From NCBI GenBank assembly GCA_945874225.1, contig CAMCFT010000017.1, positions 20,953 through 84,952 of the forward strand: DNA of 64,000 nucleotides, written 5' to 3'. The DNA is from Flavobacterium psychrophilum. GTDB lineage: Bacteria > Bacteroidota > Bacteroidia > Flavobacteriales > Flavobacteriaceae. The translations under genes were made by a program, and so were the position numbers. The notes beneath the pieces were generated by a model, which had not been told where the DNA came from, did not search any database, and saw only the letters and a list, made by a program, of their open reading frames with translations. Positions 1 to 64,000 of the stretch are shown one piece after another (the first letter of the stretch is position 1; every line of letters begins with the position of its first letter).

Positions 1-174
1 GGTGAGAAGAGAAATTGAACATATAATTTTTTAAAAATTTTGCTGATTTAGTGATACATTATAATACGTGCATACTTCGAAATAAATTTATGTGAAAAAT
101 ATGCTCAAAAACACCTAGTCAGGAGAGGGTAGAAACAAATACGAATATGCGATATTAGATAAAAACCTTTTGTT

Positions 175-915
175 TTACAAGTTTCTAATTAGCTCCAAGA
201 ACTCTTGCACAACTTGTTTTATCTCTGGATATTGATTATTTTTTTGATTAGAAGGTTCTTTCAAATACAATCCCCTATTTACTTCTAACATAATTGAATG
301 GACATTTACATCCTTTTTGTAATACTGCAATGGTACAATTGCCCCTGAATAAGGCTTGTCAACACCTAGTGAATATCCTTTTTCTTTGAAGAATAAGACA
401 GAAGCATCAATTAGATTTTGAGGTGTATGGAACTTATCTGTTCCTATGTTGAAGTCAGGGCGGAAATCTGATTGGTCTAATGCCCGTTTTAATGCTTTAT
501 TTGGAAAACTGTGGCAGTCCACAATTACTACTTTCCCATATTGCTGTAATCCTTGTTCTACGACATTTGTAAACTCATTATGATGTTTCCAATAGTAATT
601 GTCTAAGATACTTTTACGTAATTCTGGTGTTACTTTTCGTAAAGGCTCACCAGTATCTGTTTTCTCATACAAAGCCCCCATTCCATATTTTGCCATCACT
701 TCTTGGCTGTCGTCAGAAAAACGTTCGGTATCACAGAAGATTCTGGAGAATGGAGCTTTAATACTAATATCCATTTCGTTTTCAAACAAGTCATCTGTAT
801 ACCAGTCAGTAAGTTTAAGAATTTCTTGATTTAGAATTTCATCGGTGACACAATAGCCATCTTTGAGAGGTATATTAGTTGAAGAATGCGGAATGTGGAG
901 GATTAGATTTTTCAT
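175..915 (-). CDS. N-formylglutamate amidohydrolase-like protein
   Basis: This 246-aa protein has the N-formylglutamate amidohydrolase fold signature: LHIPHSST near residues 6-13, DCHS at 133-136 and the late LEVNRGLY segment near 211-218. Family members hydrolyse N-formyl-L-glutamate to formate and glutamate in histidine breakdown, but stand-alone copies on islands may act on other N-acyl substrates. No signal peptide is seen, so it should be cytosolic. It lies directly downstream of an unknown 129-aa gene on the same strand, with adjoining ends, so the two are probably co-transcribed. The hutU gene in this window is about 22 kb away and not linked. The family call is good; the substrate is uncertain. 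Confidence 0.75.
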   Translation of the reverse strand: MKNLILHIPHSSTNIPLKDGYCVTDEILNQEILKLTDWYTDDLFENEMDISIKAPFSRIFCDTERFSDDSQEVMAKYGMGALYEKTDTGEPLRKVTPELRKSILDNYYWKHHNEFTNVVEQGLQQYGKVVIVDCHSFPNKALKRALDQSDFRPDFNIGTDKFHTPQNLIDASVLFFKEKGYSLGVDKPYSGAIVPLQYYKKDVNVHSIMLEVNRGLYLKEPSNQKNNQYPEIKQVVQEFLELIRNL

Positions 916-1305
916 TTAAATTTTAATGTTTGGGTCTATCTCAATTGATTGTTCTAGCATTACTGTTTCGTCTGTAAAGACTATTACTACTCTGTTTTGT
1001 TCGAGTTTAATCATCAATATTTTTGTCAATTCAATAATTGCTTTTTTGAGTTTTGATTCCTCCACAGGAAATTTTGGGTATTGAATAAATTGTAACTCCA
1101 TAGAAGGTTCTTCCTGACCTAAAAATAAAATTTCACAGGGAGTTAATTTTGCACTTAAAGCAATATTAAAACCTGTTTTGATTTTTTGTTGAGCCTCCAG
1201 TAGGACTTCTTTAAATACTTCAATTGAAGTTAATTCTCTTGAATAACCTTTATAAAAACCAATAGTTAATTTGGCTGTATATGTTTTAATGCTTGAAATA
1301 TTCAT
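916..1305 (-). CDS. hypothetical protein, 129 aa
   Basis: I do not recognise this protein. It is 129 aa, mostly polar with alternating hydrophobic stretches typical of a small alpha/beta cytosolic domain, and has no signal peptide or membrane segment. It ends immediately before the start of the N-formylglutamate amidohydrolase-like gene on the same strand, and this tight junction suggests translational coupling and a shared job. The AT-rich composition matches the rest of the island. Confidence 0.6.
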   Translation of the reverse strand: MNISSIKTYTAKLTIGFYKGYSRELTSIEVFKEVLLEAQQKIKTGFNIALSAKLTPCEILFLGQEEPSMELQFIQYPKFPVEESKLKKAIIELTKILMIKLEQNRVVIVFTDETVMLEQSIEIDPNIKI

Positions 1306-1433
1306 TTTATATTCAAATTGTTTCTAATTAAATGCAAATCTAAGCCAATGTCATTCTATTTTAATAGCTGAGATTTATTTAAAATGATACTAAACAGTAT
1401 TTTATAAGAAAAAACATTTGAATTTATTGATAT

Positions 1434-1694
1434 TTATACGAAAAGGTCTTTTATCTGAATGTTAAGAGCCTTACAGATTTTAAAAAGGGTTGTAATTGAA
1501 GTGCTTATTTCTCCTCTTTCTATACGACCAACTTGATTTTTAGGAATATTTGCATCATAAGACAGAGTAGCCTGTGAAAATCCTTTCAGAATTCTTGCAT
1601 CTCTGAGTTTGTTTCCAACGGTTTTAATTAATTCTATTTCGTCATTTTCTTTCACACAGTAAAAGTGCCACCATCTATAAAATTTTAAGGACAC
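1434..1694 (-). CDS. XRE-family helix-turn-helix regulator
   Basis: A small protein of up to 86 aa whose core (about residues 27-86) is an XRE/HTH_3 domain: GNKLRDARILKGFSQATLSYDANIPKNQ followed by a GRIERGE segment and the usual closing helices. The first 13 residues (rich in W, Y and F) are atypical, and a GTG at 1655 that begins VKENDEIELI is a plausible alternative start. An ACACA...TGTGT dyad at 1691-1704 overlaps the longer start and could be an autoregulatory operator if the short form is right. It is probably a regulator of island genes; its targets are unknown. Confidence 0.75.
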   Translation of the reverse strand: MSLKFYRWWHFYCVKENDEIELIKTVGNKLRDARILKGFSQATLSYDANIPKNQVGRIERGEISTSITTLFKICKALNIQIKDLFV

Positions 1695-1723
1695 ATATTT
1701 GTGTTTTTAAATCTATTTTTAAT

Positions 1724-1731
1724 TACATTTG
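1724..1731 (+). promoter_or_regulatory. candidate -7 element (TACATTTG) for the lipoprotein cluster
   Basis: TACATTTG matches the Bacteroidota -7 consensus TAnnTTTG and lies about 95 bp upstream of the first island lipoprotein gene (1827). No convincing -33 TTG was established, so this is tentative. Confidence 0.3.
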
Positions 1732-1826
1732 GTAGAATTATTAAAAAAAAACTCTCAAATGAGGTTTTCCACATTGACGGCATGTTTTAAGGTTATAATT
1801 TTACATCAAATTCTAAATTTAATATT

Positions 1827-2222
1827 ATGAAAAAAATTTTCTTTTTATTTAGCTTGTTTATGATTTTGTCTTGTTCTTCATCTAATGATAGTGCAAGTAG
1901 TTCTGATTTTAATCCTCCAGCTTGGATTCAGGGAACTTGGAAACAAGATTATGGAACTGGAAGTGGTAATTCTTTTAGTTTCACAAAAAACGATATATGT
2001 GTAACAATTTATACTGGCGGAGGTCAATGCCAGCAAGCATCAATTGATTTTGTAAGGAAGGGTGGATTAACAGTAAAAGTAACCGAAACAATTACAAGCA
2101 CATTTTACAGTGCAAAAGCTGATTACTCCAATGGACAATCGGTAACTTATGCCTTCAATAAAATATCTAATACTTCAATTGAATGGACAGCCGTTTCGGG
2201 TGTAGAATTTATTAAACAATAG
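1827..2222 (+). CDS. lipocalin-like small lipoprotein
   Basis: A 131-aa protein starting with a classic lipoprotein signal (MKKIFFLFSLFMILSCSSS, lipid Cys at residue 16). The mature part begins with a Ser-rich linker and then PPAWIQGTWKQDYG, the short strand seen at the start of many lipocalin-like Bacteroidota lipoproteins, followed by beta-rich sequence. It is probably anchored at the outer membrane. Function is unknown. It is followed one base later by another lipoprotein gene, so the two are co-transcribed. Confidence 0.65.
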   Translation: MKKIFFLFSLFMILSCSSSNDSASSSDFNPPAWIQGTWKQDYGTGSGNSFSFTKNDICVTIYTGGGQCQQASIDFVRKGGLTVKVTETITSTFYSAKADYSNGQSVTYAFNKISNTSIEWTAVSGVEFIKQ

Positions 2223-2223
2223 A

Positions 2224-2757
2224 ATGAAAAAAATAAAATTATTTACGATGTCGAAATCAATACTCATACTCTGTTTAATACTAACATTTGTCTCCTGTAA
2301 AGAGAAATCTGATGACAAAATATACGAAACTGAAATGCCTGCTTCGGAAATTCCTTTAGCTGTTACAAAAGATGAAACGACAGAAAAAACAAACTATTAT
2401 TTTATAGGAATTGGTTTTACTGAACCTGTAAGTTGGTCAACTACATACGTGGATGGTCAAGAGGTAAAAAAAATCGCTCATGAAAATCACTTTTATACTA
2501 CAGATATTCAAAGTTATGACGGGGAAGTTTCCGAAGACTTAAAATACAAATGGTTAGATGAAGCCGAAAGAAATATGAGAAATTCCCATAATAGTTCTGT
2601 TTCTTTAATGTTAAACGAACCACCTAAGACGATATTTAGAGAATTATATAAATACAATAGTTACAAAGAAGCCAGTGTAGCACTTCAGAAAATTGCTAGA
2701 GGTGATTATACTGAAAAAGAAAATATGAATACAGGTGAAATAAAGTATGAATTTTAA
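2224..2757 (+). CDS. lipoprotein of unknown function, 177 aa
   Basis: A 177-aa protein with an N-terminal signal ending in a lipobox (FVSC, about residue 25), followed by a polar region rich in E, K and T. No family is recognised. The start at 2224 gives a proper MKKIK signal; MSKSIL at residue 9 is an alternative start that still keeps the lipobox. It sits between two other small lipoprotein genes in a tight same-strand series and is therefore probably part of one transcript of envelope proteins carried by the island. Confidence 0.6.
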   Translation: MKKIKLFTMSKSILILCLILTFVSCKEKSDDKIYETEMPASEIPLAVTKDETTEKTNYYFIGIGFTEPVSWSTTYVDGQEVKKIAHENHFYTTDIQSYDGEVSEDLKYKWLDEAERNMRNSHNSSVSLMLNEPPKTIFRELYKYNSYKEASVALQKIARGDYTEKENMNTGEIKYEF

Positions 2758-2766
2758 TAAAAAAAT

Positions 2767-2937
2767 ATGAAAAAACCAATCCTAATTATCGGTTTATTAA
2801 TAATAACCCTTAGTTTGTCTTTAAGTTGCAAAGAAAGCAATAGATGCAGTGGAAAGGAAGAATGTAGTGCGTGTACAGATTGTAGTAGGTGTAAAAATTG
2901 TAATGAAGATGGAGGAAAATGTGGAGTTTGTATATAA
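2767..2937 (+). CDS. small cysteine-rich lipoprotein, 56 aa
   Basis: A short gene between the lipoprotein ending at 2757 and the hypothetical gene at 2959. It begins MKKPILIIGLLIITLSLSLSC, a lipoprotein signal with lipid Cys at residue 21. The roughly 35-residue mature peptide has nine further cysteines, many as CxxC pairs (CSACTDC, CSRCKNC) and ending CGVC. The spacing suggests a metal-binding or disulfide-rich cell-surface peptide. Similar Cys-rich mini-lipoproteins occur in Bacteroidota, but I know of no assigned function. Its length, its signal and its place in the lipoprotein series support it as a real gene. Confidence 0.65.
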   Translation: MKKPILIIGLLIITLSLSLSCKESNRCSGKEECSACTDCSRCKNCNEDGGKCGVCI

Positions 2938-2958
2938 CCGAAATTGTAAAAAAACATT

Positions 2959-3903
2959 ATGATAAATATTGGGTTAAAAAAACATCTTGAATCTCATAAT
3001 AGACTCTCAGGATTCTGTAGAACTTTCACAAATAGTATTTTTCCTGAATGTGAAATTAAAGTTATAGTTGACGAAACTTACAGGTTTTTCTATAACCAAA
3101 TCTTACCTAACTGTGAATTGTCTGTGTTTTTAGTTATGGAAAGAGATTCAAGTAATGGAATTAATTTTGGGTCTGTAAAACTTAATGTCAAATGTTATAT
3201 CTCGAATAAATCTAACAAGACTTATTTTTATTACGAAGTAAAACCTAAAAATTTATCGAGCCAAGAATTTATCAATAACCTTAATTTAAATCCTACATTC
3301 AAAGAATTTTATACTTTTTACAATTTAATGAACACTTGGAATTTTCTTAACAAAGAATTTAACGAGTTCAATAATATCTGTGGATATGTTAGTTATAAAC
3401 ACACGATTTTAAGTCCTAAAAGTGTTCAATTTAAAAAAAATAAATTTTCAATAATTCCAGCAATTATAAGATATGAAAAGGAAGACAGTCCATACTATTT
3501 AAAAAGATACGATTTTTGTATTATAATATCATATACAAAGTTTGATTTTATTTCTAAAGAAGAATATGAAGAATGGGATTCGGACATTAAATTCGAAAAG
3601 TTTAAAATTTATTCTGGGGATAAAGAAACAAACAGAAAAATTATAGAAAATAATTATGGTAGATATGGATTTGAGGACAATCGTTTTGTAATTGTGCAAT
3701 CTACAATAGAAAACAAAGTTGGTTTTTTTAATGATTTAGAAAACCCAAAAACCAACGAAGTTTCACTCTCCTATAAAATAGGACTAGAAAAATTTAGTGC
3801 AAATATTGATAAAGAAGAAATTAAAAATATTCGTGAATTATGGTCTATATATAACACCTTGTCAAATTTTACAGGATACAAATCAGATATGTGGCAAGAT
3901 TAA
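2959..3903 (+). CDS. hypothetical protein, 314 aa
   Basis: This 314-aa protein is not recognised. It is rich in F, Y, N and K, has no signal peptide or clear transmembrane helix, and looks like a soluble cytosolic protein of several mixed alpha/beta segments. It follows the Cys-rich lipoprotein gene by 21 bp. Its 3' end overlaps the next small gene by 13 bp, suggesting translational coupling. Composition is as AT-rich as the rest of the island. Confidence 0.6.
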   Translation: MINIGLKKHLESHNRLSGFCRTFTNSIFPECEIKVIVDETYRFFYNQILPNCELSVFLVMERDSSNGINFGSVKLNVKCYISNKSNKTYFYYEVKPKNLSSQEFINNLNLNPTFKEFYTFYNLMNTWNFLNKEFNEFNNICGYVSYKHTILSPKSVQFKKNKFSIIPAIIRYEKEDSPYYLKRYDFCIIISYTKFDFISKEEYEEWDSDIKFEKFKIYSGDKETNRKIIENNYGRYGFEDNRFVIVQSTIENKVGFFNDLENPKTNEVSLSYKIGLEKFSANIDKEEIKNIRELWSIYNTLSNFTGYKSDMWQD

Positions 3904-4088
3904 TTTACTTAGTCAATAACGTTAACTATTACAGTCAACCTAGTGTAGAATTTAGAAGAAAAGCCTATTTAGTTTTTGGGGAAGTTGATTCTGGAAACCA
4001 AAGAGAAAATGGATTTGTTTATGTTGACTATTTCAATTCTAGCGGAATTAAATCGTCTGGGTGGTTATTAATTTCAGATTTAGAATAA
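3891..4088 (+). CDS. small hypothetical protein, possibly SH3-like
   Basis: A 65-aa product with the pattern NNVNYYSQPS...GEVDSG...GFVYVDYF...GWLLISDLE. This resembles the strand order of a bacterial SH3-like domain (variable residues ending in GW...DL), but it is short and lacks a signal peptide. It overlaps the upstream gene by 13 bp in another frame. It may be a small stand-alone protein or the 3' remnant of a longer gene. The domain call is weak. Confidence 0.45.
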   Translation: MARLIYLVNNVNYYSQPSVEFRRKAYLVFGEVDSGNQRENGFVYVDYFNSSGIKSSGWLLISDLE

Positions 4089-4129
4089 AAACCTAATTAT
4101 TTAATAACTATAAAATGAAACCAATAATT

Positions 4130-4543
4130 ATGAAAAAAATATTTCTGCTTTTTATTTTGGTAATTTTCTCAAATCAAATTTTTAGTCAATCAACTACCAC
4201 GGATTATAAATCTTATTATAATTCAGCACTAACGTTACTTATAAATGGGGATTATGAAAATTCATTGAAAACCATCAATAAGTCTATTGCAATAAATCCT
4301 AACAACGCAGATTCCTATTATATCAGGGGCAATGTTTATCAAAAACAATTAAAGTACTCTTATGCTTTAAGTGATTATCAAAGAGCAATTAAATTAAATC
4401 CAAATCATACAGATGCAATTATGAAATGCGGAATAATTTATGGGAAATTAAATGATAGAATAACAGCGTGCAAATATTTTAAAAAAGCTTGTGATTTGGG
4501 AGATAATGATGGCTGTGGTGCATACAATAAATTTTGTAATTAA
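4130..4543 (+). CDS. secreted TPR-repeat protein
   Basis: About 137 aa with an N-terminal signal peptide (MKKIFLLFILVIFSNQIFSQS) followed by tetratricopeptide repeats: SYYNSALTLLINGDYENSL, DSYYIRGNVYQKQLKYSYAL and a third degenerate unit ending in a DLGDNDGCGAYNKFC tail with clustered cysteines. The ATG at 4130 is preferred over one 15 bp upstream because it starts the standard signal peptide. TPR proteins usually mediate protein-protein contacts; here the location is periplasmic. It is followed by an L,D-transpeptidase gene, so an envelope role is plausible. Confidence 0.7.
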   Translation: MKKIFLLFILVIFSNQIFSQSTTTDYKSYYNSALTLLINGDYENSLKTINKSIAINPNNADSYYIRGNVYQKQLKYSYALSDYQRAIKLNPNHTDAIMKCGIIYGKLNDRITACKYFKKACDLGDNDGCGAYNKFCN

Positions 4544-4561
4544 GTATAGAACATTAACTAA

Positions 4562-5104
4562 ATGAAGATATTGAATTTTCCAATTAAAAAAAACCAAGCG
4601 TTATTAATTGTTATTTTAGTGTTGCTGGGTTCTTGTTTCTATTTAAACAGTAAATCAAATAATGATTTAAATATAAATTCCAAAATAGACTTTATTAAAG
4701 TAGATAAATCAGAACGAAAGTTATTTGTTTATTCAAATGGAAGATTAATGAAGGTTTATAATATTGCATTAGGAAAAACCCCAAATGGAGCAAAACAATA
4801 TCAAGGAGATAATAAAACACCAGAAGGGGTTTATTTAATAAATGCTAAAAACTCTAATAGTATTGCTTATAAAAACTTAGGTATTTCATATCCAAATAAC
4901 AAAGATATTGACAGGGCAAAGAAACTAGGAAAATCTACTGGTGGCGACATAAAAATTCACGGTATGATGAATGGATTAGGTTTTATTGGTCGATTCCACA
5001 CTTGTTTCGATTGGACAAATGGGTGTATAGCTGTAACAAATAGTGAGATTGATGAGCTTTTCAAATATATTAAAATTGGAACTAAAATTGAAATTGTGCC
5101 ATAA
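4562..5104 (+). CDS. L,D-transpeptidase (YkuD domain)
   Basis: A 180-aa protein with an N-terminal membrane anchor (about residues 11-28) and a YkuD catalytic domain. The domain shows VDKSERKLFVYSNGRLMKVY, GKTPNGAKQYQGDNKTPEG, the IHGMM histidine and the TNGCIAV motif carrying the catalytic cysteine near residue 156. L,D-transpeptidases form or exchange peptidoglycan cross-links in the periplasm. The catalytic His and Cys are present, so it should be active. It lies among envelope-related island genes. Confidence 0.85.
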   Translation: MKILNFPIKKNQALLIVILVLLGSCFYLNSKSNNDLNINSKIDFIKVDKSERKLFVYSNGRLMKVYNIALGKTPNGAKQYQGDNKTPEGVYLINAKNSNSIAYKNLGISYPNNKDIDRAKKLGKSTGGDIKIHGMMNGLGFIGRFHTCFDWTNGCIAVTNSEIDELFKYIKIGTKIEIVP

Positions 5105-5204
5105 ATAGTGGTGGCTAAATTGATTTTTTGAAAAACGTATAATTCTCTCACATCCAATTTCTTAATAAAACGATTAAATTTAAAACAAACAGAGGGTAAA
5201 AAAT

Positions 5205-5603
5205 ATGAAATTAAAGCTTACACTAAATCAAAAGTTAATACTCACATTTTTTTGTTTTTCAATTGCAATTGTAGGCTTTTTGATTAAACTACCTTCTGTA
5301 TTTAGGCATTATGACAAAGAATTACATTCGATGTTTTATTGTGGTGCAGCATTATTTTTAAATATTTTATTTAGTAAAAGACATCTTATCATTTTTCTTT
5401 TTCTTTTTTTATTTGGGGTTGCAATTGAATTTTCTCAGGAGTTTTCTAATAAATTCTTTCATAAAAGAATACACGGAAGGTTTGACAGAGAAGATGTTTA
5501 TTCTAATTTAAAAGGCTTAATTTTATTTTCTATTATTTGGCTTTTTGTAAATTACTTATTTAAGAACAAAAAAATCAGCATTTTAAAACTCGATAATAAA
5601 TAG
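5205..5603 (+). CDS. VanZ-like membrane protein
   Basis: A 132-aa membrane protein with about four hydrophobic segments. It has the VanZ-like signature of a DKELHSMFYCGAAL helix followed by a GVAIEFSQEF helix and an acidic/basic RFDREDVYSNLKG loop before the last helix. VanZ-family proteins are associated with resistance or envelope functions but their mechanism is unclear. It is followed 4 bp later by a SHOCT-like membrane protein gene, so the two are probably in one transcript. Confidence 0.7.
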   Translation: MKLKLTLNQKLILTFFCFSIAIVGFLIKLPSVFRHYDKELHSMFYCGAALFLNILFSKRHLIIFLFLFLFGVAIEFSQEFSNKFFHKRIHGRFDREDVYSNLKGLILFSIIWLFVNYLFKNKKISILKLDNK

Positions 5604-5607
5604 AGAT

Positions 5608-6336
5608 ATGGACGAAAGAATGGTAATAGGAATGATTGTAGGAGCAATGACTGCTTCTTCTTTGTATGTTTGGAATTCTAATAAAATTTATAAAGCCCAA
5701 AAAGCAATTTTACTTTTATTCGTTGTTTTCCCTCCTCTACAGTGGGTTTCAATATTATTAACTTTAGCTTACAATAAATCAAAACTTCAAAACAGTGCTG
5801 AATTTAAAAAAGTTGCAACTATTAATAAGAATAAGAGTGAACTAGAAAAAGCAAAAGAAAGTTTAAAAAGTTTAAAAAATAGTGGAGTAATCAATAACGA
5901 AGAATATGATTCAAAAGTTGAAAAAATTAAGGAGCAAATTAACGACAATGACATATTAAATTCAAATGAATATAAACAACTAAAATATCTTTTTGATTCT
6001 AATATTCTTACTAAACAAGAACTTGAAGAAAAGACCAAAATACTTAAAAACAAAGGATTAAGTTCTCCAGATATAGAAAATGAAATTACAATTGGCGAAA
6101 ATGACACAATTATAAATGGTGAAAAAAGAATAAAATTTGAAATAAAATTTATAAGTTCAAATCACTCTTTTAAATTTGGAAATTTTAAAAGCTGGACAAT
6201 TCAATTTGAAAATAGTGGAATTTTAAATTTCTATACTAAAAATTCAAATAACGACCATTTTATTAGCGTAAATGGTGAAATAAAAGAATTTAGAAATAGA
6301 GAAGGCTTTATTATTTACGCATTTAAACAATTGTAA
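5608..6336 (+). CDS. membrane protein with SHOCT-like segments
   Basis: A 242-aa protein with two N-terminal transmembrane helices (about 5-20 and 31-52) followed by a lysine-rich cytosolic part. It contains two short SHOCT-like helical hairpins: LKSLKNSGVINNEEYDSKVEKI near residue 85 and LKYLFDSNILTKQELEEKTKIL near 125. The C-terminal 90 residues look like a beta-rich domain. No function can be assigned. It is the last gene before a strong terminator. Confidence 0.55.
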   Translation: MDERMVIGMIVGAMTASSLYVWNSNKIYKAQKAILLLFVVFPPLQWVSILLTLAYNKSKLQNSAEFKKVATINKNKSELEKAKESLKSLKNSGVINNEEYDSKVEKIKEQINDNDILNSNEYKQLKYLFDSNILTKQELEEKTKILKNKGLSSPDIENEITIGENDTIINGEKRIKFEIKFISSNHSFKFGNFKSWTIQFENSGILNFYTKNSNNDHFISVNGEIKEFRNREGFIIYAFKQL

Positions 6337-6360
6337 AAAAAATATGAAATTCAACACAAT

Positions 6361-6388
6361 AACCCGCCCAAAAAAGGCGGGTTTGTCA
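6361..6388. terminator. intrinsic terminator between convergent genes
   Basis: AACCCGCC (6361-6368) and GGCGGGTT (6376-6383) form a GC-rich stem with an A-rich loop, followed by a T-containing tract. It lies between the convergent SHOCT-like gene and the Rep-like gene and may serve both. Confidence 0.8.
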
Positions 6389-6414
6389 TCAGTCTTATAG
6401 TAGACATTTCATCC

Positions 6415-7338
6415 CTAAGCAACATTTTCATAAGTGGAGTTGAAACAATCGGAATCAAGCAATTCAATGAACTTTGCATTTAGTTTTTCTCTAATTTCAT
6501 TTTTCATTTCTAACAACTTGTATTTATTCAAAAGATTGTTGAAATCAGCTTTAAGCCTCGAAATTTGCTTCTGGGATTTTTCTGATTTAATTCTAATCCA
6601 GTAGATGGGACTCATATATCTATTTAGCTTATTACGGTCTTTTTCAGGCACTTTTTCTTGTTCAAAGTAATCTACAATGTTAATCCCTTCAAAATGCTCC
6701 ACAAACAGCTTAAATAGGTTTTTTAACACCTCTTTATACTGTAAATCTTCCAAACAATGTATTCCCAAACTATTCAACAACCTTTTCTTGACGATTTTTA
6801 GTTCAACTCGCAAAACTTTAGCTTCTATATTAAATTGTTTTGATTTATTGTATATCTTGATACGATAGTCAGTTAACTTAAACTCTTTATAATCTCCTTT
6901 GCCACTAAATTTTTCGTTCCTATTAGGAGCTTTGAAATTATTCATTAATACGTTATTGTCTATTATTATTTGTGGGTCTTTTGATACTGCTATATTAAAA
7001 CCAAATTCAAGGTTCGTTAATTTAGTATCTCTTTCTATATTAAATTTCTTTATCAGCCCGCCAACTACCTCCTGAATTTGGCAAAAATTGAAATCATCAT
7101 AATTTTGATTTCCATTGTCTTCTAAAAGGTTTTTATACTTATGTATACTGCCTATAATAGTTGCAGAAAGAGGAGTAATAGTAACTTCAAGATTAAGGTC
7201 TTTACCCTTTTTTGGGTACTCCATCAGTTCTCCAGTTAACATATTTAGTTTGCTGGTCAAATCCATCAAATTGTTATCCTCTATATGATTTTCAAAGCTG
7301 TGTTTGTTTATAACAAACATTCGAATATTATCTATCAT
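6415..7338 (-). CDS. putative replication-initiator-like protein of the mobile island
   Basis: A 307-aa basic protein. The middle holds TNLEFGFNI, then YRIKIYNKSKQF and VLRVELKIVKKRLLNSLGI. This order (strand, IYNK-type motif, then RVE helix) resembles Rep or G2P-like initiators carried by Bacteroidota mobile elements, but no complete catalytic signature could be confirmed. It overlaps the excisionase-like gene by one base, so the two are translated together next to the integrase. An alternative is an uncharacterised island protein with no replication role. Confidence 0.5.
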   Translation of the reverse strand: MIDNIRMFVINKHSFENHIEDNNLMDLTSKLNMLTGELMEYPKKGKDLNLEVTITPLSATIIGSIHKYKNLLEDNGNQNYDDFNFCQIQEVVGGLIKKFNIERDTKLTNLEFGFNIAVSKDPQIIIDNNVLMNNFKAPNRNEKFSGKGDYKEFKLTDYRIKIYNKSKQFNIEAKVLRVELKIVKKRLLNSLGIHCLEDLQYKEVLKNLFKLFVEHFEGINIVDYFEQEKVPEKDRNKLNRYMSPIYWIRIKSEKSQKQISRLKADFNNLLNKYKLLEMKNEIREKLNAKFIELLDSDCFNSTYENVA

Positions 7339-7628
7339 TATGCTACGTCATTTAGGTTGTTCAATTTGCCCATAACATCCGATTTTTTATAATAAACACG
7401 TCTTCCAACACCGTAGTTTGTTAATGTTCCATTTTTCTTCCAATGAAATAAGGTTGTCATAGAGACTTTTAAGAGCTTGCTAACTTCATCCCTCGTGAGT
7501 ATCTCGTCCAAATTCTCTTTTGGAGTAGGTGTTTTTAAGTTTACTACTTTAAGCTCAGTAGCCACTGCCTGTCTGATAATTGTCTCTAACTCTTGTAAAG
7601 ACAATTGGAAAAATTGTATTTTATCCAT
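7338..7628 (-). CDS. helix-turn-helix protein, excisionase-like (HTH_17)
   Basis: A 96-aa protein whose C-terminal half (about residues 43-90) reads ILTRDEVSKLLKVSMTTLFHWKKNGTL followed by GRRVYYKKSDV. This is the MerR-like/HTH_17 domain typical of excisionase and control proteins of Bacteroidota mobile elements. The N-terminal half looks like a helical dimerisation segment. It lies just upstream of, and overlaps by one base, the Rep-like gene, and is about 550 bp from the integrase. It probably regulates excision or Rep expression. Confidence 0.75.
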   Translation of the reverse strand: MDKIQFFQLSLQELETIIRQAVATELKVVNLKTPTPKENLDEILTRDEVSKLLKVSMTTLFHWKKNGTLTNYGVGRRVYYKKSDVMGKLNNLNDVA

Positions 7629-7802
7629 TTTATTTATTTGTTTATTTATATTTTGAAATAAGCGTAAGTTATTCTGTCCAAAAAAGTGGTGTTTTTTGGT
7701 TTTAAAGGTTTTTAAATATGTTTTTTAATGGAGTTTAACTCAGAGCGATTTTAAGCTACGTATCTTAAAAGTTGAAGAAAGTATTTGCTTCCATTTGTTT
7801 TA

Positions 7803-7810
7803 CAAAGATA
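7803..7810 (-). promoter_or_regulatory. candidate -7 element (TATCTTTG) for the HTH/Rep operon
   Basis: On the minus strand this reads TATCTTTG, a full match to TAnnTTTG, about 175 bp upstream of the HTH_17 gene start. The rest of the 546-bp gap 7629-8174 is AT-rich and shows no gene; it could hold regulatory or origin sequences for the island. Confidence 0.4.
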
Positions 7811-8174
7811 CGAACAACAAAATAAGTGCTTTTTTACATCATATAAAACTATATGAACTTTTGGAAAAAATAAATCATAATAAATTGAAAATAAGATAGT
7901 TATGTTTATTATGTAAATTTTTATGAATATTTAGAGCATTTTTTGCTCTTTTTGGTAAAAAATAAAAATTTTCTTTTTAACAAACATTTATAATTTGCTC
8001 CATTTTTTATAAGTATTTACTTATATTACGTTTTGATGTAATCTCAGATATTAGATTTAGAATGCTCATTATATTATAGAAATTGTATTTATAATATTTA
8101 CACCCGCATAAAAAATGTTAGGATAAAAAGGAACAAAGTCAATAAGGTCAAAGGGATTATAGATAGAATAAATA

Positions 8175-9482
8175 CTAGTTGTCTTTACTTGTTTCAGCCT
8201 CTTTTTTTGCTAACTCCTCTTGTTTAATTTTTTCTTCATTTTTCCATAAATCACTTAGCTCTTTAGCTTGGTCTTCGGAGGAAGTTTTAACATAAGACAA
8301 AAATTGAGTGACACTTTTATGAGCAGAAATAGACATAAGAGTTTTGTCTAAAATCTTACCATAGTGATTTGATATGAAAGAACGTCTACAAGTATGGCTA
8401 GAAATCAATTTATACTTTGGGTAGAAATCTTTAACTTTTCTGTTTATTTCGGGGTCTTTTATGCTTCCTAATATGGATTTTGTTATTCCTGCTTTTTCAC
8501 AAACATCTTTCACTTTTTTATTAAAATATTGGCTAGTCATTTCTGGTAATTGTCCATTTCTTTTTATAAGTATTGTTTTTAATTGTTCGTGTATAGGTAT
8601 TTCAACATAAACATTGGTTTTGTCTGTTTCTAAAATTCTAATGTTTCCACTTGTAAAGTCAAATGTATTGATTCTCTTGAGGTCAGAAATTCTTAGACCT
8701 GTCCAAAGACCAACAATAAATAAATCCCTGATTTTGTCTAATTCTAAATTACTCGAAAGGTCTAAATTATAAACTAAATCTATTTCGTCTTTATCCAAAA
8801 AAGTATCAATTGTTTTGTCTCGAATAAATGAAAACAAGTTGCTTTCCACTTCCACATTTGTTTCTAAGCCCTTGATTTTTGCAGCTTTAATAAATGCTGA
8901 AATTATTGAAATATCTTTCTCAATTGCGGTATTTCCATATTTTTTTTGTTTAGTAAAACTGGTGTATTTTGAATGAAAATCTAGCCCTATATCCTTAATT
9001 TTGAATCTGAAATCTAAAGAATCTTCTAATGCACTTATTCTAGCAACTGTTGTTCTATATGTTTTTAAAGTTCCTTCAGATATAATATTACCAGTTCTGG
9101 GGTTTACTCTGGTTTTTGATTCTTCGATATAGTTCTTAATAAATGGCACAAAATAGAATTTTGGGTCTGAATCAGACTCTGGTTTCATATAAAATTTATC
9201 AACTTGTTTAATAATCCACTTCGCATTTATTGCCTCCCCAATAGGAAAGTCTCGAGTAAAGCCAGACATAATAAATTCAGACATCCTTTGAATGGTGTCT
9301 TCGATATGTTTCTTAGTGTCTTTAGGGGTGTTTTGCTTTACCTTATTAGTCTTTAAACTCCAATAGCTTAAATCAACAAATATGTTTGATTTTGCTGAAC
9401 AGTCAATTTTATTATGGTAGAACCTAACATTTAAATTCACTGGAGACTTTTTTCCTAAAGCTTTAAATTGTATATTTGCCAA
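8175..9482 (-). CDS. tyrosine-type site-specific recombinase (integrase)
   Basis: A 435-aa phage-type integrase. The N-terminal part (about 1-90) is the arm-binding domain, and residues 100-210 are the SAM-like core-binding domain. The catalytic domain carries LWTGLRISDL (first Arg), SSHTCRRSF (HxxR) and SISAHKSVTQFLSYVK with the nucleophilic Tyr. All catalytic residues seem intact, so it should be active. It is encoded at the island edge next to a tRNA-like 3' fragment, which fits integration into a tRNA gene. Confidence 0.93.
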   Translation of the reverse strand: MANIQFKALGKKSPVNLNVRFYHNKIDCSAKSNIFVDLSYWSLKTNKVKQNTPKDTKKHIEDTIQRMSEFIMSGFTRDFPIGEAINAKWIIKQVDKFYMKPESDSDPKFYFVPFIKNYIEESKTRVNPRTGNIISEGTLKTYRTTVARISALEDSLDFRFKIKDIGLDFHSKYTSFTKQKKYGNTAIEKDISIISAFIKAAKIKGLETNVEVESNLFSFIRDKTIDTFLDKDEIDLVYNLDLSSNLELDKIRDLFIVGLWTGLRISDLKRINTFDFTSGNIRILETDKTNVYVEIPIHEQLKTILIKRNGQLPEMTSQYFNKKVKDVCEKAGITKSILGSIKDPEINRKVKDFYPKYKLISSHTCRRSFISNHYGKILDKTLMSISAHKSVTQFLSYVKTSSEDQAKELSDLWKNEEKIKQEELAKKEAETSKDN

Positions 9483-9512
9483 GAGTTCTGATTTTTAAAG
9501 GGTTTAAAGATA

Positions 9513-9520
9513 CAAATTTA
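9513..9520 (-). promoter_or_regulatory. -7 element (TAAATTTG) of the integrase promoter
   Basis: On the minus strand this is a full TAnnTTTG match, 31 bp before the integrase start codon, giving a short leader. It lies close to the putative attachment site. Confidence 0.45.
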
Positions 9521-9660
9521 TTCCCGAATAATTCCCGACTTTTGATTTATTTTATTGAAATTTAATGACATTAAAATAAATTCAATAAAGGTATCAAGCC
9601 CAATAAATTCAATACAAGACAAGGGTATTGGCTTCAATAAAATTTAGCTAGAATAGGCAA

Positions 9661-9681
9661 GTTAATCCTGTTCCCGCTACT
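9661..9681. other. putative attachment site: tRNA 3'-end-like fragment
   Basis: AATCCTGTTCCCGCTAC followed by TA looks like the T-loop/T-stem plus acceptor 3' strand of a tRNA without the rest of the gene. It is followed directly by a terminator, lies about 180 bp from the integrase gene, and marks the change from AT-rich cargo to core genes (era). I infer it is the island attachment site, with the intact tRNA copy beyond the left edge of the window. Which tRNA it derives from is uncertain; initiator tRNA-Met is one possibility. Confidence 0.55.
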
Positions 9682-9686
9682 AAGCA

Positions 9687-9714
9687 AGCCATTCTGAAAA
9701 GAGTGGCTTTTTTG
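9687..9714 (+). terminator. intrinsic terminator after the tRNA-like fragment
   Basis: AGCCATTCT (9687-9695) pairs with AGAGTGGCT (9700-9708, one G-U pair), followed by a T run. It is placed as the terminator of the tRNA gene whose 3' end is at the attachment site. Confidence 0.7.
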
Positions 9715-9737
9715 TTATTAGTATAAAGAATAAAAGT

Positions 9738-10619
9738 ATGGCACATAAAGCAGGTTTTGTAAATATCATCGGGAATCCAAACGTTGGGAAATCAACCTTG
9801 ATGAATGCCTTTGTTGGCGAAAGATTATCCATCATCACATCAAAAGCACAAACCACCCGTCACCGAATTTTGGGGATTGTAAACGGAGAAGATTTTCAAT
9901 TGATCTTGTCTGATACACCAGGAATCATCAAGCCCGCTTATGAGATGCAGGAATCGATGATGAACTTCGTGAAATCCGCGTTTGAAGATGCTGATATCTT
10001 GATTTATATGGTCGAAATAGGCGAACAAGAATTAAAAGATGAAGCTTTTTTTAATAAAATTATCCATTCTACAATTCCAGTTTTGTTGTTATTGAACAAA
10101 ATTGATAACTCTAATCAAGAGCAATTAGAAACCCAAGTTGCTTTTTGGACAGAGAAAGTTCCAAATGCCGAAATTTATCCAATATCAGCTTTGCAGAATT
10201 TTAATGTTCCCGAAGTTTTTCAAAGAATAATCGAATTGTTGCCAGAATCTCCGGCGTATTATCCAAAAGACCAATTGACGGACAAACCGGAACGTTTCTT
10301 CGTAAACGAAACCATCCGTGAGAAAATCTTGTTGAATTACAGCAAAGAAATTCCGTATGCGGTCGAAATCGTAACCGAAGAATTCTTCGAAGACGAAAAC
10401 ATCATCCGAATTCGTTCCCTGATTATGGTGGAACGTGAAACCCAAAAAGGAATCATCATTGGTCATAAAGGTGCTGCCCTGAAACAAGTAGGAATGGAAT
10501 CTCGTGCCGATTTAGAGAAGTTTTTCGGAAAACAAATTCATATCGAATTGTATGTAAAAGTCAACAAAAACTGGAGAAGTAATACGAATATGTTGAAGCG
10601 TTTTGGATATAATCAATAA
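9738..10619 (+). CDS. era: GTPase Era
   Basis: A 293-aa GTPase of typical length. The G domain has GNPNVGKST (G1), SKAQTTR (G2), DTPG (G3), NKID (G4) and SAL (G5). The C-terminal KH domain includes the IIGHKGAALKQVG motif. Era binds the 3' end of 16S rRNA and helps mature the 30S ribosomal subunit. It is the first core gene to the right of the integrated island and ends before a strong terminator. Confidence 0.97.
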   Translation: MAHKAGFVNIIGNPNVGKSTLMNAFVGERLSIITSKAQTTRHRILGIVNGEDFQLILSDTPGIIKPAYEMQESMMNFVKSAFEDADILIYMVEIGEQELKDEAFFNKIIHSTIPVLLLLNKIDNSNQEQLETQVAFWTEKVPNAEIYPISALQNFNVPEVFQRIIELLPESPAYYPKDQLTDKPERFFVNETIREKILLNYSKEIPYAVEIVTEEFFEDENIIRIRSLIMVERETQKGIIIGHKGAALKQVGMESRADLEKFFGKQIHIELYVKVNKNWRSNTNMLKRFGYNQ

Positions 10620-10635
10620 TTAAATTGCATTTTTT

Positions 10636-10700
10636 TCGTCATTTCGACGAAAGGGAGACTCGAGCGATAGCGAACAGGCGAAGCAAATCACATAACGAGA
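10636..10700. repeat. dispersed intergenic repeat (CGTCATTTCGACGAAAG type)
   Basis: The stretch beginning CGTCATTTCGACGAAAG and continuing with GAGCGATAGCGAA and CACATAACGAGAG resembles the widespread Bacteroidota intergenic repeat of the GTCATTTCGACGAAGGAG kind. It lies between era and its terminator. The short reading frame across it is not a gene. Confidence 0.45.
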
Positions 10701-10723
10701 GCAACAAACGCGATTTAACCAAT

Positions 10724-10760
10724 AAAGCTTCCAGCCTTCAAAAGGCTGGAAGCTTTAAAA
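10724..10760. terminator. strong bidirectional terminator
   Basis: Perfect 15-bp arms, AAAGCTTCCAGCCTT at 10724-10738 and its complement at 10742-10756, with a three-base loop and flanking A/T runs. It lies between convergent era and the 165-aa membrane protein gene. Confidence 0.85.
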
Positions 10761-10795
10761 TATTTAGTAAAGCGGGAAATAGCTCCAAGAAAAAA

Positions 10796-11293
10796 CTACG
10801 ATTCTAGAATCTCCAAAAACTTCCCTTCCAATTCATTCATTTGTCCATTGCCTTTAAATCGTATTTGTTTGGCGATGAAGTAGAGTAAAAACCAAACGAT
10901 AACCATTAGCAACATCACGATTAAATCCATTGTGGTTGGTTGTTTCAAGACATAATTGGAGTAGGCGATGGCGCTGAAAATCACAAAAATTCCCGCAACC
11001 ATAAAATGCAGAAACATAAAAAGTGTCCACAAAGTTGGTTCTGGGCCAAATAATCCACGGATATGCGTTTCGTTATTTTCTTTGGGTTCCAATTCCAAAT
11101 GCAAATGTGGCGACCAGTATTCTCGTTTCGCATCAGGCATATTCATCCAAATGTGATTGTGTTTGATCTTTAGATGACAATCTTCGGTGCAATTCACTTT
11201 ATAATTTTCGAATTTTTGACGAATTGTGTCTATGTTTTCTGTCACGTCTTTATAAAAACGTAGGCGAAGTCTTATTTCATTATTGGCATCCAT
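10796..11293 (-). CDS. conserved membrane protein with two transmembrane helices
   Basis: A 165-aa protein. Residues 1-85 form a soluble beta-rich domain (LRLRFYKDV, HIWMNMPDAKREYWSPHLHLELE), followed by two membrane helices (about 90-113 and 123-143) and a short charged tail. Proteins of this shape are common and uncharacterised in Flavobacteria; I cannot name a function. It stands alone, convergent to era, with a dispersed repeat upstream. Confidence 0.65.
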   Translation of the reverse strand: MDANNEIRLRLRFYKDVTENIDTIRQKFENYKVNCTEDCHLKIKHNHIWMNMPDAKREYWSPHLHLELEPKENNETHIRGLFGPEPTLWTLFMFLHFMVAGIFVIFSAIAYSNYVLKQPTTMDLIVMLLMVIVWFLLYFIAKQIRFKGNGQMNELEGKFLEILES

Positions 11294-11317
11294 AATAGCA
11301 ATTTTAGGGTTCTAAAT

Positions 11318-11436
11318 TATTTTTTTTGGCCACAGATTAAACGGATTAAATGGATTCACACAGAAAATTTAAAATATCAGAAACCTTAATAAAAAATCTG
11401 TGTAAATCTGTGAAATCTGTGGCAAAATTATTTTAA
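11318..11436. repeat. inverted-repeat element (GCCACAGATT family)
   Basis: Arms GGCCACAGATT near 11328 and AATCTGTGGC at 11414-11423 are inverted. Between them are tandem AATCTGTG and CGGATTAAATGG units. This matches the Bacteroidota dispersed repeat built on AATCTGTGGC. It fills most of the 324-bp gap before der; AAATCTAAAATC-type direct repeats lie at 11578-11610. Confidence 0.6.
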
Positions 11437-11617
11437 TAGTAATTGCCGTTTGTAAAAGAATCACTATTAGCACTGCAAAATAGTAAAAAAATTGATATTA
11501 TGGTATTTAACACTACCTTTGCAAAAAATTAAAATACTGCATTTTAGATTTGTATGAGATTTGATTTTAGGAAACTAGAGTCTAAAATCTGAAATCTAAA
11601 ATCTAAAATTTACATAA

Positions 11618-12928
11618 ATGAATAATATTGTTGCGATAGTAGGAAGACCTAATGTAGGGAAATCAACCCTTTTTAATAGGCTGATACAAAGAAGAGAAGC
11701 TATTGTAGATTCAGTTTCTGGAGTTACCAGAGATAGAAACTATGGTAAAAGCGAATGGAACGGAAAGGAATTTTCTGTGATTGACACGGGTGGTTATGTT
11801 CGTGGTTCTGATGATGTTTTCGAAGGCGAAATCCGCAAGCAAGTAGAACTTGCTATTGATGAAGCCGACGTAATTATTTTTGTTGTAGATGTTGAAGAAG
11901 GTATCACACCAATGGATGATGTAGTTGCCAGACTTTTGCGTAAGGTAAAAAAACCTGTTTTACTTGCCGTAAATAAGGTAGATAATGCAATGCGTGAAAA
12001 GGATGCTCTCGAGTTTTATAACCTTGGATTAGGTGAATTTTATACTTTTGCCAGTATTTCAGGAAGTGGAACAGGAGATTTATTGGATGCAGTAATTGAT
12101 GCTTTCCCAATAAAACCAGAACCAGTTCAAGAAGAAGTTGTTTTGCCTCGTTTTGCAGTTGTTGGTCGTCCAAATGCTGGAAAATCAAGCTTTATAAATG
12201 CCTTGATTGGCAAAGAACGTTTTATGGTTACTGACATTGCAGGAACAACTCGTGATGCCATTGATACCAAATTTGACCGTTTTGGTTTCGAATTCAACTT
12301 AGTAGATACTGCCGGAATTCGTCGTAAAGCGAAAGTGAAGGAAGATTTAGAGTTTTATTCGGTGATGCGTTCGGTTCGTGCTATCGAATACTCGGATATT
12401 TGTATCTTGATTATTGATGCCACTCGTGGATTTGAAGGTCAGGACCAAAGTATTTTTTGGTTGGCCGAGAAAAACCGAAAAGGAGTTGTGATTTTGGTAA
12501 ATAAATGGGATTTGGTCGAAAAAGACACGATGTCAACCCGTGATTACGAAGCTAAAATCAGAGAAGAATTAATGCCATTTACAGATGTGCCCATTCTTTT
12601 TGTTTCAGCATTGACAAAACAACGTTTGTTGAAAGCATTAGAAGCTACAGTTCAGGTTTTCGAAAATAGAAAACAACGCATTGCGACTTCAAAATTCAAT
12701 GAATTTATGTTGAAAGTTATCGAAGCTTATCCTCCACCAGCAACAAAAGGGAAATACGTGAAAATTAAATATTGTATGCAGTTGCCAACGCCGACACCTC
12801 AGTTTGTGTTTTTTGCCAATATGCCACAATATGTAAAAGAACCATACAAACGGTATCTTGAAAATAAAATTAGAGAAAATTGGGATTTCTCAGGTGTTCC
12901 AATTGATATTTATATTAGAGAGAAATAG
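11618..12928 (+). CDS. der: ribosome biogenesis GTPase Der (EngA)
   Basis: A 436-aa protein with two tandem GTPase domains: [11 protein letters not shown] near residue 8 with DTGG and NKVD, then [12 protein letters not shown] near residue 182 with [11 protein letters not shown] and NKWD. A KH-like C-terminal domain follows. This arrangement is unique to Der/EngA, which acts in 50S subunit assembly. Length and motifs are normal. The gene stands alone between repeat elements. Confidence 0.97.
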
Positions 12929-13018
12929 TCTTTTCTTTCTTGATTCTAACATAAAGTTTATGGAGTTTGCAAAAGCTCGATAAACTTTTTTCTTTTTAAT
13001 GTGGGTGCTAAATATGGA

Positions 13019-13152
13019 ACACAGATACAACGGATTTGCTATTGCAAAAAAACGGATATACCCAGATTTTTTTATTAGATTTACAATTAGTAGCAAATGA
13101 AGAATCAGTTTTGATCCGCGACTTCGCGAAAGCGAATCCGTTGTATCTGCGA
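13019..13152. repeat. inverted-repeat element, 134 bp
   Basis: Arms ACAGATACAACGGATT (within 13019-13040) and AATCCGTTGTATCTGC (within 13131-13152) match at about 19 of 22 positions in inverted orientation, with internal small palindromes such as TTCGCGAA. It is a MITE-like intergenic element; overlapping reading frames here are artefacts. Confidence 0.65.
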
Positions 13153-13195
13153 CCAATTTTTTTTCAGTATCATAAACACTTACTCATTAAACAAA

Positions 13196-13987
13196 ATGAA
13201 ATCAATAAACGGCAAAGTAGTTTGGATTACGGGTGCTTCAAGTGGAATAGGAGAGGCGTTAGCTTATGAATTGTCTCGAAAACACTGCAAATTGATCCTC
13301 TCGGCGCGAAATATTGAAGCTTTAGAATTAGTTAAATCAAAATGCACAACTACCGAAGTTATGGTTTTGCCTTTTGATTTGGCTGATTTTGGCAATGCCA
13401 AAAAAAATGCAGAAAAAGCAGTTGCTGCCTTTGGAAAAATTGACATTCTCGTCAATAATGGCGGAGTTAGTCAACGTTCACTTATTGCCGAAACTGATTT
13501 TGAAGTGGATAAAAAGCTCATTGAAGTTGATTATCTGGGAACGGTGGCTTTAACCAAAGCTTTGCTGCCACATTTCATTAAAAATCAAAGCGGACATTTT
13601 GTAACTATTACCAGTTTGATGGGAAAATTTGGTTCACCTTATCGTTCCGGTTATTGTGGCGCAAAACACGCCCTTCACGGTTTCTTTGATGTGTTAAGGA
13701 TGGAACATTATAAAGATTTTTTGGATGTAACGCTTATTTGCCCAGGATTTATTCAAACCAATGTGGCTAAAAATGCCTTAACTGGAAACGGCTCAAGCCA
13801 AAATCAAGAAGATGAAGCTACAAAAAACGGAATGCCAGTAGCTGTTTTTGCCAAAAAATTCATAAAAGTAGTTGAGTCTAATAAATTCGAAGCTTATATT
13901 GGAGGAAAAGAAGTTATGGGAGTTTATTTGAAACAATTTTTTCCAAAGTTCTTGCATTATTTTGTTTTAAGAAGTAAAGTGAGGTAA
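13196..13987 (+). CDS. short-chain dehydrogenase/reductase
   Basis: A 263-aa classical SDR with the TGASSGIGEA cofactor loop near residue 13, NNGG near 88, and a Ser plus YxxxK active site (SGYCGAKHALHGF near residue 155). It probably uses NADP(H). The sequence resembles DHRS7/YqjQ-type SDRs (VTITSLMGKFG), but the substrate cannot be told. It is a single gene followed by a terminator. Confidence 0.88.
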   Translation: MKSINGKVVWITGASSGIGEALAYELSRKHCKLILSARNIEALELVKSKCTTTEVMVLPFDLADFGNAKKNAEKAVAAFGKIDILVNNGGVSQRSLIAETDFEVDKKLIEVDYLGTVALTKALLPHFIKNQSGHFVTITSLMGKFGSPYRSGYCGAKHALHGFFDVLRMEHYKDFLDVTLICPGFIQTNVAKNALTGNGSSQNQEDEATKNGMPVAVFAKKFIKVVESNKFEAYIGGKEVMGVYLKQFFPKFLHYFVLRSKVR

Positions 13988-14015
13988 TAATTTTAATTTA
14001 CTGATTGATACAAAT

Positions 14016-14052
14016 AAAAAAGAGTTCCAATTTTTTTGAAACTCTTTTTTGT
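14016..14052 (+). terminator. intrinsic terminator after the SDR gene
   Basis: AAAAAAGAGTT and AACTCTTTTTT arms around a T-rich loop; they lie between the SDR gene and the convergent TPM gene. Confidence 0.65.
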
Positions 14053-14093
14053 TTTTATATTGTCATTTGTGACCGAACTCTGATTACTATATT

Positions 14094-14909
14094 TTACCAA
14101 CTTCCACTACTTCCTCCACCAGAGAATCCTCCGCCACCGAAGCCGCCACCAAAGCCGCCTCCTCCACCGCCTCCAGAAGAACCTCCTCCAAAACCACCAC
14201 CACTATTTCCGCCCAAACTGCTTAAGATAATTACATCAAGCAAACTTGGTCCGCCACCGGAATTTCCGGAATTTCCACCGTCTTTTTTATTTCTTGAAAT
14301 CAGGACAAGTAGTATGATAGCTATAATAATAATTGGTAATACAGGAAAATCTTTTCCTTTCGTTTGTTTTCGTTCCCCTTTATATTTGCCTTTAAAAACA
14401 TCAAAAAGAGCATCAGCACCTTTGTCTAAACCGTTATAATAACTTCCGGCTTTGAACTCAGGAATGATGATATTTCGGATTATTTCGCCACCAATTCCTG
14501 CTGTCAATCGATCTTCAAGTCCGTAACCCGGGTTGATTGCAATTTTCCTTTCGGCTTTTGCTAAAAGAATGATGACTCCATTATCATCTTTGGCTGTACC
14601 GCCAATTCCCCATGTTTGTCCCCATTTTGTAGCTAACTGGCTGACATCTTCACCTTTTAGACTTTCGATGATGATAACCACAATTTGAGTTGTAGTTGAA
14701 TCAGAATAGCGAATGAGTTTTTCTTCTAATTGTGATTTTTCGGTAGCACTTAAAACATTGGCATAATCATAAACCGAAGTTTGCAAACTTGGTTTTTCAG
14801 GTATAGTATACTGGGCAAAACTGATTTGTGTGATTAGAAGGAAAGCTACTAATATTATATGGAAACTAGCTAACTGCCATCTGCCATCTGCCGTCTGTTT
14901 AGTTTTCAT
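14094..14909 (-). CDS. TPM-domain membrane protein with glycine-rich tail
   Basis: 271 aa. A signal peptide (VAFLLITQISFAQ) is followed by a TPM domain (residues about 32-160: VYDYANVLSATEKSQLEEKL, IALNPGYG-like INPGYGLEDRLT), one membrane helix (about 195-211) and a Gly/Ser-rich tail ending SGSW. This is the common YgcG-like architecture. The first 14 residues (TKQTADGRWQLAS) come from a short repeated DNA sequence, so the native start may lie further inside. It overlaps the next TPM gene by one base and is in a lemA-TPM-TPM operon. Confidence 0.85.
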   Translation of the reverse strand: MKTKQTADGRWQLASFHIILVAFLLITQISFAQYTIPEKPSLQTSVYDYANVLSATEKSQLEEKLIRYSDSTTTQIVVIIIESLKGEDVSQLATKWGQTWGIGGTAKDDNGVIILLAKAERKIAINPGYGLEDRLTAGIGGEIIRNIIIPEFKAGSYYNGLDKGADALFDVFKGKYKGERKQTKGKDFPVLPIIIIAIILLVLISRNKKDGGNSGNSGGGPSLLDVIILSSLGGNSGGGFGGGSSGGGGGGGFGGGFGGGGFSGGGSSGSW

Positions 14910-15346
14910 TATCCTTTTGATATTTCGTTTGATAATTCATTTGTATCACCTTCTTCATAAGGAAAGTATTGCTGCAATTGTTCGCCAGCTTTAGTAATGC
15001 CGTCAATTAAACCTTGCTTGAAGTTTCCAGTTTTGAATTGAGCTGCCATCGCTTCTTTTGTGGAAACCCAAAAATCGTCAGAAACTAATTCGTCAATTCC
15101 TTTGTCTCCGCAAATCACAAATTTATGGTTGTCCACAGCTAAATAAATTAAAACCCCGTTTTTGAGTTGGGTTTCATCCATTTTCAACAAATGAAAAACT
15201 TCCAAAGCCCTGTCAAAAGGAACTTTGGAAGTTGTTTTTTCTATATGTACTCTAATTTCGCCAGAAGTTTCTTTTTCAGCCATACGAATAGCCTCAACAA
15301 TTTCTTGTTCTTCTTCTTTGGTTAAAAAATCTTCAACTTTTGACAT
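14909..15346 (-). CDS. TPM-domain protein, soluble
   Basis: A 145-aa protein made up almost entirely of a TPM domain (FLTKEEEQEIVEAIRMAEKETSGEIRVHIE, NGVLIYLAVDNHKFVICGDKGIDE). It has no signal peptide, unlike its longer neighbour. Paired TPM genes downstream of lemA are a recurring arrangement; the molecular role is unclear. It starts 43 bp after LemA, across a GC-rich repeat, and overlaps the next gene by one base. Confidence 0.8.
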   Translation of the reverse strand: MSKVEDFLTKEEEQEIVEAIRMAEKETSGEIRVHIEKTTSKVPFDRALEVFHLLKMDETQLKNGVLIYLAVDNHKFVICGDKGIDELVSDDFWVSTKEAMAAQFKTGNFKQGLIDGITKAGEQLQQYFPYEEGDTNELSNEISKG

Positions 15347-15365
15347 TTTATTTATTTTTTAAATT

Positions 15366-15389
15366 CCCCCTTTGGGGGGTTAGGGGGCT
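15366..15389. repeat. GC-rich dispersed repeat (CCCCCTTTGGGGG family)
   Basis: CCCCCTTTGGGGGGTTAG followed by GGGGGC lies between lemA and the TPM gene. Related copies are at 22053-22077, 24965-25084 and 55801-55899. Confidence 0.7.
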
Positions 15390-15983
15390 TTAGAATTTTA
15401 CTTCAACAGGTTTTTCAGCACCAGCCACTGATTGGAAATACGCTTTTTCCTTGAAACCAAACATTCCTGCAAATAAGTTATTAGGGAATGTTTTGATATG
15501 AGTGTTGTAAGGCATAACGGCTTCATTGAAACGTGTTCTGGCTGTTAGAATTTGGTTCTCAGTACTTGCTAATTCGTCCTGTAATTTCAAGAAATTTGCA
15601 TTGGCTTTCAATTCAGGATATTGCTCAACAGTTACCAATAATCTTGACAAAGAACTGCTCACACCGCTTTGTGCTTGATTGAATTGGGCTAATTGCTCTG
15701 GTGTAATATTTTTTGGATCCACAGTTATCGAAGTGGCTTTAGCTCTTGCTTCAATTACGGCAGTCAATGTGCTTTTTTCGAAATCAGCAGCACCTTTTAC
15801 TGTGTTTACCAAGTTTCCGATAAGGTCATTTCTTCTTTGGTAAGAGGTTTGAACATCACCCCAAGTTTGCTCAACGGTTTGACTTAATGTCACCGCAGTA
15901 TTATTAATTCCTTTAACCCAACTGTAAATTCCAATGACAAATACAGCTACAATAATCCAAGGTAAAAATTTTTTAAAATCCAT
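15390..15983 (-). CDS. LemA family protein
   Basis: A 197-aa LemA protein: an N-terminal membrane anchor (LPWIIVAVFVIGIYSWV), then the helical domain with YQRRNDLIGNLVNTVKG, EQYPELKANANFLKLQDEL and STENQILTARTRFNEAV, and a C-terminal FGFKEKAYFQ segment. These motifs define the family. Its role at the membrane is not well known. It is first in the lemA-TPM-TPM set. Confidence 0.93.
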   Translation of the reverse strand: MDFKKFLPWIIVAVFVIGIYSWVKGINNTAVTLSQTVEQTWGDVQTSYQRRNDLIGNLVNTVKGAADFEKSTLTAVIEARAKATSITVDPKNITPEQLAQFNQAQSGVSSSLSRLLVTVEQYPELKANANFLKLQDELASTENQILTARTRFNEAVMPYNTHIKTFPNNLFAGMFGFKEKAYFQSVAGAEKPVEVKF

Positions 15984-16063
15984 TTTTGTTTAATTTAAAG
16001 TTTAGTGTTTAGTTTTTATTTTTAAAATCGGCAATCAAAAATCGTTAATCTACAATCAAAAAT

Positions 16064-16396
16064 TTAGAGTTCATTCTTAATATTCGTCAACTGCACTTTT
16101 ATGGTTTCCAGTTTCCTGATAATTTCAAATTTATCTAATGTTTTCTTTTGTCCTTCCTTCAAATGCGTTCTGGCGCCTTCGAGCGTAAAACCTCTTTCTT
16201 TAACCAAATGATAAATCAATTGGAGGTTTTTGACATCTTCGGGAGTAAACATTCGATTGCCTTTAGCGTTTTTCTTTGGCTTCAAAATGTCAAATTCACT
16301 ATCCCAAAATCGAATAAGTGAAGCATTTACGTCAAAAGCTTTGGCAATTTCTCCAATACTGTAATATCTTTTATCAGGCGATAATTCTACGTGCAT
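16064..16396 (-). CDS. MerR-family transcriptional regulator
   Basis: About 110 aa from the ATG at 16396. It contains a MerR HTH domain (YYSIGEIAKAFDVNASLIRFWDSEFDILKPKKNAKGNRMFTP cut into its motif parts) and a coiled C-terminal helix with two halves. A longer frame begins at 16477, but its extra 27 residues are encoded by a short repeated ATCTGCAACCTG-type sequence and have no family match, so I choose the inner start. The effector is unknown. It lies downstream of the M23 peptidase gene. Confidence 0.82.
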   Translation of the reverse strand: MHVELSPDKRYYSIGEIAKAFDVNASLIRFWDSEFDILKPKKNAKGNRMFTPEDVKNLQLIYHLVKERGFTLEGARTHLKEGQKKTLDKFEIIRKLETIKVQLTNIKNEL

Positions 16397-16469
16397 ATTG
16401 TTTTTGTTTATATATGTTCTCTTAAATCTGCAACCTGCCTTCTTTCGTTTGAAATCTGCAACCTGAAAA

Positions 16470-17447
16470 TTAGTCAAAGGATTGATTTTCTTGATTAGCT
16501 AATTTAGCAATGGCAACATATTCTACCGCCGAAATATTGCCGTAATAAAAATTCAATGGATTCACGACTTTACCATTTTTATGCACTTCATAATGTAAAT
16601 GTGGTCCTTCAGACCTTCCCGTACTTCCCACATAACCTATTATATCACCGCGTTTAATGCGTTGTCCCGACCTGCATTTGTATCGGCTAAGATGCGCATA
16701 TAAAGTTTCATATCCAAAACCGTGTCGAATCACAATATGATTTCCAAATCCTGAAGCCGTATTATCTGCCCTTTCCACCACGCCGTCTCCTGTGGCATAA
16801 ATCGGAGTTCCAGTTTTGGATGTAAAATCCATTCCTTCGTGCATTTTTCTCGCCTTGGTAAAAGGATCCGTGCGATACCCAAAACCAGAAACCATACTTT
16901 TTAAATTCTCATTTCTAACTGGCTGAATCGCCGGAATTGCTGCTAATAATTTGTCTTTTGCTTTCGCCATTTTCAAAATATCATCCAATGATTTTGACTG
17001 AATGGCCAAAGCCTTTTGAAGCACATCAATCCGTTTTGTGGTATTCATCACTAATTGAGAATTATCATATCCTTCTAGTTCCTTATATCGATGAATTTCT
17101 TTGAAACCAGATTTTCTTTCCTCTTCCGGAATGGGCGAGGCGTTAAAATACACTCTATATAAATTGTTATCCCGATCTTCAATAAAATCAATTACATCCT
17201 CTACTTGATCCATTTTTTTGTTCAAAATAGCATAACGCAATTTTAAATTTTCTATTTCACGTGCCTGTAATTTATTCTTTGGAGTTTCAAAATAAGGTGT
17301 GTTCAATAAAGCTATAAAACTCAAAAACCCAAACAATCCCGAAGCCACTAAAAACAACAAAACAACTCCAATTTTCTTTCTCGTTTTTGTGATTATTTTT
17401 CGATATGCCAGATTTTCGGAATCGTAATAATATTTTACTTTCGTCAT
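16470..17447 (-). CDS. M23 family metallopeptidase, membrane anchored
   Basis: A 325-aa protein with one N-terminal membrane helix (about 27-47), a coiled segment and a C-terminal LytM/M23 domain. Zinc ligands appear in HEGMDF and HLHYEV, with GYGRS-type GYVGSTGRSEGPHLHYE at about residues 268-285. It cleaves, or scaffolds enzymes that cleave, peptidoglycan cross-bridges in the periplasm. The domain looks complete and potentially catalytic. This arrangement next to alaS is common in Flavobacteria. Confidence 0.92.
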   Translation of the reverse strand: MTKVKYYYDSENLAYRKIITKTRKKIGVVLLFLVASGLFGFLSFIALLNTPYFETPKNKLQAREIENLKLRYAILNKKMDQVEDVIDFIEDRDNNLYRVYFNASPIPEEERKSGFKEIHRYKELEGYDNSQLVMNTTKRIDVLQKALAIQSKSLDDILKMAKAKDKLLAAIPAIQPVRNENLKSMVSGFGYRTDPFTKARKMHEGMDFTSKTGTPIYATGDGVVERADNTASGFGNHIVIRHGFGYETLYAHLSRYKCRSGQRIKRGDIIGYVGSTGRSEGPHLHYEVHKNGKVVNPLNFYYGNISAVEYVAIAKLANQENQSFD

Positions 17448-17723
17448 ATTTTAAAATACCCTATTTTTGCACCTTGGAATAAGGTTAGTCGAACAAATTT
17501 AATAAATGTTTCATTTGTTACACTCTTTTTTCAATAATAAATATTTTAATGTGCCTTTTCCAGCTATTCGTTTCAATCTTTTCTTTTTTAAAGAAAAAAA
17601 GAAAAGGATTTTCACTTCTATCTGGGGCAATAAAAATTGAAAGATTAAATGATTTAAAGATTGAAAAATTCAATTCCAGTAAATCTTTAAATCTTTAAAT
17701 TTTTAAATTTTTAAATCAAAAAA

Positions 17724-20354
17724 ATGAAATCACAAGACGTACGTAAACAATTTCTGGATTTTTTCGAAAGCAAAGGACATTTAATTGTTCCGTCAGCTCC
17801 AATAGTGCTCAAAGATGATCCAACCCTGATGTTTAACAACTCAGGAATGGCGCAGTTCAAGGAATATTTCTTGGGTAACGGAACACCAAAAAGCAAAAGA
17901 ATTGCCGATACTCAAAAATGTCTTCGCGTTTCAGGAAAACACAACGATTTAGAAGAAGTGGGAATTGATACCTATCATCACACGATGTTCGAAATGTTGG
18001 GCAACTGGTCATTTGGAGATTATTTCAAAAAAGAAGCCATTAATTGGGCGTGGGAATTATTGACAGAAGTCTATAAAATCCCTAAAGACATTCTTTATGT
18101 TTCTGTTTTTGAAGGAAACCCGTCAGAAAACGTTCCTTTCGATCAGGAAGCGTATGATATTTGGAAAACCCTAATTTCTGAAGACCGAATTATTCTTGGA
18201 AACAAGAAAGACAATTTTTGGGAAATGGGAGATCAAGGTCCGTGTGGTCCTTGTTCAGAAATTCACGTTGATATTCGTTCTGCCGAAGAAAAAGCCTTGG
18301 TTTCAGGGAAATCATTGGTAAACAATGACCATCCTCACGTGGTGGAGATTTGGAACAATGTATTTATGGAATTTAACCGTAAAGCCGATGGCTCTTTAGA
18401 AAAATTACCGGCACAACACGTCGATACCGGAATGGGATTCGAAAGACTTTGTATGGTTTTGCAAGGGGTTCAATCTAATTATGATACAGATGTTTTTACA
18501 CCGCTTATCAAAGAAATTGAATTAATTACAGGAGCAAAATATACTGTCAAAGCTTCAAACGATGAAGAAGATAAAGTAAATATTGCCATTCGTGTTATTG
18601 CTGATCACGTTCGAGCTGTGGCTTTCTCTATTGCCGATGGTCAATTGCCATCAAATACCGGAGCAGGTTATGTAATTCGTAGAATTTTACGTCGTGCTAT
18701 TCGTTATGGCTTTACCTTTTTAGGCACAAAAGAACCTTTTATATATAAATTGGTCGAAACCTTGAGCAATCAAATGGGTGGTTCTTTTCCGGAAATCAAA
18801 TCTCAAAAAACACTTTGTATCAATGTGATTCGCGAAGAAGAAAATTCTTTTTTGAGAACTTTGGATCAAGGTTTGATTTTATTGGAAAATATAATTTCGA
18901 ATTCAACCGAAAAAGTGATTTCAGGTAAAAGAGCTTTTATACTTTATGATACTTATGGATTTCCAATAGATTTAACAAGTTTAATTCTTCGCGAACGAGG
19001 TTTGGAGTTAAACGAAGCCGAGTTTGAGTCTGAATTGCAAATACAAAAAGAGCGTTCTCGTGCGGCTTCCAAAGTGAAAGCGGGAGATTGGCATATTTTG
19101 GTAGACGACCCAGTAGTTGAGTTTTTAGGCTATGATTATACCGAAGCAATGGTTAAAATCACGCGTTACAGAAAAGTAGAAAGTGTAAAAGATGGAGAGA
19201 TTTACCAATTAGTTTTTAATATGACGCCTTTTTATCCGGAAGGCGGAGGTCAAGTAGGAGATGCCGGAGTTCTTGAAACAGCAAATGGAGATGTCATTTA
19301 TATTATTGACACTAAAAAAGAAAATAACCTGATTATCCATTTTACAAAAGAGTTACCAACAAATCTGTCCGAAATTTTTAAAGTAGTTGTTGGTCCGGAT
19401 CGAAGACGAAAAACTGCGGCAAACCATTCTGCCACTCACTTGATGCACCAGGCTTTGCGAAGTATTTTAGGAACTCACGTGGAGCAAAAAGGATCTTTGG
19501 TAAATCACAGTCATTTGCGATTCGACTTTTCGCATTTTGCAAAATTATCCGACAGCGAAATTCAACAAGTTGAAGATTTTGTAAATGCTCGAATTCAGGA
19601 GCAATTGCCTTTAATTGAAAGAAGAAATGTTCCGTTTCAGCAAGCAGTTGACGAAGGTGCTATGGCATTATTTGGAGAAAAATATGCAGATACCGTCCGG
19701 GCAATAAAGTTTGGTGAAAGTATGGAACTTTGTGGTGGAATTCACGTGAAAAATACGGCCGAGATTTGGCATTTCAAAATTGTATCTGAAGGAGCAGTTG
19801 CAGCCGGAATTCGTCGTATTGAAGCTATTACCAGCGATGCTGTAAAAACGTATTTCGAAACTCAGGAAAACACGTTGACCGAGGTTAAAAACGCCTTGAA
19901 AAATCCACAAGATGTGATGAAAGCAGTTCATTCGCTGCAAGATGAAAATGTAAAACTCAAAAAACAATTGGAGGTTTTATTGAAAGATAAAGCCAAAAAT
20001 ATGAAAGGGGAATTAGCCCAAGAATTGCAGGAAATAAACGGAGTTCAATTTCTTGCCAAACAAGTTGATTTGAGTCCGGAAGGAGCAAAAGATTTAGCTT
20101 ATGAATTAGGAACTTTAGGGAAAAATATATTCTTGGTTTTGGCAACAGCCGAAGACGAAAAACCAATGCTTAGTTGCTATATTTCGAAAGAATTAGTGGC
20201 GGATAAAAATCTGAATGCAGGTCAAGTTGTTCGAGAACTTGGGAAATACATTCAAGGAGGCGGAGGAGGGCAGCCATTTTTTGCCACAGCTGGCGGAAAA
20301 AATGTAGCTGGAATTCAGGAAGCTTTGGCGAAAGCCATTGATTTTGTGAAGTAA
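17724..20354 (+). CDS. alaS: alanine-tRNA ligase
   Basis: An 876-aa full-length AlaRS. The N-terminal class II aminoacylation core has [17 protein letters not shown] and [13 protein letters not shown]. The editing domain carries [12 protein letters not shown] and CGGIHV zinc-site residues, and the C-terminal DHHA1-like domain ends with [14 protein letters not shown]. It charges tRNA-Ala and clears mischarged Ser/Gly. It is divergent from the M23 gene over a 276-bp gap holding AAATCTTTAAAT-type short repeats. Confidence 0.98.
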
Positions 20355-20393
20355 AAAAGATTTAGTTTTATACTGGAAACCCTTTTAGATTTT

Positions 20394-20418
20394 AAAACCC
20401 TGAAAGGGTTTTATTTTT
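20394..20418 (+). terminator. intrinsic terminator after alaS
   Basis: AAAACCCT (20394-20401), a GAA loop and AGGGTTTT (20405-20412), followed by ATTTTTG. Confidence 0.8.
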
Positions 20419-20427
20419 GTTTGATAT

Positions 20428-20460
20428 TGAACCATAGCCAACGGTTTCAACCGTTGGAAG
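20428..20460. repeat. dispersed palindromic repeat (CCATAGCCAACGG family)
   Basis: CCATAGCCAACGGTTTCAAC followed by CGTTGG forms an 8-bp-arm hairpin. A second copy in inverse orientation lies at 58680-58706. Confidence 0.55.
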
Positions 20461-20588
20461 CAGGTTTGAAATAGTAGTTTACCCGAAATATTGGGATTGT
20501 AACGATAAATATTGTGGTTTTTAATTTTTTAGATTTGATTTGTAATGTAATAAAGGCTTTAATTAAAGGCGAATACGATTTATTTATT

Positions 20589-21383
20589 ATGAAAAAACCA
20601 AATATAATAATAGGATTTCTATCGGTGTTTTTAATAACGCTTTGTTCTTGTTCAAATGAAAATGTTGATCAGGCTAAGGTTCAGTTGTTGAAAAAGATTG
20701 TTGAAATGTCTATTGATGGTTCTTCAAACACAACTCTACTTAGTTATGATGGAAATAAAATAGTGAATATTGATAGGGTTGATAAATTCTCAGAGTTTTA
20801 TTACACTGACGATTTAATTACAAAAATTGTAACCTTAGACAAAACAAATCATCACATCAATACATTACAATATTTATATTTAAACGGACAATTATCAAAA
20901 ATTACGTCTTCGGATAATTATGTAATAAATTATGTTCATAATAGTGATGGATCGGTTTCTTATGAGAAGTTAACTAAAGATTTCCAAAATAATGATGTTA
21001 AAATTAATCATGGAAAATTATATTTTCAAAGCGGAAATCTTATTAAAGATGACAGTTTTTTAGATGATGCAGGACAAGGAATTTTGGCTGAAAACATCTC
21101 AAGTTTTGAATATGATTATAAGAATAATGCATTAAGTAATGTTTTGGGTTACAATAAATTGCTTGATTATTCTATAACAATTTCCTTAAATAATGTCATA
21201 AGCAGTTCTGAAATTTCATCAGTTAAGCATATCGATGAAGAACAAGTTATTTCATCAATCAAAATTAATAAGAGTAAACACCAATATGATTCTATAGGTT
21301 ATCCAATTGAAATTGTTTCAGAAAACCTTATCTTTGGAGGGAATGATTCAAAACATTTAAAGTCGCTGTTATTCTACAATTAA
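20589..21383 (+). CDS. hypothetical lipoprotein
   Basis: About 264 aa from the ATG at 20589, which begins MKKPNIIIGFLSVFLITLCSC, a lipoprotein signal with Cys near residue 19-21. An upstream extension to 20514 is unlikely because it would bury the signal. The mature part is rich in N, S and D, with repeated LLSYDGNKI/YYTDDLITKI-type beta strands like YD/RHS-style Flavobacterial lipoproteins. No function is recognised. It precedes the GSCFA gene. Confidence 0.65.
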   Translation: MKKPNIIIGFLSVFLITLCSCSNENVDQAKVQLLKKIVEMSIDGSSNTTLLSYDGNKIVNIDRVDKFSEFYYTDDLITKIVTLDKTNHHINTLQYLYLNGQLSKITSSDNYVINYVHNSDGSVSYEKLTKDFQNNDVKINHGKLYFQSGNLIKDDSFLDDAGQGILAENISSFEYDYKNNALSNVLGYNKLLDYSITISLNNVISSSEISSVKHIDEEQVISSIKINKSKHQYDSIGYPIEIVSENLIFGGNDSKHLKSLLFYN

Positions 21384-21408
21384 TTCCTTTTTTTAGGAAA
21401 AATTATAA

Positions 21409-22365
21409 ATGCAATTCAGAACTAAAATACCTATCCTAAAGAGTGATTTCACTATAGATTACAATTCTAAAATTGTGTCTTTGGGTTCTTGTTTTGCTGA
21501 AAATATAGCCGAGAAGTTAGATTATTTCAAGTTTCAAAGTACTTGCAATCCATTTGGAATCATTTTTAATCCAGTTTCTATTGAAAAAATAATCCATAAA
21601 GCTGTAAATCTAGAATTATTTACAGAGAAAGACATCTTCTTTCACAACGAACGCTGGCATTGTTTTGATGTGCATTCGGATTTAAATCATTCTAATAAAG
21701 AAGCATTTTTAGAAAATATAAATGCTATTCTCCAAGAAACAAATAACCAAATAACCAAATCAACACATATAATCATCACTTATGGCACATCCTGGGTGTA
21801 TAGAAATTTAGAAAGCAACAGTATTGTAGCCAATTGCCATAAAGTACCACAAAAAGAATTTTTAAAAGAAATTTTATCGGTTGATATTATTGAGAATTCG
21901 ATTAAAAACACAATTAGTTTAATCCAAAAAGTAAACCCAAACGTAAATTTCATTTTCACGGTTTCGCCAGTGCGTCATCTCAAAGATGGTTTTGTGGAAA
22001 ATCAGGTAAGTAAGGCTAATTTAATTACCGCTTTGTACTCTGTTTTGCAAGTTCCCCATTTGGGGGCGGAGGGGGCTTATTTTCCTTCCTACGAAATTAT
22101 GATGGATGAACTTCGCGATTATCGATTCTATGCCGAAGATATGTTGCATCCCAGTCAAGTGGCGATAGATTATATTTGGGAGCGATTTTCTGAAACTACT
22201 ATTTTGGAAGAAAGTCATTCGAATATGGATGAAGTCGAAACGATCCAAAAAGGATTGGCTCATAGACCTTTCAATCCAAATTCAGAAAGTTACAAAAAGT
22301 TTCTTGATAATTTGAACCAAAAAATAGTCAACCTCATCTCTCAATATAAGTTTATTAAATTCTAA
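21409..22365 (+). CDS. GSCFA domain protein
   Basis: A 318-aa protein with the defining GSCFAENIAEKL motif near residue 25, then STCNPFGIIFNP, THIIITYGTSWVYR and YFPSYEIMMDELRDYRFYAEDMLHPS. The family is an SGNH-hydrolase-like group of uncertain substrate. A GC-rich repeat at 22053-22077 lies inside the gene and encodes VPHLGAEGAY just before the conserved YFPSYEI motif. The frame is kept, so the protein is probably still made. Confidence 0.88.
   Translation: MQFRTKIPILKSDFTIDYNSKIVSLGSCFAENIAEKLDYFKFQSTCNPFGIIFNPVSIEKIIHKAVNLELFTEKDIFFHNERWHCFDVHSDLNHSNKEAFLENINAILQETNNQITKSTHIIITYGTSWVYRNLESNSIVANCHKVPQKEFLKEILSVDIIENSIKNTISLIQKVNPNVNFIFTVSPVRHLKDGFVENQVSKANLITALYSVLQVPHLGAEGAYFPSYEIMMDELRDYRFYAEDMLHPSQVAIDYIWERFSETTILEESHSNMDEVETIQKGLAHRPFNPNSESYKKFLDNLNQKIVNLISQYKFIKF
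22053..22077. repeat. GC-rich dispersed repeat inside the GSCFA gene
   Basis: TCCCCATTTGGGGGCGGAGG followed by GGGC is a diverged copy of the CCCCCTTTGGGGG family, kept in frame within the coding sequence. Confidence 0.6.
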
Positions 22366-22429
22366 TGTATAAAAAAACCGCAACATTTCTGTTACGGTTA
22401 TAGGTGCTGCAAATTTGCAACCTGAAATC

Positions 22430-22978
22430 TTATTGCTTTTTTGTTGGCGGATATTGCATCAAAATTTTTGCGACAAATTCGTTTATTATTGCTTCTTTTT
22501 TAGAGCGATCTTGTGTCAAATAGCCAACACCTTTACCTTCCCAAACTAATTCATTTTTTTTGACATCAATTAAATCAATATATAGCGTTCCCTCTGTCGA
22601 AGTACTTACATAAGGGTGTCCTCCCCAATAATAAGGACTCCAGCCATAGCCCCAACCATATCCCCAGCCGTAACCCCAACCAGCATAATATTGGTTTACA
22701 TCTATTTGTTGTCTTTCTTGGGTAAAAATATTTATCAGCAAATCAGGAGTATCACTTTTAGTCATTCCTTTTTTGCTAAGTTCAACATCAATAGCATTTA
22801 AAATTCGTTTCTTATCCATTTCTGAAATTTGAACTTTTTCAATTCCTTTTTTATGGAAAGCATACGTTTTGTATTGGCTAAAATCGATACTTTTTTCATA
22901 ATCAGAATACACACTTACTGAGCTGCAAGAACTCAATACTAAAAACAGGATAATTGCGAAGGATTTAATTAATTTCAT
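22430..22978 (-). CDS. DUF4136-type lipoprotein
   Basis: About 182 aa from the inner start MKLIKSFAIILFLVLSSC, a lipoprotein signal. The longer frame overlaps the end of hutU and is less likely. The mature protein has SVYSDYEKSIDFSQYKTYAFH, LSKKGMTKSDTPDLLINIFTQ and EGTLYIDLIDVKKNELVWEGKGVG, which fit DUF4136. A GWGYGWGYGWGYGW low-complexity loop interrupts it. Its function at the cell envelope is unknown. Confidence 0.8.
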   Translation of the reverse strand: MKLIKSFAIILFLVLSSCSSVSVYSDYEKSIDFSQYKTYAFHKKGIEKVQISEMDKKRILNAIDVELSKKGMTKSDTPDLLINIFTQERQQIDVNQYYAGWGYGWGYGWGYGWSPYYWGGHPYVSTSTEGTLYIDLIDVKKNELVWEGKGVGYLTQDRSKKEAIINEFVAKILMQYPPTKKQ

Positions 22979-22988
22979 TTTTTTAGAT

Positions 22989-25046
22989 TTAAATTTTAAA
23001 CAAATCATCATTTACCAAATTAGGTAGTGTAACTTTCAACAAAGGCTGAGCCTCCATCGCCCTTTTTATAGCGAAAATTGCCCCTTCGTTTCGTGCCCAG
23101 CTTCTTCTGGAAATTCCGTTATTAACATCCCAGAAAAGCATTGATTCTATGCGCTTTGAAGCTTCTATTGAACCATCAAGAACCATACCAAATCCGCCAT
23201 TTATTACTTCGCCCCAACCAACTCCTCCGCCATTGTGAATGGATACCCAGGTTGCGCCACGAAAACTGTCGCCTATCACGTTTTGTATTGCCATATCGGC
23301 AGTAAAACGGGAGCCATCATATATGTTTGAGGTTTCTCTATAAGGGGAATCTGTACCCGAAACATCGTGATGGTCTCGACCTAAAACTACGGTTCCTATT
23401 TCACCTTTGGCAATAGCCTGATTAAAAGCTTCGGCAATTTTCATTCTTCCTTCGGCATCGGCATACAGAATTCTGGCTTGTGAACCAACGACTAATTTAT
23501 TTTCTTGAGCGCCTTTTATCCAATGGATATTGTCCTGCATTTGTTGTTGAATTTCGTCTGGAGAATTTTGCTGAATTTCTTCCAAAACTTCACAAGCTAT
23601 GGCATCCGTTTTTTGTAAATCTTCTGGATTTCCTGAGGCACAAACCCAACGGAAAGGACCAAATCCATAATCAAAACACATTGGACCCATAATATCCTGA
23701 ACATAACTCGGGTATCTGAAATCGATTCCGTTTTCGGCCATAACATCTGCTCCAGCACGGGAAGCTTCAAGCAAAAATGCATTTCCATAATCAAAGAAAT
23801 AAGTTCCTTTTGCGGTATGTTTGTTAATGGCATTAGTATGACGACGAAGGGTTTCTTGTACTTTTTCCTTGAATAAATCAGGATTATTAGCCATCATTTC
23901 GTTGGCATCTTCAAAAGAAATATCCACAGGATAATAGCCTCCAGCCCAAGGATTGTGAAGCGAGGTTTGGTCTGAACCCAAATCGATATAAATATTTTCC
24001 TGATCGAATTTTTCCCAAACATCCACAATATTTCCCAGATAAGCGATAGAAACAATTTCTTTATTGGCTTTCGCCAAAGCAACTCGTTGCACTAGTTCAT
24101 CTATGTCTTCAATGACTTCATTTATCCAGCCCTGACTATGCCGAATGTGCGTGATTTTTGGATTTACTTCAGCACAAACAGTGATACAACCGGCAATGTT
24201 TCCAGCTTTTGGTTGTGCACCGCTCATTCCACCTAATCCTGAAGTGACAAATAATCCGCCTTCGGGATTGGTTTTTATTTTCCGGAAACCATTCAAAACT
24301 GTAATCGTGGTTCCGTGCACAATCCCTTGTGGGCCAATGTACATATAGCTTCCAGCGGTCATTTGGCCATATTGTGAAACTCCCAATGCATTCATTTTTT
24401 CCCAATCGTCAGGTTTAGAATAATTAGGAATAACCATCCCGTTTGTCACGATAACTCTTGGTGCTTCTTTGTGAGAAGGAAACAATCCCATTGGATGACC
24501 CGAATAAATCGTGAGAGTTTGCTCCTCTGTCATTTCAGACAAATATTGCATTGTCAATAAATATTGTGCCCAGTTCTGGAAAACTGCTCCATTTCCACCA
24601 TAAGTAATCAGCTCGTGAGGATGTTGCGCCACGGCATAATCCAGATTGTTCTGAATCATTAGCATTATCGCTTTTGCCTGCTCACATTTTCCGGGATATT
24701 CAGCAATAGGTCTGGCAAACATTTTGTAATCAGGACGAAAACGGTACATATAAATACGACCATAATTTTTTAATTCTTCGGCAAATTCCGTGATTAGTTC
24801 AGCGTGATGTTGTGGCTCAAAATACCGAAGTGCATTCCGCAGTGCCAACTTTTTCTCCTCAGCCGAAAGTATTTCCTTTCGTTTTGGCGCATGATTAATG
24901 TTGGCTTCAAACGGTTTTGGAAGCGGCAATATAATTGGAATTCCTTCTTGAATTTGTTCTTTGAGCCCCCTAACCCCCAAAGGGGGAATTGTGTCAGAAG
25001 ACATTCTTGGTATTTTATCCATAGTATTGTTGATTTTTTTATTCAT
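22989..25046 (-). CDS. hutU: urocanate hydratase
   Basis: A 685-aa member of the larger Bacteroidota urocanase type. It shows NAD-binding and active-site segments: LTYGGNGAVFQNWAQ, SYMYIGPQGIVHGTT, TSGLGGMSGAQPKAG, DQTSLHNPWAGGYYPV, MGPMCFDYGFGPFRWVCASG and GVGWGEVINGGFG. It converts urocanate to imidazolone propionate in histidine catabolism. The N terminus (SDTIPPLGVRGLKEQ) is encoded by a GC-rich repeat at 24965-24987, so the natural start may have been near KEQIQEG and the repeat extended it in frame. No other hut genes are adjacent. Confidence 0.93.
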   Translation of the reverse strand: MNKKINNTMDKIPRMSSDTIPPLGVRGLKEQIQEGIPIILPLPKPFEANINHAPKRKEILSAEEKKLALRNALRYFEPQHHAELITEFAEELKNYGRIYMYRFRPDYKMFARPIAEYPGKCEQAKAIMLMIQNNLDYAVAQHPHELITYGGNGAVFQNWAQYLLTMQYLSEMTEEQTLTIYSGHPMGLFPSHKEAPRVIVTNGMVIPNYSKPDDWEKMNALGVSQYGQMTAGSYMYIGPQGIVHGTTITVLNGFRKIKTNPEGGLFVTSGLGGMSGAQPKAGNIAGCITVCAEVNPKITHIRHSQGWINEVIEDIDELVQRVALAKANKEIVSIAYLGNIVDVWEKFDQENIYIDLGSDQTSLHNPWAGGYYPVDISFEDANEMMANNPDLFKEKVQETLRRHTNAINKHTAKGTYFFDYGNAFLLEASRAGADVMAENGIDFRYPSYVQDIMGPMCFDYGFGPFRWVCASGNPEDLQKTDAIACEVLEEIQQNSPDEIQQQMQDNIHWIKGAQENKLVVGSQARILYADAEGRMKIAEAFNQAIAKGEIGTVVLGRDHHDVSGTDSPYRETSNIYDGSRFTADMAIQNVIGDSFRGATWVSIHNGGGVGWGEVINGGFGMVLDGSIEASKRIESMLFWDVNNGISRRSWARNEGAIFAIKRAMEAQPLLKVTLPNLVNDDLFKI

Positions 25047-25084
25047 AATCCCTTCTTTTACCCCCTTTGGGGGTTAGGGGGCTT
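24965..25084. repeat. paired GC-rich inverted repeat spanning the hutU start
   Basis: GCCCCCTAACCCCCAAAGGG (24965-24984, plus GG) and CCCCCTTTGGGGGTTAGGGG (from 25065, plus GC) are inverted copies about 80 bp apart. The left copy codes for the N terminus of hutU and the right copy for the C terminus of the small downstream-facing gene (SPLTPKGG). Confidence 0.75.
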
Positions 25085-25227
25085 TCATACGGACAATGGC
25101 GACAGCCACTTTTACAACAATACCCTTTTTTTAGATGGTATTTTTCGGTAAAGCATTTATAGCCTTCGGGCGTATAATAAAAATCTTCGCCTTCGATTAA
25201 TTTATTTTCATTACTTTGTTCATTCAT
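25039..25227 (-). CDS. small DUF5522-like protein
   Basis: A 62-aa protein with LIEGEDFYYTPEGYKCFTEK followed by YHLKKGYCCKSGCRHCPY, the motif of the small cysteine-rich DUF5522 family, whose CC...CxxC residues may bind a metal. Family members normally end soon after CRHCPY; here the tail ESPLTPKGGKRRDYE is read from the GC-rich repeat. It overlaps the hutU start by 8 bp on the same strand, so the two may be translationally coupled. Confidence 0.75.
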   Translation of the reverse strand: MNEQSNENKLIEGEDFYYTPEGYKCFTEKYHLKKGYCCKSGCRHCPYESPLTPKGGKRRDYE

Positions 25228-25255
25228 AACTACAAATTTATAGACTTTAAAGCGA

Positions 25256-25582
25256 ATGTTTCTAATTGTAACTAAATATTTAATTCCAAAAGGATATCGT
25301 GGACTAACGATATTTCCATTAGTGTTTGTAAAATATTCATTGGATAAAGAAAATCCAGTTTTTATAAATCACGAACGGATTCATTTGAGACAGCAATTGG
25401 AACTGCTTATTATTCCTTTTTTTATTTGGTATTTTATTGAATTTCTTTTAAGGTTGATTCAATATAAAAATAAGGATTTGGCTTATAGAAATATAAGTTT
25501 CGAAAGGGAAGCTTACGCCAATGAAAATGACCTTAACTACTTAAAAAAAAGGTTGTTTTGGAATTTTTTAAAAAACACTTGA
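25256..25582 (+). CDS. small conserved protein with HERIH motif
   Basis: A 108-aa protein. Residues 38-50 contain NHERIHLRQQLEL, an HExxH motif followed by a hydrophobic helix (IIPFFIWYFIEFLLRLI) and a FEREAYANENDLNY segment that could supply a third ligand. It may be a mini zinc metallopeptidase-like membrane protein; this is common in Flavobacteria but uncharacterised. It is divergent from the DUF5522-like gene. Confidence 0.6.
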   Translation: MFLIVTKYLIPKGYRGLTIFPLVFVKYSLDKENPVFINHERIHLRQQLELLIIPFFIWYFIEFLLRLIQYKNKDLAYRNISFEREAYANENDLNYLKKRLFWNFLKNT

Positions 25583-25647
25583 CAGGTAAATATTTCCCTT
25601 ATAACATTAATATTTAATGAATAAACAATTCATTTTGTGTTGTATAT

Positions 25648-26574
25648 TTGTGCCAAATTCTATATGTTTTGCGAGAAATTCTAACCCAAAAAATAAAATC
25701 ATCCAAAGATAGCATCTCTATCTACATAAGACGTGAAGATCTCATCCATCCGTTTATATCAGGAAATAAGTTTAGAAAGCTAAAATACAATCTCCTTCAG
25801 GCAAAAGCAGAAAATCAGGATACGCTGCTCACTTTTGGTGGTGCATTTTCAAACCATATTGCCGCTCTTGCTTATGCGGGAAAAGAGCAGGGTTTTAAAA
25901 CCATCGGAATTATACGTGGGGATGAATTGGAAAGTAAAATCCCTGAAAACCCAACCTTGCATTTTGCTCAGGAATGTGGAATGCAATTCAAATTTGTTAC
26001 TCGGGAAAACTATCGCCACAAAACGGAAATAGGGTTTATTGAAAATCTTAAACAAGAATTCGGTGATTTTTATCATGTTCCCGAAGGCGGAACCAATGAT
26101 TTTGCAGTCAAAGGATGTGAAGAAATTCTAACTGATGAAGATGCTGAATTTGATTTTGTATGTTGTGCCGTTGGAACAGGTGGAACAATTAGCGGTCTTA
26201 TAAACAGTATTTTGCCACACCAAAAAGTTTTGGGATTTCCTGCCTTGAAAGGGGACTTTTTAAATGAGGAAATTCGTAAATTTGCCCGAAATGAGCATTG
26301 GGAATTAATAACGGCATATCATTTTGGAGGATACGGAAAAGTGAATCCGGAATTAATAGCTTTCATCAACCGGTTTTATGCAGAAAATAGTATTCCTTTG
26401 GATCCTATTTATACTGGAAAAATGGTTTTTGGCGTTATGGATTTAATTAAAAAGAATTATTTTCCCGAAAATTCGAAGATATTGCTCATTCATACTGGTG
26501 GAATTCAAGGAATTGCAGGAATGAATTTAAAACTGAAGGCAAAAAAATTACCTATAATAGATTTCAATGATTAG
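25648..26574 (+). CDS. PLP-dependent ACC deaminase/D-cysteine desulfhydrase-like enzyme
   Basis: A 308-aa fold-type II PLP enzyme: IYIRREDLIHPFISGNKFRKLKYNL carries the Schiff-base lysine near residue 44, with TFGGAFSNHIAALAYAG, VPEGGTNDFAVKG and CAVGTGGTISGL (phosphate loop). It is related to 1-aminocyclopropane-1-carboxylate deaminase and D-cysteine desulfhydrase; most environmental members act on D-cysteine. It overlaps the following glucosaminidase gene by 8 bp. The exact start and substrate are uncertain. Confidence 0.82.
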   Translation: MCQILYVLREILTQKIKSSKDSISIYIRREDLIHPFISGNKFRKLKYNLLQAKAENQDTLLTFGGAFSNHIAALAYAGKEQGFKTIGIIRGDELESKIPENPTLHFAQECGMQFKFVTRENYRHKTEIGFIENLKQEFGDFYHVPEGGTNDFAVKGCEEILTDEDAEFDFVCCAVGTGGTISGLINSILPHQKVLGFPALKGDFLNEEIRKFARNEHWELITAYHFGGYGKVNPELIAFINRFYAENSIPLDPIYTGKMVFGVMDLIKKNYFPENSKILLIHTGGIQGIAGMNLKLKAKKLPIIDFND

Positions 26575-27439
26575 AAAAAGTGTATTCTTAATAATAGTTC
26601 TGGTTTTCGTAAGTTGCAATACGAACAGGTCGGTAATTCAAACCACTCGAAAAGGTTCCAAACCCTTCACTTCGGTGGCAAGAACCGACAACAAATCTTC
26701 TGTAAAAAAAACAAAAGAGAATTCATCCAACACAAAATCTTCAGAAACCAATACTACCGAAACACAAATTCTTGAAGCTACAACTCGGGTAAAAGTCACT
26801 AACGAAATGATTTTGGCTTATATCGAAACTTATAAAGCGGTAGCACAGTCAAATATGGAAAAGTACGGCATTCCGGCAAGTATTATTTTAGGGCAGGCAA
26901 TCCTAGAATCAGGATCGGGAACAGGAGCTTTATGTACTCAGGCCAATAATCATTTTGGTATAAAATGTCATAAAGATTGGCCAGGCGAAAGTGTAAAATA
27001 TGACGACGATTCCATTGCAGAATGTTTTAGAAAATACAATAATCCAGTCGATTCTTTTCGAGACCACGCTCTTTTTTTAACTGCAGGAGTTCGGTATTCC
27101 CAACTTTTTAAATTAAACCAAACAGATTATAAGGCTTGGGCCAAAGGATTAAAAGACGCCGGTTATGCAACAGACCCACAATATCCAACAAAATTAATTG
27201 GTTTAATAGAGCGTTTCCAGTTGTATAAATATGATGGTGTAGGCATGAGTAAAAGACAAGAAAAAGAAAATGAAATCACCAAAACACCTTTGGAAACCGA
27301 GCGATATCTAGTTGTAAAAGGCGATACTTTATACTCTATTTCTAAAAAATATAATATTTCCATCGAAGATTTAAAGAAACAAAATAATATTTTTGATAAT
27401 GCAATTTCGATAGGGCAACCCATACTAATTATAAAATAA
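26567..27439 (+). CDS. glucosaminidase with C-terminal LysM domain
   Basis: A 290-aa lipoprotein-like secreted protein ([19 protein letters not shown]). After a Ser/Thr/Lys linker it has a glucosaminidase domain (about 85-215) with [20 protein letters not shown], the catalytic Glu, and [18 protein letters not shown] LysM module ([19 protein letters not shown]) sits at about 245-288. It hydrolyses peptidoglycan glycan strands. It overlaps the upstream PLP enzyme gene and is followed 5 bp later by hemL. Confidence 0.9.
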
Positions 27440-27444
27440 AAAAT

Positions 27445-28731
27445 ATGTTATATCAACGAAGCAGTCAGCTTTTTGCTGAAGCAGAAAAAGTAATTCCCGG
27501 CGGCGTGAATTCTCCAGTTCGCGCCTTCAAAGCAGTTGGAGGAACTCCAATTTTCGTCAAAAGTGCCAAAGGTGCTTATTTGTTTGACGAAGACGGAAAC
27601 AAATTAATAGATTATATCAATTCTTGGGGACCAATGATTCTGGGCCATGCTTTTCAACCTGTTGTTGATGCCGTTACCGAAAAAGCTAAATTAGGAACTT
27701 CGTTTGGTATGCCAACTGAATTAGAAACTCAAATCGCTGCTTTGGCTGTTGCAATGGTTCCAAATATTGATAAAATCAGATTCGTAAATTCAGGAACCGA
27801 AGCTTGTATGAGTGCAATCCGTTTAGCTCGTGGATTTACTAAAAAAGATAAATTCATCAAATTTGCCGGTTGTTATCACGGTCATTCTGATTCGTTTTTG
27901 ATACAAGCCGGAAGTGGAGCCATTACTTTTGGTTCTCCAAATAGTCCTGGAGTGACTGCTGGAACTGCCAAAGATACTTTGTTGGCAAAATACAATGATT
28001 TAGATAATGTTGCGGCTTTAATTGAAGCTAATAAAAACGAAATTGCCGCTATAATTGTGGAGCCGGTTGCGGGAAATATGGGTTGTATTCCTCCAAATAA
28101 AGGTTTTTTGGAAGGCTTGCGCCAATTGTGTACAGAAAATGGTATTCTCCTGATTTTTGATGAGGTAATGACAGGATTTAGACTCGCAAGAGGAGGAGTT
28201 CAGGAATTGTTCAATATCAAAGCGGATATAGTTTGCTTCGGAAAAGTAATTGGTGGCGGTTTGCCAGTGGGAGCTTTTGCTGCAAGAAACGAAATTATGA
28301 ATTATTTGGCACCACTTGGTCCCGTTTATCAGGCGGGAACTTTATCTGGGAATCCGTTGGCAATGGCAGCTGGATTAGCTATGCTTCAGGCATTGGATTC
28401 TGACAGAGAGATTTTCAAAAGATTGGAAGAAAAAACAGCTTACTTGGCTGCGGGAATTGACAAAGTTTTAAAAGCAAATAAAGTAGATTTTACAATCAAC
28501 AGAATTGGTTCAATGGTTTCAGTACATTTTGCCGAAACTCCCGTGGTAGATTTTCAAAGTGCTGCAAAAGGCGACAACGAAACTTTCAAAAAATTCTTCC
28601 ACGGCCTGTTGCAAGAAGGAATTTATATTGCACCATCAGCTTACGAAACTTGGTTTATCACCGATGCACTTTCATATGAGGACTTAGATTTTACAATCCA
28701 AGCTATTGATAAGGTTTCAAAAACTTTCTAA
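27445..28731 (+). CDS. hemL: glutamate-1-semialdehyde 2,1-aminomutase
   Basis: A 428-aa class III aminotransferase: [22 protein letters not shown] start ([13 protein letters not shown]), [31 protein letters not shown], the FDEVMTGFR aspartate and [15 protein letters not shown] with the PLP lysine. These residues define HemL, which makes 5-aminolevulinate from glutamate-1-semialdehyde for heme. Heme demand is high beside the cytochrome-rich region that follows. Length is typical. Confidence 0.97.
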
Positions 28732-28805
28732 TAAATAACAGTAATTCCATCTCTCTCTATCATTGCGAAAAACAAAGCAACCTGAGAGAGTTAGGGTTAG
28801 GATAT

Positions 28806-28839
28806 AAAAAAAACTTCCAGTTTGCTGGAAGTTTTTTTT
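28806..28839. terminator. bidirectional terminator
   Basis: ACTTCCAG (28813-28820), TTTG loop and CTGGAAGT (28825-28832), flanked by an A run and a T run, between convergent hemL and the CpxP-like gene. Confidence 0.85.
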
Positions 28840-28849
28840 CTAAATCGCT

Positions 28850-29362
28850 TTAATAACAGCTTCTTCCCTGACGATTTCCTTGATTTCCTTGGAAATTACC
28901 CTGACAATTACCCTGACAATTACCTTGATTTCCTTGACAATTTCCTTGGTAATTTCCCTGACGATTAGCTTGAAGATTGTCTTTTAAATCATTCCATTTT
29001 TCGAATTGTTTAGGGCTAAGAACTTTTTCCATCCTTTTTTTTGTGGCCATTTGTTCATCAATCATTTTGCTTCTCATGGCAAAACGTTCGTCATTTGTTG
29101 GGGTTCCTTCTTTTTCCCACATCGCTTTCATGGCAGTTCTATGAGCCTCTATTTTGGCATTCCTATCCACAATGATGATACTCATTTCTTTTTGTTGAGC
29201 CTCATTCAAATCTAAATTTAGAGTCATTTGTTTTAGCTGTAGTTGACTTCTTTGTTCTGGAGTAAATTGCTCCATACCATTTCCTTGATATCTTCCAAAT
29301 CTTTGTTGTGCCAAAACGGTCATTCCGACCATTAAAAAAGCCATTACCATTAAATTTTTCAT
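28850..29362 (-). CDS. periplasmic CpxP/Spy-like protein with QGN repeat tail
   Basis: A 170-aa protein with a signal peptide (MKNLMVMAFLMVGMTVLAQ). The helical body has the LTxxQ-like FTPEQRSQLQLKQMTLNLDL and VLSPKQFEKWNDL segments of Spy/CpxP-like proteins. Residues 138 to the end are a run of QGN/CQGN units with three cysteines, then GRSCY. The tail DNA is a tandem repeat that could vary in length by slippage. Spy-like proteins bind metals or misfolded proteins; a role beside nos genes is conjecture. Confidence 0.7.
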   Translation of the reverse strand: MKNLMVMAFLMVGMTVLAQQRFGRYQGNGMEQFTPEQRSQLQLKQMTLNLDLNEAQQKEMSIIIVDRNAKIEAHRTAMKAMWEKEGTPTNDERFAMRSKMIDEQMATKKRMEKVLSPKQFEKWNDLKDNLQANRQGNYQGNCQGNQGNCQGNCQGNFQGNQGNRQGRSCY

Positions 29363-29476
29363 TAGTATTATATTTTTTTAAGTTATAGTGATAAGACACT
29401 AATAAATAACAAAGGTTTAATCATTAACAAAAGTTTATATTCTCATTTTCAGCTAAATCAAAAAAACTTTGTTGAG

Positions 29477-29492
29477 TATGATTACAATCATA
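29477..29492. promoter_or_regulatory. Crp/Fnr-type operator upstream of the nosC-nosZ cluster
   Basis: TATGATTACAATCATA matches TATGATTnnAATCATA. The centre (29484.5) is 33.5 bp before TTTG (29518-29521, within GAGATTTG), the expected -7 element, and 63 bp before the start codon of the cytochrome c gene. Confidence 0.7.
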
Positions 29493-29547
29493 ATTGATTA
29501 ACAAACCTATTCGGAGATTTGTAAAAGAAATTTAAAAACCAATTTTT

Positions 29548-30006
29548 ATGTACAAATTATCTTTATTTATTGTTGCACTAGCACTGTTTACTTCTTGTGG
29601 TAAAAAGGAAAATGCCACGGATGACTTTTCAACCGAAAAAACTGCGGATGTGTCTACTTATGATCCAAACAGAGGTATTGGAAAATTCACATCTGTTGAA
29701 TTAGGCGCCACAATTGATGCCGCTATGGCTGCAGAAGGTGAAAAAATCCAGGCTGTTAAATGTTCTGCTTGTCACAAATTGACAGATGAAAAATTAGTTG
29801 GTCCAGGGTGGAAAGGAGTTACATCACGTAACAAACCAGAATGGATCATGAACTTCATTACTAATCCAGATCCAATGATTGACAAAGACCCTAAACTTCA
29901 AGCTCAATTGGAACTTTGTTTGTTGCGTATGCCAAACCAATCACTTTCAGATGTTGACGCAAGAAACGTTCTTGAATATATGCGTCAAAATGACGGTGTA
30001 AAATAA
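29548..30006 (+). CDS. periplasmic c-type cytochrome of the nos cluster
   Basis: A 152-aa lipoprotein (LFTSCGKKE lipobox) with one heme c site, KCSACHKL, and a later LLRMPN methionine as the likely sixth ligand. It lies 33 bp upstream of nosZ in the same direction and shares its operator. It is therefore the likely electron donor to nitrous oxide reductase. Single-heme cytochromes at this place occur in clade II nos clusters. The heme domain is complete. Confidence 0.85.
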   Translation: MYKLSLFIVALALFTSCGKKENATDDFSTEKTADVSTYDPNRGIGKFTSVELGATIDAAMAAEGEKIQAVKCSACHKLTDEKLVGPGWKGVTSRNKPEWIMNFITNPDPMIDKDPKLQAQLELCLLRMPNQSLSDVDARNVLEYMRQNDGVK

Positions 30007-30039
30007 GTAATCAAAAAACCAATTAATAACTAAAATAAT

Positions 30040-32016
30040 ATGAACAATAAATTTTTAAAAGCGACTTTAGCCATTGTCTTGGCTGCCGCATTTTTTAGTT
30101 CCTGTAAACCAAAAAATTCAGGAGACATTGTGAGTGGTGATGCTGCGCAAAAAGCGTATGTGGCACCAGGAAAATACGATGAATTTTACAATTTTGTTTC
30201 GGGAGGTTTTAGCGGACAAATGAGTGTTTATGGTTTGCCTAGTGGAAGATTATTGAGAGTTATTCCTATCTTTTCAGTAGATCCACAAAGCGGTTATGGT
30301 TTTAGTGAAGAAACAAAACCAATGTTGAACACTTCTCACGGTTTTATTCCATGGGATGATCAACACCACGTTGAAATGTCTCAAACTGATGGTGTAGTTG
30401 ACGGTCGTTGGGTTTTTGCCAATGCTAATAACACACCTAGAATTGCTCGCGTAGACTTGAAGACTTTTAAAACAGCTGAGATTATTGAATTGCCAAATAG
30501 TGCAGGAAATCACTCTTCTCCATTTATTACAGAAAATACAGAATATGTGGTTGCCGGAACACGTTTTAGCGTTCCGCCAGATAATGCTAATGGAGATGTG
30601 CCAATCAATACTTATAAACAAAATTTTAAAGGATATTTAAGTTTTGTAAAAGTGGGGAAAGAAGGTCAAATGGATATTGCTTTCCAAATTGAAGCACCAG
30701 GTGTAAACTTTGATTTAAGTCATGCCGGTAAAGGAAAATCTCACGGATGGTTTTTCTTCTCTTGTTACAATACAGAACAAGCCAACACGCTATTGGAAGT
30801 AAATGCTTCTCAAAAAGATAAAGATTTTATTATGGCTGTAAACTGGAAAAAAGCCGAAGAATATATCAAAGCAGGTAAAGGTAAAAAAGTAGCTACAAGA
30901 TATGCTCATAATACTTGGGATGAAAAAACACAAACTGCAAAATCTGAAATTAGAACCGAAGTCTTAGTTTTAGATTCTAAAGAGTTGAAAGACATTTGTT
31001 ATATGATTCCTTGCCCAAAATCTCCTCACGGTTGTGATGTTGATCCTACAGGTGAATACATTGTTGGATCTGGAAAATTAGCAGCGTTAATTCCTGTGTT
31101 TAGTTTCGATAAATTACAAAACGCCATCAAAAACAAACAATTCGATGGAGAATATGACGGAATTCCAGTGATAAAATATGAAGCAGCTTTACATGGTGAA
31201 GTTCAAAAACCAGGTCTTGGACCATTGCACACTGAATTTGACGGAAAAGGAAATGCGTATACCACTTTCTTCGTTTCTTCTGAAGTTGTGAAATGGGATA
31301 TCAAATCTTTAAAAGTTTTAGACAGAGTTCCGACTTATTATTCTGTTGGACACCTTTGTATTCCTGGTGGTGATAGTAGAAAACCTTTCGGGAAATATTT
31401 AATTGCCTATAACAAAATTACAAAAGACCGTTATTTACCAACTGGTCCGGAACTAGCTCAGAGTGCCCAAATATTTGATATTAGTGGAGATAAAATGCAA
31501 TTAATTTTAGATTTTCCAACCATTGGAGAACCACATTATGCACAAGCAGCTCCTGCTGATTTAATTCGAAATAATGGACAGTTGAAATTCTACAAAATTG
31601 AAGACAATCATCATCCTTATGTTGCTAAAGGAGAGAAAGAATCAAAAGTAGTTAGAGAAGGCAACAAAGTTCACGTCTATATGACTTCAATTCGTTCTCA
31701 CTTTGCATCTGATAATATCGAAGGAATAAGAGTAGGGGATGAGGTTTATTTCCACGTTACAAACTTGGAACAAGATTGGGATGTTCCTCACGGATTTGCC
31801 ATAAAAGGAGCTGATAATGCCGAGTTGTTAATTATGCCTGGAGAAACAAGTACATTAAAATGGCTTCCTAAAAAAGTGGGAATAGTTCCTTTCTATTGTA
31901 CTGATTTCTGTAGCGCATTGCACCAAGAAATGCAAGGATACGTAAGAGTATCTCCTGCAGGTAGTAATGTTCCATTAACTTTTAGTTTGGGTACAAATGT
32001 TCCTGCAACTAAATAA
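30040..32016 (+). CDS. nosZ: nitrous oxide reductase, clade II type
   Basis: A 658-aa NosZ. The N terminus is a Sec/lipoprotein signal (AFFSSCKPK) with no twin arginine, as in clade II enzymes. The beta-propeller shows HHVEMSQTDG, PCPKSPHGCDV and LGPLHTEFDGKGNAYTT with CuZ ligands. The C-terminal cupredoxin has CTDFCSALHQEM, the CuA CxxxCxxxHxxxM site. It reduces N2O to N2 in the periplasm. Operon: cytochrome c, nosZ, then a perfect hairpin before the accessory genes. Confidence 0.97.
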   Translation: MNNKFLKATLAIVLAAAFFSSCKPKNSGDIVSGDAAQKAYVAPGKYDEFYNFVSGGFSGQMSVYGLPSGRLLRVIPIFSVDPQSGYGFSEETKPMLNTSHGFIPWDDQHHVEMSQTDGVVDGRWVFANANNTPRIARVDLKTFKTAEIIELPNSAGNHSSPFITENTEYVVAGTRFSVPPDNANGDVPINTYKQNFKGYLSFVKVGKEGQMDIAFQIEAPGVNFDLSHAGKGKSHGWFFFSCYNTEQANTLLEVNASQKDKDFIMAVNWKKAEEYIKAGKGKKVATRYAHNTWDEKTQTAKSEIRTEVLVLDSKELKDICYMIPCPKSPHGCDVDPTGEYIVGSGKLAALIPVFSFDKLQNAIKNKQFDGEYDGIPVIKYEAALHGEVQKPGLGPLHTEFDGKGNAYTTFFVSSEVVKWDIKSLKVLDRVPTYYSVGHLCIPGGDSRKPFGKYLIAYNKITKDRYLPTGPELAQSAQIFDISGDKMQLILDFPTIGEPHYAQAAPADLIRNNGQLKFYKIEDNHHPYVAKGEKESKVVREGNKVHVYMTSIRSHFASDNIEGIRVGDEVYFHVTNLEQDWDVPHGFAIKGADNAELLIMPGETSTLKWLPKKVGIVPFYCTDFCSALHQEMQGYVRVSPAGSNVPLTFSLGTNVPATK

Positions 32017-32032
32017 ATAATTTCTTTAATGT

Positions 32033-32067
32033 AAAGGGAACAAAGTCTCTTTGTTCCCTTTTTTTAT
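32033..32067 (+). terminator. hairpin between nosZ and the NosL fusion gene
   Basis: AAAGGGAACAAAG (32033-32045) and CTTTGTTCCCTTT (32049-32061) form a perfect 13-bp stem followed by T residues. It may stop or weaken readthrough so that nosZ is made in excess over the accessory genes. Confidence 0.8.
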
Positions 32068-32077
32068 ACCAATAGTT

Positions 32078-33094
32078 ATGAATACTTCAAAAATATCATT
32101 GTTTTCAAAAGTAGTTCTTTTGGTTGTGAGTGCCTTATTTTTTGCTTCGTTGTTGTTTCCAATGTGGAGAATAGAACTCGAAGCGCCTCAATATCCAGAG
32201 GGATTGGTTTTGCAATTACACGCCAACAAAATTGGTGGTGATGTTGAAATCATCAACGGATTGAATCATTACATAGGAATGAAAACCTTGCACACCGAAG
32301 ATTTTATTGAATTTCAAATATTGCCTTATATTTTTGGCTTTTTCGGATTGTTTGCTTTGTCAATGTTTTTTGTGGCCAGAAAAAAAGGAGTAATTTTGCT
32401 TTTCACTTCTTTTGTGCTTTTCGGAGTTTTGGCTGGCGTTGATTTCTACAGATGGAACTATGAATATGGTCATAATCTTAATCCTGATGCTGCAATAGTT
32501 GTACCCGGAATGGCTTATCAGCCGCCATTAATTGGATACAAACAACTGCTTAATTTCGGAGCTTATTCTATTCCAGATATTGGAGGATGGATGATGATTG
32601 GGGCGGGTGTTTTACTTTTTATCATTGTAGCTAAAGAAACCCATTTGCTGCGAAGATTTAGAAAACAAAACATTCAACTGGCATTATTTTTACTGTTGTC
32701 TTTTTCTGTTTTTTCCTGTTCAAATAACCAAGTTGTTCCTCTAAAATTAAACGTGGATAATTGCGATTTTTGTAAAATGAGCATTGCCGACGGAAAATAT
32801 GGGGCCGAAGTAATTACTCAAAAAGGAAGAGTCTATAAATTTGACGATATTATGTGTATGGTCAATTATTGCAAAGAAAATACGGATACAAAAATAGGCG
32901 CTTATTATGTAAATGATTTTACACAAGACAACAACTTAATTCCAGCCGAAACGGCATTTTTTCTTTCAGGCGGAACTATTCAAAGTCCGATGCACGGTGG
33001 ATTTATTGCCTTTTCATCTGAAAAAGGTTCCAAAGAATTTGAATCTAAATTAAACGCAAAACCAGTCACTTGGAATGCAATTATATTAAAATAA
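32078..33094 (+). CDS. nosL: membrane protein-NosL fusion, copper accessory protein
   Basis: About 338 aa from the ATG at 32078; a longer frame from 32051 would begin inside the terminator stem. Residues 1-205 form a membrane domain with about four helices (VVLLVVSALFFASLLFP, ILPYIFGFFGLFALSMFF, ILLFTSFVLFGVLAGV, GWMMIGAGVLLFIIV). The rest is NosL: a lipobox-like FSVFSC with Cys 214, then NCDFCKMSIADGKYGAEV and KFDDIMCM. NosL delivers copper to NosZ. The internal lipobox shows that a free NosL lipoprotein was joined to an upstream membrane protein. Confidence 0.88.
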   Translation: MNTSKISLFSKVVLLVVSALFFASLLFPMWRIELEAPQYPEGLVLQLHANKIGGDVEIINGLNHYIGMKTLHTEDFIEFQILPYIFGFFGLFALSMFFVARKKGVILLFTSFVLFGVLAGVDFYRWNYEYGHNLNPDAAIVVPGMAYQPPLIGYKQLLNFGAYSIPDIGGWMMIGAGVLLFIIVAKETHLLRRFRKQNIQLALFLLLSFSVFSCSNNQVVPLKLNVDNCDFCKMSIADGKYGAEVITQKGRVYKFDDIMCMVNYCKENTDTKIGAYYVNDFTQDNNLIPAETAFFLSGGTIQSPMHGGFIAFSSEKGSKEFESKLNAKPVTWNAIILK

Positions 33095-33131
33095 TCTTTG
33101 TCAAAGTTCAAAACTTTGACAAAGATATTTT
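33094..33131 (+). terminator. hairpin between nosL and nosD
   Basis: ATCTTTGTCAAAGTT (33094-33108) and its complement (33112-33126) with a CAA loop, then ATTTTTTAC. A closely related palindrome lies at 40328-40355. Confidence 0.7.
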
Positions 33132-33140
33132 TTACAAACA

Positions 33141-34370
33141 ATGAAAAAAACCTTCTGCATATTTCTGCTTTTTTCTTCGTTTCTTCAAGCTAAAGTCATT
33201 GAAGTTGGAGCGAATAAACCCATAAAATCTATCAAAAAGGCAATTACTCTTGCTAAAATTGATGATACAATTTTGGTTTATAAAGGAGTTTACAAGGAAG
33301 GAAACATTATTATTGATAAAAAAATTCTTTTCATAGGTAAAGATTATCCTGTTTTGGACGGTCAAAAAAAACATGAAGTCTTATCTATTAAGGCAGACGG
33401 CGTTATTGTTAAGGGTTTTAAAGTAATAAATTCAGGATATGGCACACTTGATGATCCCTGCGGAATCAAAGTGTATAATAGAAAAAATGTTATTATTCAA
33501 AACAATATTCTAGATAATAATTTCTTTGGGATTTATATTCAAAACGGAACAAAATGTATTGTCAAAAACAACAAAATTAGGGCTTATGGCAAGCAGGAAC
33601 AGCTAATAGGCAACGGAATTCATTGTTGGAAAAGTGACAGCCTTCAAATTTCGGCTAATACCATTTCAGGTCATCGGGATGGAATTTATTTCGAATTTGT
33701 CACTAATTCCGTAATCTGGAGGAATATTTCAACTAAAAATGTTCGTTACGGTTTGCATTTTATGTTCTCCAATGACGATGCTTATATTTCTAATGTTTTT
33801 AAAAATAATGGTGCCGGAGTTGCAGTTATGTTTACAAAAAGAGTTAAGATGTTCCATAATTTTTTTGAAGAAAACTGGGGTGATGCAGCCTATGGATTAT
33901 TGCTCAAAGAAATTTCGGATAGTTATATTATTGGAAATAAATTTGATAAAAATACTACCGGAATTCATATGGAAGGGACAACTAGAATTTTAGTAGAAAA
34001 AAACGTTTTTGAGGCTAATGGTTGGGGAATGAAAATTCAGGCCAGTTGTATGGATAATATAATAAAAAATAATAATTTTGTTGGGAATACCTTTGACATT
34101 AGCACTAACGGAAGTCTTGTTCTTAATACCTTTGACAGTAATTATTGGGACAAATATGAAGGCTATGATTTGGACAAAAACGGAATTGGTGATGTGCCTT
34201 TTCATCCATTGAGCCTGTTTGCAGTTCTTACTGAAAATAATCCTTCGGCGATGTTACTTTTCAGAAGTTTTATGATTACACTTTTAGATAAATCAGAAAA
34301 AATATTGCCCAGCATTACGCCAGATAATTTTATTGATAAAACTCCATTAATGCACTCATTATCTCTATGA
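33141..34370 (+). CDS. nosD: nitrous oxide reductase maturation protein NosD
   Basis: A 409-aa secreted protein (signal MKKTFCIFLLFSSFLQA) with repeated beta-helix turns (KNVIIQNNILDNNFFGIYIQ, NGIHCWKSDSLQISANTIS, TTGIHMEGTTRILVEKN). NosD is the periplasmic partner of the NosFY transporter and is needed to build the Cu-S CuZ centre. The last four bases overlap nosF (ATGA), showing translational coupling. Confidence 0.95.
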   Translation: MKKTFCIFLLFSSFLQAKVIEVGANKPIKSIKKAITLAKIDDTILVYKGVYKEGNIIIDKKILFIGKDYPVLDGQKKHEVLSIKADGVIVKGFKVINSGYGTLDDPCGIKVYNRKNVIIQNNILDNNFFGIYIQNGTKCIVKNNKIRAYGKQEQLIGNGIHCWKSDSLQISANTISGHRDGIYFEFVTNSVIWRNISTKNVRYGLHFMFSNDDAYISNVFKNNGAGVAVMFTKRVKMFHNFFEENWGDAAYGLLLKEISDSYIIGNKFDKNTTGIHMEGTTRILVEKNVFEANGWGMKIQASCMDNIIKNNNFVGNTFDISTNGSLVLNTFDSNYWDKYEGYDLDKNGIGDVPFHPLSLFAVLTENNPSAMLLFRSFMITLLDKSEKILPSITPDNFIDKTPLMHSLSL

Positions 34371-35074
34371 TAGAAATAAAAAATATAAACAAAAAATTCG
34401 GAAAGTTAGAGGTTTTAAATAATGTTAATCTAACTTTCAATAAAGGAGAATGCATTGCGCTAATTGGTCCAAATGGTTGCGGGAAAACGACTTTGATCAA
34501 AAGTATTTTGGGAATGGTAATTCCTACCAAAGGCGATATTTTATTTGACCAAAAATCGATACTTAAAAAATATAAATATCGGGAGCAAATAGGGTATATG
34601 CCGCAAATAGGGCGTTATCCGGATTATATGACTGTGGGTCAAATTATTGAAATGATTAAAAAAATTCGAAATTCTGATCAAGATTTAGATGAAGATTTAA
34701 TTAAAGGATTTGATCTTGAAAAGATATTTGACAAACAAATGAGAACACTTTCTGGCGGTACAACCCAGAAAGTAAGTGCCACATTAGCTTTTCTGTTTAA
34801 TCCAGATGTGCTGATTTTAGATGAGCCCACAGCAGGTTTAGATCCATTGGCATCCGAAATATTGAAGGAAAAAATAATCAAGGAGCGAGAAAAAGGAAAA
34901 CTGATTTTGATTACTTCTCATCTTTTGAGTGAATTAGATGATATGATTAGTCAGATTATTTTTATGCAAGACGGAAAAGTGCATTTTCATAAAACAATTG
35001 AGGACTTATTGGAATCAACCAACGAACAAAAAATTTCAAAGGCAATTGCAAGTATTTTGAAATCAAAACAATAG
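34367..35074 (+). CDS. nosF: ABC transporter ATP-binding protein NosF
   Basis: A 235-aa ATPase: GPNGCGKTTLIKS (Walker A, about 34-46), a MPQIGRYPDYMTV Q-loop, LSGGTTQKVS (signature) and VLILDEPTAGLDP (Walker B), and a SHLLSELDDM switch histidine. It powers NosDFY maturation of NosZ. It overlaps nosD by four bases. A repeat element separates it from nosY. Confidence 0.96.
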   Translation: MIEIKNINKKFGKLEVLNNVNLTFNKGECIALIGPNGCGKTTLIKSILGMVIPTKGDILFDQKSILKKYKYREQIGYMPQIGRYPDYMTVGQIIEMIKKIRNSDQDLDEDLIKGFDLEKIFDKQMRTLSGGTTQKVSATLAFLFNPDVLILDEPTAGLDPLASEILKEKIIKEREKGKLILITSHLLSELDDMISQIIFMQDGKVHFHKTIEDLLESTNEQKISKAIASILKSKQ

Positions 35075-35078
35075 TTAT

Positions 35079-35163
35079 TATCCTGCAAGGTTTCTGAAAC
35101 CTTGTTGGTGTTTAACCTAATTATTTAATCCTACAAGGTCAAAAAAAGACCTTGCAGGATTAA
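35079..35163. repeat. inverted-repeat element between nosF and nosY
   Basis: ATCCTGCAAGG at the left end and CCTTGCAGGAT at the right end are inverted, with an inner CAAGGTTTC/GAAACCTTG hairpin and a second ACAAGGTC/GACCTTG hairpin. A MITE-like unit of about 85 bp that can fold in the transcript. Confidence 0.65.
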
Positions 35164-35181
35164 AAAACTAAAATTTTAATA

Positions 35182-35949
35182 ATGAACAGAATCATTAAAA
35201 TCATATTTCTCGATATTTTAAAAAATAAGATTGTATTAGCTTACACCTTGATTTTAGCACTACTTTCCTGGAGTTCATTTGGATTAGAAGATAATAGCGC
35301 CAAAGGATTGCTCACAATATTGAACGTAATATTATTTACGGTTCCTTTAGTTTCTATCCTTTTTTCAACGATATATTTATACAATTCTTCCGAATTTATA
35401 GAGCTTTTGCTAAGTCAACCTGTAAAACGGAAAAAGATTTGGTTGAGTTTATTCCTTGGATTATCGCTGTCAATGGTTTCGGCATTTTTTATTGGAGCAG
35501 GAATTCCGCTTTTAATCAATGCGCCAGATAGTGTGGGAATAATGATGATTGTGGTGGGTTGCTTGATTTCAGTGGTCTTTGTAGCTTTGGCATTTTTAAG
35601 TTCCATTCTTACCAGAGACAAATCAAAAGGAATAGGAATTGCCATAATGATTTGGCTGTATTTTGCACTACTTTTTGACGGAATGGTTTTGTTTTTATTG
35701 TTTCAATTATCAGATTATCCTATAGAAAAGGCTATGGTGGCAGTTACTGCTTTAAGTCCAATAGATTTAGCTCGAATCCAAATATTGTTACAGCTTGATA
35801 TTTCAGCAATGATGGGTTACACAGGTGCAATTTTCAAAGATTTTTTTGGTACATCACTAGGGCTGATAATGTCATTTATGTTGTTGTGCTTGTGGGTAGT
35901 TATTCCGTTTTATATTTCGCTTAATAAGTTTAAAAACAAAGATTTGTAA
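35182..35949 (+). CDS. nosY: ABC transporter permease NosY
   Basis: A 255-aa membrane protein with about six helices (ILKNKIVLAYTLILALLSW..., TILNVILFTVPLVSILFSTIYLY, GVVCL-like IMMIVVGCLISVVFVALAFLSS, MIWLYFALLFDGMVLFLLF, and a last helix near 225-245). It matches NosY-type ABC-2 permeases in both length and place after nosF. It works with NosF and NosD in NosZ maturation. It is followed 13 bp later by a truncated hemoglobin gene. Confidence 0.93.
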   Translation: MNRIIKIIFLDILKNKIVLAYTLILALLSWSSFGLEDNSAKGLLTILNVILFTVPLVSILFSTIYLYNSSEFIELLLSQPVKRKKIWLSLFLGLSLSMVSAFFIGAGIPLLINAPDSVGIMMIVVGCLISVVFVALAFLSSILTRDKSKGIGIAIMIWLYFALLFDGMVLFLLFQLSDYPIEKAMVAVTALSPIDLARIQILLQLDISAMMGYTGAIFKDFFGTSLGLIMSFMLLCLWVVIPFYISLNKFKNKDL

Positions 35950-35962
35950 AAAATAATAAAAA

Positions 35963-36334
35963 ATGAAAACAGATATTAAAAACAGGGCAGATATTGAGCA
36001 GCTTGTCAATGCTTTTTATGTAAAAATTAAAGCTGATGAAGCTATTAGTTATTTTTTTATAGAAGTTGCTAATGTGAATTGGGAAGTCCATTTGCCTAAA
36101 GTGTGTGATTTTTTTGAAAACATTTTGTTTTCCACAGGGGATTATGATGGAAATCCTATGGATACACACCGAGAACTTAATAAAAAAAGCACGGTAAGTC
36201 CAAATCATTTTAAGCGTTGGAATACGCTTTTTGACACGACAGTCGATGATTTATTTGTTGGTATAAAAGCAGATGAAATTAAGCAAAGAGCAAACAATAT
36301 TTCTGCAGCAATGATGCAAAAAACATTGAGCTAA
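35963..36334 (+). CDS. group III truncated hemoglobin
   Basis: A 123-aa globin. DIEQLVNAFYVKIKADEAISYFF is helix A/B-like, WEVHLPKVCDFFENILFSTGDYDGNPMDTHREL covers C to E, and SPNHFKRWNTLFD contains the proximal histidine. These traits mark group III truncated hemoglobins, often linked to NO or O2 chemistry. It closes the nos operon and is followed by a strong terminator. A role in NO handling is inferred. Confidence 0.88.
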   Translation: MKTDIKNRADIEQLVNAFYVKIKADEAISYFFIEVANVNWEVHLPKVCDFFENILFSTGDYDGNPMDTHRELNKKSTVSPNHFKRWNTLFDTTVDDLFVGIKADEIKQRANNISAAMMQKTLS

Positions 36335-36350
36335 TCATTCTTATTAATGA

Positions 36351-36386
36351 AAAAAAGCGTGAGTTTTAACAACTCACGCTTTTTTG
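36351..36386. terminator. terminator ending the nos operon
   Basis: AAAAAAGCGTGAGTT (36351-36365) and AACTCACGCTTTTTT (36371-36385); a strong symmetric stem between convergent genes. Confidence 0.88.
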
Positions 36387-36418
36387 TTTAACCCTAGTAA
36401 GAAATGAATTAATAGTTT

Positions 36419-36973
36419 TTATTTTGGAAGTAACACATCACCTATAACGTGAATTATACCGTTTGATGTTGGTATCGAAGCCACGATTTCTGAACCATTG
36501 ACATAAGTTTTATCACCTTTTTTAGTGATTTTTACTTTCTTTCCATTTACCATTCCAAATTCTTGACCGTCTTGCATATATTCTATTTTTAGTACACCCA
36601 CATAAGTGTGATAGCCTAAAATATCAACAAGTGCATCTTTGCTTTCTGGTTTTAATAAACCTTCTACAGTTCCTGCAGGAAGTTTATCAAAGGCGGCATT
36701 TGTTGGCGCAAATACGGTAAATGGTCCGGCATTGCTCAAAGCGTCTACTAAACCTCCCGCTTTTACAGCAGCTACAAGGGTAGTGTGATCTTTGCTTCCG
36801 GAAGCAACTTGAACAATGTTTGGAGCAGAGTTCTCGTCTTTAACAGCAGATTGTCCTGCTCCGGGAGTTTCTGTGTTTTCGCTTTTAGCCTCGGTTGTGG
36901 CTTCGCTATTTTGCTTGCATCCAAAAGCGGCAAATAAACAAGCGACTAACAATAATTGAATTGGTTTTCTCAT
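36419..36973 (-). CDS. fasciclin (FAS1) domain lipoprotein
   Basis: A 184-aa lipoprotein (LFAAFGCKQ lipobox) with a Glu/Ser/Thr linker and one FAS1 domain: HTTLVAAVKAGGLVDALSNAG, PFTVFAPTNAAFDKLP, VDILGYHTYVGVLK and NGIIHVIGDVLLPK. FAS1 domains mediate adhesion or binding. The gene has its own copy of the operator found before nos and nor genes, so it probably belongs to the nitrogen-oxide programme rather than to adhesion alone. Confidence 0.9.
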   Translation of the reverse strand: MRKPIQLLLVACLFAAFGCKQNSEATTEAKSENTETPGAGQSAVKDENSAPNIVQVASGSKDHTTLVAAVKAGGLVDALSNAGPFTVFAPTNAAFDKLPAGTVEGLLKPESKDALVDILGYHTYVGVLKIEYMQDGQEFGMVNGKKVKITKKGDKTYVNGSEIVASIPTSNGIIHVIGDVLLPK

Positions 36974-37028
36974 AATTAAAATACTTAAGTTTTATAGGAC
37001 AAAGCACTTAATTCCCAAACATTTATTT

Positions 37029-37044
37029 TATGAGTGTAATCATA
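37029..37044. promoter_or_regulatory. Crp/Fnr-type operator upstream of the fasciclin gene
   Basis: TATGAGTGTAATCATA. On the minus strand TTTG lies exactly 33.5 bp from the centre (37003-37000), and the start codon is 63 bp from the centre. It overlaps the stop codon of the upstream membrane protein gene. Confidence 0.65.
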
Positions 37045-38272
37045 AAGGAGGATTTTTTTTAACTTTTTTTATTGAAAAATAAGCAGTTAATACAATTCCA
37101 ATGAATATAATAATGGCAATTCCAAAAAGTATTTCATTTACATAAGGAATGAGTGTATAACTAAAAGCTGCAATACCTTGAAGAGCTAAAACAATTTCGT
37201 TTAAAAAGACTCCAATAGAGAATATAAGTACTCCGTATTTTATTTTTTTGGAAATAAAAACTAAATGATTGGCATAGATATAAAACAATAAAAACAAAGT
37301 AATTATTGCCAATAAAATAAGATGTAGATAAGCAATGACAATGGGTCTGAATCCAAAGGCCAACTGGCTGATAATTGGAACGGTAGAGCCCAATTGAAGT
37401 AATAATTTTATACTCAAAGCAAAGCCAATAAACAACAAGATGTATCGTAGTAAAGGCGAATAATTTTCTAAAGAATTTCTACGGGTTTTCAATATAATCC
37501 ATAAAAATTTGAACCAGGCAAAAACCTGAATTAGTGCTGCAAATACTGCAATTACATATAGCCAAAGGGGCAAATCCAGCCAAAGTATGGACAAAAGATA
37601 AGCGGGAATACAAGCTATTGCAAACAATTTAAAGGAAGTTTTGTAAAAAGGATGTTCTGATTTTTGAAGGTTTAAAAAACCAAAAATTAACCCCATACAA
37701 GCAAAGAAAAACCAACCATTGTACTGAAAATGCAAATAATAATATATAGAAGACAAATATAAATCCTGAACAAAATCTTTGGTTGCCATCATATATGCCA
37801 AATAAAAGGTTCCTAAAGAAGAAATAATATTAAAAAAAATTGCCGCTTTAAACCATCCTTTTGACAACAAATTGTCATCCAATAGTTTTAAATCCTTGAT
37901 GAATTGGTAACCAAAAAAATAAGCTACAAATATAGATGCTGTCGAAAAAAATATGGAATACAATCCGTAGCCTTCAATAATAAAGAAAATGAGCATTCCG
38001 TAGGAACAAATTAAATTGGCTATAATTATTTTTTTGTATTTATTTCCCTGAAAGTCAGCTATTTTTGTTTGAAGATAATATACCATCAACACCATTAAAG
38101 TGTGGCTAACCCAACCGGCAAAACCAAAATGAGAGTGAGAGTGCTGTAGATGTTTTTGATCAAAATGGGGAAATTCAAAACCTATTTTATAGCGCATCAA
38201 AACGCCAAGTGAAGCAACAATACAAAGATTAAATAAGGAGAATTTTAGCCAAAATTTGATGTTTAACTTCAT
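37040..38272 (-). CDS. polytopic membrane protein, heme-copper-oxidase/NnrS-like
   Basis: A 410-aa protein with about 11-12 membrane helices. Histidine-rich motifs stand at helix boundaries: LQHSHSHFGFAGWVSHTL (about 42-59), YYYLHFQYNGWFFF (about 177-190) and YLHLILLAIITLF (about 315-327). The HxHxxxxGW pattern recalls subunit I of heme-copper oxidases and NO reductases or NnrS-type heme-copper membrane proteins, but the full metal-ligand set is not evident. It overlaps the Crp/Fnr gene by one base (TAATG) and is therefore co-translated with the regulator. Function unknown. Confidence 0.65.
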   Translation of the reverse strand: MKLNIKFWLKFSLFNLCIVASLGVLMRYKIGFEFPHFDQKHLQHSHSHFGFAGWVSHTLMVLMVYYLQTKIADFQGNKYKKIIIANLICSYGMLIFFIIEGYGLYSIFFSTASIFVAYFFGYQFIKDLKLLDDNLLSKGWFKAAIFFNIISSLGTFYLAYMMATKDFVQDLYLSSIYYYLHFQYNGWFFFACMGLIFGFLNLQKSEHPFYKTSFKLFAIACIPAYLLSILWLDLPLWLYVIAVFAALIQVFAWFKFLWIILKTRRNSLENYSPLLRYILLFIGFALSIKLLLQLGSTVPIISQLAFGFRPIVIAYLHLILLAIITLFLLFYIYANHLVFISKKIKYGVLIFSIGVFLNEIVLALQGIAAFSYTLIPYVNEILFGIAIIIFIGIVLTAYFSIKKVKKNPPL

Positions 38273-38865
38273 TAATAATATATTTTGTGATTGATGATTT
38301 CTACTTTATTTGCTTCATTCATTTTAGTAAAAACTCTTATAACTGTTTCTACTCTTAATCCAGTATGATTGGCAACTTCTTGGCGTGTATACGGAATTAG
38401 AGTTTTCTCGGAACTGTTCCCTGATTTTTTCTTATAAGAATTTAAAAAAGCGATGATTCTAAATTCAGGTTTTTGATTGATAATTTCCTTTGATGTCCTT
38501 GATTTTGAATGAATTTTTTTGGCAAATAAAATTAGAAAGTCTTTTTGAATGGTTGGATATTCATCCAAAATTTTTAAAAATTTATCCTTAGATAATTTTA
38601 AAATGGTACTGTCCTGCATCGTTATTGCTTTTGAAGGGTAAGTTTCATTAATAAACAAAGGAGGTTCACCAAAACTATCTCCATTGCTAAAAAGCCCTTG
38701 TGTAAACTCTTTTCCTTCTTCATTAGAATTATACATTCGGACACTTCCATCTAAAATTTGATAATAAAAATAGGCCACCTCGTCTTCGTCAAAAACAATT
38801 TCATTTTTTTTATATTTTTTTGCAACGGCACCCCAAGAATAAAGTAAATCTAAATCTATTTGCAT
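38272..38865 (-). CDS. Crp/Fnr-family transcriptional regulator
   Basis: A 197-aa protein with an effector-binding domain (about 15-115), a dimerisation helix and a C-terminal winged helix: YTRQEVANHTGLRVETVIRVFTKM, recognition helix near 170-182. It has no cysteine, so it cannot carry the Fnr iron-sulfur cluster; a heme/NO-responding DNR-like mode is possible but not shown. The recognition helix has E173, I176 and R177 at the places of Fnr E209, S212 and R213. It stands in the nos-nor region beside copies of a shared palindromic operator. Confidence 0.9.
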   Translation of the reverse strand: MQIDLDLLYSWGAVAKKYKKNEIVFDEDEVAYFYYQILDGSVRMYNSNEEGKEFTQGLFSNGDSFGEPPLFINETYPSKAITMQDSTILKLSKDKFLKILDEYPTIQKDFLILFAKKIHSKSRTSKEIINQKPEFRIIAFLNSYKKKSGNSSEKTLIPYTRQEVANHTGLRVETVIRVFTKMNEANKVEIINHKIYY

Positions 38866-38929
38866 AATTGTTGTTGGGTAATTTTATGTATTTTTTTGCA
38901 ATTTATCAGGCAAATACAAGTTATGGCCA

Positions 38930-38937
38930 CAAATTTA
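38930..38937 (-). promoter_or_regulatory. -7 element (TAAATTTG) of the crp/fnr gene
   Basis: On the minus strand this is a full TAnnTTTG match. It lies 34.5 bp from the operator centre (one base more than the other promoters) and about 65 bp upstream of the regulator start. It indicates autoregulation. Confidence 0.55.
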
Positions 38938-38959
38938 AGTTGCATAAAGTTAAAAAAAT

Positions 38960-38975
38960 TATGACCAAAATCATA
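38960..38975. promoter_or_regulatory. Crp/Fnr-type operator between divergent regulator and copper operon
   Basis: TATGACCAAAATCATA. One operator stands between two divergent TAnnTTTG elements, at 38930-38937 (minus) and 38997-39004 (plus). Confidence 0.68.
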
Positions 38976-38996
38976 AAAATAACATTAAACTGAGTT

Positions 38997-39004
38997 TATA
39001 TTTG
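38997..39004 (+). promoter_or_regulatory. -7 element (TATATTTG) of the copper-uptake operon
   Basis: A full TAnnTTTG match; its TTTG begins 33.5 bp after the operator centre. It ends only four bases before the GTG start at 39009, so the transcript may be leaderless. Confidence 0.55.
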
Positions 39005-39008
39005 CATT

Positions 39009-39383
39009 GTGAAAAAAATAGTATTCTTAATATCGTTGTTTATGTTACTAAAACCAGGCCTTCCGGTTATAGACTACATTGTTAATTATGAATATATTTC
39101 TAAAGAACTTTGTGTTAATAAGGCGAAACCAAAAATGCATTGTAATGGTAAATGTCACTTAATGAAAGAACTTGCCAAAGCTTCCGAAAATGAAAAACCC
39201 ATTTCTTCTGATAAAAAAAATGTCTCTCAAGAATTCGAAATATTATATTTAGAAAATATACAATCTTTAAGAATTAAACCAGTGTTTTTTTATAAACAAC
39301 TAAAATTCAATAGGAACTATTCTAATTTATACTTTCGTTTGAATAGTACTTTAGTTTTTCGTCCGCCAATTTTCATTTCTTAA
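39009..39383 (+). CDS. small Cys/His/Met-rich membrane or periplasmic protein
   Basis: A 124-aa protein starting with GTG at 39009. An N-terminal hydrophobic stretch (KKIVFLISLFMLLKPGLPVIDYIV) is followed by a likely metal-binding cluster: C35, M43, H44, C45, C49, H50 and M52 (AKPKMHCNGKCHLMKEL). The C terminus is rich in aromatic residues. Proteins of this type stand before TonB receptor genes in Flavobacteria. With the next two genes it forms a probable copper-uptake operon. Confidence 0.65.
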   Translation: MKKIVFLISLFMLLKPGLPVIDYIVNYEYISKELCVNKAKPKMHCNGKCHLMKELAKASENEKPISSDKKNVSQEFEILYLENIQSLRIKPVFFYKQLKFNRNYSNLYFRLNSTLVFRPPIFIS

Positions 39384-39467
39384 TTTACTCGTTTTTTTAC
39401 GCCAATTTTTTCGATAGGAATACTATCGGAAAGGTCTTTTATTATCAAATTTAAAAAAAAAATAAAA

Positions 39468-40316
39468 ATGAAAATTTTAAGAATATTAACATTCGTTTTA
39501 GCAACCATTTTTGCCTCATGTACAAATAATGATACTCCAACAGTTAATGAATTAGATGGATTAACTAAAGTACAAGAAATTACAAACACCACGCACACCA
39601 TAGAAGTTTATTCTTCTACAGGAGTTTTAGAACAAGGCTATAACGCCATTTCTTTTCGGATTAAAAATACAACTACAAATGAATACGAAAAAAGTGCTTC
39701 AGTTACTTGGGCTCCTTTAATGTATATGACATCTATGCAGCATGCGTGTCCGTATTCTGTTGTGACAAAAACTTTAGATAAAGAGACTTTATATAATGGT
39801 TATATCGTTTTTCAAATGGCCGAAAACGCTACTGAATATTGGGAGCTTGCTATAAATTACACTATTAATGGAACTGCTTTTACTGCAAAAAGCCGAATCG
39901 CTGTTCCTAAGTCAACAAAACAAAGAGTTGCCACGATTACCGGAGCGGATGGTGGAAGATATATTTTAGCATTAATTGAACCAAAAGGTCCAAAAGTAGC
40001 TTTAAATGATATGACTGTTGGCGTTTTTAAAATGAAGGATATGACTATGATGCAGTTCCCCGTAGTCGATAATTTTAAAGTTAAAATTGATCCAAGAATG
40101 CCAAGTATGGGAAATCATACTTCACCTAATAATGTAGATTTAACTCAAATTGCTCTAGGGGGGTTTTATCAAGGAAAACTTGCTCTAACGATGACCGGTT
40201 TATGGAGAATTAACCTGCAACTTTTAAATGCATCTGATGTGGTTCTTAAAGGTGAAACTATCGTTAATACAGATCCTTCAAGCATAAGCAGTCTTTATTT
40301 TGAAATAGAGTTTTAA
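39468..40316 (+). CDS. Met-rich lipoprotein, YtkA-like, probable copper binding
   Basis: A 282-aa lipoprotein (TIFASCTNN). Two repeated beta domains are visible, each with clustered Met, His or Cys: WAPLMYMTSMQHACP (about 81-95), then KMKDMTMMQFP and RMPSMGNHTSP (about 185-215), and a closing FYQGKLALTMTGLWRINLQL strand set as in YtkA-like domains. The positions suggest Cu(I) binding at the cell surface. It precedes the TonB receptor gene, separated by a palindrome. Confidence 0.7.
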   Translation: MKILRILTFVLATIFASCTNNDTPTVNELDGLTKVQEITNTTHTIEVYSSTGVLEQGYNAISFRIKNTTTNEYEKSASVTWAPLMYMTSMQHACPYSVVTKTLDKETLYNGYIVFQMAENATEYWELAINYTINGTAFTAKSRIAVPKSTKQRVATITGADGGRYILALIEPKGPKVALNDMTVGVFKMKDMTMMQFPVVDNFKVKIDPRMPSMGNHTSPNNVDLTQIALGGFYQGKLALTMTGLWRINLQLLNASDVVLKGETIVNTDPSSISSLYFEIEF

Positions 40317-40327
40317 TAAATAGTATT

Positions 40328-40355
40328 CTTTGCCAAAGTTTAAACTTTGGCAAAG
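40328..40355. repeat. 28-bp perfect palindrome
   Basis: CTTTGCCAAAGTTT and its complement meet without a loop. It shares CAAAGTTnAAACTTTG with the nosL-nosD hairpin at 33094-33126, so both belong to one repeat family; it may also act as a terminator or attenuator. Confidence 0.65.
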
Positions 40356-40374
40356 ATAATTTTACAATTTTTAT

Positions 40375-42390
40375 ATGAAAAACTTAATGTTTTTTTTAGG
40401 GATGTGTTTTCTTATTCCCATAGTTATTATTGCCCAAGAAAAACCTTCGGATACATTAACTTCAAAAGAATTAAACGAAGTGATTGTGATTGGAAAAAAA
40501 GGACAATTATACCAAAAACAAGGCAAGCCATTGGCGACTATTGATGAATATTTACAACAGTCTGGTAAAGTAGATATGATAAGACGAGGCAGTTATGCCT
40601 GGGAACCAATTGTCAACAATATGACTACCGAAAGAACGTTGATAACCATTGACGGAATGCGGATTTTTGGAGCTTGCACAGATAAAATGGATCCCATAAC
40701 TTCCTATGTCGAAGTTTCTAATTTATCCGAAGCTACTATAAAATCAGGGCAACAAGGCGCTTGTCACGGAGCAACAATCGGTGGTTCTGTGGATTTAATT
40801 AGAAACCGAAGCGGATTTTCAAACTTAGGTTGGGACACCACCATTAATGCTGGTTTTGAAACTAATAGTCAACAAAAAATCATTGGCTCAGCTGTTAATT
40901 ATGCTGATAAATCGTTTTATGTTGATACTGATTTTATGTTTAGAGATGCTAATAATTATGCCGATGGAAAGGGGCAGGAAGTGTTGTTTTCGCAATTTAG
41001 AAAATTCAATATTTCAGCAACTTCTGGTTTTTCTTTTGATAAAAATAAACTGATGGAAGCTTCAATTATCTATGATAAAGCGACTAATGTTGGTTATCCT
41101 GCTTTGCCAATGGATGTTTCTTTGGCTCAAGCATTAATCACTTCCCTGAAATTTGAATATGTTCCAAAATCAGTAAAGATTGCTTCGAATCTCGCAATGA
41201 CAAATTGGGAAACCAAAATTTATTACAACACCATCACCCATAAAATGGACGATACTAAGCGGCCTTCGGTTCCAATTCATATGGATATGCCGGGTTGGAG
41301 TGATACTTTTGGATTTTATTCCAAAGCAAAAGGAGTTCTCAGAAGTCATCATTTTCTGGCTGATTTGAATTCGTTTTACAATCGTTCCGTTGCTGAAATG
41401 ACAATGTATCCGGCTGATTCCAATGAAAAATTGATGTTTATGTATACTTGGCCTAATGTGAAAACGATTTATACAGCCTTGTTTTTAGAAGACAATATTG
41501 GCTTGAATTTGAATTCGAGTTTGAAATTTTCTGCAAGTTTGGCAAACCATTTTAATCAGGTTGCCAGCCAGTTGGGATTAGAAAGTTTGCAGATTTTTTA
41601 TCCCAATATGAAAGACAGCAAAAATCGAATTTTGCCAAGCATTTCTTCCAATTATTCTTATGATAAAAATGGTTTTTCTTATGGCTTTGGTTTGGCTTAT
41701 GGTGAACGTGCTCCATCGGTTTCTGAAGGATATGGATTTTATTTATTCAATAGTTTTGATCGTTATGATTACATTGGAAACCCGGAATTAAACAACGAAA
41801 ATTCAGTTGAAGGAAGCGCCTCCATTGGCTATAAAACACAAAAATGGAGTACAAAAATTTCGTCTTCCTATTTTCATATTTCCAATTATATTGTGGGAAA
41901 ACCAGATGCGAAATTGGTTCCAATGACAATTGGTGCAAGCGGAGTAAAAATTTATACAGCACTTGATTTTGCTGCAATTTTCAATGCAGATTTAAATTGG
42001 GAATACCTGTTTTCTACTGATTTTAAATGGAAAGGACAATTGGTTTACAGCTATGGAAAAGACTTTGAAGAAAGAAATTTACCATTTATAAGTCCGTTGC
42101 GCTATTCGTCTTCTTTGGATTATAAAAAAGGAAAATTCACATCTGCAATTGCTGTTCAGGGAAATGCAACACAAACTCAACACAGCCCTTTTTATGGGGA
42201 AGACAGAACGCCTGCATATGCCATTTTGAATTTTGATTCAGGATATTCGTTTCATTTTGAAAAAAGTATCTGGAATATAAAAGTAGGAATTGAAAACATT
42301 TTCGACACCTATTATTCAACTTTTTCAGACTGGAACAATATTCCCAGAAAAGGGAGGAATTTCTTTTTGAATGTTGCCTTTAATTATTAA
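40375..42390 (+). CDS. TonB-dependent outer-membrane copper receptor, OprC/NosA-like
   Basis: A 671-aa receptor with a signal peptide (VIIAQE), a plug domain (about 30-145) and a barrel ending in GRNFFLNVAFNY. The plug carries GACTDKMDP with C101 and M105, a CxxxM like the copper site of OprC, and QQGACHGATIGGSVDL. The barrel loop HMDMPGWSD and the MTMYPADSNEKLMFMY stretch are methionine rich. NosA/OprC imports copper for NosZ. It is third in the operon controlled by the shared operator. Confidence 0.8.
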   Translation: MKNLMFFLGMCFLIPIVIIAQEKPSDTLTSKELNEVIVIGKKGQLYQKQGKPLATIDEYLQQSGKVDMIRRGSYAWEPIVNNMTTERTLITIDGMRIFGACTDKMDPITSYVEVSNLSEATIKSGQQGACHGATIGGSVDLIRNRSGFSNLGWDTTINAGFETNSQQKIIGSAVNYADKSFYVDTDFMFRDANNYADGKGQEVLFSQFRKFNISATSGFSFDKNKLMEASIIYDKATNVGYPALPMDVSLAQALITSLKFEYVPKSVKIASNLAMTNWETKIYYNTITHKMDDTKRPSVPIHMDMPGWSDTFGFYSKAKGVLRSHHFLADLNSFYNRSVAEMTMYPADSNEKLMFMYTWPNVKTIYTALFLEDNIGLNLNSSLKFSASLANHFNQVASQLGLESLQIFYPNMKDSKNRILPSISSNYSYDKNGFSYGFGLAYGERAPSVSEGYGFYLFNSFDRYDYIGNPELNNENSVEGSASIGYKTQKWSTKISSSYFHISNYIVGKPDAKLVPMTIGASGVKIYTALDFAAIFNADLNWEYLFSTDFKWKGQLVYSYGKDFEERNLPFISPLRYSSSLDYKKGKFTSAIAVQGNATQTQHSPFYGEDRTPAYAILNFDSGYSFHFEKSIWNIKVGIENIFDTYYSTFSDWNNIPRKGRNFFLNVAFNY

Positions 42391-43906
42391 TTTTTACAAA
42401 ACCACCTCGATTTTCATCTCGGTCAATAGATTGCTGCACGATTAGAATTCCAATGGTAATCAAATTTTGCAGCTCACACAAATCGGCATTAATTTGGTAA
42501 TTATTTATTTTTTCTTCGATTTCATTTTTCCAATGAGTGAGTTTCTCTTTGGCTTTAAGCAAGTCAGCATCATTGCGGACAATTCCGGCATTTTGACGCA
42601 TCAAAAGCTGTAATTCTGCTTTTCTTTTAGCAACATAATCTTGGTTAATTGCTGGTTTTTCAACTAGTTTCCAGTCGGAAACTGTGTAGTCGAATTGGCT
42701 TTTATCGAAAGAAGTATTGGCCAAATAATTATAGATCTTATCCGAATAAACTAAGGCTTCCAATAAGGAATTTGATGCCAATCGATTAGCACCATGCAGC
42801 CCTGTTCTGGAACATTCGCCACAGGCAAATAAATTTTCAACCGAAGTTTTCCCGGTTTTATCCACCACAATTCCGCCGCAAAGATAATGTTGGGCCGGAA
42901 CTACGGGAATCCAATCTTTTGCCAAATCTATTCCAAGGCTTTTGCAACGTTCATAAATCATTGGAAAATGTTTTACAAAAGCTTTCATGTCCAGATGGGT
43001 ACAATCAAGATAAACGCAGTCATCACCTGACTTTTTAAGTTCTAAATCAATACATTGCGAAACTATATCACGCGAAGCCAAGTCGCCTCTGGAATCGTAA
43101 TCCGGCATAAAACGATGACCGTTTTTGGTACGCAAATAGGCACCAAAACCACGAACGGCTTCCGATATTAAAAAGGAAGTTCCTGTGGAAGCATCGTACA
43201 AAGCGGTAGGGTGAAATTGAATAAATTCCATTTCTTTGATAACGGCATTGGCTCGGAATGCCATTGCAATTCCATCGCCGGTTGCAATTACCGGATTTGT
43301 GGTGTGACCATAAAGATGACCAATTCCGCCGGTGGCAAGTAAAGTAAAATCGGATTTAAATGTGAGGATTTCATTTGTTTTTTCATCCAAAACATAAGCA
43401 CCTAAACATCGATTATTTTCCGTGATTAAATCAATGGCTAAATGGTAGTCTAAAACTGTGATATTTTCTTTTTGATGTACTTGGAACGAAAGAGCACGTT
43501 GAATTTCCTGACCTGTTTGGTCTTTATGATGCACAACTCTATTTTCTGAATGACCACCTTCTTTACCTAAATCTAAAGTTCCTTCGACATTTTTGTCAAA
43601 TTTTGCTCCCCATTCGATCAATTCTTTTAAACGTTTTGGGCCTTCGGTGATAACCATTTCCACCACAGATTTATCACACAATCCATCGCCACAAATTAGG
43701 GTGTCTTCAATGTGTTTTTGATATGAATCTTCTTCTTTGTCAGTGACAATGGCAATACCGCCTTGAGCATATTTGGTGTTGGATTCATCCGCATTTGCCT
43801 TGGTTACAATCGTTACTTTTTTATCTGGAAATCGCTCTGCAATTTTTAGGGCAAAGGTCAATCCTGCAACACCGGAACCTATAATTAAGTAATTTGTTCG
43901 GATCAT
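42380..43906 (-). CDS. nadB: L-aspartate oxidase
   Basis: A 508-aa flavoprotein: GSGVAGLTFALK (FAD), KYAQGGIAIV, HHKDQTGQEIQRAL, FIQFHPTALYD and LFACGECSRTGLHGANRLASNSLLEALV. These define L-aspartate oxidase, which makes iminoaspartate for NAD synthesis and can use fumarate when oxygen is absent. It follows nadA directly (shared base at 43906) and its 3' end overlaps the convergent receptor gene by 11 bp. Confidence 0.96.
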   Translation of the reverse strand: MIRTNYLIIGSGVAGLTFALKIAERFPDKKVTIVTKANADESNTKYAQGGIAIVTDKEEDSYQKHIEDTLICGDGLCDKSVVEMVITEGPKRLKELIEWGAKFDKNVEGTLDLGKEGGHSENRVVHHKDQTGQEIQRALSFQVHQKENITVLDYHLAIDLITENNRCLGAYVLDEKTNEILTFKSDFTLLATGGIGHLYGHTTNPVIATGDGIAMAFRANAVIKEMEFIQFHPTALYDASTGTSFLISEAVRGFGAYLRTKNGHRFMPDYDSRGDLASRDIVSQCIDLELKKSGDDCVYLDCTHLDMKAFVKHFPMIYERCKSLGIDLAKDWIPVVPAQHYLCGGIVVDKTGKTSVENLFACGECSRTGLHGANRLASNSLLEALVYSDKIYNYLANTSFDKSQFDYTVSDWKLVEKPAINQDYVAKRKAELQLLMRQNAGIVRNDADLLKAKEKLTHWKNEIEEKINNYQINADLCELQNLITIGILIVQQSIDRDENRGGFVKINN

Positions 43907-44835
43907 TATTTGGATAATTCAAGCATTCTTTCAATAGGAATCAATGCTTTTTTCATAATATCTGCTGGGACAGTAATTTCTGGACTTTCATTAAGCAAAC
44001 AGTCATAAACTTTTTGCAAAGTGTTCATTTTCATATAAGGGCATTCACTGCAAGCACAGGTGTTGTCTTCTTCAGCTGGTGCAGGAATTAATATTTTATC
44101 GGGAACTTCCTGCTGCATTTTATGAAGAATTCCAGCTTCAGTGGCGACGATAAATTTTTTGCTAGGATCGGTTTTTACAAACTCTATCATTCCTGCAGTT
44201 GAACCTATGTAAGCTGCAGTTTTTAAAATATGCGTTTCAGATTCGGGATGCGCAATAATTTTAGCATCTGGATTTTCTTTGTAAAGTGCAATTAATTTGT
44301 CTAATGAAAAAGCTTCGTGAACAACACAAGAACCGTCCCAAAGCAACATATCGCGTCCTGTTTTATGGATTATATATTTTCCTAAATTTTTATCCGGCGC
44401 AAAAATAATTGGAGTTTCTTTTGGAATCGACTCTACGATTTTTACAGCATTGGATGAAGTACAAACAATATCAGTTAAAGCCTTCACTTCGGCAGAACAA
44501 TTCACGTAAGTAATAACAACATGACCGGGATGTTCATCAATAAATTTCTTAAAGGAATCTGCTGGACAGGATTCAGCAAGGGAACAACCTGCGTTTAAAT
44601 CAGGAAGAATTACTTTTTTATTTGGGTTTAAAATTTTTGCAGTTTCGGCCATAAAATGTACCCCAGCAAAAAGGATAATATCAGCATCGACTTTCATAGC
44701 TTCCTGCGATAATCCTAAACTATCTCCTACATAATCTGCTACATCCTGAATATCGGCTTCTTGATAATAATGCGCTAAAATAACCGCATTTTTCTCTTTT
44801 TTTAATTCCAATATTCGTTCTTTAAGACTTTTCAT
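43906..44835 (-). CDS. nadA: quinolinate synthase A
   Basis: A 309-aa 4Fe-4S enzyme: [53 protein letters not shown] and [13 protein letters not shown] supply the cluster cysteines. It condenses iminoaspartate with dihydroxyacetone phosphate to quinolinate. It forms the nadAB operon with nadB. The promoter seems to have a TATCTTTG -7 element at 44888-44881 on the minus strand. Confidence 0.96.
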
Positions 44836-44880
44836 TCCTCAATTAATTTTAATTTTTAATTCTTTTAAAATTATTTTTTA

Positions 44881-44888
44881 CAAAGATA
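44881..44888 (-). promoter_or_regulatory. -7 element (TATCTTTG) of nadAB
   Basis: On the minus strand this is a full TAnnTTTG match, 46 bp before the nadA start. No Crp/Fnr-type operator stands at the required distance, so nadAB seems not to share that control. Confidence 0.4.
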
Positions 44889-44992
44889 CACTTATTTAAA
44901 AAACAATAAACTCAAATAAGATTGTGTTTTTTCTGTTCACTTATAAGATTATACGCATTATTGTCCTAAAGTATTATTAAACTCTTGGAACA

Positions 44993-45008
44993 TATGACAA
45001 TTATCAGG
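44993..45008. promoter_or_regulatory. Crp/Fnr-type operator upstream of the 604-aa orphan
   Basis: TATGACAATTATCAGG: the left half is exact and the right half has one change. The centre (45000.5) is exactly 33.5 bp before TTTG (45034-45037, in GATATTTG), and the start codon is 70 bp from the centre. Confidence 0.6.
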
Positions 45009-45070
45009 TTTTGTTTTAATGGCTTCCCCGATATTTGCAGTTAATTCTTTAAACAAAACTATTTTAGTTT

Positions 45071-46885
45071 ATGACAACAAATAAACAATTACATACTTTT
45101 CATATCCCGGTGATGGGACTGGCTTTCACTATTGATAGTCCTATTCGAGTGGCAAAGTATGGAATTTCCTCAGTGATTTCTATCGCTGATGATGAACTTA
45201 TTGAAAAAATGAGAGCTTTTTATAGCGAAAAATTTGATGTTCCCTATCAAGAAATTAGCCAAAAAATACACGATTATCGTGCAGAACGAATTACTTCTTA
45301 TTTGAACTTGGTCGATAAAATCGTAAAAGAAAAATTCGAAAATTTCAAAACTGAATTGGCTGAAAGCAAACAAGCATTGGAAAATTTTATTGCTATGTTG
45401 CCTAACAAATCCGAAATCAAAAAAGGCTTGGAACACTTGATGGAAGATGGAATTGCTTTCAAAGAAAATATCAAACTTTACCTTGAAGCCAATCTTTCTC
45501 CAGGAGATATTGACGTGAATATTATGACCAAACTCGATAAAGACAATTTCATTAAAAATGAACAATTGCCAGTAGAGTTTAATGATGCACATGCTGCTCT
45601 TCGTGGTTTTGCCAATAGTAATTTAACGTCTTCAGTGGTGCTTTCTGCAGGAATGAATCCAAGATTATTTGCTTATTTTGAAAATTTTCCATCCTTTTTT
45701 CCGGACTTCGAGAATACTTTGAAAAAGAAAATTATTCTGAAAGTAAGCGATTTTCGTTCGGCAATGATACAAGGAAACTTTTTGGCCAAAAAAGGACTTT
45801 GGGTTTCTGAATACAGAATTGAATCAGGATTGAATTGTGGCGGACACGCTTTTGCTACCGATGGTTATTTATTGGGTCCAATTTTAGAGGAATTCAAACA
45901 TAAAAAAGACCAGTTAATTCAATCAGCGCACGATTTGATGGTGAAAGCCTTAGGGCAAAAGGAAATGCATATTCCTTCAACACCATTGGATTTAAAAATT
46001 ACTGTTCAGGGAGGCGTAGGAACTGCTGAGGAACATAATTTTTTATTGGATCATTACGATGTAGACTCTGTAGGTTGGGGAACGCCATTTCTATTGGTTC
46101 CGGAAGCTACTTCAGTTGACAAAGAAACAAGAGAATTATTGATCAATGCCAAAGAAAAAGATTTGTATTTGAGTCATATTTCGCCTTTGGGAGTGCCCTT
46201 CAATACTTTGAGAGGAACGACTAATGAAATGTTCAAACAAAAAAGGATAGATGATAATAAAGCCGGAAGTTCTTGTCCGAAAAAGTTTTTGGCCTTAAGC
46301 AAAGAATTTGGCTCGGAAGGAATTTGTACTTCTTCTAAGAAATATCAAGATGTAAAATTGGAGGATTTAGAAGAAATTAAAGATACTATATCAGTAGAAA
46401 CTTTCGAGAAAATGAAATTTGATATTACCGAAAAAGCCTGTCTTTGTGTAGGTCTTGCAAATGCATCTTATTTAGAAAATGATATTAAAATTACAGGACA
46501 ATCACAAGGTGTGATTATTTGTCCGGGACCCAATATGGCTTATTTTGACAAGGAAGTTTCACTTTCTGAAATGGTACAGCATATTTACGGTAATGCAATT
46601 GTAATGACGGATGCTAATCGTCCGAATTTATTTATCAAGGAATTAAAAATGTATATTGATTATTTGAAAAATGAAATCAGTATTGTTTCAAATGAAGTTA
46701 CAGCTTCACAAGTAAAGAAATTGAAAACTTTTAAAAGCAATTTATTAGAAGGAATTGATTTTTATCAGAACTTTTTTTCAACAACAAATTATTTTGAAAA
46801 AAGCATCCACGATATTCAAAAACAATTAGACCATTATTTAATGGAATTGGGTAGGGTAGAAATACCGGAATTAGTGGTGGCTTAA
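45071..46885 (+). CDS. conserved protein of unknown function, possible FMN/TIM-barrel enzyme with Cys clusters
   Basis: This 604-aa protein has no function I recognise. The start (FHIPVMGLAFTIDSPIRVAKYG) and the segment LKITVQGGVGTAEEHNFLLD plus SVGWGTPFLLVPEAT resemble flavin-dependent TIM-barrel enzymes of the nitronate monooxygenase/glutamate synthase kind. Cysteines are clustered in GLNCGGHAF, AGSSCPKKF, GICTSS, EKACLCVG and VIICPGPNM, suggesting an iron-sulfur centre or redox thiols. A coiled-coil region spans about 70-140. It has its own denitrification-type operator, so it probably acts in anaerobic or nitrosative metabolism. Confidence 0.65.
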   Translation: MTTNKQLHTFHIPVMGLAFTIDSPIRVAKYGISSVISIADDELIEKMRAFYSEKFDVPYQEISQKIHDYRAERITSYLNLVDKIVKEKFENFKTELAESKQALENFIAMLPNKSEIKKGLEHLMEDGIAFKENIKLYLEANLSPGDIDVNIMTKLDKDNFIKNEQLPVEFNDAHAALRGFANSNLTSSVVLSAGMNPRLFAYFENFPSFFPDFENTLKKKIILKVSDFRSAMIQGNFLAKKGLWVSEYRIESGLNCGGHAFATDGYLLGPILEEFKHKKDQLIQSAHDLMVKALGQKEMHIPSTPLDLKITVQGGVGTAEEHNFLLDHYDVDSVGWGTPFLLVPEATSVDKETRELLINAKEKDLYLSHISPLGVPFNTLRGTTNEMFKQKRIDDNKAGSSCPKKFLALSKEFGSEGICTSSKKYQDVKLEDLEEIKDTISVETFEKMKFDITEKACLCVGLANASYLENDIKITGQSQGVIICPGPNMAYFDKEVSLSEMVQHIYGNAIVMTDANRPNLFIKELKMYIDYLKNEISIVSNEVTASQVKKLKTFKSNLLEGIDFYQNFFSTTNYFEKSIHDIQKQLDHYLMELGRVEIPELVVA

Positions 46886-46903
46886 GAAAATATTTTTTTA
46901 GTA

Positions 46904-46939
46904 AAAAAACTCGCCTAATTTTTTAGGCGAGTTTTTTGT
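46904..46939. terminator. bidirectional terminator
   Basis: AAAAAACTCGCCTAA (46904-46918) and TTAGGCGAGTTTTTT (46923-46937), between the convergent orphan and the glycosyltransferase gene. Confidence 0.88.
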
Positions 46940-46969
46940 TTGATTGTGGCAATGGTTTCGAATGCGATA

Positions 46970-48022
46970 TTAGCCAGCAATAATAGTGCTGTTGATTATT
47001 TTGATGCAATCATCAGTATCACTAATGTTGGTGTTTATTGCCACACTATTATTGTCATAGGGCTGATATTTATTTATATCTGTAATTGAAAATAGCCCAA
47101 CAGTGGTTGTTTGTGCTGAGCTGGCCAAATGCATAATTCCGCTATCAGCACCAATAAACAATATGGTGTTTGCAATTAGCGAACCTATTTCTCTAATGTC
47201 TTTGCTATAAAAAGTAGGTGCTTTAAATGCTATTTGAGAAACATTTTCAACTGGCAAAACTTCAATAATATTGTAATTGGAGTATTCCTTTTTTAATCGA
47301 TTATAAAAATTTTCCCACCACGACTCTGAATAACATTTTTCTCCAGTTGCAAACGTAAAGATGCAAATCGTCTTTTTATCGTTCTTGACAATATCGTTTA
47401 ATACTTTTTTTCCTTCGGCAATTTCTGAAGAACTTAATTTGAGATTTAAAGAAGGGATTGGATTCTCATTTATTTTGAGACCTAATTGGGTTAAATAACT
47501 CCTAAAGTTATATATTGGATATTTCGCTATGTGTTCATAATCTTTATGTTTCGACGCATTGTCATCATTAGAATCGCCAAAAAATTTATATTTTGAATGG
47601 GCAAATTGTGTAGCTAGTTTTCCCGATGATGAGTTTTTATCAACATTAATTACAATGTCATAGTGTTGTTTTCTTATTTTTGCCCAGACTTGAAAATAGT
47701 CTATTAATGTTTTAAAGGGTTTTTTAGGCAGTTCAAAAATGAGATTTATATTTTCGTAATTTTTAAACACTATTGGAGCTAGAGTTCCTTTTACAAATAG
47801 ATCAATTTTGCATTCTGGAAAAGTTGTTGTCACTTCTTCTATTAGAGGAGTAATCAGTAATAAATTACCAAGTCTTTGATTAGGCCTGCATATTAAAATT
47901 CTTTTAATCTTGGCTTTATCAATAAAATCTGTATTATGATTAAGTTGTGAATTGCCAATATTTTTAGTAATTAAATGAGTTAAACTTCGTCTAAATACAT
48001 TTATTTTTTTTGATATTTTCAT
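46970..48022 (-). CDS. glycosyltransferase family 9 (heptosyltransferase-like)
   Basis: A 350-aa protein with the GT9 pattern: ILICRPNQRLGNLLLITPLIEEV near residue 40, KYDIVINVDKNSSSGKLATQF-like, CIFTFATGEKCYSESWW and a late FIGADSGIMHLASSAQTTTVGLF motif that binds the nucleotide-sugar. GT9 enzymes add heptose or other sugars to LPS core. It lies downstream of two Rrf2 genes on the same strand but with a 41-bp gap, and no functional link to them is evident. Confidence 0.82.
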   Translation of the reverse strand: MKISKKINVFRRSLTHLITKNIGNSQLNHNTDFIDKAKIKRILICRPNQRLGNLLLITPLIEEVTTTFPECKIDLFVKGTLAPIVFKNYENINLIFELPKKPFKTLIDYFQVWAKIRKQHYDIVINVDKNSSSGKLATQFAHSKYKFFGDSNDDNASKHKDYEHIAKYPIYNFRSYLTQLGLKINENPIPSLNLKLSSSEIAEGKKVLNDIVKNDKKTICIFTFATGEKCYSESWWENFYNRLKKEYSNYNIIEVLPVENVSQIAFKAPTFYSKDIREIGSLIANTILFIGADSGIMHLASSAQTTTVGLFSITDINKYQPYDNNSVAINTNISDTDDCIKIINSTIIAG

Positions 48023-48063
48023 GTTTGAAATATAGGTATTTATTTAGAATTTTTCCTGATTGA

Positions 48064-48495
48064 TTACTTCAAAAATGAATCTCCTGATTTAATCCCCAAA
48101 GCCAGTTCTTCAAGATTGGTGTTGACAAGCATTTCCACTATTTCACTTCTGATATCCTTAAATTTTTCGTGAACAGAACAATGATGAATTTCAGAGCATT
48201 TCCCCAAACCCAAACCACAACAAGTAAATATTGAATCACCATCAATTGCGACTAAAATTTGCGAAAGCTTTATTTCTTTAATAATTTCTTTTGGAATTTC
48301 AAAACCACCACCTATTCCCTGAACAGAATAAACGAGATTGTTTTTAGCTAAAATCTGGAGAATTTTGGCAGTAAAAGATTTAGGGGAATTTATCTTTTCG
48401 GCAATATCTTTTATAGTAACCCTTTTGTTTTGGCGGGATTGTGTTGCTATAAAAATAGATGCACGAATGGCGTATTCACAGGTTTTTGAAAACAT
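48064..48495 (-). CDS. Rrf2-family regulator (NsrR/IscR-like), copy 2
   Basis: A 143-aa Rrf2 protein: an N-terminal winged helix (YAIRASIFIATQSRQNKRVTIKDIAEKI), then QGIGGGFEIPKEII, and a cysteine cluster in FTCCGLGLGKCSEIHHCSVH with the spacing of iron-sulfur ligands in NsrR/IscR. Such proteins sense NO or cluster status. It is the second of two tandem homologues and lies at the 3' end of the ric-nrd cluster. Confidence 0.88.
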   Translation of the reverse strand: MFSKTCEYAIRASIFIATQSRQNKRVTIKDIAEKINSPKSFTAKILQILAKNNLVYSVQGIGGGFEIPKEIIKEIKLSQILVAIDGDSIFTCCGLGLGKCSEIHHCSVHEKFKDIRSEIVEMLVNTNLEELALGIKSGDSFLK

Positions 48496-48548
48496 TTTTT
48501 TATAAAATTTAGTAACTATTATTAAACTACTGTGTTTTTGTTAATAAA

Positions 48549-49019
48549 TTAATTTTCATTTTGTAAATACATATTTTCCTCTTCGCCATTGCTTAAAAAA
48601 GTATCTCCTGAATTAAAACCCAATGCGAGTTCCTTGAGATTGGTGTTTTCAAGCATATATACTAGTTCTTTTCGGATTCCTTTGAACTTGTTATATAGCG
48701 GACAAGGACGTTCTTCAGAGCAATGATTTATTCCCAAACCACAACTCGTAAAAATTGAATCACCATCAATTGCGATTACAATTTGAGCAAGGTTAATTTG
48801 GTTTATATTCTCTTTTGGAATTTCAAAACCGCCATAAATTCCTTGAATGGAATGTACAATATTATTTTTAACTAAAATCTGGAGAATCTTAGCGGTAAAA
48901 GATTTGGGAGAAACAATCTTATCAGCAATATCTTTTACGGTAACTCTTTTGTTCTGATAGGATTCTGACGCAATAAAAATGGAAGCACGAATTGCGTATT
49001 CACAGGTTTTTGAAAACAT
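48549..49019 (-). CDS. Rrf2-family regulator (NsrR/IscR-like), copy 1
   Basis: A 156-aa Rrf2 protein almost alike to its downstream neighbour: YAIRASIFIASESYQNKRVTVKDIADKI, then QGIYGGFEIPKENI and FTSCGLGINHCSEERPCPLY with three cysteines. The longer C terminus (NGEEENMYLQNEN) is not shared. The pair arose by tandem duplication. It follows nrdG by 31 bp on the same strand and is probably co-transcribed with the anaerobic ribonucleotide reductase genes. Confidence 0.88.
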   Translation of the reverse strand: MFSKTCEYAIRASIFIASESYQNKRVTVKDIADKIVSPKSFTAKILQILVKNNIVHSIQGIYGGFEIPKENINQINLAQIVIAIDGDSIFTSCGLGINHCSEERPCPLYNKFKGIRKELVYMLENTNLKELALGFNSGDTFLSNGEEENMYLQNEN

Positions 49020-49050
49020 ACATTTTTTTATAAAGTTAATGAAAAATACG

Positions 49051-49779
49051 TTATTCTCTTAAAATAAGTTTTATGTTTTGAGTTGATAATTTTTCACAAT
49101 CAATTCTATTATTAGAACGCTCCAATTTCGAAAGTGTTTCCACATTGTTTTTGAAATATTGAATGTAATAATTGCCTACATAATTCTTACTTTCCAAAAA
49201 GCGAACCATTCCCTCTAAATCTTCCTCTGTCAACAAATCAGAATGATAAGTCGTTCGAACTTCAAAAGGGACTTTAGTTTTTAAAATCAAATCTAATGTT
49301 TTTTCGAAAGAATAGTATAAATTAGATTGGGTAATGGATTGAAATTTAGATTTTGGAGCCTTAAAGTCCAATGCGATATAGTCAATTTGGTTTTGATTTA
49401 GTAATTTTTGCATTATGTCTGGAGAACTTCCATTGGTGTCTATTTTTACCAGAAAGCCCATTTTTTTGACTTCGGCAATCAGAGAAATAATATTTTTATG
49501 CAACACACATTCACCGCCGCTAAAGACAACGGCATCCAACAGGTTTTTTCGGGAATGCAGAAACGAAAGTATTTTTTCAAAAGAAATACTTCCTTTTCCA
49601 AGTACTATTTCAGGATTGTAGCAATACAAACAACGCATATTGCAGCCTGCAAACCAAAGAATGCAGGCTGATTTATGTGGATAATCCAATAAAGTAAAAG
49701 GCGTTAAGCTGTAAATGGGCTTACTAACATTTTCCTTCAGTGAAATGAGTTCGTTGTTTATGTTCACCTTTTTTGCCAA
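49051..49779 (-). CDS. nrdG: anaerobic ribonucleotide reductase activating protein NrdG
   Basis: A 242-aa radical SAM protein: FAGCNMRCLYCYNPE with C46, C50 and C53 as cluster ligands, then VFSGGECVLHKNI and VKIDTNGSSPDI. It uses SAM to form the glycyl radical of class III ribonucleotide reductase. Its start overlaps the small glycyl-radical-domain gene by 56 bp. A later start might apply, but the chosen frame keeps the KPIYSLTPFTLLDYP segment. Confidence 0.9.
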   Translation of the reverse strand: MAKKVNINNELISLKENVSKPIYSLTPFTLLDYPHKSACILWFAGCNMRCLYCYNPEIVLGKGSISFEKILSFLHSRKNLLDAVVFSGGECVLHKNIISLIAEVKKMGFLVKIDTNGSSPDIMQKLLNQNQIDYIALDFKAPKSKFQSITQSNLYYSFEKTLDLILKTKVPFEVRTTYHSDLLTEEDLEGMVRFLESKNYVGNYYIQYFKNNVETLSKLERSNNRIDCEKLSTQNIKLILRE

Positions 49780-49894
49780 TATTAAAACTTTCTACGGGTC
49801 TGTGATAGCCCATTACGCGCGTGTAAACAAGACATTTTGTTCTCAAATGCTGGTTTTCTTCTAAAATCGGATTCGTTTTAGTTTCAGTTTTCAT
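49724..49894 (-). CDS. nrdD: separate NrdD glycyl-radical domain, 56 aa
   Basis: A 56-aa protein from the ATG at 49894. It contains LRTKCLVYTRVMGYHRPVES then FNIGKKGEHKQRTHF, matching the NrdD C-terminal radical loop (RVxGY, glycine 29). This segment is normally the end of NrdD but is here a distinct gene whose start overlaps the nrdD stop by 11 bp in another frame. The two chains probably assemble into one enzyme, or a frameshift joins them. It also overlaps nrdG. Confidence 0.82.
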   Translation of the reverse strand: MKTETKTNPILEENQHLRTKCLVYTRVMGYHRPVESFNIGKKGEHKQRTHFTEGKC

Positions 49895-51992
49895 ATTTTT
49901 CGGTTTTTTGTTTTTCAATTAGGGCATCATCACATTTTGGGCAATATTCATGTTCACCATTCAAATAGCCGTGAACTGGGCAAACGCTAAACACGGGAGT
50001 TACCGTGATATATGGCAATCTAAAGCTCGACACTACTTTTTTCACAAACTGTTTGCAGGCTTCCGGAGAACTCATTTTTTCGCTCATATACAAGTGCAAA
50101 ACAGTTCCTCCGGTATATTTACATTGTAATTCATCCTGTAGCAGCAAGGCTTCAAAAGGGTCTTCGGTGTGGTCAACCGGAATTTGAGAACTGTTGGTGT
50201 AATAAATATTTTCGTCCTGTCCGGCTTGTATGATATTTGGAAAGCGTTTTTTGTCTTCTTTGGCAAATCGATAGGTAGTTCCTTCGGCTGGCGTAGCTTC
50301 TAGATTGTATAAATTGCCAGTTTCTTCCTGAAATTCTTTCATACGACCTCGAATATGTTCTAATATTTCCGAAGCAAAATCAATTCCTGTTGAAGACGTT
50401 ACTGTATCTTGTTTCCCGGTAAAATTCACGATCATTTCGTTGATTCCATTAACGCCAATAGTAGAAAAGTGATTTCTGAAATGTTGCAAATAACGTTTGG
50501 TATAAGGATACAAACCTCGGTCGTACATCTCCTGAATGAACACTCGTTTTTTCTCTAAAGTCGATTTAGAAATGTATAATAATTTGTCCAATTGTTTGTA
50601 TAATTCTTCTTTGTTACCTCTATATAAATAGCCTAATCGCGCCATATTTATGGTAACGACTCCAATACTTCCCGTCATTTCGGCACTGCCAAAAAGACCA
50701 TTTCCTCGTTTCAATAATTCGCGCAAATCGAGTTGCAAACGACAACACATACTGCGCACGGCATTAGGTTTGTAAGCGCTTTCATTTTCTACTTTATTCC
50801 CATCTTCATCCAATTTATATTGACTTCCAATAAAATTCTGGAAATAAGACGAGCCGATTTTCGCCGTATTTTCGAAAAGCAGGTCGGTGTTTTCGCCATC
50901 CCAATCAAATTCTTCGGTAATATTCACCGTTGGAATCGGGAAGGTGAAAGGTTGCCCATTGGCATCGCCTTCGGTCATTACAGTATAATAGGCTTTGTTG
51001 ATGAGGTTCATTTCCTTTTGAAAATGCTCGTAACGCAAATCGGTCACTTTTGTAACTCCGCGTTCTTGTGCTCTTACCAAAAGATCGTGATTGAAATTAT
51101 TTTCGAAAAAATGAAAGTCATTTTTTGTTGGAATTTGTGTTTTTAAATCTTCCGGAACTACCCAGTCCAAAGTGATATTAGTAAAAGGTGATTGTCCCCA
51201 ACGTGCAGGAACATTCAAATTATAGACAAAACTGCGAACAGCTTTCAAAACGTCATCAAAAGCTAAATCATCCTTGAATACATAAGGAGCTAAATAAGTG
51301 TCAAAAGAACTGAAAGCTTGCGCACCAGCCCATTCGCTTTGCAGAATCCCTAAGAAATTTGCCATTTGTCCCAAGGCTTCTCTAAAATGAGATGGTGCTT
51401 TGCTTTCGACACGACCGCGAATTCCGTTGAAACCTTCATTCAGTAAAACACGTAAACTCCAACCTGCGCAATATCCGGTCAAACAATCTAAATCGTGAAT
51501 GTGAACGTCTCCATTTCTATGGGCATAACCTTCTTCTTTGGTGTAAACCTTATCCAGCCAATAATTAGCAATGATTTTTCCGGCCACGTTATTTACCAAT
51601 CCGGCATTGGAATAAGACGTATTCGCATTGGCATTGATGCGCCAATCGGTTTGTTCAATATATTCTGCTATGGTTTGTGAGCTGTCAACATAAGTGGTGT
51701 CTTCATTGATGCCTTCAATATGTTCTCGCTGTAATTTACGAGTGTGACGATACAACATAAAGGAACGCATTACTTCAAAATACTGTTTTTCAAAGAGGCT
51801 TTTCTCGATTAAATCCTGAATTTCTTCGACTGCCCAGGTTTCTTTGGATTGCAATCCTTTGATGACATTTTCAAAAACACTTTCGTCAAATGCTATGGTG
51901 GCACTTTTAAAACTTTTTGCGATAGCATCTTCTATTTTAAAACTTTCAAACGGTTTGTAATCTCCGTTTCTCTTGATAACGTACTTTTCCAT
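49884..51992 (-). CDS. nrdD: anaerobic ribonucleoside-triphosphate reductase, large part
   Basis: A 702-aa class III reductase. The N-terminal ATP-cone (YVIKRNGDYKPFESFKIEDAI, residues 3-90) is followed by the catalytic barrel (HIHDLDCLTGYCAGWSL, RSMCCRLQLDLRELLKRGNG, GSIGVVTINMARLGY). The C terminus carries zinc-ribbon-like FSVCPVHGYLNGEHEYCPKC. The radical loop is absent and is encoded by the overlapping 56-aa gene. It reduces NTPs to dNTPs without oxygen, using formate. It is downstream of ric (41-bp gap). Confidence 0.93.
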   Translation of the reverse strand: MEKYVIKRNGDYKPFESFKIEDAIAKSFKSATIAFDESVFENVIKGLQSKETWAVEEIQDLIEKSLFEKQYFEVMRSFMLYRHTRKLQREHIEGINEDTTYVDSSQTIAEYIEQTDWRINANANTSYSNAGLVNNVAGKIIANYWLDKVYTKEEGYAHRNGDVHIHDLDCLTGYCAGWSLRVLLNEGFNGIRGRVESKAPSHFREALGQMANFLGILQSEWAGAQAFSSFDTYLAPYVFKDDLAFDDVLKAVRSFVYNLNVPARWGQSPFTNITLDWVVPEDLKTQIPTKNDFHFFENNFNHDLLVRAQERGVTKVTDLRYEHFQKEMNLINKAYYTVMTEGDANGQPFTFPIPTVNITEEFDWDGENTDLLFENTAKIGSSYFQNFIGSQYKLDEDGNKVENESAYKPNAVRSMCCRLQLDLRELLKRGNGLFGSAEMTGSIGVVTINMARLGYLYRGNKEELYKQLDKLLYISKSTLEKKRVFIQEMYDRGLYPYTKRYLQHFRNHFSTIGVNGINEMIVNFTGKQDTVTSSTGIDFASEILEHIRGRMKEFQEETGNLYNLEATPAEGTTYRFAKEDKKRFPNIIQAGQDENIYYTNSSQIPVDHTEDPFEALLLQDELQCKYTGGTVLHLYMSEKMSSPEACKQFVKKVVSSFRLPYITVTPVFSVCPVHGYLNGEHEYCPKCDDALIEKQKTEKYEN

Positions 51993-52033
51993 AGTATTAA
52001 TTGATTTTGTGTTTTATATTGGTTGGTGTTTTT

Positions 52034-52765
52034 TTATTCTTCGTTGGAGAAAAATTTCTCTAAGGCTTTTGCTTTTGGAAACAGGATATTGCTTTCGAGA
52101 TGAATGTGTTTGTGCAAATCCTTTTCAAATTCCTCTAGCATTGCAAAGGTCACCCGATAGGTTTCGCAAGCATCTTCAGGCAGAGTGTAATTATTAGTCA
52201 GCAAAGCTATAGAGCGAAAACGTTCCCCTTCATTATCGTGTTCCGCCATCATTGCGGCAATGGGATTTTTTACAGTTCCAAAATGAGGTTTGCCAATAGA
52301 ACCATGACTTTTTGTGGCATTTATCATTCTATTGATGAAAGGAAATAAAACCAATTCTTCTTTTTTCATATGTGGAGCTAATTCTCCTGCGCTGGCTTTA
52401 AATAGTTTAGTGATTTCGAATAATTCAGGATGATTGCTTCCGTGAACGTTACACAATTTATCCAAAAGCTGGATAATTACCGGAGTTTTTTCTTCAACAA
52501 AACGGTGGTGCGTTTTCTCGATATAATCTATCAATAAATCCAAAGTCCAAGAATTGAAATCGATTTCAGAATCATTCTTTGTTGCTAGAACAGCATTTAA
52601 CTCATTTAATAATTGCGCTTCATTTATATTTTTCTTGGTGCAAACTTCATCGATAGTTCTTTGTCCTTTGCAGCAAAAATCAATTCCATATTTTGTGAAG
52701 ATTGCGGCAGTTCTAAAATCGTGAGCTACAAAATCTCCAATCGTAGTTTTTTCTTGTATGTTCAT
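52034..52765 (-). CDS. ric: iron-sulfur cluster repair di-iron protein (Ric/ScdA/YtfE)
   Basis: A 243-aa protein. The N-terminal ScdA_N domain has DFRTAAIFTKYGIDFCCKGQ; the hemerythrin-like domain has H and E ligands in KTHHRFVEEKTP, HGSNHPELFEI, MKKEELVLFPFINRM, MAEHDNEGERF and HLESNILFPKA. Ric restores iron-sulfur clusters damaged by NO. It is divergent from norC across a gap with two copies of the operator, so it is induced together with NO reductase. It heads the strand that continues to nrdD. Confidence 0.93.
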   Translation of the reverse strand: MNIQEKTTIGDFVAHDFRTAAIFTKYGIDFCCKGQRTIDEVCTKKNINEAQLLNELNAVLATKNDSEIDFNSWTLDLLIDYIEKTHHRFVEEKTPVIIQLLDKLCNVHGSNHPELFEITKLFKASAGELAPHMKKEELVLFPFINRMINATKSHGSIGKPHFGTVKNPIAAMMAEHDNEGERFRSIALLTNNYTLPEDACETYRVTFAMLEEFEKDLHKHIHLESNILFPKAKALEKFFSNEE

Positions 52766-52863
52766 AATTTTTGTTTTAGCAGGGGTTTAAATGCCAGTAC
52801 TTTAGAGACATTTTTGAATGGATTTTACTGACCATAATTTTACTGATTTATAATTTTATTTAA

Positions 52864-52879
52864 TATGATTTAAATCATA
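52864..52879. promoter_or_regulatory. Crp/Fnr-type operator nearer ric
   Basis: TATGATTTAAATCATA is a perfect 16-bp palindrome, the best copy in the window. Its centre is 106 bp upstream of the ric start. No TTTG stands at the exact distance on the ric strand, so activation geometry for ric is less clear than at the other sites. Confidence 0.62.
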
Positions 52880-52994
52880 TTTCATTTTTTTTATCATTTT
52901 TTTATTAACAATAGTTGATAAATAATAAATCCTATCCCATATCCATTTTTGGGTTTATTCACTGAAATTTTATCAAAAAAAATAGCACATTAAG

Positions 52995-53010
52995 TATGAT
53001 TGTAATCATA
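52995..53010. promoter_or_regulatory. Crp/Fnr-type operator upstream of norC
   Basis: TATGATTGTAATCATA. The centre (53002.5) is exactly 33.5 bp before TTTG at 53036-53039 (within GTACTTTG), which predicts transcription from about 53044 and a 70-base leader before norC. Confidence 0.72.
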
Positions 53011-53113
53011 TGTCACAAAATATTTCGAAGCGTACTTTGCCTAAAATAAATAAGGGATGATTTTGTTCTTTATTTAAACAAGTAAATTTATTAACTAACA
53101 AAAACTGATAATT

Positions 53114-53548
53114 ATGCTTTCAAAATCACAGGCAAGAGCATTTTTTCTGGGAGGAACCCTGGTCACCTTTTTAATTTTTATAGGGCTGACCATTTATTCG
53201 TTTATGCCCAGAAACGATCAAACTAACTACGCTTCAATTGACAAGAATGTAGTAAGAGGAAAACAAATTTGGGAATCCAACAATTGTATGGGTTGTCACA
53301 CCATTCTGGGGGAAGGAGCTTATTATGCTCCGGAATTAACTAAAGTCATTGATCGTCGAGGGGAGGCTTATGTAAAAGTGGTCTTGATGTCTAAAGAACC
53401 TTGGCAGCTAAGAGGACGGAAAATGGTTGCTTATGGAATGAATGAAGCCGACGCTAATGCTGTTGTTGCTTACTTCAAATGGATTGGCAAAATCGACTTA
53501 AATGGTTTTGACCGCGTGGTTTCTCCTTTATCTAAAGTTAAAAATTAA
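53114..53548 (+). CDS. norC: nitric oxide reductase subunit C
   Basis: A 144-aa membrane-anchored cytochrome c: an N-terminal helix (about 11-30, LGGTLVTFLIFIGLTIYSF) and one heme site NCMGCHTIL (C58, C61, H62), with methionine ligand candidates near RKMVAYGM. It passes electrons to NorB. It is the first gene of norCB and is only 11 bp before norB. It is placed under a matching operator. Confidence 0.96.
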   Translation: MLSKSQARAFFLGGTLVTFLIFIGLTIYSFMPRNDQTNYASIDKNVVRGKQIWESNNCMGCHTILGEGAYYAPELTKVIDRRGEAYVKVVLMSKEPWQLRGRKMVAYGMNEADANAVVAYFKWIGKIDLNGFDRVVSPLSKVKN

Positions 53549-53559
53549 AATTATATATT

Positions 53560-54897
53560 ATGAAATATAAATCACAAAAAGTAGCCTATTGGTTTTTTGC
53601 ATTGTGTATGCTTTTGTTCTCCTTGCAAATTATCTATGGCTTTATTATGGGCTTTGACCGAATAGGATTGCAAGGATTACACGATATTGTTCCATTTAAT
53701 GTAGCAAGAGCGGTTCATACTAATTTATTGGTCGTATGGTTGTTAACAGGTTTTATGGGCGCGGCTTATTACATTATTCCTGAAGAAGCTCAACGCGAAT
53801 TAATTAGCGTAAAATGGGCTTATGTCCAGCTTATTTCGTTGGCGGTTGTTGGTGTTGTGGCCGTTGTAGGTTTTCACTTCAATCATTGGGAAGGTAGAAA
53901 ATTCCTTGAAATCCCAAGAGAATTAGACTTTTTAGTTGTAATAAATGTATTGCTTTTCCTGGGATTAATTTTAGGAACTCTTTTCAAAGGTAAACGTCAA
54001 ACCACGACAGCTTTAGTGTTGTCAATGGGATTGCTGTTTGCGGCATTGCTTTATTTACCTGGAATGATTTGGTTTGACAGTCAGGTTACGGACTCATTTT
54101 TCCGTTGGTGGGTAGTTCACTTGTGGGTTGAGGGTGTTTGGGAATTAATTATGGGAGGTATTCTTTCTTTCTTATTAATCAAATTGACTGGAGTTGACAG
54201 AGAAGTGATCGAAAAATGGTTGTACGTAATTGTTGGATTAACTTTCCTATCAGGAGTTTTAGGAACAGGACATCACTACTATTATATAGGTGTAAACAAA
54301 ATTTGGTTGGTTGTAGGAGGTATTTTCTCCGCTTTGGAACCTTTAGCCTTCTTGGCAATGGCATTATTCGCTATCAATATGTATCGAAAAGGTGAAAAAA
54401 GTCATCCCAATAAGATTGCTTTATTCTGGACAATTGGTTCGGCCGTAGTTTCCTTTATTGGTGCTGGATTACTTGGTTTTGCCCACACTTTGCCACAAGT
54501 AAACATCTACACACACGGAACCTTGGTTACGGCAATGCACGGTCACTATGCATTTTGGGGTGCTTATGCAATGATAGTTTTTGCTATAATTAGCTACGCA
54601 CTTCCAAATATTACGGGTAGAAAACGTTACGATAGTACACAAGGCCATATGGCTTTCTGGTTGTCCAATATAGGAATTCTGGGAATGACGGTAGCCTTTG
54701 GTGTTGCTGGTGTTGCTCAGGTTTACTTGGAACGAAAAATGAAAATGGAATTTATGGAAGTTCAAAACGAAATCGCCGTTCACTTTGTTGTACTTCTTAT
54801 TTGTGCCACATTGTTTACAGTGGGAATCAGTATGTTTATCTATGATTTTATAAAATATGGACTGCCTTCTGATGAGGCTTTGGACGAAACCAAATAA
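53560..54897 (+). CDS. norB: nitric oxide reductase subunit B
   Basis: A 445-aa heme-copper-family NO reductase with about 12 helices. It shows VHTNLLVVWLLTGFMGAAYY (low-spin heme His), HLWVEGVWELIMGG with the NOR-specific glutamate, GTGHHYYYIG (FeB His pair), and TAMHGHYAFWGAY (heme ligands). Together with NorC it is a cytochrome c-dependent enzyme reducing NO to N2O. Length is normal for the short cNOR type. Confidence 0.97.
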   Translation: MKYKSQKVAYWFFALCMLLFSLQIIYGFIMGFDRIGLQGLHDIVPFNVARAVHTNLLVVWLLTGFMGAAYYIIPEEAQRELISVKWAYVQLISLAVVGVVAVVGFHFNHWEGRKFLEIPRELDFLVVINVLLFLGLILGTLFKGKRQTTTALVLSMGLLFAALLYLPGMIWFDSQVTDSFFRWWVVHLWVEGVWELIMGGILSFLLIKLTGVDREVIEKWLYVIVGLTFLSGVLGTGHHYYYIGVNKIWLVVGGIFSALEPLAFLAMALFAINMYRKGEKSHPNKIALFWTIGSAVVSFIGAGLLGFAHTLPQVNIYTHGTLVTAMHGHYAFWGAYAMIVFAIISYALPNITGRKRYDSTQGHMAFWLSNIGILGMTVAFGVAGVAQVYLERKMKMEFMEVQNEIAVHFVVLLICATLFTVGISMFIYDFIKYGLPSDEALDETK

Positions 54898-54929
54898 AAC
54901 TAAATACTAACTAATTCAATTATTGCCCG

Positions 54930-55006
54930 CCAGAATCCTTTAACCACCCTTTTTTAGAATTGCATTTCCAAAGAAAAAGACGGTTAATGGGTTCTGGTTT
55001 TTTTTA
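54930..55006 (+). terminator. long-loop hairpin after norB
   Basis: CCAGAATCCTTTAACC (54930-54945) pairs with GGTTAATGGGTTCTGG (54982-54997) except at two places, followed by nine T residues. It probably limits readthrough from norCB into norQD. Confidence 0.6.
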
Positions 55007-55019
55007 AATAAAAAATAAA

Positions 55020-55799
55020 ATGTTAGAAAACACACCTTATTATCACGCGGTTGGAAAAGAGATTGAGGTTTTTAACCAAGCTTATAAAAACAAAATCCCT
55101 TTTCTATTAAAAGGACCAACTGGCACAGGAAAGTCTCGTTTTGTTGAATATATGGCGCACCAATTGGATAAAAAAATCATCACGATTAGCTGTCACGAAG
55201 AAACGTCATCTACTGATTTGATTGGGCGATTCATTATCAAAGGAGCCGAAACGATTTGGCTCGACGGGCCATTGACCACTGCCGTAAAAGAAGGTGCCAT
55301 TATTTATTTGGATGAAATTGCCGAAGCGCGTCCCGATGTGATTGTCGCCATTCACTCCTTGACGGATCACAGACGGGAACTTTTCATCGACAAATTGGGC
55401 GAAACAGTAAAAGCGCACGACGATTTTATGTTGGTCGCTTCCTTTAATCCTGGGTATCAAAGGGGTTTTAAGGAATTGAAACCTTCCACACGCCAACGAT
55501 TTATTGCGATTTCCTTTGATTATCCAGAACCGAAAATTGAGATTGAAATTCTGATTAATGAAACTAATATTGACCAAGACACAGCTAAGAAACTAGTTGC
55601 TATTGGAAATAAAATCAGGAATTTAACCGAATTGGGTTTAACCGAAACAGTTTCAACACGACTTTTGGTCGATGCGGCAAAAATCATTCACAGCGGATTA
55701 CCAAAAAGATTATCCGTTCACGTCGCCATAGTGGAGCCTTTGACCGATGATTTACAAACCGTGGAAGCATTGAAAGATTTGTGCAATTTGATGATATAA
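55020..55799 (+). CDS. norQ: AAA+ ATPase NorQ
   Basis: A 259-aa MoxR/CbbQ-type ATPase: LLKGPTGTGKSRFVEY (Walker A, about 28-43), AIIYLDEIAEARPDV (Walker B), ASFNPGYQRG (sensor 1) and STRLLVDAAKII (sensor 2). With NorD it inserts or checks the non-heme iron of NorB. It is followed by norD over a GC-rich repeat pair. Confidence 0.94.
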   Translation: MLENTPYYHAVGKEIEVFNQAYKNKIPFLLKGPTGTGKSRFVEYMAHQLDKKIITISCHEETSSTDLIGRFIIKGAETIWLDGPLTTAVKEGAIIYLDEIAEARPDVIVAIHSLTDHRRELFIDKLGETVKAHDDFMLVASFNPGYQRGFKELKPSTRQRFIAISFDYPEPKIEIEILINETNIDQDTAKKLVAIGNKIRNLTELGLTETVSTRLLVDAAKIIHSGLPKRLSVHVAIVEPLTDDLQTVEALKDLCNLMI

Positions 55800-55800
55800 G

Positions 55801-55899
55801 CCCCCTAACCCCCGAAGAGGGAAATTAGAGAGCAATAAATAATTATTAATTCATTCCCTTAAGCCAATTTAGGGAAGCCCCCTTTGGGGGTTGGGGGCT
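55801..55899. repeat. paired GC-rich inverted repeat between norQ and norD
   Basis: GCCCCCTAACCCCCGAAGAG at the left and CCCCCTTTGGGGGTTGGGGG at the right are inverted ends of an element of about 98 bp. It has the same layout as the copy at hutU. Confidence 0.75.
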
Positions 55900-55905
55900 A
55901 ATAGT

Positions 55906-57681
55906 ATGGGTTTCGAAATTGATGAATATATAGTTGGAAAGTTTTTCAAGCATTTAAAAAGGAGAAAAAAAGTAAATCCCGAAATAAGTGCCAGAACTAT
56001 TTCTTTGAATGACCTCAAGCCACGATTGACCATTTTGGCAAGAGCATTTACTGGAAAGCCAATCGAAATTTTCCCGGCGGAACGAGAAGGCGGTTATAAA
56101 AACAATAATTTTTTCCTTCCAATTTGCTTTGCCAAATTTTCAACTATTGAAGAAAATCGAACTTTTTATCTTTTCAGAATATTGTATTTAAGTGTCCAAC
56201 AACGTTTGGATTTGAATTGGAATGCTGAAGAAAATGAACCAACATTATCCCTTTCGCAGCAAAAAGCCGAAGAAACCTCGGATGAAGTTCTGGAAGTTTT
56301 GTTCGAAGAATTTCCGATCACAAAAGAAATTTATAACAAAGCAAAACGGCATTTTGAACAAAAAATTGATTCAAAAACTGGCGTTGACTTTTCCTGGATC
56401 TATGGAAAATGGATGCGAAATGAAGCAGAGCAAAAAACAGATTCAATTCTCGAAAATTTCTCGGACAAAACTAAAAATGGAAACGAAAATCAAGTTTTAA
56501 CTACGCTAAAATCTAAAGCGGTGGAAGAAGTGATTACCGTTGAATTAGATAAAAAACAACAGGAAGATTATGTGTTGTTGCACAATTTTGAAAAAGCAGA
56601 AACTGCCGAAGAATTCAACGGAACTTGGCGCGATTTTGATGGTTCGGACGAACTCGAAGACCACCAAGAAGCATTGGAAGAGTTGAATATGAAATACACC
56701 GTTCGGGTGGATGATACTTCGCATTCCGTTTATCAAGCTGATTTTATCGAAAACACCAGCATTTCAGAAAGTGCCGAAGTGGATGCCAAAGGTTTTCATT
56801 TAACCTACAACGAATGGGATTTTAGCAAGCGAACTTACAAAGAAAATTTTTGTAAAGTGTATCCAAAATCACAGCAAAAAACAGACAGTAATTATTATAA
56901 AAATACCATCACAAAAAACGCTTCTACATTAATGGGTTTGCGCAAAATGTTGACCAATGTCAACAACAAAATGCAGCAACAGAAACGCCAGACACAAGGC
57001 GATGAATTCGACATTGACGCCATCACGGATTTGTATGTTGACGTGCATTCGCAAAGAACACCTTCGGAAAAAATATATGTTTCGAATCGGAAAAAAGAAA
57101 AAGATTTGTCCATATTAATTCTTTTGGATATCAGTCTTTCCAGCGATGGTTATGCGGCAGGAAATCGAGTAATTGACGTGGAAAAAGACGTTTCAATTCT
57201 CTTTGGAGAAATCCTGAATGAATTCAATATCGATTTTTCGATTGATAGTTTTTATTCGAAAACCAGAAATTTTTCCACGTATTTGACCTTGAAGGATTTT
57301 GACGAAAGTTGGAATGTTGCCAAACACAAAATAGGAGCGGTGGAACCCAATGGCTACACCAGAATTGGCGCTGCTTTGCGTCACGCAGGAGCAAGATTGG
57401 ACAAAAGAAGCACTAAAAATAAATGGGTTATCCTGATTTCTGACGGAAAGCCAAACGATTACGATAAATATGAAGGTAAGTACGGTATAAACGATGTGAA
57501 ACAGGCGCTTCGGGAACTCAATGGCAGAAATATCAATTCCTACGCATTGGCCATAGAAGCCGAAGCCAAATATTATTTGCCCCAAATGTTCGGGCAAAAT
57601 CACTATCAAATCCTGACAACTCCAGTAGAATTGTTGCAGTCGTTAGTGAAATTATATGAAAAAATTAAACATCAAAAATAA
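55906..57681 (+). CDS. norD: VWA-domain protein NorD
   Basis: About 591 aa from the ATG at 55906 (MGFEIDEYIVGKFF). An upstream TTG start lies inside the GC-rich repeat and is rejected. The N-terminal 350 residues are helical and acidic; the C-terminal von Willebrand A domain has the MIDAS motif LLDISLSSDGY, a TRIGAALRHAG threonine and LISDGKPNDYDKYEGKYG. It is the partner of NorQ in NorB activation. Confidence 0.93.
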   Translation: MGFEIDEYIVGKFFKHLKRRKKVNPEISARTISLNDLKPRLTILARAFTGKPIEIFPAEREGGYKNNNFFLPICFAKFSTIEENRTFYLFRILYLSVQQRLDLNWNAEENEPTLSLSQQKAEETSDEVLEVLFEEFPITKEIYNKAKRHFEQKIDSKTGVDFSWIYGKWMRNEAEQKTDSILENFSDKTKNGNENQVLTTLKSKAVEEVITVELDKKQQEDYVLLHNFEKAETAEEFNGTWRDFDGSDELEDHQEALEELNMKYTVRVDDTSHSVYQADFIENTSISESAEVDAKGFHLTYNEWDFSKRTYKENFCKVYPKSQQKTDSNYYKNTITKNASTLMGLRKMLTNVNNKMQQQKRQTQGDEFDIDAITDLYVDVHSQRTPSEKIYVSNRKKEKDLSILILLDISLSSDGYAAGNRVIDVEKDVSILFGEILNEFNIDFSIDSFYSKTRNFSTYLTLKDFDESWNVAKHKIGAVEPNGYTRIGAALRHAGARLDKRSTKNKWVILISDGKPNDYDKYEGKYGINDVKQALRELNGRNINSYALAIEAEAKYYLPQMFGQNHYQILTTPVELLQSLVKLYEKIKHQK

Positions 57682-57688
57682 AGACAAA

Positions 57689-58654
57689 ATGAACAATAAC
57701 TTTGATACAGCAACGCTTCCCGAAGGACATCCGGTAAGTGTATATTTTCAGGAAAGAGAAATAATAGTTGGACTTTTAGAAGAAATCTCAACGGTAGATT
57801 CAAAAGAAGAATTCCAGAAATACACTAATATTTTCAACCAACTTCAAACTATCGAAAAACGATTTGCTCGAAAAGAAAACCAACTTTTTCCTTTTTTGGA
57901 AAAAAGAGGCTGGGTTGGACCAACCCAAGGAATGTGGGGTTTCCACGATAATTTGAGAGAGCAGATGCGATTGTTGCGTAAAAATCTGGATGAACGGGAA
58001 TATGACAAAATAAAAATCAATACCCCATTTTTAGTCGATGGCATTCTTCGATTGATGAATACGGAAGGCAACGTTTTGTTTCCAAATGCCTTGGATTTAT
58101 TGACAGAGAATGATTGGATTACGATGCGCAAAGGCGAAGAAGAAATAGGTTGGATGTTGCCGGAAACTCCAGTGCCTTTCCCAAATGTGGAATACATTCA
58201 CCCAAGCGAGGATTTTACCAAAAGAGAAATGACATTTTCGCTCGAAAACACTTCGCATTATGACGAGGGTTATATGACCGTGGAACAAGTGAATCTACTT
58301 CTTAAAACGATGCCGCTAGATTTAACGTTTGTAGATGAAAACGACAAAGTGATTTTTTATAATCGAGGAGAAGAACGCGTTTTTCCTAGAAGTGCTGGAA
58401 TCATTGGTCGTGAAGTAAAGTTTTGTCATCCACCCAAAAGTGTTGGGACGGTTCTCAAAATCATTGAGAGTTTTAAAAATGGCAGCAAAAATGAAGCTTC
58501 TTTTTGGATTAATTTCAAAGAAAGACTGATTTACATTCGCTATTTTGCTGTTCGAGATGCCGATAAAAATTATAAAGGTGTGATTGAATTATCGCAGGAC
58601 ATCACGGATATCAAGAAAATTGAAGGCGAACAACGATTGCTGGATTGGGAATAA
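57689..58654 (+). CDS. hemerythrin-like/DUF438 protein with PAS domain
   Basis: About 321 aa from the ATG at 57689, 7 bp after norD. The N-terminal half is a helical hemerythrin-like/DUF438 domain (LPEGHPVSVYFQEREI, RFARKENQLFPFLEKRGW, GFHDNLREQM). The C-terminal half is a PAS-like fold (MPLDLTFVDENDKVIFYN, REVKFCHPPKSVGTVL, VIELSQDITDIKKIEG). No output domain follows, so it may be an intracellular NO/heme/iron sensor or chaperone. It is built into the nor operon. Confidence 0.78.
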   Translation: MNNNFDTATLPEGHPVSVYFQEREIIVGLLEEISTVDSKEEFQKYTNIFNQLQTIEKRFARKENQLFPFLEKRGWVGPTQGMWGFHDNLREQMRLLRKNLDEREYDKIKINTPFLVDGILRLMNTEGNVLFPNALDLLTENDWITMRKGEEEIGWMLPETPVPFPNVEYIHPSEDFTKREMTFSLENTSHYDEGYMTVEQVNLLLKTMPLDLTFVDENDKVIFYNRGEERVFPRSAGIIGREVKFCHPPKSVGTVLKIIESFKNGSKNEASFWINFKERLIYIRYFAVRDADKNYKGVIELSQDITDIKKIEGEQRLLDWE

Positions 58655-58670
58655 TTGTAATCAATAGTAA

Positions 58671-58765
58671 CCAATAACCGCCAACAGTTGAGACTGTTGG
58701 CTATGGAATCAAGCTCTATCATAATTTAATATCGCCCACGGTTTCGCCCGTGGGAATTAAAAAAT
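58671..58765. repeat. two palindromic repeats between DUF438 gene and norE
   Basis: CCAACAGTTGAGACTGTTGG followed by CTATGG (58680-58706) is an inverse copy of the family at 20428. A second hairpin, CCCACGG...CCGTGGG, lies near 58735-58756. Confidence 0.6.
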
Positions 58766-58769
58766 TAAA

Positions 58770-59351
58770 ATGAATACTTTAAAAATCAATTACAAAAGCA
58801 TCTACTATCCACCTGGCGGCATTTTGATGTGGATTATTATTTTCTTGGAACTTTTAACTTTTGGAATGGCACTGGTGGCGTTTGTGTATTACGGTAATCA
58901 AGAACCCGAAGTTTTTCATCAATCGAGATTGCAACTCAACACTGCTTTTGGAGTCATAAATACTATTTTTCTGTTGACCAGCGGTTTGTTTATGGCAGCT
59001 GCGGTTCACGAATTTAAGGAAAATAATATTCGAAAATCGTCTTTATATTTCAAATTCGCAATGCTCGGCGGAATGGTATTCATGGTTGTGAAAAGCATTG
59101 AATATTACCATAAAATTGAAGCGGGAATTTCATTGGAAACCAATATGTTTTTCAATTTTTATTGGATGCTAACCGCATTTCATTTGATTCACGTTTTGAT
59201 GGGATTAGTGATTTTGGCTTGGACCAACAAAGGAATGACCCAGAAAAACTCTGACACTACCGTTGAAGATGTTGAGGCTTGTGCGGCATTCTGGCATATG
59301 TGTGATTTGATTTGGTTGTTGCTTTTTCCGGTTTTATATCTAATTTTCTAA
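58770..59351 (+). CDS. norE: cytochrome c oxidase subunit III-like protein NorE
   Basis: A 193-aa protein with five membrane helices and COX3 features (GILMWIIIFLELLTFGMALVAF, FNFYWMLTAFHLIHVLMGLVIL, EACAAFWHMCDLIWLLLFPVLYLIF). The AFHLIH and HMCDLIW histidines are typical of NorE. It accompanies NorB in many denitrifiers and its precise role is not settled. It ends two bases before the small norF-like gene. Confidence 0.9.
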   Translation: MNTLKINYKSIYYPPGGILMWIIIFLELLTFGMALVAFVYYGNQEPEVFHQSRLQLNTAFGVINTIFLLTSGLFMAAAVHEFKENNIRKSSLYFKFAMLGGMVFMVVKSIEYYHKIEAGISLETNMFFNFYWMLTAFHLIHVLMGLVILAWTNKGMTQKNSDTTVEDVEACAAFWHMCDLIWLLLFPVLYLIF

Positions 59352-59353
59352 CA

Positions 59354-59596
59354 ATGAAAAAGTCATTTATTTTTACTTATACCCTATTGATTTTACTGAC
59401 GGCGGCAACCGCTTTGGTTTCCACTTCAAGTGCAATTTCCAAAATCGCCATTTTTCTAATTATGGGGATTTCAGTAATCAAATTTTTGCTGGTTGCGTTC
59501 CAATTTATGGAATTAAAAAAGGCCAATTCATTTTGGAAAATTAGTTTAATACTAACTTTAGGATTACTTATAATCTTGATTTTAGGTTTAAAATGA
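59354..59596 (+). CDS. norF: small membrane protein, NorF/COX4-like
   Basis: About 80 aa from the ATG at 59354 (MKKSFIFTYTLLILLTAATAL). A 5' extension into norE is not likely. Three hydrophobic segments and LLVAFQFMELKKANSFWKI match the small prokaryotic cytochrome oxidase subunit IV/NorF type. It belongs with norE in the nor operon. Confidence 0.78.
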   Translation: MKKSFIFTYTLLILLTAATALVSTSSAISKIAIFLIMGISVIKFLLVAFQFMELKKANSFWKISLILTLGLLIILILGLK

Positions 59597-59651
59597 GAGT
59601 CTTAACGAAAAATCATAAAACGTGGTATTTATCATTTTTTAAACTCAAATT

Positions 59652-59659
59652 TTAATTTC
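59652..59659 (+). promoter_or_regulatory. candidate -7 element (TAATTTCG) of nirK
   Basis: This octamer is the same as the -7 element at nrfH (63348-63355). No operator was found 33.5 bp upstream of it; only a half-site ATCAT at 59630-59634 is present. Confidence 0.3.
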
Positions 59660-59714
59660 GCCAACAATAAAAATATTAACAACCATTTATATAAATTTTT
59701 TTAAACTTAAAATT

Positions 59715-61205
59715 ATGGAAAAACCATTTTATTTTACTAATTCTTGCAAAGTAATTGCTTTCGCTTTATTTGCATCCGCGAGTTTTTTGTCTTGCGATAA
59801 AAAAGAAGAAAAGCATAACGCTGAATATTACGAAAACATCACAGTCGAAGGTCAAAAAGAGGCTGAACTAACTGCCCCTCCATTTGTGCCAAAACCAGTA
59901 GGAGATCGTGCAGCGACAAAATTAGTCGTAAATATGGAAATCAAAGAAATAGAAGGTGAGATGGTTGATGGAGTAAAATACAATTATTGGACATTTGGCG
60001 GAACCGTGCCAGGTAGTTTTATAAGAACTAGAGTAGGCGATGAGGTAGAATTTCATTTGAAAAATCATCCTGACAACAAAATGCCACACAATATCGATTT
60101 ACATGCAGTAACGGGACCTGGCGGAGGAGCATCATCATCTTTAGTAGCTCCTGGGCATGAAAAAGTGTTTAATTTTAAAACTCTAAATCCAGGGCTGTAC
60201 GTCTATCATTGTGCTACAGCACCGGTTGGAATGCACATTGCCAACGGAATGTATGGTTTAATATTAGTAGAGCCAGAAGGAGGATTGCCTCCGGTGGACA
60301 AAGAATACTACATTATGCAAGGGGATTTTTATACCAAAGGAAGTTACGGAGAGCAAGGTTTTCAACCCTTTGATATGAATAAAGCAATAAAAGAGGAACC
60401 AGACTATGTAGTTTTCAATGGTAAAGTTGGAGCGGTAACTGGAGATAATGCCATCACTGCCAAAGTCGGAGAAACAGTTCGTTTGTATATGGGTAATGGT
60501 GGTCCTAATTTGGTTTCTTCTTTTCACGTAATCGGGGAAATTTTTGACAAAGTTCATATTGAAGGAGGTGATATGATTAACGAAAATGTTCAAACCACTT
60601 TGATTCCTTCGGGAGGTGCAGCAATTGTTGAGTTCAAAGTAGATGTTCCAGGAACTTTCATTTTGGTCGACCACTCTATTTTTAGAGCTTTTAATAAAGG
60701 GGCTTTAGGAATGCTAAAAGTAGAAGGCGCAGAGAATAAAAAAATCTATTCTGGAACAACGCAAGAAGGAATTTATTTGCCAGAAGGAGGTACAATTCAG
60801 AGTATGCCAAAAATAGCTCGTGCTGTAAAAAGCACAGCTGCCAAAACAGTTCCTGAACAAATTAAATCAGGGAAAGAATTGTTTGGAAGAACTTGTTTTG
60901 CCTGTCACCAATCAGAAGGACAGGGAATTCCCAATGCGTTTCCACCATTGGCAAAATCTGATTTCTTGAATTCTAATTCAGATAGAGCCATAGGGGCAGT
61001 ATTGCACGGATTGAGTGGTGAAATTACCGTGAATGGTAAGAAATTCAACAATGTAATGACCAGTCAAAATTTGACTGATGAAGAAGTAGCCGATGTTTTG
61101 ACCTATGTGTACAACAGTTGGGGTAATAACAAAACCGTGATTACGCCAGCAAAAGTAAAAGCAGTTAGAGCAAAACCAGCACCAAAACAAGAATCTGTAC
61201 ATTAA
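59715..61205 (+). CDS. nirK: copper nitrite reductase with C-terminal cytochrome c domain
   Basis: A 496-aa lipoprotein (SFLSCDKKE, Cys 27) with two cupredoxin domains: [32 protein letters not shown] (type 1 Cu His, Cys, His, Met), [16 protein letters not shown] and [18 protein letters not shown] (type 2 Cu His). A cytochrome c domain follows with CFACHQSEG (C394, C397, H398) and [20 protein letters not shown]. It reduces nitrite to NO in the periplasm. The C-terminal heme domain is nearly the same as the next gene's product. Confidence 0.95.
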
Positions 61206-61242
61206 TAATAAAACAAGTTAAAAATCAATAAATTAAAAATCA

Positions 61243-61620
61243 ATGAAAAAGTATGTTTTAAGCATTGCGATGATGGGATTAGGTTTGTATGGCTACAGCC
61301 AAAATGCAGCCAAAGGAAAAGCAGTTTATGCAAAAACGTGTATCGCTTGTCACCAAGCAACGGGAGCAGGAATACCAGGCGCATTTCCACCATTGGCTAA
61401 ATCGGATTATCTGAATGCGGATGTTAATCGAGCCATTAAACAAGTAATCAAAGGATCTAGTGGCCCAATAACTGTAAATGGAAAAAAATATTCAACGCCT
61501 ATGCCTGCTCAAGTATTAAATGATCAAGAAATCGCCGATGTATTGACTTATGTATATTCTAATTGGGGAAATAGTAAAAAAGTAGTTACGGTAGCGATGG
61601 TAAAAGCCCAACGAAAATAA
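61243..61620 (+). CDS. periplasmic c-type cytochrome
   Basis: A 125-aa protein with a signal peptide (MKKYVLSIAMMGLGLYGYSQ) and a heme c domain: CIACHQATGAGIPGAFPPLA, then ITVNGKKYSTPMPAQVLNDQ and [15 protein letters not shown]. It aligns along its length with residues 385-490 of the preceding NirK, so it arose by duplication of, or gave rise to, the fused domain. It probably passes electrons to NirK. Confidence 0.9.
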   Translation: MKKYVLSIAMMGLGLYGYSQNAAKGKAVYAKTCIACHQATGAGIPGAFPPLAKSDYLNADVNRAIKQVIKGSSGPITVNGKKYSTPMPAQVLNDQEIADVLTYVYSNWGNSKKVVTVAMVKAQRK

Positions 61621-61641
61621 AAACAGTTTAAAAAGAGTGTT

Positions 61642-62412
61642 GTGATGCTACAAAAAAGAATAATAACCAGTTTTTTATGCTTTATAAGCATCACTCTTTT
61701 TGCTCAAGAAGTAAAAATGGTATATATAAAAGAGGGATTTTTTGTCCCTCTTTATGGAGCCACCAGCAAAAAACCTGTTAAAGTCAATTCTTTTACAATT
61801 GATGTACTTCCTGTTACCAATGCACAATATTTGGTCTTTGTTAAAAAAAATCCAACTTATAGTCGTTCTAAAATCAAAGGACTGTTTGCTGATAAAAGTT
61901 ATTTAAACCAATGGGAAAGTGATTTTAATTTTGGCAAAACCAATTTAAATGATGCACCTGTGACCAATATTTCTTGGTTTTCCGCCAAAAAATATTGCGA
62001 GTGTCAGGGAAAACGATTGCCCACTATGGACGAATGGGAATATGTGGCTATGGCCGATGAAAAACGCATAGATGCCCGTACCAAAGAAAATTTCAATAAA
62101 TACATTATGTCTTGGTATGAAAAACCCAAAACCTATTTGAATCCTGTTGGACAAACATTCAAAAATTATTGGGGTGTTTATGATATGCACGGATTGGTTT
62201 GGGAATGGACGGCAGATTTCAATAGTATATTTCTTTCGGGAGAATCTAGAAAAGATAAAGCCACCGACAAGAATCTCTTTTGCGGAAGCGGATCAGTAAA
62301 CGCAACCGATTTGATGAATTATGCTGCTTTTATGCGCTATGCTTTTAGAGGCAGTTTGAAAGCAAATTACACTACAAAAAATTTAGGTTTTCGATGTGCA
62401 AAAAACAAATAA
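61642..62412 (+). CDS. formylglycine-generating-enzyme-like protein, NirV-like
   Basis: A 256-aa secreted protein (signal SFLCFISITLFAQ) of the FGE/SUMF1 fold: TIDVLPVTNAQYLVFVKKNP, NISWFSAKKYCECQGKRLPT followed by MDEWEYVA, and a C-terminal VWEWTADFNS and FAFRGSLKAN-like AFRG...LGFRC. FGE-like proteins next to nirK are called NirV and their role is unclear. It follows the cytochrome gene by 21 bp and precedes SCO. Confidence 0.85.
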   Translation: MMLQKRIITSFLCFISITLFAQEVKMVYIKEGFFVPLYGATSKKPVKVNSFTIDVLPVTNAQYLVFVKKNPTYSRSKIKGLFADKSYLNQWESDFNFGKTNLNDAPVTNISWFSAKKYCECQGKRLPTMDEWEYVAMADEKRIDARTKENFNKYIMSWYEKPKTYLNPVGQTFKNYWGVYDMHGLVWEWTADFNSIFLSGESRKDKATDKNLFCGSGSVNATDLMNYAAFMRYAFRGSLKANYTTKNLGFRCAKNK

Positions 62413-62446
62413 TTATTTTCGAAATCACGTTTAAAATACAAATAAA

Positions 62447-63085
62447 ATGAAATCAGACTTCACCCAAAAATCGAATATTAATTCAAATAACAGAAGATGT
62501 TTGCTATTTGTTTTGCCTTTTTTAGTGCTTTTTGCAATGCTTTATAGCTGTGGTAAAAAAGAAACGGCTGTGAAAGAGAAACCTATTTCGGATTTGTCTA
62601 TTTACAATTTGCCGTCAAAATGGACGAATCAAGACGGCAAGAATATCGAGATGAAGGATTTGAAAGGAAAAGTGCTGGTAATGGTTATGATTTACACTTC
62701 TTGTAAAGCCGCTTGTCCAAGGCTAGTAGCCGATATGCGCAATATCGAAAGGCGATTGCCTCAAGATGTCAAGGAAAATGTCCAACTCGTCTTAGTAAGT
62801 ATTGATCCAGAAGTTGACACTCCCAAACGATTGAAATCTTTTGCCATCGAAAATAAAATGGACGGAAATCAATGGGTTTTCTTGCGTTCCACCCAAGAAA
62901 ATACCCGAGAATTTGCAGCAGTGCTAGCAGTAAATTATAAAAAAGTTTCACCAATGGATTTTTCGCATTCCAATATTATAAGCGTTTTTAATACTGAGGG
63001 AGAATTGGTGTTTCAACAAGAAGGATTGGGTGTAAACTCTGATGCAACAATTCAAAAAATTACAGAAGAAGCGCAAAAGGATTGA
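62447..63085 (+). CDS. SCO1/SenC copper chaperone lipoprotein
   Basis: A 212-aa lipoprotein (AMLYSCGKK) with a thioredoxin fold: MVMIYTSCKAACPRLVADM holds the CxxxC copper ligands, LVSIDPEVDTPKRLKSF follows, and DFSHSNIISVFN has the third ligand His. SCO proteins deliver copper to CuA or to other cupredoxin sites; here NirK, NosZ or NorE-like oxidase parts are possible clients. It is last in the nirK-cytochrome-NirV-SCO series. Confidence 0.92.
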   Translation: MKSDFTQKSNINSNNRRCLLFVLPFLVLFAMLYSCGKKETAVKEKPISDLSIYNLPSKWTNQDGKNIEMKDLKGKVLVMVMIYTSCKAACPRLVADMRNIERRLPQDVKENVQLVLVSIDPEVDTPKRLKSFAIENKMDGNQWVFLRSTQENTREFAAVLAVNYKKVSPMDFSHSNIISVFNTEGELVFQQEGLGVNSDATIQKITEEAQKD

Positions 63086-63124
63086 TTTATATTTTTAAAA
63101 ACTGAGTTTAATACTTTTAATAAA

Positions 63125-63152
63125 AATGGTTCCTTTTGGAGCTATTTTTTTG
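63125..63152 (+). terminator. terminator after SCO
   Basis: AATGGTTCC (63125-63133) pairs with GGAGCTATT (63138-63146) through two wobble pairs, with a TTTT loop and a following T run. Confidence 0.6.
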
Positions 63153-63310
63153 CAAAATTCATCAATATTTTTTTTATTAAGATCCGATTCCTGTTTTCTA
63201 AAAATCACAGCGGTTTAATAGACTTGAATGCAAAAATTCATATGTTCTGATTATGTTGATTTTAATTTCTTTTGATACGATTTAAAATATTTGTTGGGTA
63301 ATTACTAGAT

Positions 63311-63326
63311 TATGATTTGAGTCATA
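63311..63326. promoter_or_regulatory. Crp/Fnr-type operator upstream of nrfH
   Basis: TATGATTTGAGTCATA. The centre (63318.5) is exactly 33.5 bp before TTCG (63352-63355, in TAATTTCG) and 69 bp before the nrfH start. Confidence 0.65.
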
Positions 63327-63387
63327 AAAAAAGGGTAAAATCTATTTTAATTTCGCACTAAAATAAAGCTAATAATAAAAATTAATT

Positions 63388-63990
63388 ATGAAAGCTAGAT
63401 GGATTAGGCGAATGTATCCGCCACCAGAATGGAGACCAGCAATAATCTTGCTTATAGGGATTGTAATAGGCTTGGGTTTTTATATGATAAGTATTGCCAA
63501 TATTGCTTCCTATGCTTCGGATGATCCAAAGGCTTGTATCAATTGCCATGTTATGAATACAGAATATGCTACTTGGTTAGTGTCCTCGCATTCAAAAAAA
63601 GCTACTTGTAACGATTGCCACGTGCCGCACAACAATGTTTTTAATAAATATTTTTTTAAGGCAAAAGATGGTTTGTATCATTCCTATGTATATACCACTC
63701 GAACCGAACCCGAAGCTATAATTATGCACGAACCAGGACAAAAAGTAGTACAGCAAAACTGCATTCGCTGTCATGACCGACAATTAAAAAACCCCAAACA
63801 ATCCAGTTTGATGGTTGATTATAATGTGCATAGAACCGACAGAAAATGTTGGGAATGTCATCGTGAAGTGCCACACGGTAGAACCAAAAGTTTGTCCACC
63901 TCATCAATGCTCGGAAAAAGATCAGAAGACGGAGATGCCAGAATGCCAGAATGGCTATCAAAACAAATAGACGAAAAAGAAAAAAAATAA
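63388..63990 (+). CDS. nrfH: cytochrome c nitrite reductase small subunit NrfH
   Basis: A 200-aa NapC/NrfH-type membrane cytochrome: one helix (about 18-37, IILLIGIVIGLGFYMISI), then four heme c motifs: CINCH, CNDCH, CIRCH and CWECH. It takes electrons from quinol and passes them to the catalytic NrfA, which reduces nitrite to ammonium. nrfA should start just past the right edge of the window. A shared operator puts it in the same regulon as nirK's partners norC and nosZ. Confidence 0.93.
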   Translation: MKARWIRRMYPPPEWRPAIILLIGIVIGLGFYMISIANIASYASDDPKACINCHVMNTEYATWLVSSHSKKATCNDCHVPHNNVFNKYFFKAKDGLYHSYVYTTRTEPEAIIMHEPGQKVVQQNCIRCHDRQLKNPKQSSLMVDYNVHRTDRKCWECHREVPHGRTKSLSTSSMLGKRSEDGDARMPEWLSKQIDEKEKK

Positions 63991-64000
63991 AGTAAATAAA

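Follow-up and report, generated by a model that had tools for sequence, protein, structure and literature searches.

A palindromic operator at a fixed distance from the -7 element of nitrous-oxide and nitric-oxide reduction genes in Flavobacterium psychrophilum, and its candidate CRP/FNR-family activator

Bacteroidota frequently hold clade II nosZ. According to a passage of PMC6264515, little is known about regulation in N2O reducers that are not Proteobacteria. The window analysed here, a stretch of 64,000 nucleotides from F. psychrophilum, carries genes for the reduction of nitrous oxide, nitric oxide and nitrite, and it raises the question of whether these genes share a switch and, if so, which protein works it. 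An initial annotation had proposed that seven palindromic sites, most of them at one distance from a promoter element, define a denitrification regulon, with the protein encoded at 38272-38865 as the regulator.

Palindromic sites and promoter spacing in the window

On re-reading the window, we found all seven palindromic sites where they had been placed. At nosC, the fasciclin gene, the copper operon, a 604-aa orphan gene and norC, the tetranucleotide TTTG begins at a distance of exactly 33.5 bp from the palindrome centre; at nrfH it is TTCG, not TTTG, that starts exactly 33.5 bp from the operator centre, and on the crp side (-) of the site at 38960 the box lies 34.5 bp from the centre, as claimed. 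According to a part of PMC9723704, the TAnnTTTG box spans -12 to -5 in the F. psychrophilum start-site map, and a distance of 33.5 bp to TTTG would therefore put the operator centre at -41.5, implying the class II activator position of a CRP/FNR-dependent promoter. The operator formula TATGATTnnAATCATA and the -41.5 geometry held up on comparison with relatives, and the published Flavobacterium map of transcription start sites has the box where the initial annotation took it to be. The TA half of TAnnTTTG is missing at nosC, fasciclin and norC, so that these promoters should depend on an activator.

The nos operon is preceded by the class A operator TATGATTACAATCATA (29477-29492, +), which has an exact core, and by the -7 box GAGATTTG (29514-29521, +). 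Its first gene, nosC (29548-30006, +; Pfam PF00034), encodes a c-type cytochrome and is followed by nosZ (30040-32016, +), encoding a Sec-dependent nitrous-oxide reductase of the clade II type (NCBIfam TIGR04246, 932 bits, cutoff 625). On the other strand, the class A operator of the fasciclin gene (37029-37044, -) overlaps the TGA stop of a 410-aa gene and precedes the -7 box GTGCTTTG (37000-37007, -) and the gene for the fasciclin-domain protein (36419-36973, -; PF02469). The 410-aa membrane protein is encoded directly behind crp (37040-38272, -). It gave no Pfam match, and its model (pLDDT 87) has a heme-copper-oxidase fold, NorB/CcoN-like, with Foldseek matches to 3o0r_B and 8smr_E (TM 0.76 by query length). 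As a heme-copper-fold partner of the regulator, this protein may have a role in sensing or removing NO.

A single operator (38960-38975) is common to crp (-) and the copper operon (+), with the box TAAATTTG (38930-38937, -) 34.5 bp from its centre on the crp side and the box TATATTTG (38997-39004, +) at 33.5 bp on the copper side. The start codon of the copper operon lies 4 nt downstream of its box, a gap found in 27 of 33 distinct sites, and the transcript is predicted to be leaderless. The operon (39009-42390, +) encodes a 124-aa Cys/His protein, a YtkA-like protein (PF13115) and a TonB-dependent receptor; TIGR01778 scores 118.7 bits, below its cutoff of 472, and the assignment to copper is therefore a lead.

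The operator before the 604-aa gene (45071-46885, +), TATGACAATTATCAGG (44993-45008, +), is weak, with three core mismatches, an A..T centre and TTTG at 33.5 bp. Pfam gave nothing convincing for the protein, whose low-confidence model (pLDDT 67) offers a weak lead to PfaD in Foldseek (E 7.8e-5, TM 0.26); it is possibly a PfaD-like FMN oxidoreductase. Upstream of ric/ytfE (52034-52765, -; TIGR03652 above cutoff), the gene for a di-iron iron-sulfur cluster repair protein, an exact palindrome, TATGATTTAAATCATA (52864-52879, -), stands with no TTTG or TTCG at 33.5 bp and with TATG at 35.5 bp. The norC and norB genes (53114-54897, +; PF00034 and PF00115) have the class A operator TATGATTGTAATCATA (52995-53010, +) and the norC box GTACTTTG (53032-53039, +), and nrfH (63388-63990, +; TIGR03153 above cutoff), encoding the small subunit of cytochrome c nitrite reductase, has the class A operator TATGATTTGAGTCATA (63311-63326, +) and the box TAATTTCG (63348-63355, +). 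No spaced site precedes nirK in the window.

The palindrome alone, with up to three mismatches, barely exceeds chance in the window (81 matches as against 64.8 expected, 1.25x, with 1 of 100 shuffles reaching 81), and it was dropped as evidence. The spaced sites far exceed chance: 5 palindromes with one mismatch or none have a box at 33.5 bp, against a mean of 0.015 and a maximum of 1 in 200 dinucleotide shuffles. When up to three mismatches are allowed, 7 palindromes with a spaced box are observed, against a mean of 1.99 and a maximum of 7 (200 dinucleotide shuffles); one of them, at 41650, lies inside a gene and outside the original set of seven. Because the shuffles with up to three mismatches reach 7 too, the orphan site is not significant by itself and was not accepted as an independent member of the regulon on the window data alone.

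Conservation in relatives

In the fetched loci, a site with at most one mismatch is present in 53 of 56 distinct upstream regions of nosC relatives and site plus box in 52; the combination is found in all 49 distinct upstreams of orthologs at least 60% identical and in only 3 of 7 distant ones (30-60% identical). At the operon-internal nos genes of relatives it is absent (nosZ 0/58, nosL 0/23, nosD 0/40, nosF 0/49, nosY 0/49). The nosC footprint (n = 37) carries 1.71 bits per column over the palindrome and 1.71 over the box, compared with 0.58 in the spacer and 0.59 in the upstream flank, the palindrome core and TTYG columns having belonged to the selection criteria. Only 2 of 39 distinct nosC sites possess the TA half of the box. 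Of 28 upstreams of the gene at 28850-29362, which diverges from nosC and shares the intergenic region with it, 26 have a site on that account; a spaced box occurs in only 2, and we did not take this gene as a target. Site and box precede the globin gene (35963-36334) in 3 of 56 upstreams of relatives.

Site and box recur in 43 of 61 distinct upstreams of fasciclin relatives (missed in 18), in 37 of 45 distinct upstreams of copper-operon relatives and in all nine norC orthologs at least 60% identical; relatives of crp have the site in 51 of 83 upstreams, 45 of them with the box, and 32 have no site. Neither the operon-internal YtkA (0/40) and TonB (0/34) genes nor norB (0/9) have site plus box in relatives. 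For ric homologs the site is present in 33 of 41 upstreams and the box in only 15, and for the 604-aa protein the figures are 11 and 9 of 39, with none in 28. In one relative (G176), a 91% identical nrfH is preceded by TATGATTTGAATCATA, and TTCG lies at 33.5 bp. Culturable relatives that have these sites include F. alvei, F. franklandianum and F. fluvii. The single nirK upstream of relatives that passed the filter is without a site; in G230 nirK is preceded by a site with a T..T centre.

Exact palindromes number 82 in 73 sequences (72 loci and the window, both strands); TTTG lies at 33.5 bp in 34 cases, whereas the average for any one of 50 spacings is 1.22. The 44 regulator-bearing genomes gave 100 spaced matches versus 4 for the pattern read backward, and eight close genomes, with at most one mismatch, gave 108 versus 5.

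The candidate regulator and two operator classes

The proposed activator, encoded at 38272-38865 (-), combines a cNMP-binding-like sensor domain with a Crp-type HTH, as in the CRP/FNR superfamily (PF00027, 69.5 bits, cutoff 27.5; PF13545, 30.5, cutoff 27; PF00325, 22.9, cutoff 21), and the conserved ATGAT-N4-ATCAT is likewise the superfamily's dyad of 5-bp half-sites about a 4-bp centre. A PADLOC scan of the regulator returned nothing. The protein has zero cysteines and the recognition helix GLRVETVIR; its matched orthologs have 0-6 cysteines, none of them among the invariant columns of A1. Of 89 A-type matches, 83 have this helix (3 could not be read and 3 were not listed), as do 11 of the 12 that are 35-50% identical. 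With no cysteines to hold an Fe-S cluster, the signal is more likely to be NO or another nitrogen oxide than O2.

Orthologs of the regulator occur in 72 of 75 genus genomes of the window's nosZ lineage (lineage 1) and in 9 of 224 others. Of the 81 genus genomes whose regulator is at least 52% identical, 51 show the strict class A pattern, versus 9 of the 218 that have no such regulator. In this comparison Fisher p-values overstate independence, the genomes being related; the co-occurrence may partly be co-inheritance, as regulator and targets are neighbours. The strict pattern is missing from 30 of the 81 regulator-bearing genomes; in the 7 of these that were fetched to follow this up, nosC does carry a site with 0-1 mismatches and a box at 33.5 or 34.5 bp. 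Since 9 of 60 site-bearing genomes have no regulator at the 52% level, a one-to-one link was rejected. A paralog at E 1e-41 to 1e-48 is present in seven of these nine; its helix was read in one genome (G060, L279). Genomes that lack class A sites often carry this paralog too, so that the support it lends is weak. In G084 and G088, which have class A sites, no such regulator was found. The proposed identity of the regulator has strong, though correlative, support from co-occurrence and helix.

The proposal of a denitrification regulon is supported, with one correction. The sites and spacing are real at its genes, but the same core and the same 33.5 spacing occur in an FNR-type paralogous regulon (hemN, ccoN, ccoS, fdx and korA, the names confirmed on one representative each); with hemN, ccoN, korA and others carrying both, core and spacing were rejected as a mark of denitrification only. 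The two groups part at the centre of the operator. In the genus genome set, the denitrification-class targets (nosC, fasciclin, ric, norC/cytochrome c, 604-aa, HHE-PAS, nadA and nrfH) have a T..A centre in 116 of 124 distinct sites and A..T in 0, whereas all 24 sites of hemN, ccoN, fdx, fixI, hypA and ccoS are A..T; at korA, 7 of 8 are A..A. Judged by these sequences, the T..A centre is the mark of the denitrification class, with some exceptions: A..T centres are found at norC in G224, in one distant 604-aa relative and in one distant fasciclin relative, and nosC of nosZ lineage 2 has mixed centres, A..T in some genomes. The FNR paralog has an N-terminal C-x2-C in the four sequences read; because its score against the Fnr model, 90.7, is under the cutoff of 228, its Fe-S cluster is only presumed.

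Proposed activation, alternatives and known systems

We think it likely that the seven sites are operators of a CRP/FNR-family activator, the 38272-38865 protein, acting next to RNA polymerase. A dimer would bind TATGATTnnAATCATA centred on -41.5 (on -42.5 at crp) and would recruit RNA polymerase to promoters with the Bacteroidota -7 TTTG. Its targets would be nosCZ for N2O reduction, norCB for NO reduction, ric for the repair of NO damage and nrfH for nitrite ammonification, together with fasciclin, the copper operon for probable copper import for copper enzymes and, by the shared site, crp itself and its 410-aa partner. Microaerobic genes would be served by a separate cysteine-bearing FNR paralog, through operators of identical core and spacing but with A..T at the centre. 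On the broader proposal, about which we are evenly divided, Bacteroidota would have two parallel CRP/FNR regulons of one core (TATGAT-N4-ATCATA) and one geometry (-41.5, -7 TTTG), the T..A centre being read by cysteine-poor GLRVETVIR proteins (denitrification/NO) and the A..T centre by a cysteine-bearing GTATESCIR FNR (microaerobic genes).

An arrangement in which each regulator binds the two classes, though not with equal affinity, so that the window regulon is an AND of low O2 (FNR) and NO (CRP), would also suit the shared core, the A..A sites of korA and the A..T centres seen in one relative each of norC, the 604-aa gene and fasciclin; the sharp centre split at most gene families speaks against this, and we regard it as possible though rather unlikely. 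That the cysteine-bearing FNR paralog near the cco genes binds the sites, with denitrification answering O2 and the 38272-38865 protein having other targets, seems improbable: it would account for the core and 33.5 spacing at hemN, ccoN, ccoS, fdx and korA, and for the A..T centres at nosC of some lineage 2 genomes and in three distant or single relatives, but the centre splits by target and class A sites track the cysteine-poor regulator. We give very little credence to NsrR/Rrf2 repressor operators, suggested by two Rrf2 genes at 48064-49019, by the enrichment of Rrf2 regulators in clade II nos scaffolds, mostly of Bacteroidota, noted in a passage of PMC6264515, and by a site in 13 of 42 Rrf2 upstreams of relatives, the two queries having matched largely the same loci (34 in common). 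This reading was rejected on motif shape, since in half-site length and spacing ATGAT-N4-ATCAT agrees with CRP/FNR sites, and the NsrR motif, in the relevant part of PMC1274295, is gATGyAT-N5-ATrCATc; moreover, -41.5 is an activator position. Chance in AT-rich DNA (34% G+C in the window, with a relaxed palindrome only slightly above expectation), or unselected ancestral promoter sequence, can practically be discounted in view of the shuffle and backward-pattern controls on spaced sites with at most one mismatch, the absence of site plus box upstream of internal genes of the nos, copper and nor operons and the low conservation of the spacer.

We return to the regulator preferred here and its closest counterparts. 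P. aeruginosa DNR (3dkw) is its third-best PDB sequence match (6.6e-10). The half-site of DNR is TTGAT, as against ATGAT in the window, and the helix PETFSR of DNR is replaced by VETVIR, with Ile in place of DNR's Ser. FNR and the Flavobacterium FNR paralog share with the window system the 5-bp half-sites, the 4-bp centre, the predicted -41.5 position, the ATGAT core and the E..IR helix; the window protein differs from the paralog in having no cysteine rather than C-x2-C, and its sites in having T..A rather than A..T. It lacks the N-terminal cluster cysteines of FNR proper, whose operator, TTGATnnnnATCAA, is not matched by the ATGAT half-sites, and VETVIR and ATGAT likewise depart from the RExxGR helix and TGTGA half-site of the cAMP-dependent CRP (NCBIfam CRP model 51.8 bits, cutoff 266). 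DNR and NnrR of Proteobacteria respond to NO, with activation through heme. They too are CRP/FNR proteins without FNR cysteines, and they control nor, nir, nos and NO-defence genes; passages of PMC1274295 describe their regulons. Sites in the window and its relatives lie at norC, nosC and nrfH and, in G230, at nirK. The predicted window regulon goes beyond DNR/NnrR in taking in fasciclin, a protein of heme-copper fold and an operon probably for copper import, and its sites would act at promoters with a -7 TTTG. Bacteroides and Porphyromonas, themselves Bacteroidota, have HcpR, likewise a CRP/FNR regulator of nitrogen-oxide stress. The part of PMC1274295 that treats it gives a common HcpR2 motif, GTAACnnnnGTTAC (P. 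gingivalis differs), and for these species a regulon of only hcp; the window operator differs from it, and there is no hcp among the scanned window proteins. Nitrosophilus labii also has clade II nosZ, and a section of PMC11539149 proposes Crp/Fnr sites for it that begin 48-49 bases ahead of the napA, norE and nosB starts, but its motif is TTGA-N6-TCAA, its regulators are others and it is not a member of the Bacteroidota. A search of open-licence papers found no printed description of the window operator, and an ATGAT/E..IR specificity rule was not found among described CRP/FNR motifs.

The same switch at one fixed promoter distance points to a single CRP-family regulator co-activating the genes of N2O and NO reduction. 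Together, the operator, the spacing rule and the candidate regulator allow genome-based prediction of the genes switched on in N2O/NO respiration, and they make it testable how a large group of environmental bacteria controls nitrous-oxide removal. The two operator classes and two helix variants offer a natural case of paralogous regulators avoiding cross-talk. If the two-regulon proposal is true, the ATGAT half-site would be explained by the E..IR signature that both helices have in common, and clade II N2O reduction in Bacteroidota would have its missing switch in the regulator linked to nos.

Operator spacing and promoter geometry

All seven operators that the initial annotation had reported, palindromes of the ATGAT-N4-ATCAT type, were read at their places in the window sequence. 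At nosC, fasciclin, the copper operon, norC and the 604-aa gene (45071–46885, +), TTTG begins 33.5 bp from the dyad centre, as had been claimed, and TTCG begins at this distance at nrfH. Direct reading gave 34.5 bp for crp, also as proposed, and at ric no TTTG or TTCG box is found at the corresponding distance. The fasciclin operator (37029–37044) overlaps the stop codon of the 410-aa gene upstream. Allowing at most one core mismatch with TTYG at 33.5 bp, the 5 sites of the window are well beyond chance: 200 dinucleotide shuffles averaged 0.015 and never gave more than 1. With three mismatches permitted, the 7 window sites compare with a shuffle mean of 1.99 and a maximum of 7, so the window by itself does not establish the 604-aa site, correctly spaced though it is.

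The proposed regulator is a CRP/FNR-family protein without cysteine (38272–38865, −), and scanning genome contigs with its alignment gave 72 loci, of which 52 carry Flavobacterium titles and most of the remainder are unclassified Bacteroidota; the weakest (L072, Romboutsia) is a partial match at 28%. Two public MAG contigs with a Flavobacterium-type locus, labelled Lentimicrobium sp. (L001) and Bifidobacterium breve (L037), are probably mislabelled or contaminated bins. In these loci and the window together (73 sequences), TTTG stands at 33.5 bp from 34 of 82 exact palindromes, counted once per strand, and at 34.5 bp from eight, where the average among 50 spacings is 1.22 for each. When one mismatch is allowed, the figures are 102/312 and 51/312, with a mean of 5.3. 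The spaced pattern has 100 matches, versus 4 read backwards, in 44 whole genomes selected for presence of the regulator. It is present in 150 of 299 genus genomes and in 45 of 295 class genomes (94 matches versus 2 backwards), the latter taking in G002 and a few further genomes of the genus.

The F. psychrophilum transcription start site map (PMC9723704) places TAnnTTTG at −12 to −5; by that map TTTG would occupy −8 to −5, and the window spacing would put the dyad centre at −41.5, the activation geometry originally proposed. At nosC (2/39), fasciclin (1/41) and norC/cytochrome c (1/11) few distinct sites have the TA half of the box, and none do at hemerythrin-PAS (0/5), nadA (0/5), the 604-aa gene (0/8) and hypA (0/2). 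For crp, the copper operon, ric, Rrf2 and nrfH it was counted at 24/35, 32/33, 12/13, 8/8 and 2/2, respectively, and elsewhere at ccoN (7/7), hemN (7/8), korA (8/8), fdx (3/3), ccoS (2/2), a TPR gene (3/3) and fixI (1/2). From its rarity or absence we infer that the nosC, fasciclin, norC/cytochrome c, hemerythrin-PAS, nadA and 604-aa promoters would depend on the activator. At the copper operon (38997–39011, +) the start codon lies exactly 4 nt past the box, as in 27 of 33 distinct promoters, a gap from which a leaderless message is predicted.

Two operator classes

The inner positions of the operator separate two classes. T..A (class A) is found in distinct sites at nosC (38/39), fasciclin (39/41), ric (10/13), norC/cytochrome c (9/11, a group taking in cytochromes 25–33% identical), the 604-aa gene (8/8), hemerythrin-PAS (5/5), nadA (5/5) and nrfH (2/2), summing to 116/124 with no A..T. 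The A..T centre of the FNR-type class is found at hemN (8/8), ccoN (7/7), fdx (3/3), fixI (2/2), hypA (2/2) and ccoS (2/2). Outside both sums stand sites with an unplaced downstream gene, korA (A..A in 7/8), crp (n = 35; T..A 16, T..G 13, T..T 3, A..T 3), the copper operon (n = 33; T..A 18, C..A 12, A..A 3), Rrf2 (n = 8; T..A 6, C..A 1, A..A 1) and the TPR gene (n = 3; T..T 2, A..A 1). Exceptions in later fetched loci are A..T centres before norC (G224), a 604-aa relative (51% identity) and a fasciclin relative (56% identity). For hemN, ccoNO, ccoS and hypA, a single representative of each scores above an NCBIfam cutoff and that of korA above the 2-oxoacid:acceptor oxidoreductase alpha cutoff; the fixI representative is a heavy-metal P-type ATPase just under the subfamily cutoff, and that of fdx a 4Fe-4S protein (Pfam). 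The spaced operator of the predicted denitrification regulon is conserved at nosC, norC, the copper operon and fasciclin, but core and spacing are not exclusive to this regulon, occurring also at hemN and ccoN with the A..T centre.

An FNR-like paralog with an N-terminal C-x2-C lies within ~3 kb of A..T-class sites in four loci (L194, L202, L203 and L204). Its recognition helix is GTATESCIR in 11/11 matches at least 50% identical. Relatives of the regulator have GLRVETVIR in 83/89 proteins (3 unreadable, 3 not listed), as do 11/12 matches 35–50% identical; loci from one genome can repeat in these counts. Both helices share E..IR, whereas Pseudomonas aeruginosa DNR aligns with E..SR; in CRP, positions 180, 181 and 185 contact DNA (PMC1274295).

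Predicted target genes

Targets were counted over distinct upstreams of window-protein homologs (at least 30% identical) in fetched loci, first for a site with no more than one mismatch and then for a box at 32.5–34.5 bp as well; the rates are upper estimates because loci were fetched partly for holding the regulator or the pattern. Site, and site plus box, were found at nosC (53/56, 52/56), the copper operon (37/45, 37/45), fasciclin (43/61, 43/61), crp (51/83, 45/83), ric (33/41, 15/41), norC (9/10, 9/10), hemerythrin-PAS (6/8, 6/8), the 604-aa gene (11/39, 9/39), Rrf2 (13/42, 12/42, spacing mostly 32.5) and globin (3/56, 3/56). Too few upstreams were available for nadA, nirK and nrfH, which were left out. 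Operon-internal genes of the same loci serve as the control: no site precedes nosZ (0/58), nosL (0/23), nosD (0/40), nosF (0/49), nosY (0/49), YtkA (0/40), TonB (0/34) or norB (0/9), and the 410-aa gene, counted with them, gave 1/64. The divergent neighbour of nosC, which shares its intergenic region, shows a site in 26/28 upstreams and a box in 2. At 60% identity and above, site plus box is found in 49/49 nosC (3/7 below) and 9/9 norC upstreams, and ric has the site in 28/28 and the box in 11/28. Across the 37 nosC footprints with spacing 33.5, information content is 1.71 bits per column in both palindrome and box, core and TTYG columns being selection criteria, compared with 0.58 in the spacer and 0.59 in the upstream flank.

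Two Rrf2-family regulator genes lie in tandem at 48064–49019 (−), adjoining anaerobic ribonucleotide reductase genes. A nirK-like multicopper oxidase fused to a C-terminal cytochrome c domain is encoded at 59715–61205 (+); the window scan found no spaced site upstream of it, and its relative in G230 (L236) is preceded by a T..T site.

The final base of the crp stop codon is also the first of the 410-aa gene (37040–38272, −), and in the listed regulator loci homologs of this gene immediately follow crp. The encoded membrane protein has no Pfam match; its model (pLDDT 87) matches NorB and CcoN with a TM of 0.76, indicating a heme-copper-oxidase fold. His46, His181 and His317, invariant in 42 aligned sequences, presumably fit the heme ligand positions of that family, and the His-His pair for a second metal was not seen in this alignment. 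A NO-binding heme protein is possible. The 604-aa protein has at least 7,999 homologs, those named among the matches listed being hypothetical or uncharacterized, and six invariant cysteines; a weak fold match offers PfaD-like FMN enzymes as a faint lead.

Distribution of the candidate regulator

Of 299 genus genomes, 60 contain the strict class A pattern: 51 of the 81 whose regulator reaches 52% identity (two being partial matches) versus 9 of the 218 others (p = 5e-27). In seven of these nine the best match is a more distant paralog (E 1e-41 to 1e-48), and their class A sites lie next to genes for two NO-inducible flavohemoproteins (L219 and L222, above cutoff), to two norC genes, to a globin gene and to two genes that could not be placed. 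In the two flavohemoprotein genomes, which have no close regulator, a distant paralog may therefore control a variant regulon for NO detoxification.

The genus has two nosZ lineages. Lineage 1 (80–96% identical) has the regulator in 72/75 genomes, compared with 9 of the other 224 (p = 6e-55), and lineage 2 (66–68%; L267–L275), found in 9/299, has a close regulator in 0/9; both p-values are indicative only because the genomes are related. No nosZ is found in 9/81 regulator genomes. Of the nine lineage 2 nosC upstreams, five carry a site with one mismatch or none (four of them also a box), two more have a two-mismatch site and a box at 33.5 bp, and two have no site; both T..A and A..T centres occur among them.

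The open-licence papers searched yielded no description of this operator or regulon. Overall, the sequence comparisons predict that denitrification and NO defence in Flavobacterium, and probably more widely in Bacteroidia, are served by a CRP/FNR regulon that has an operator of its own in the class II position.
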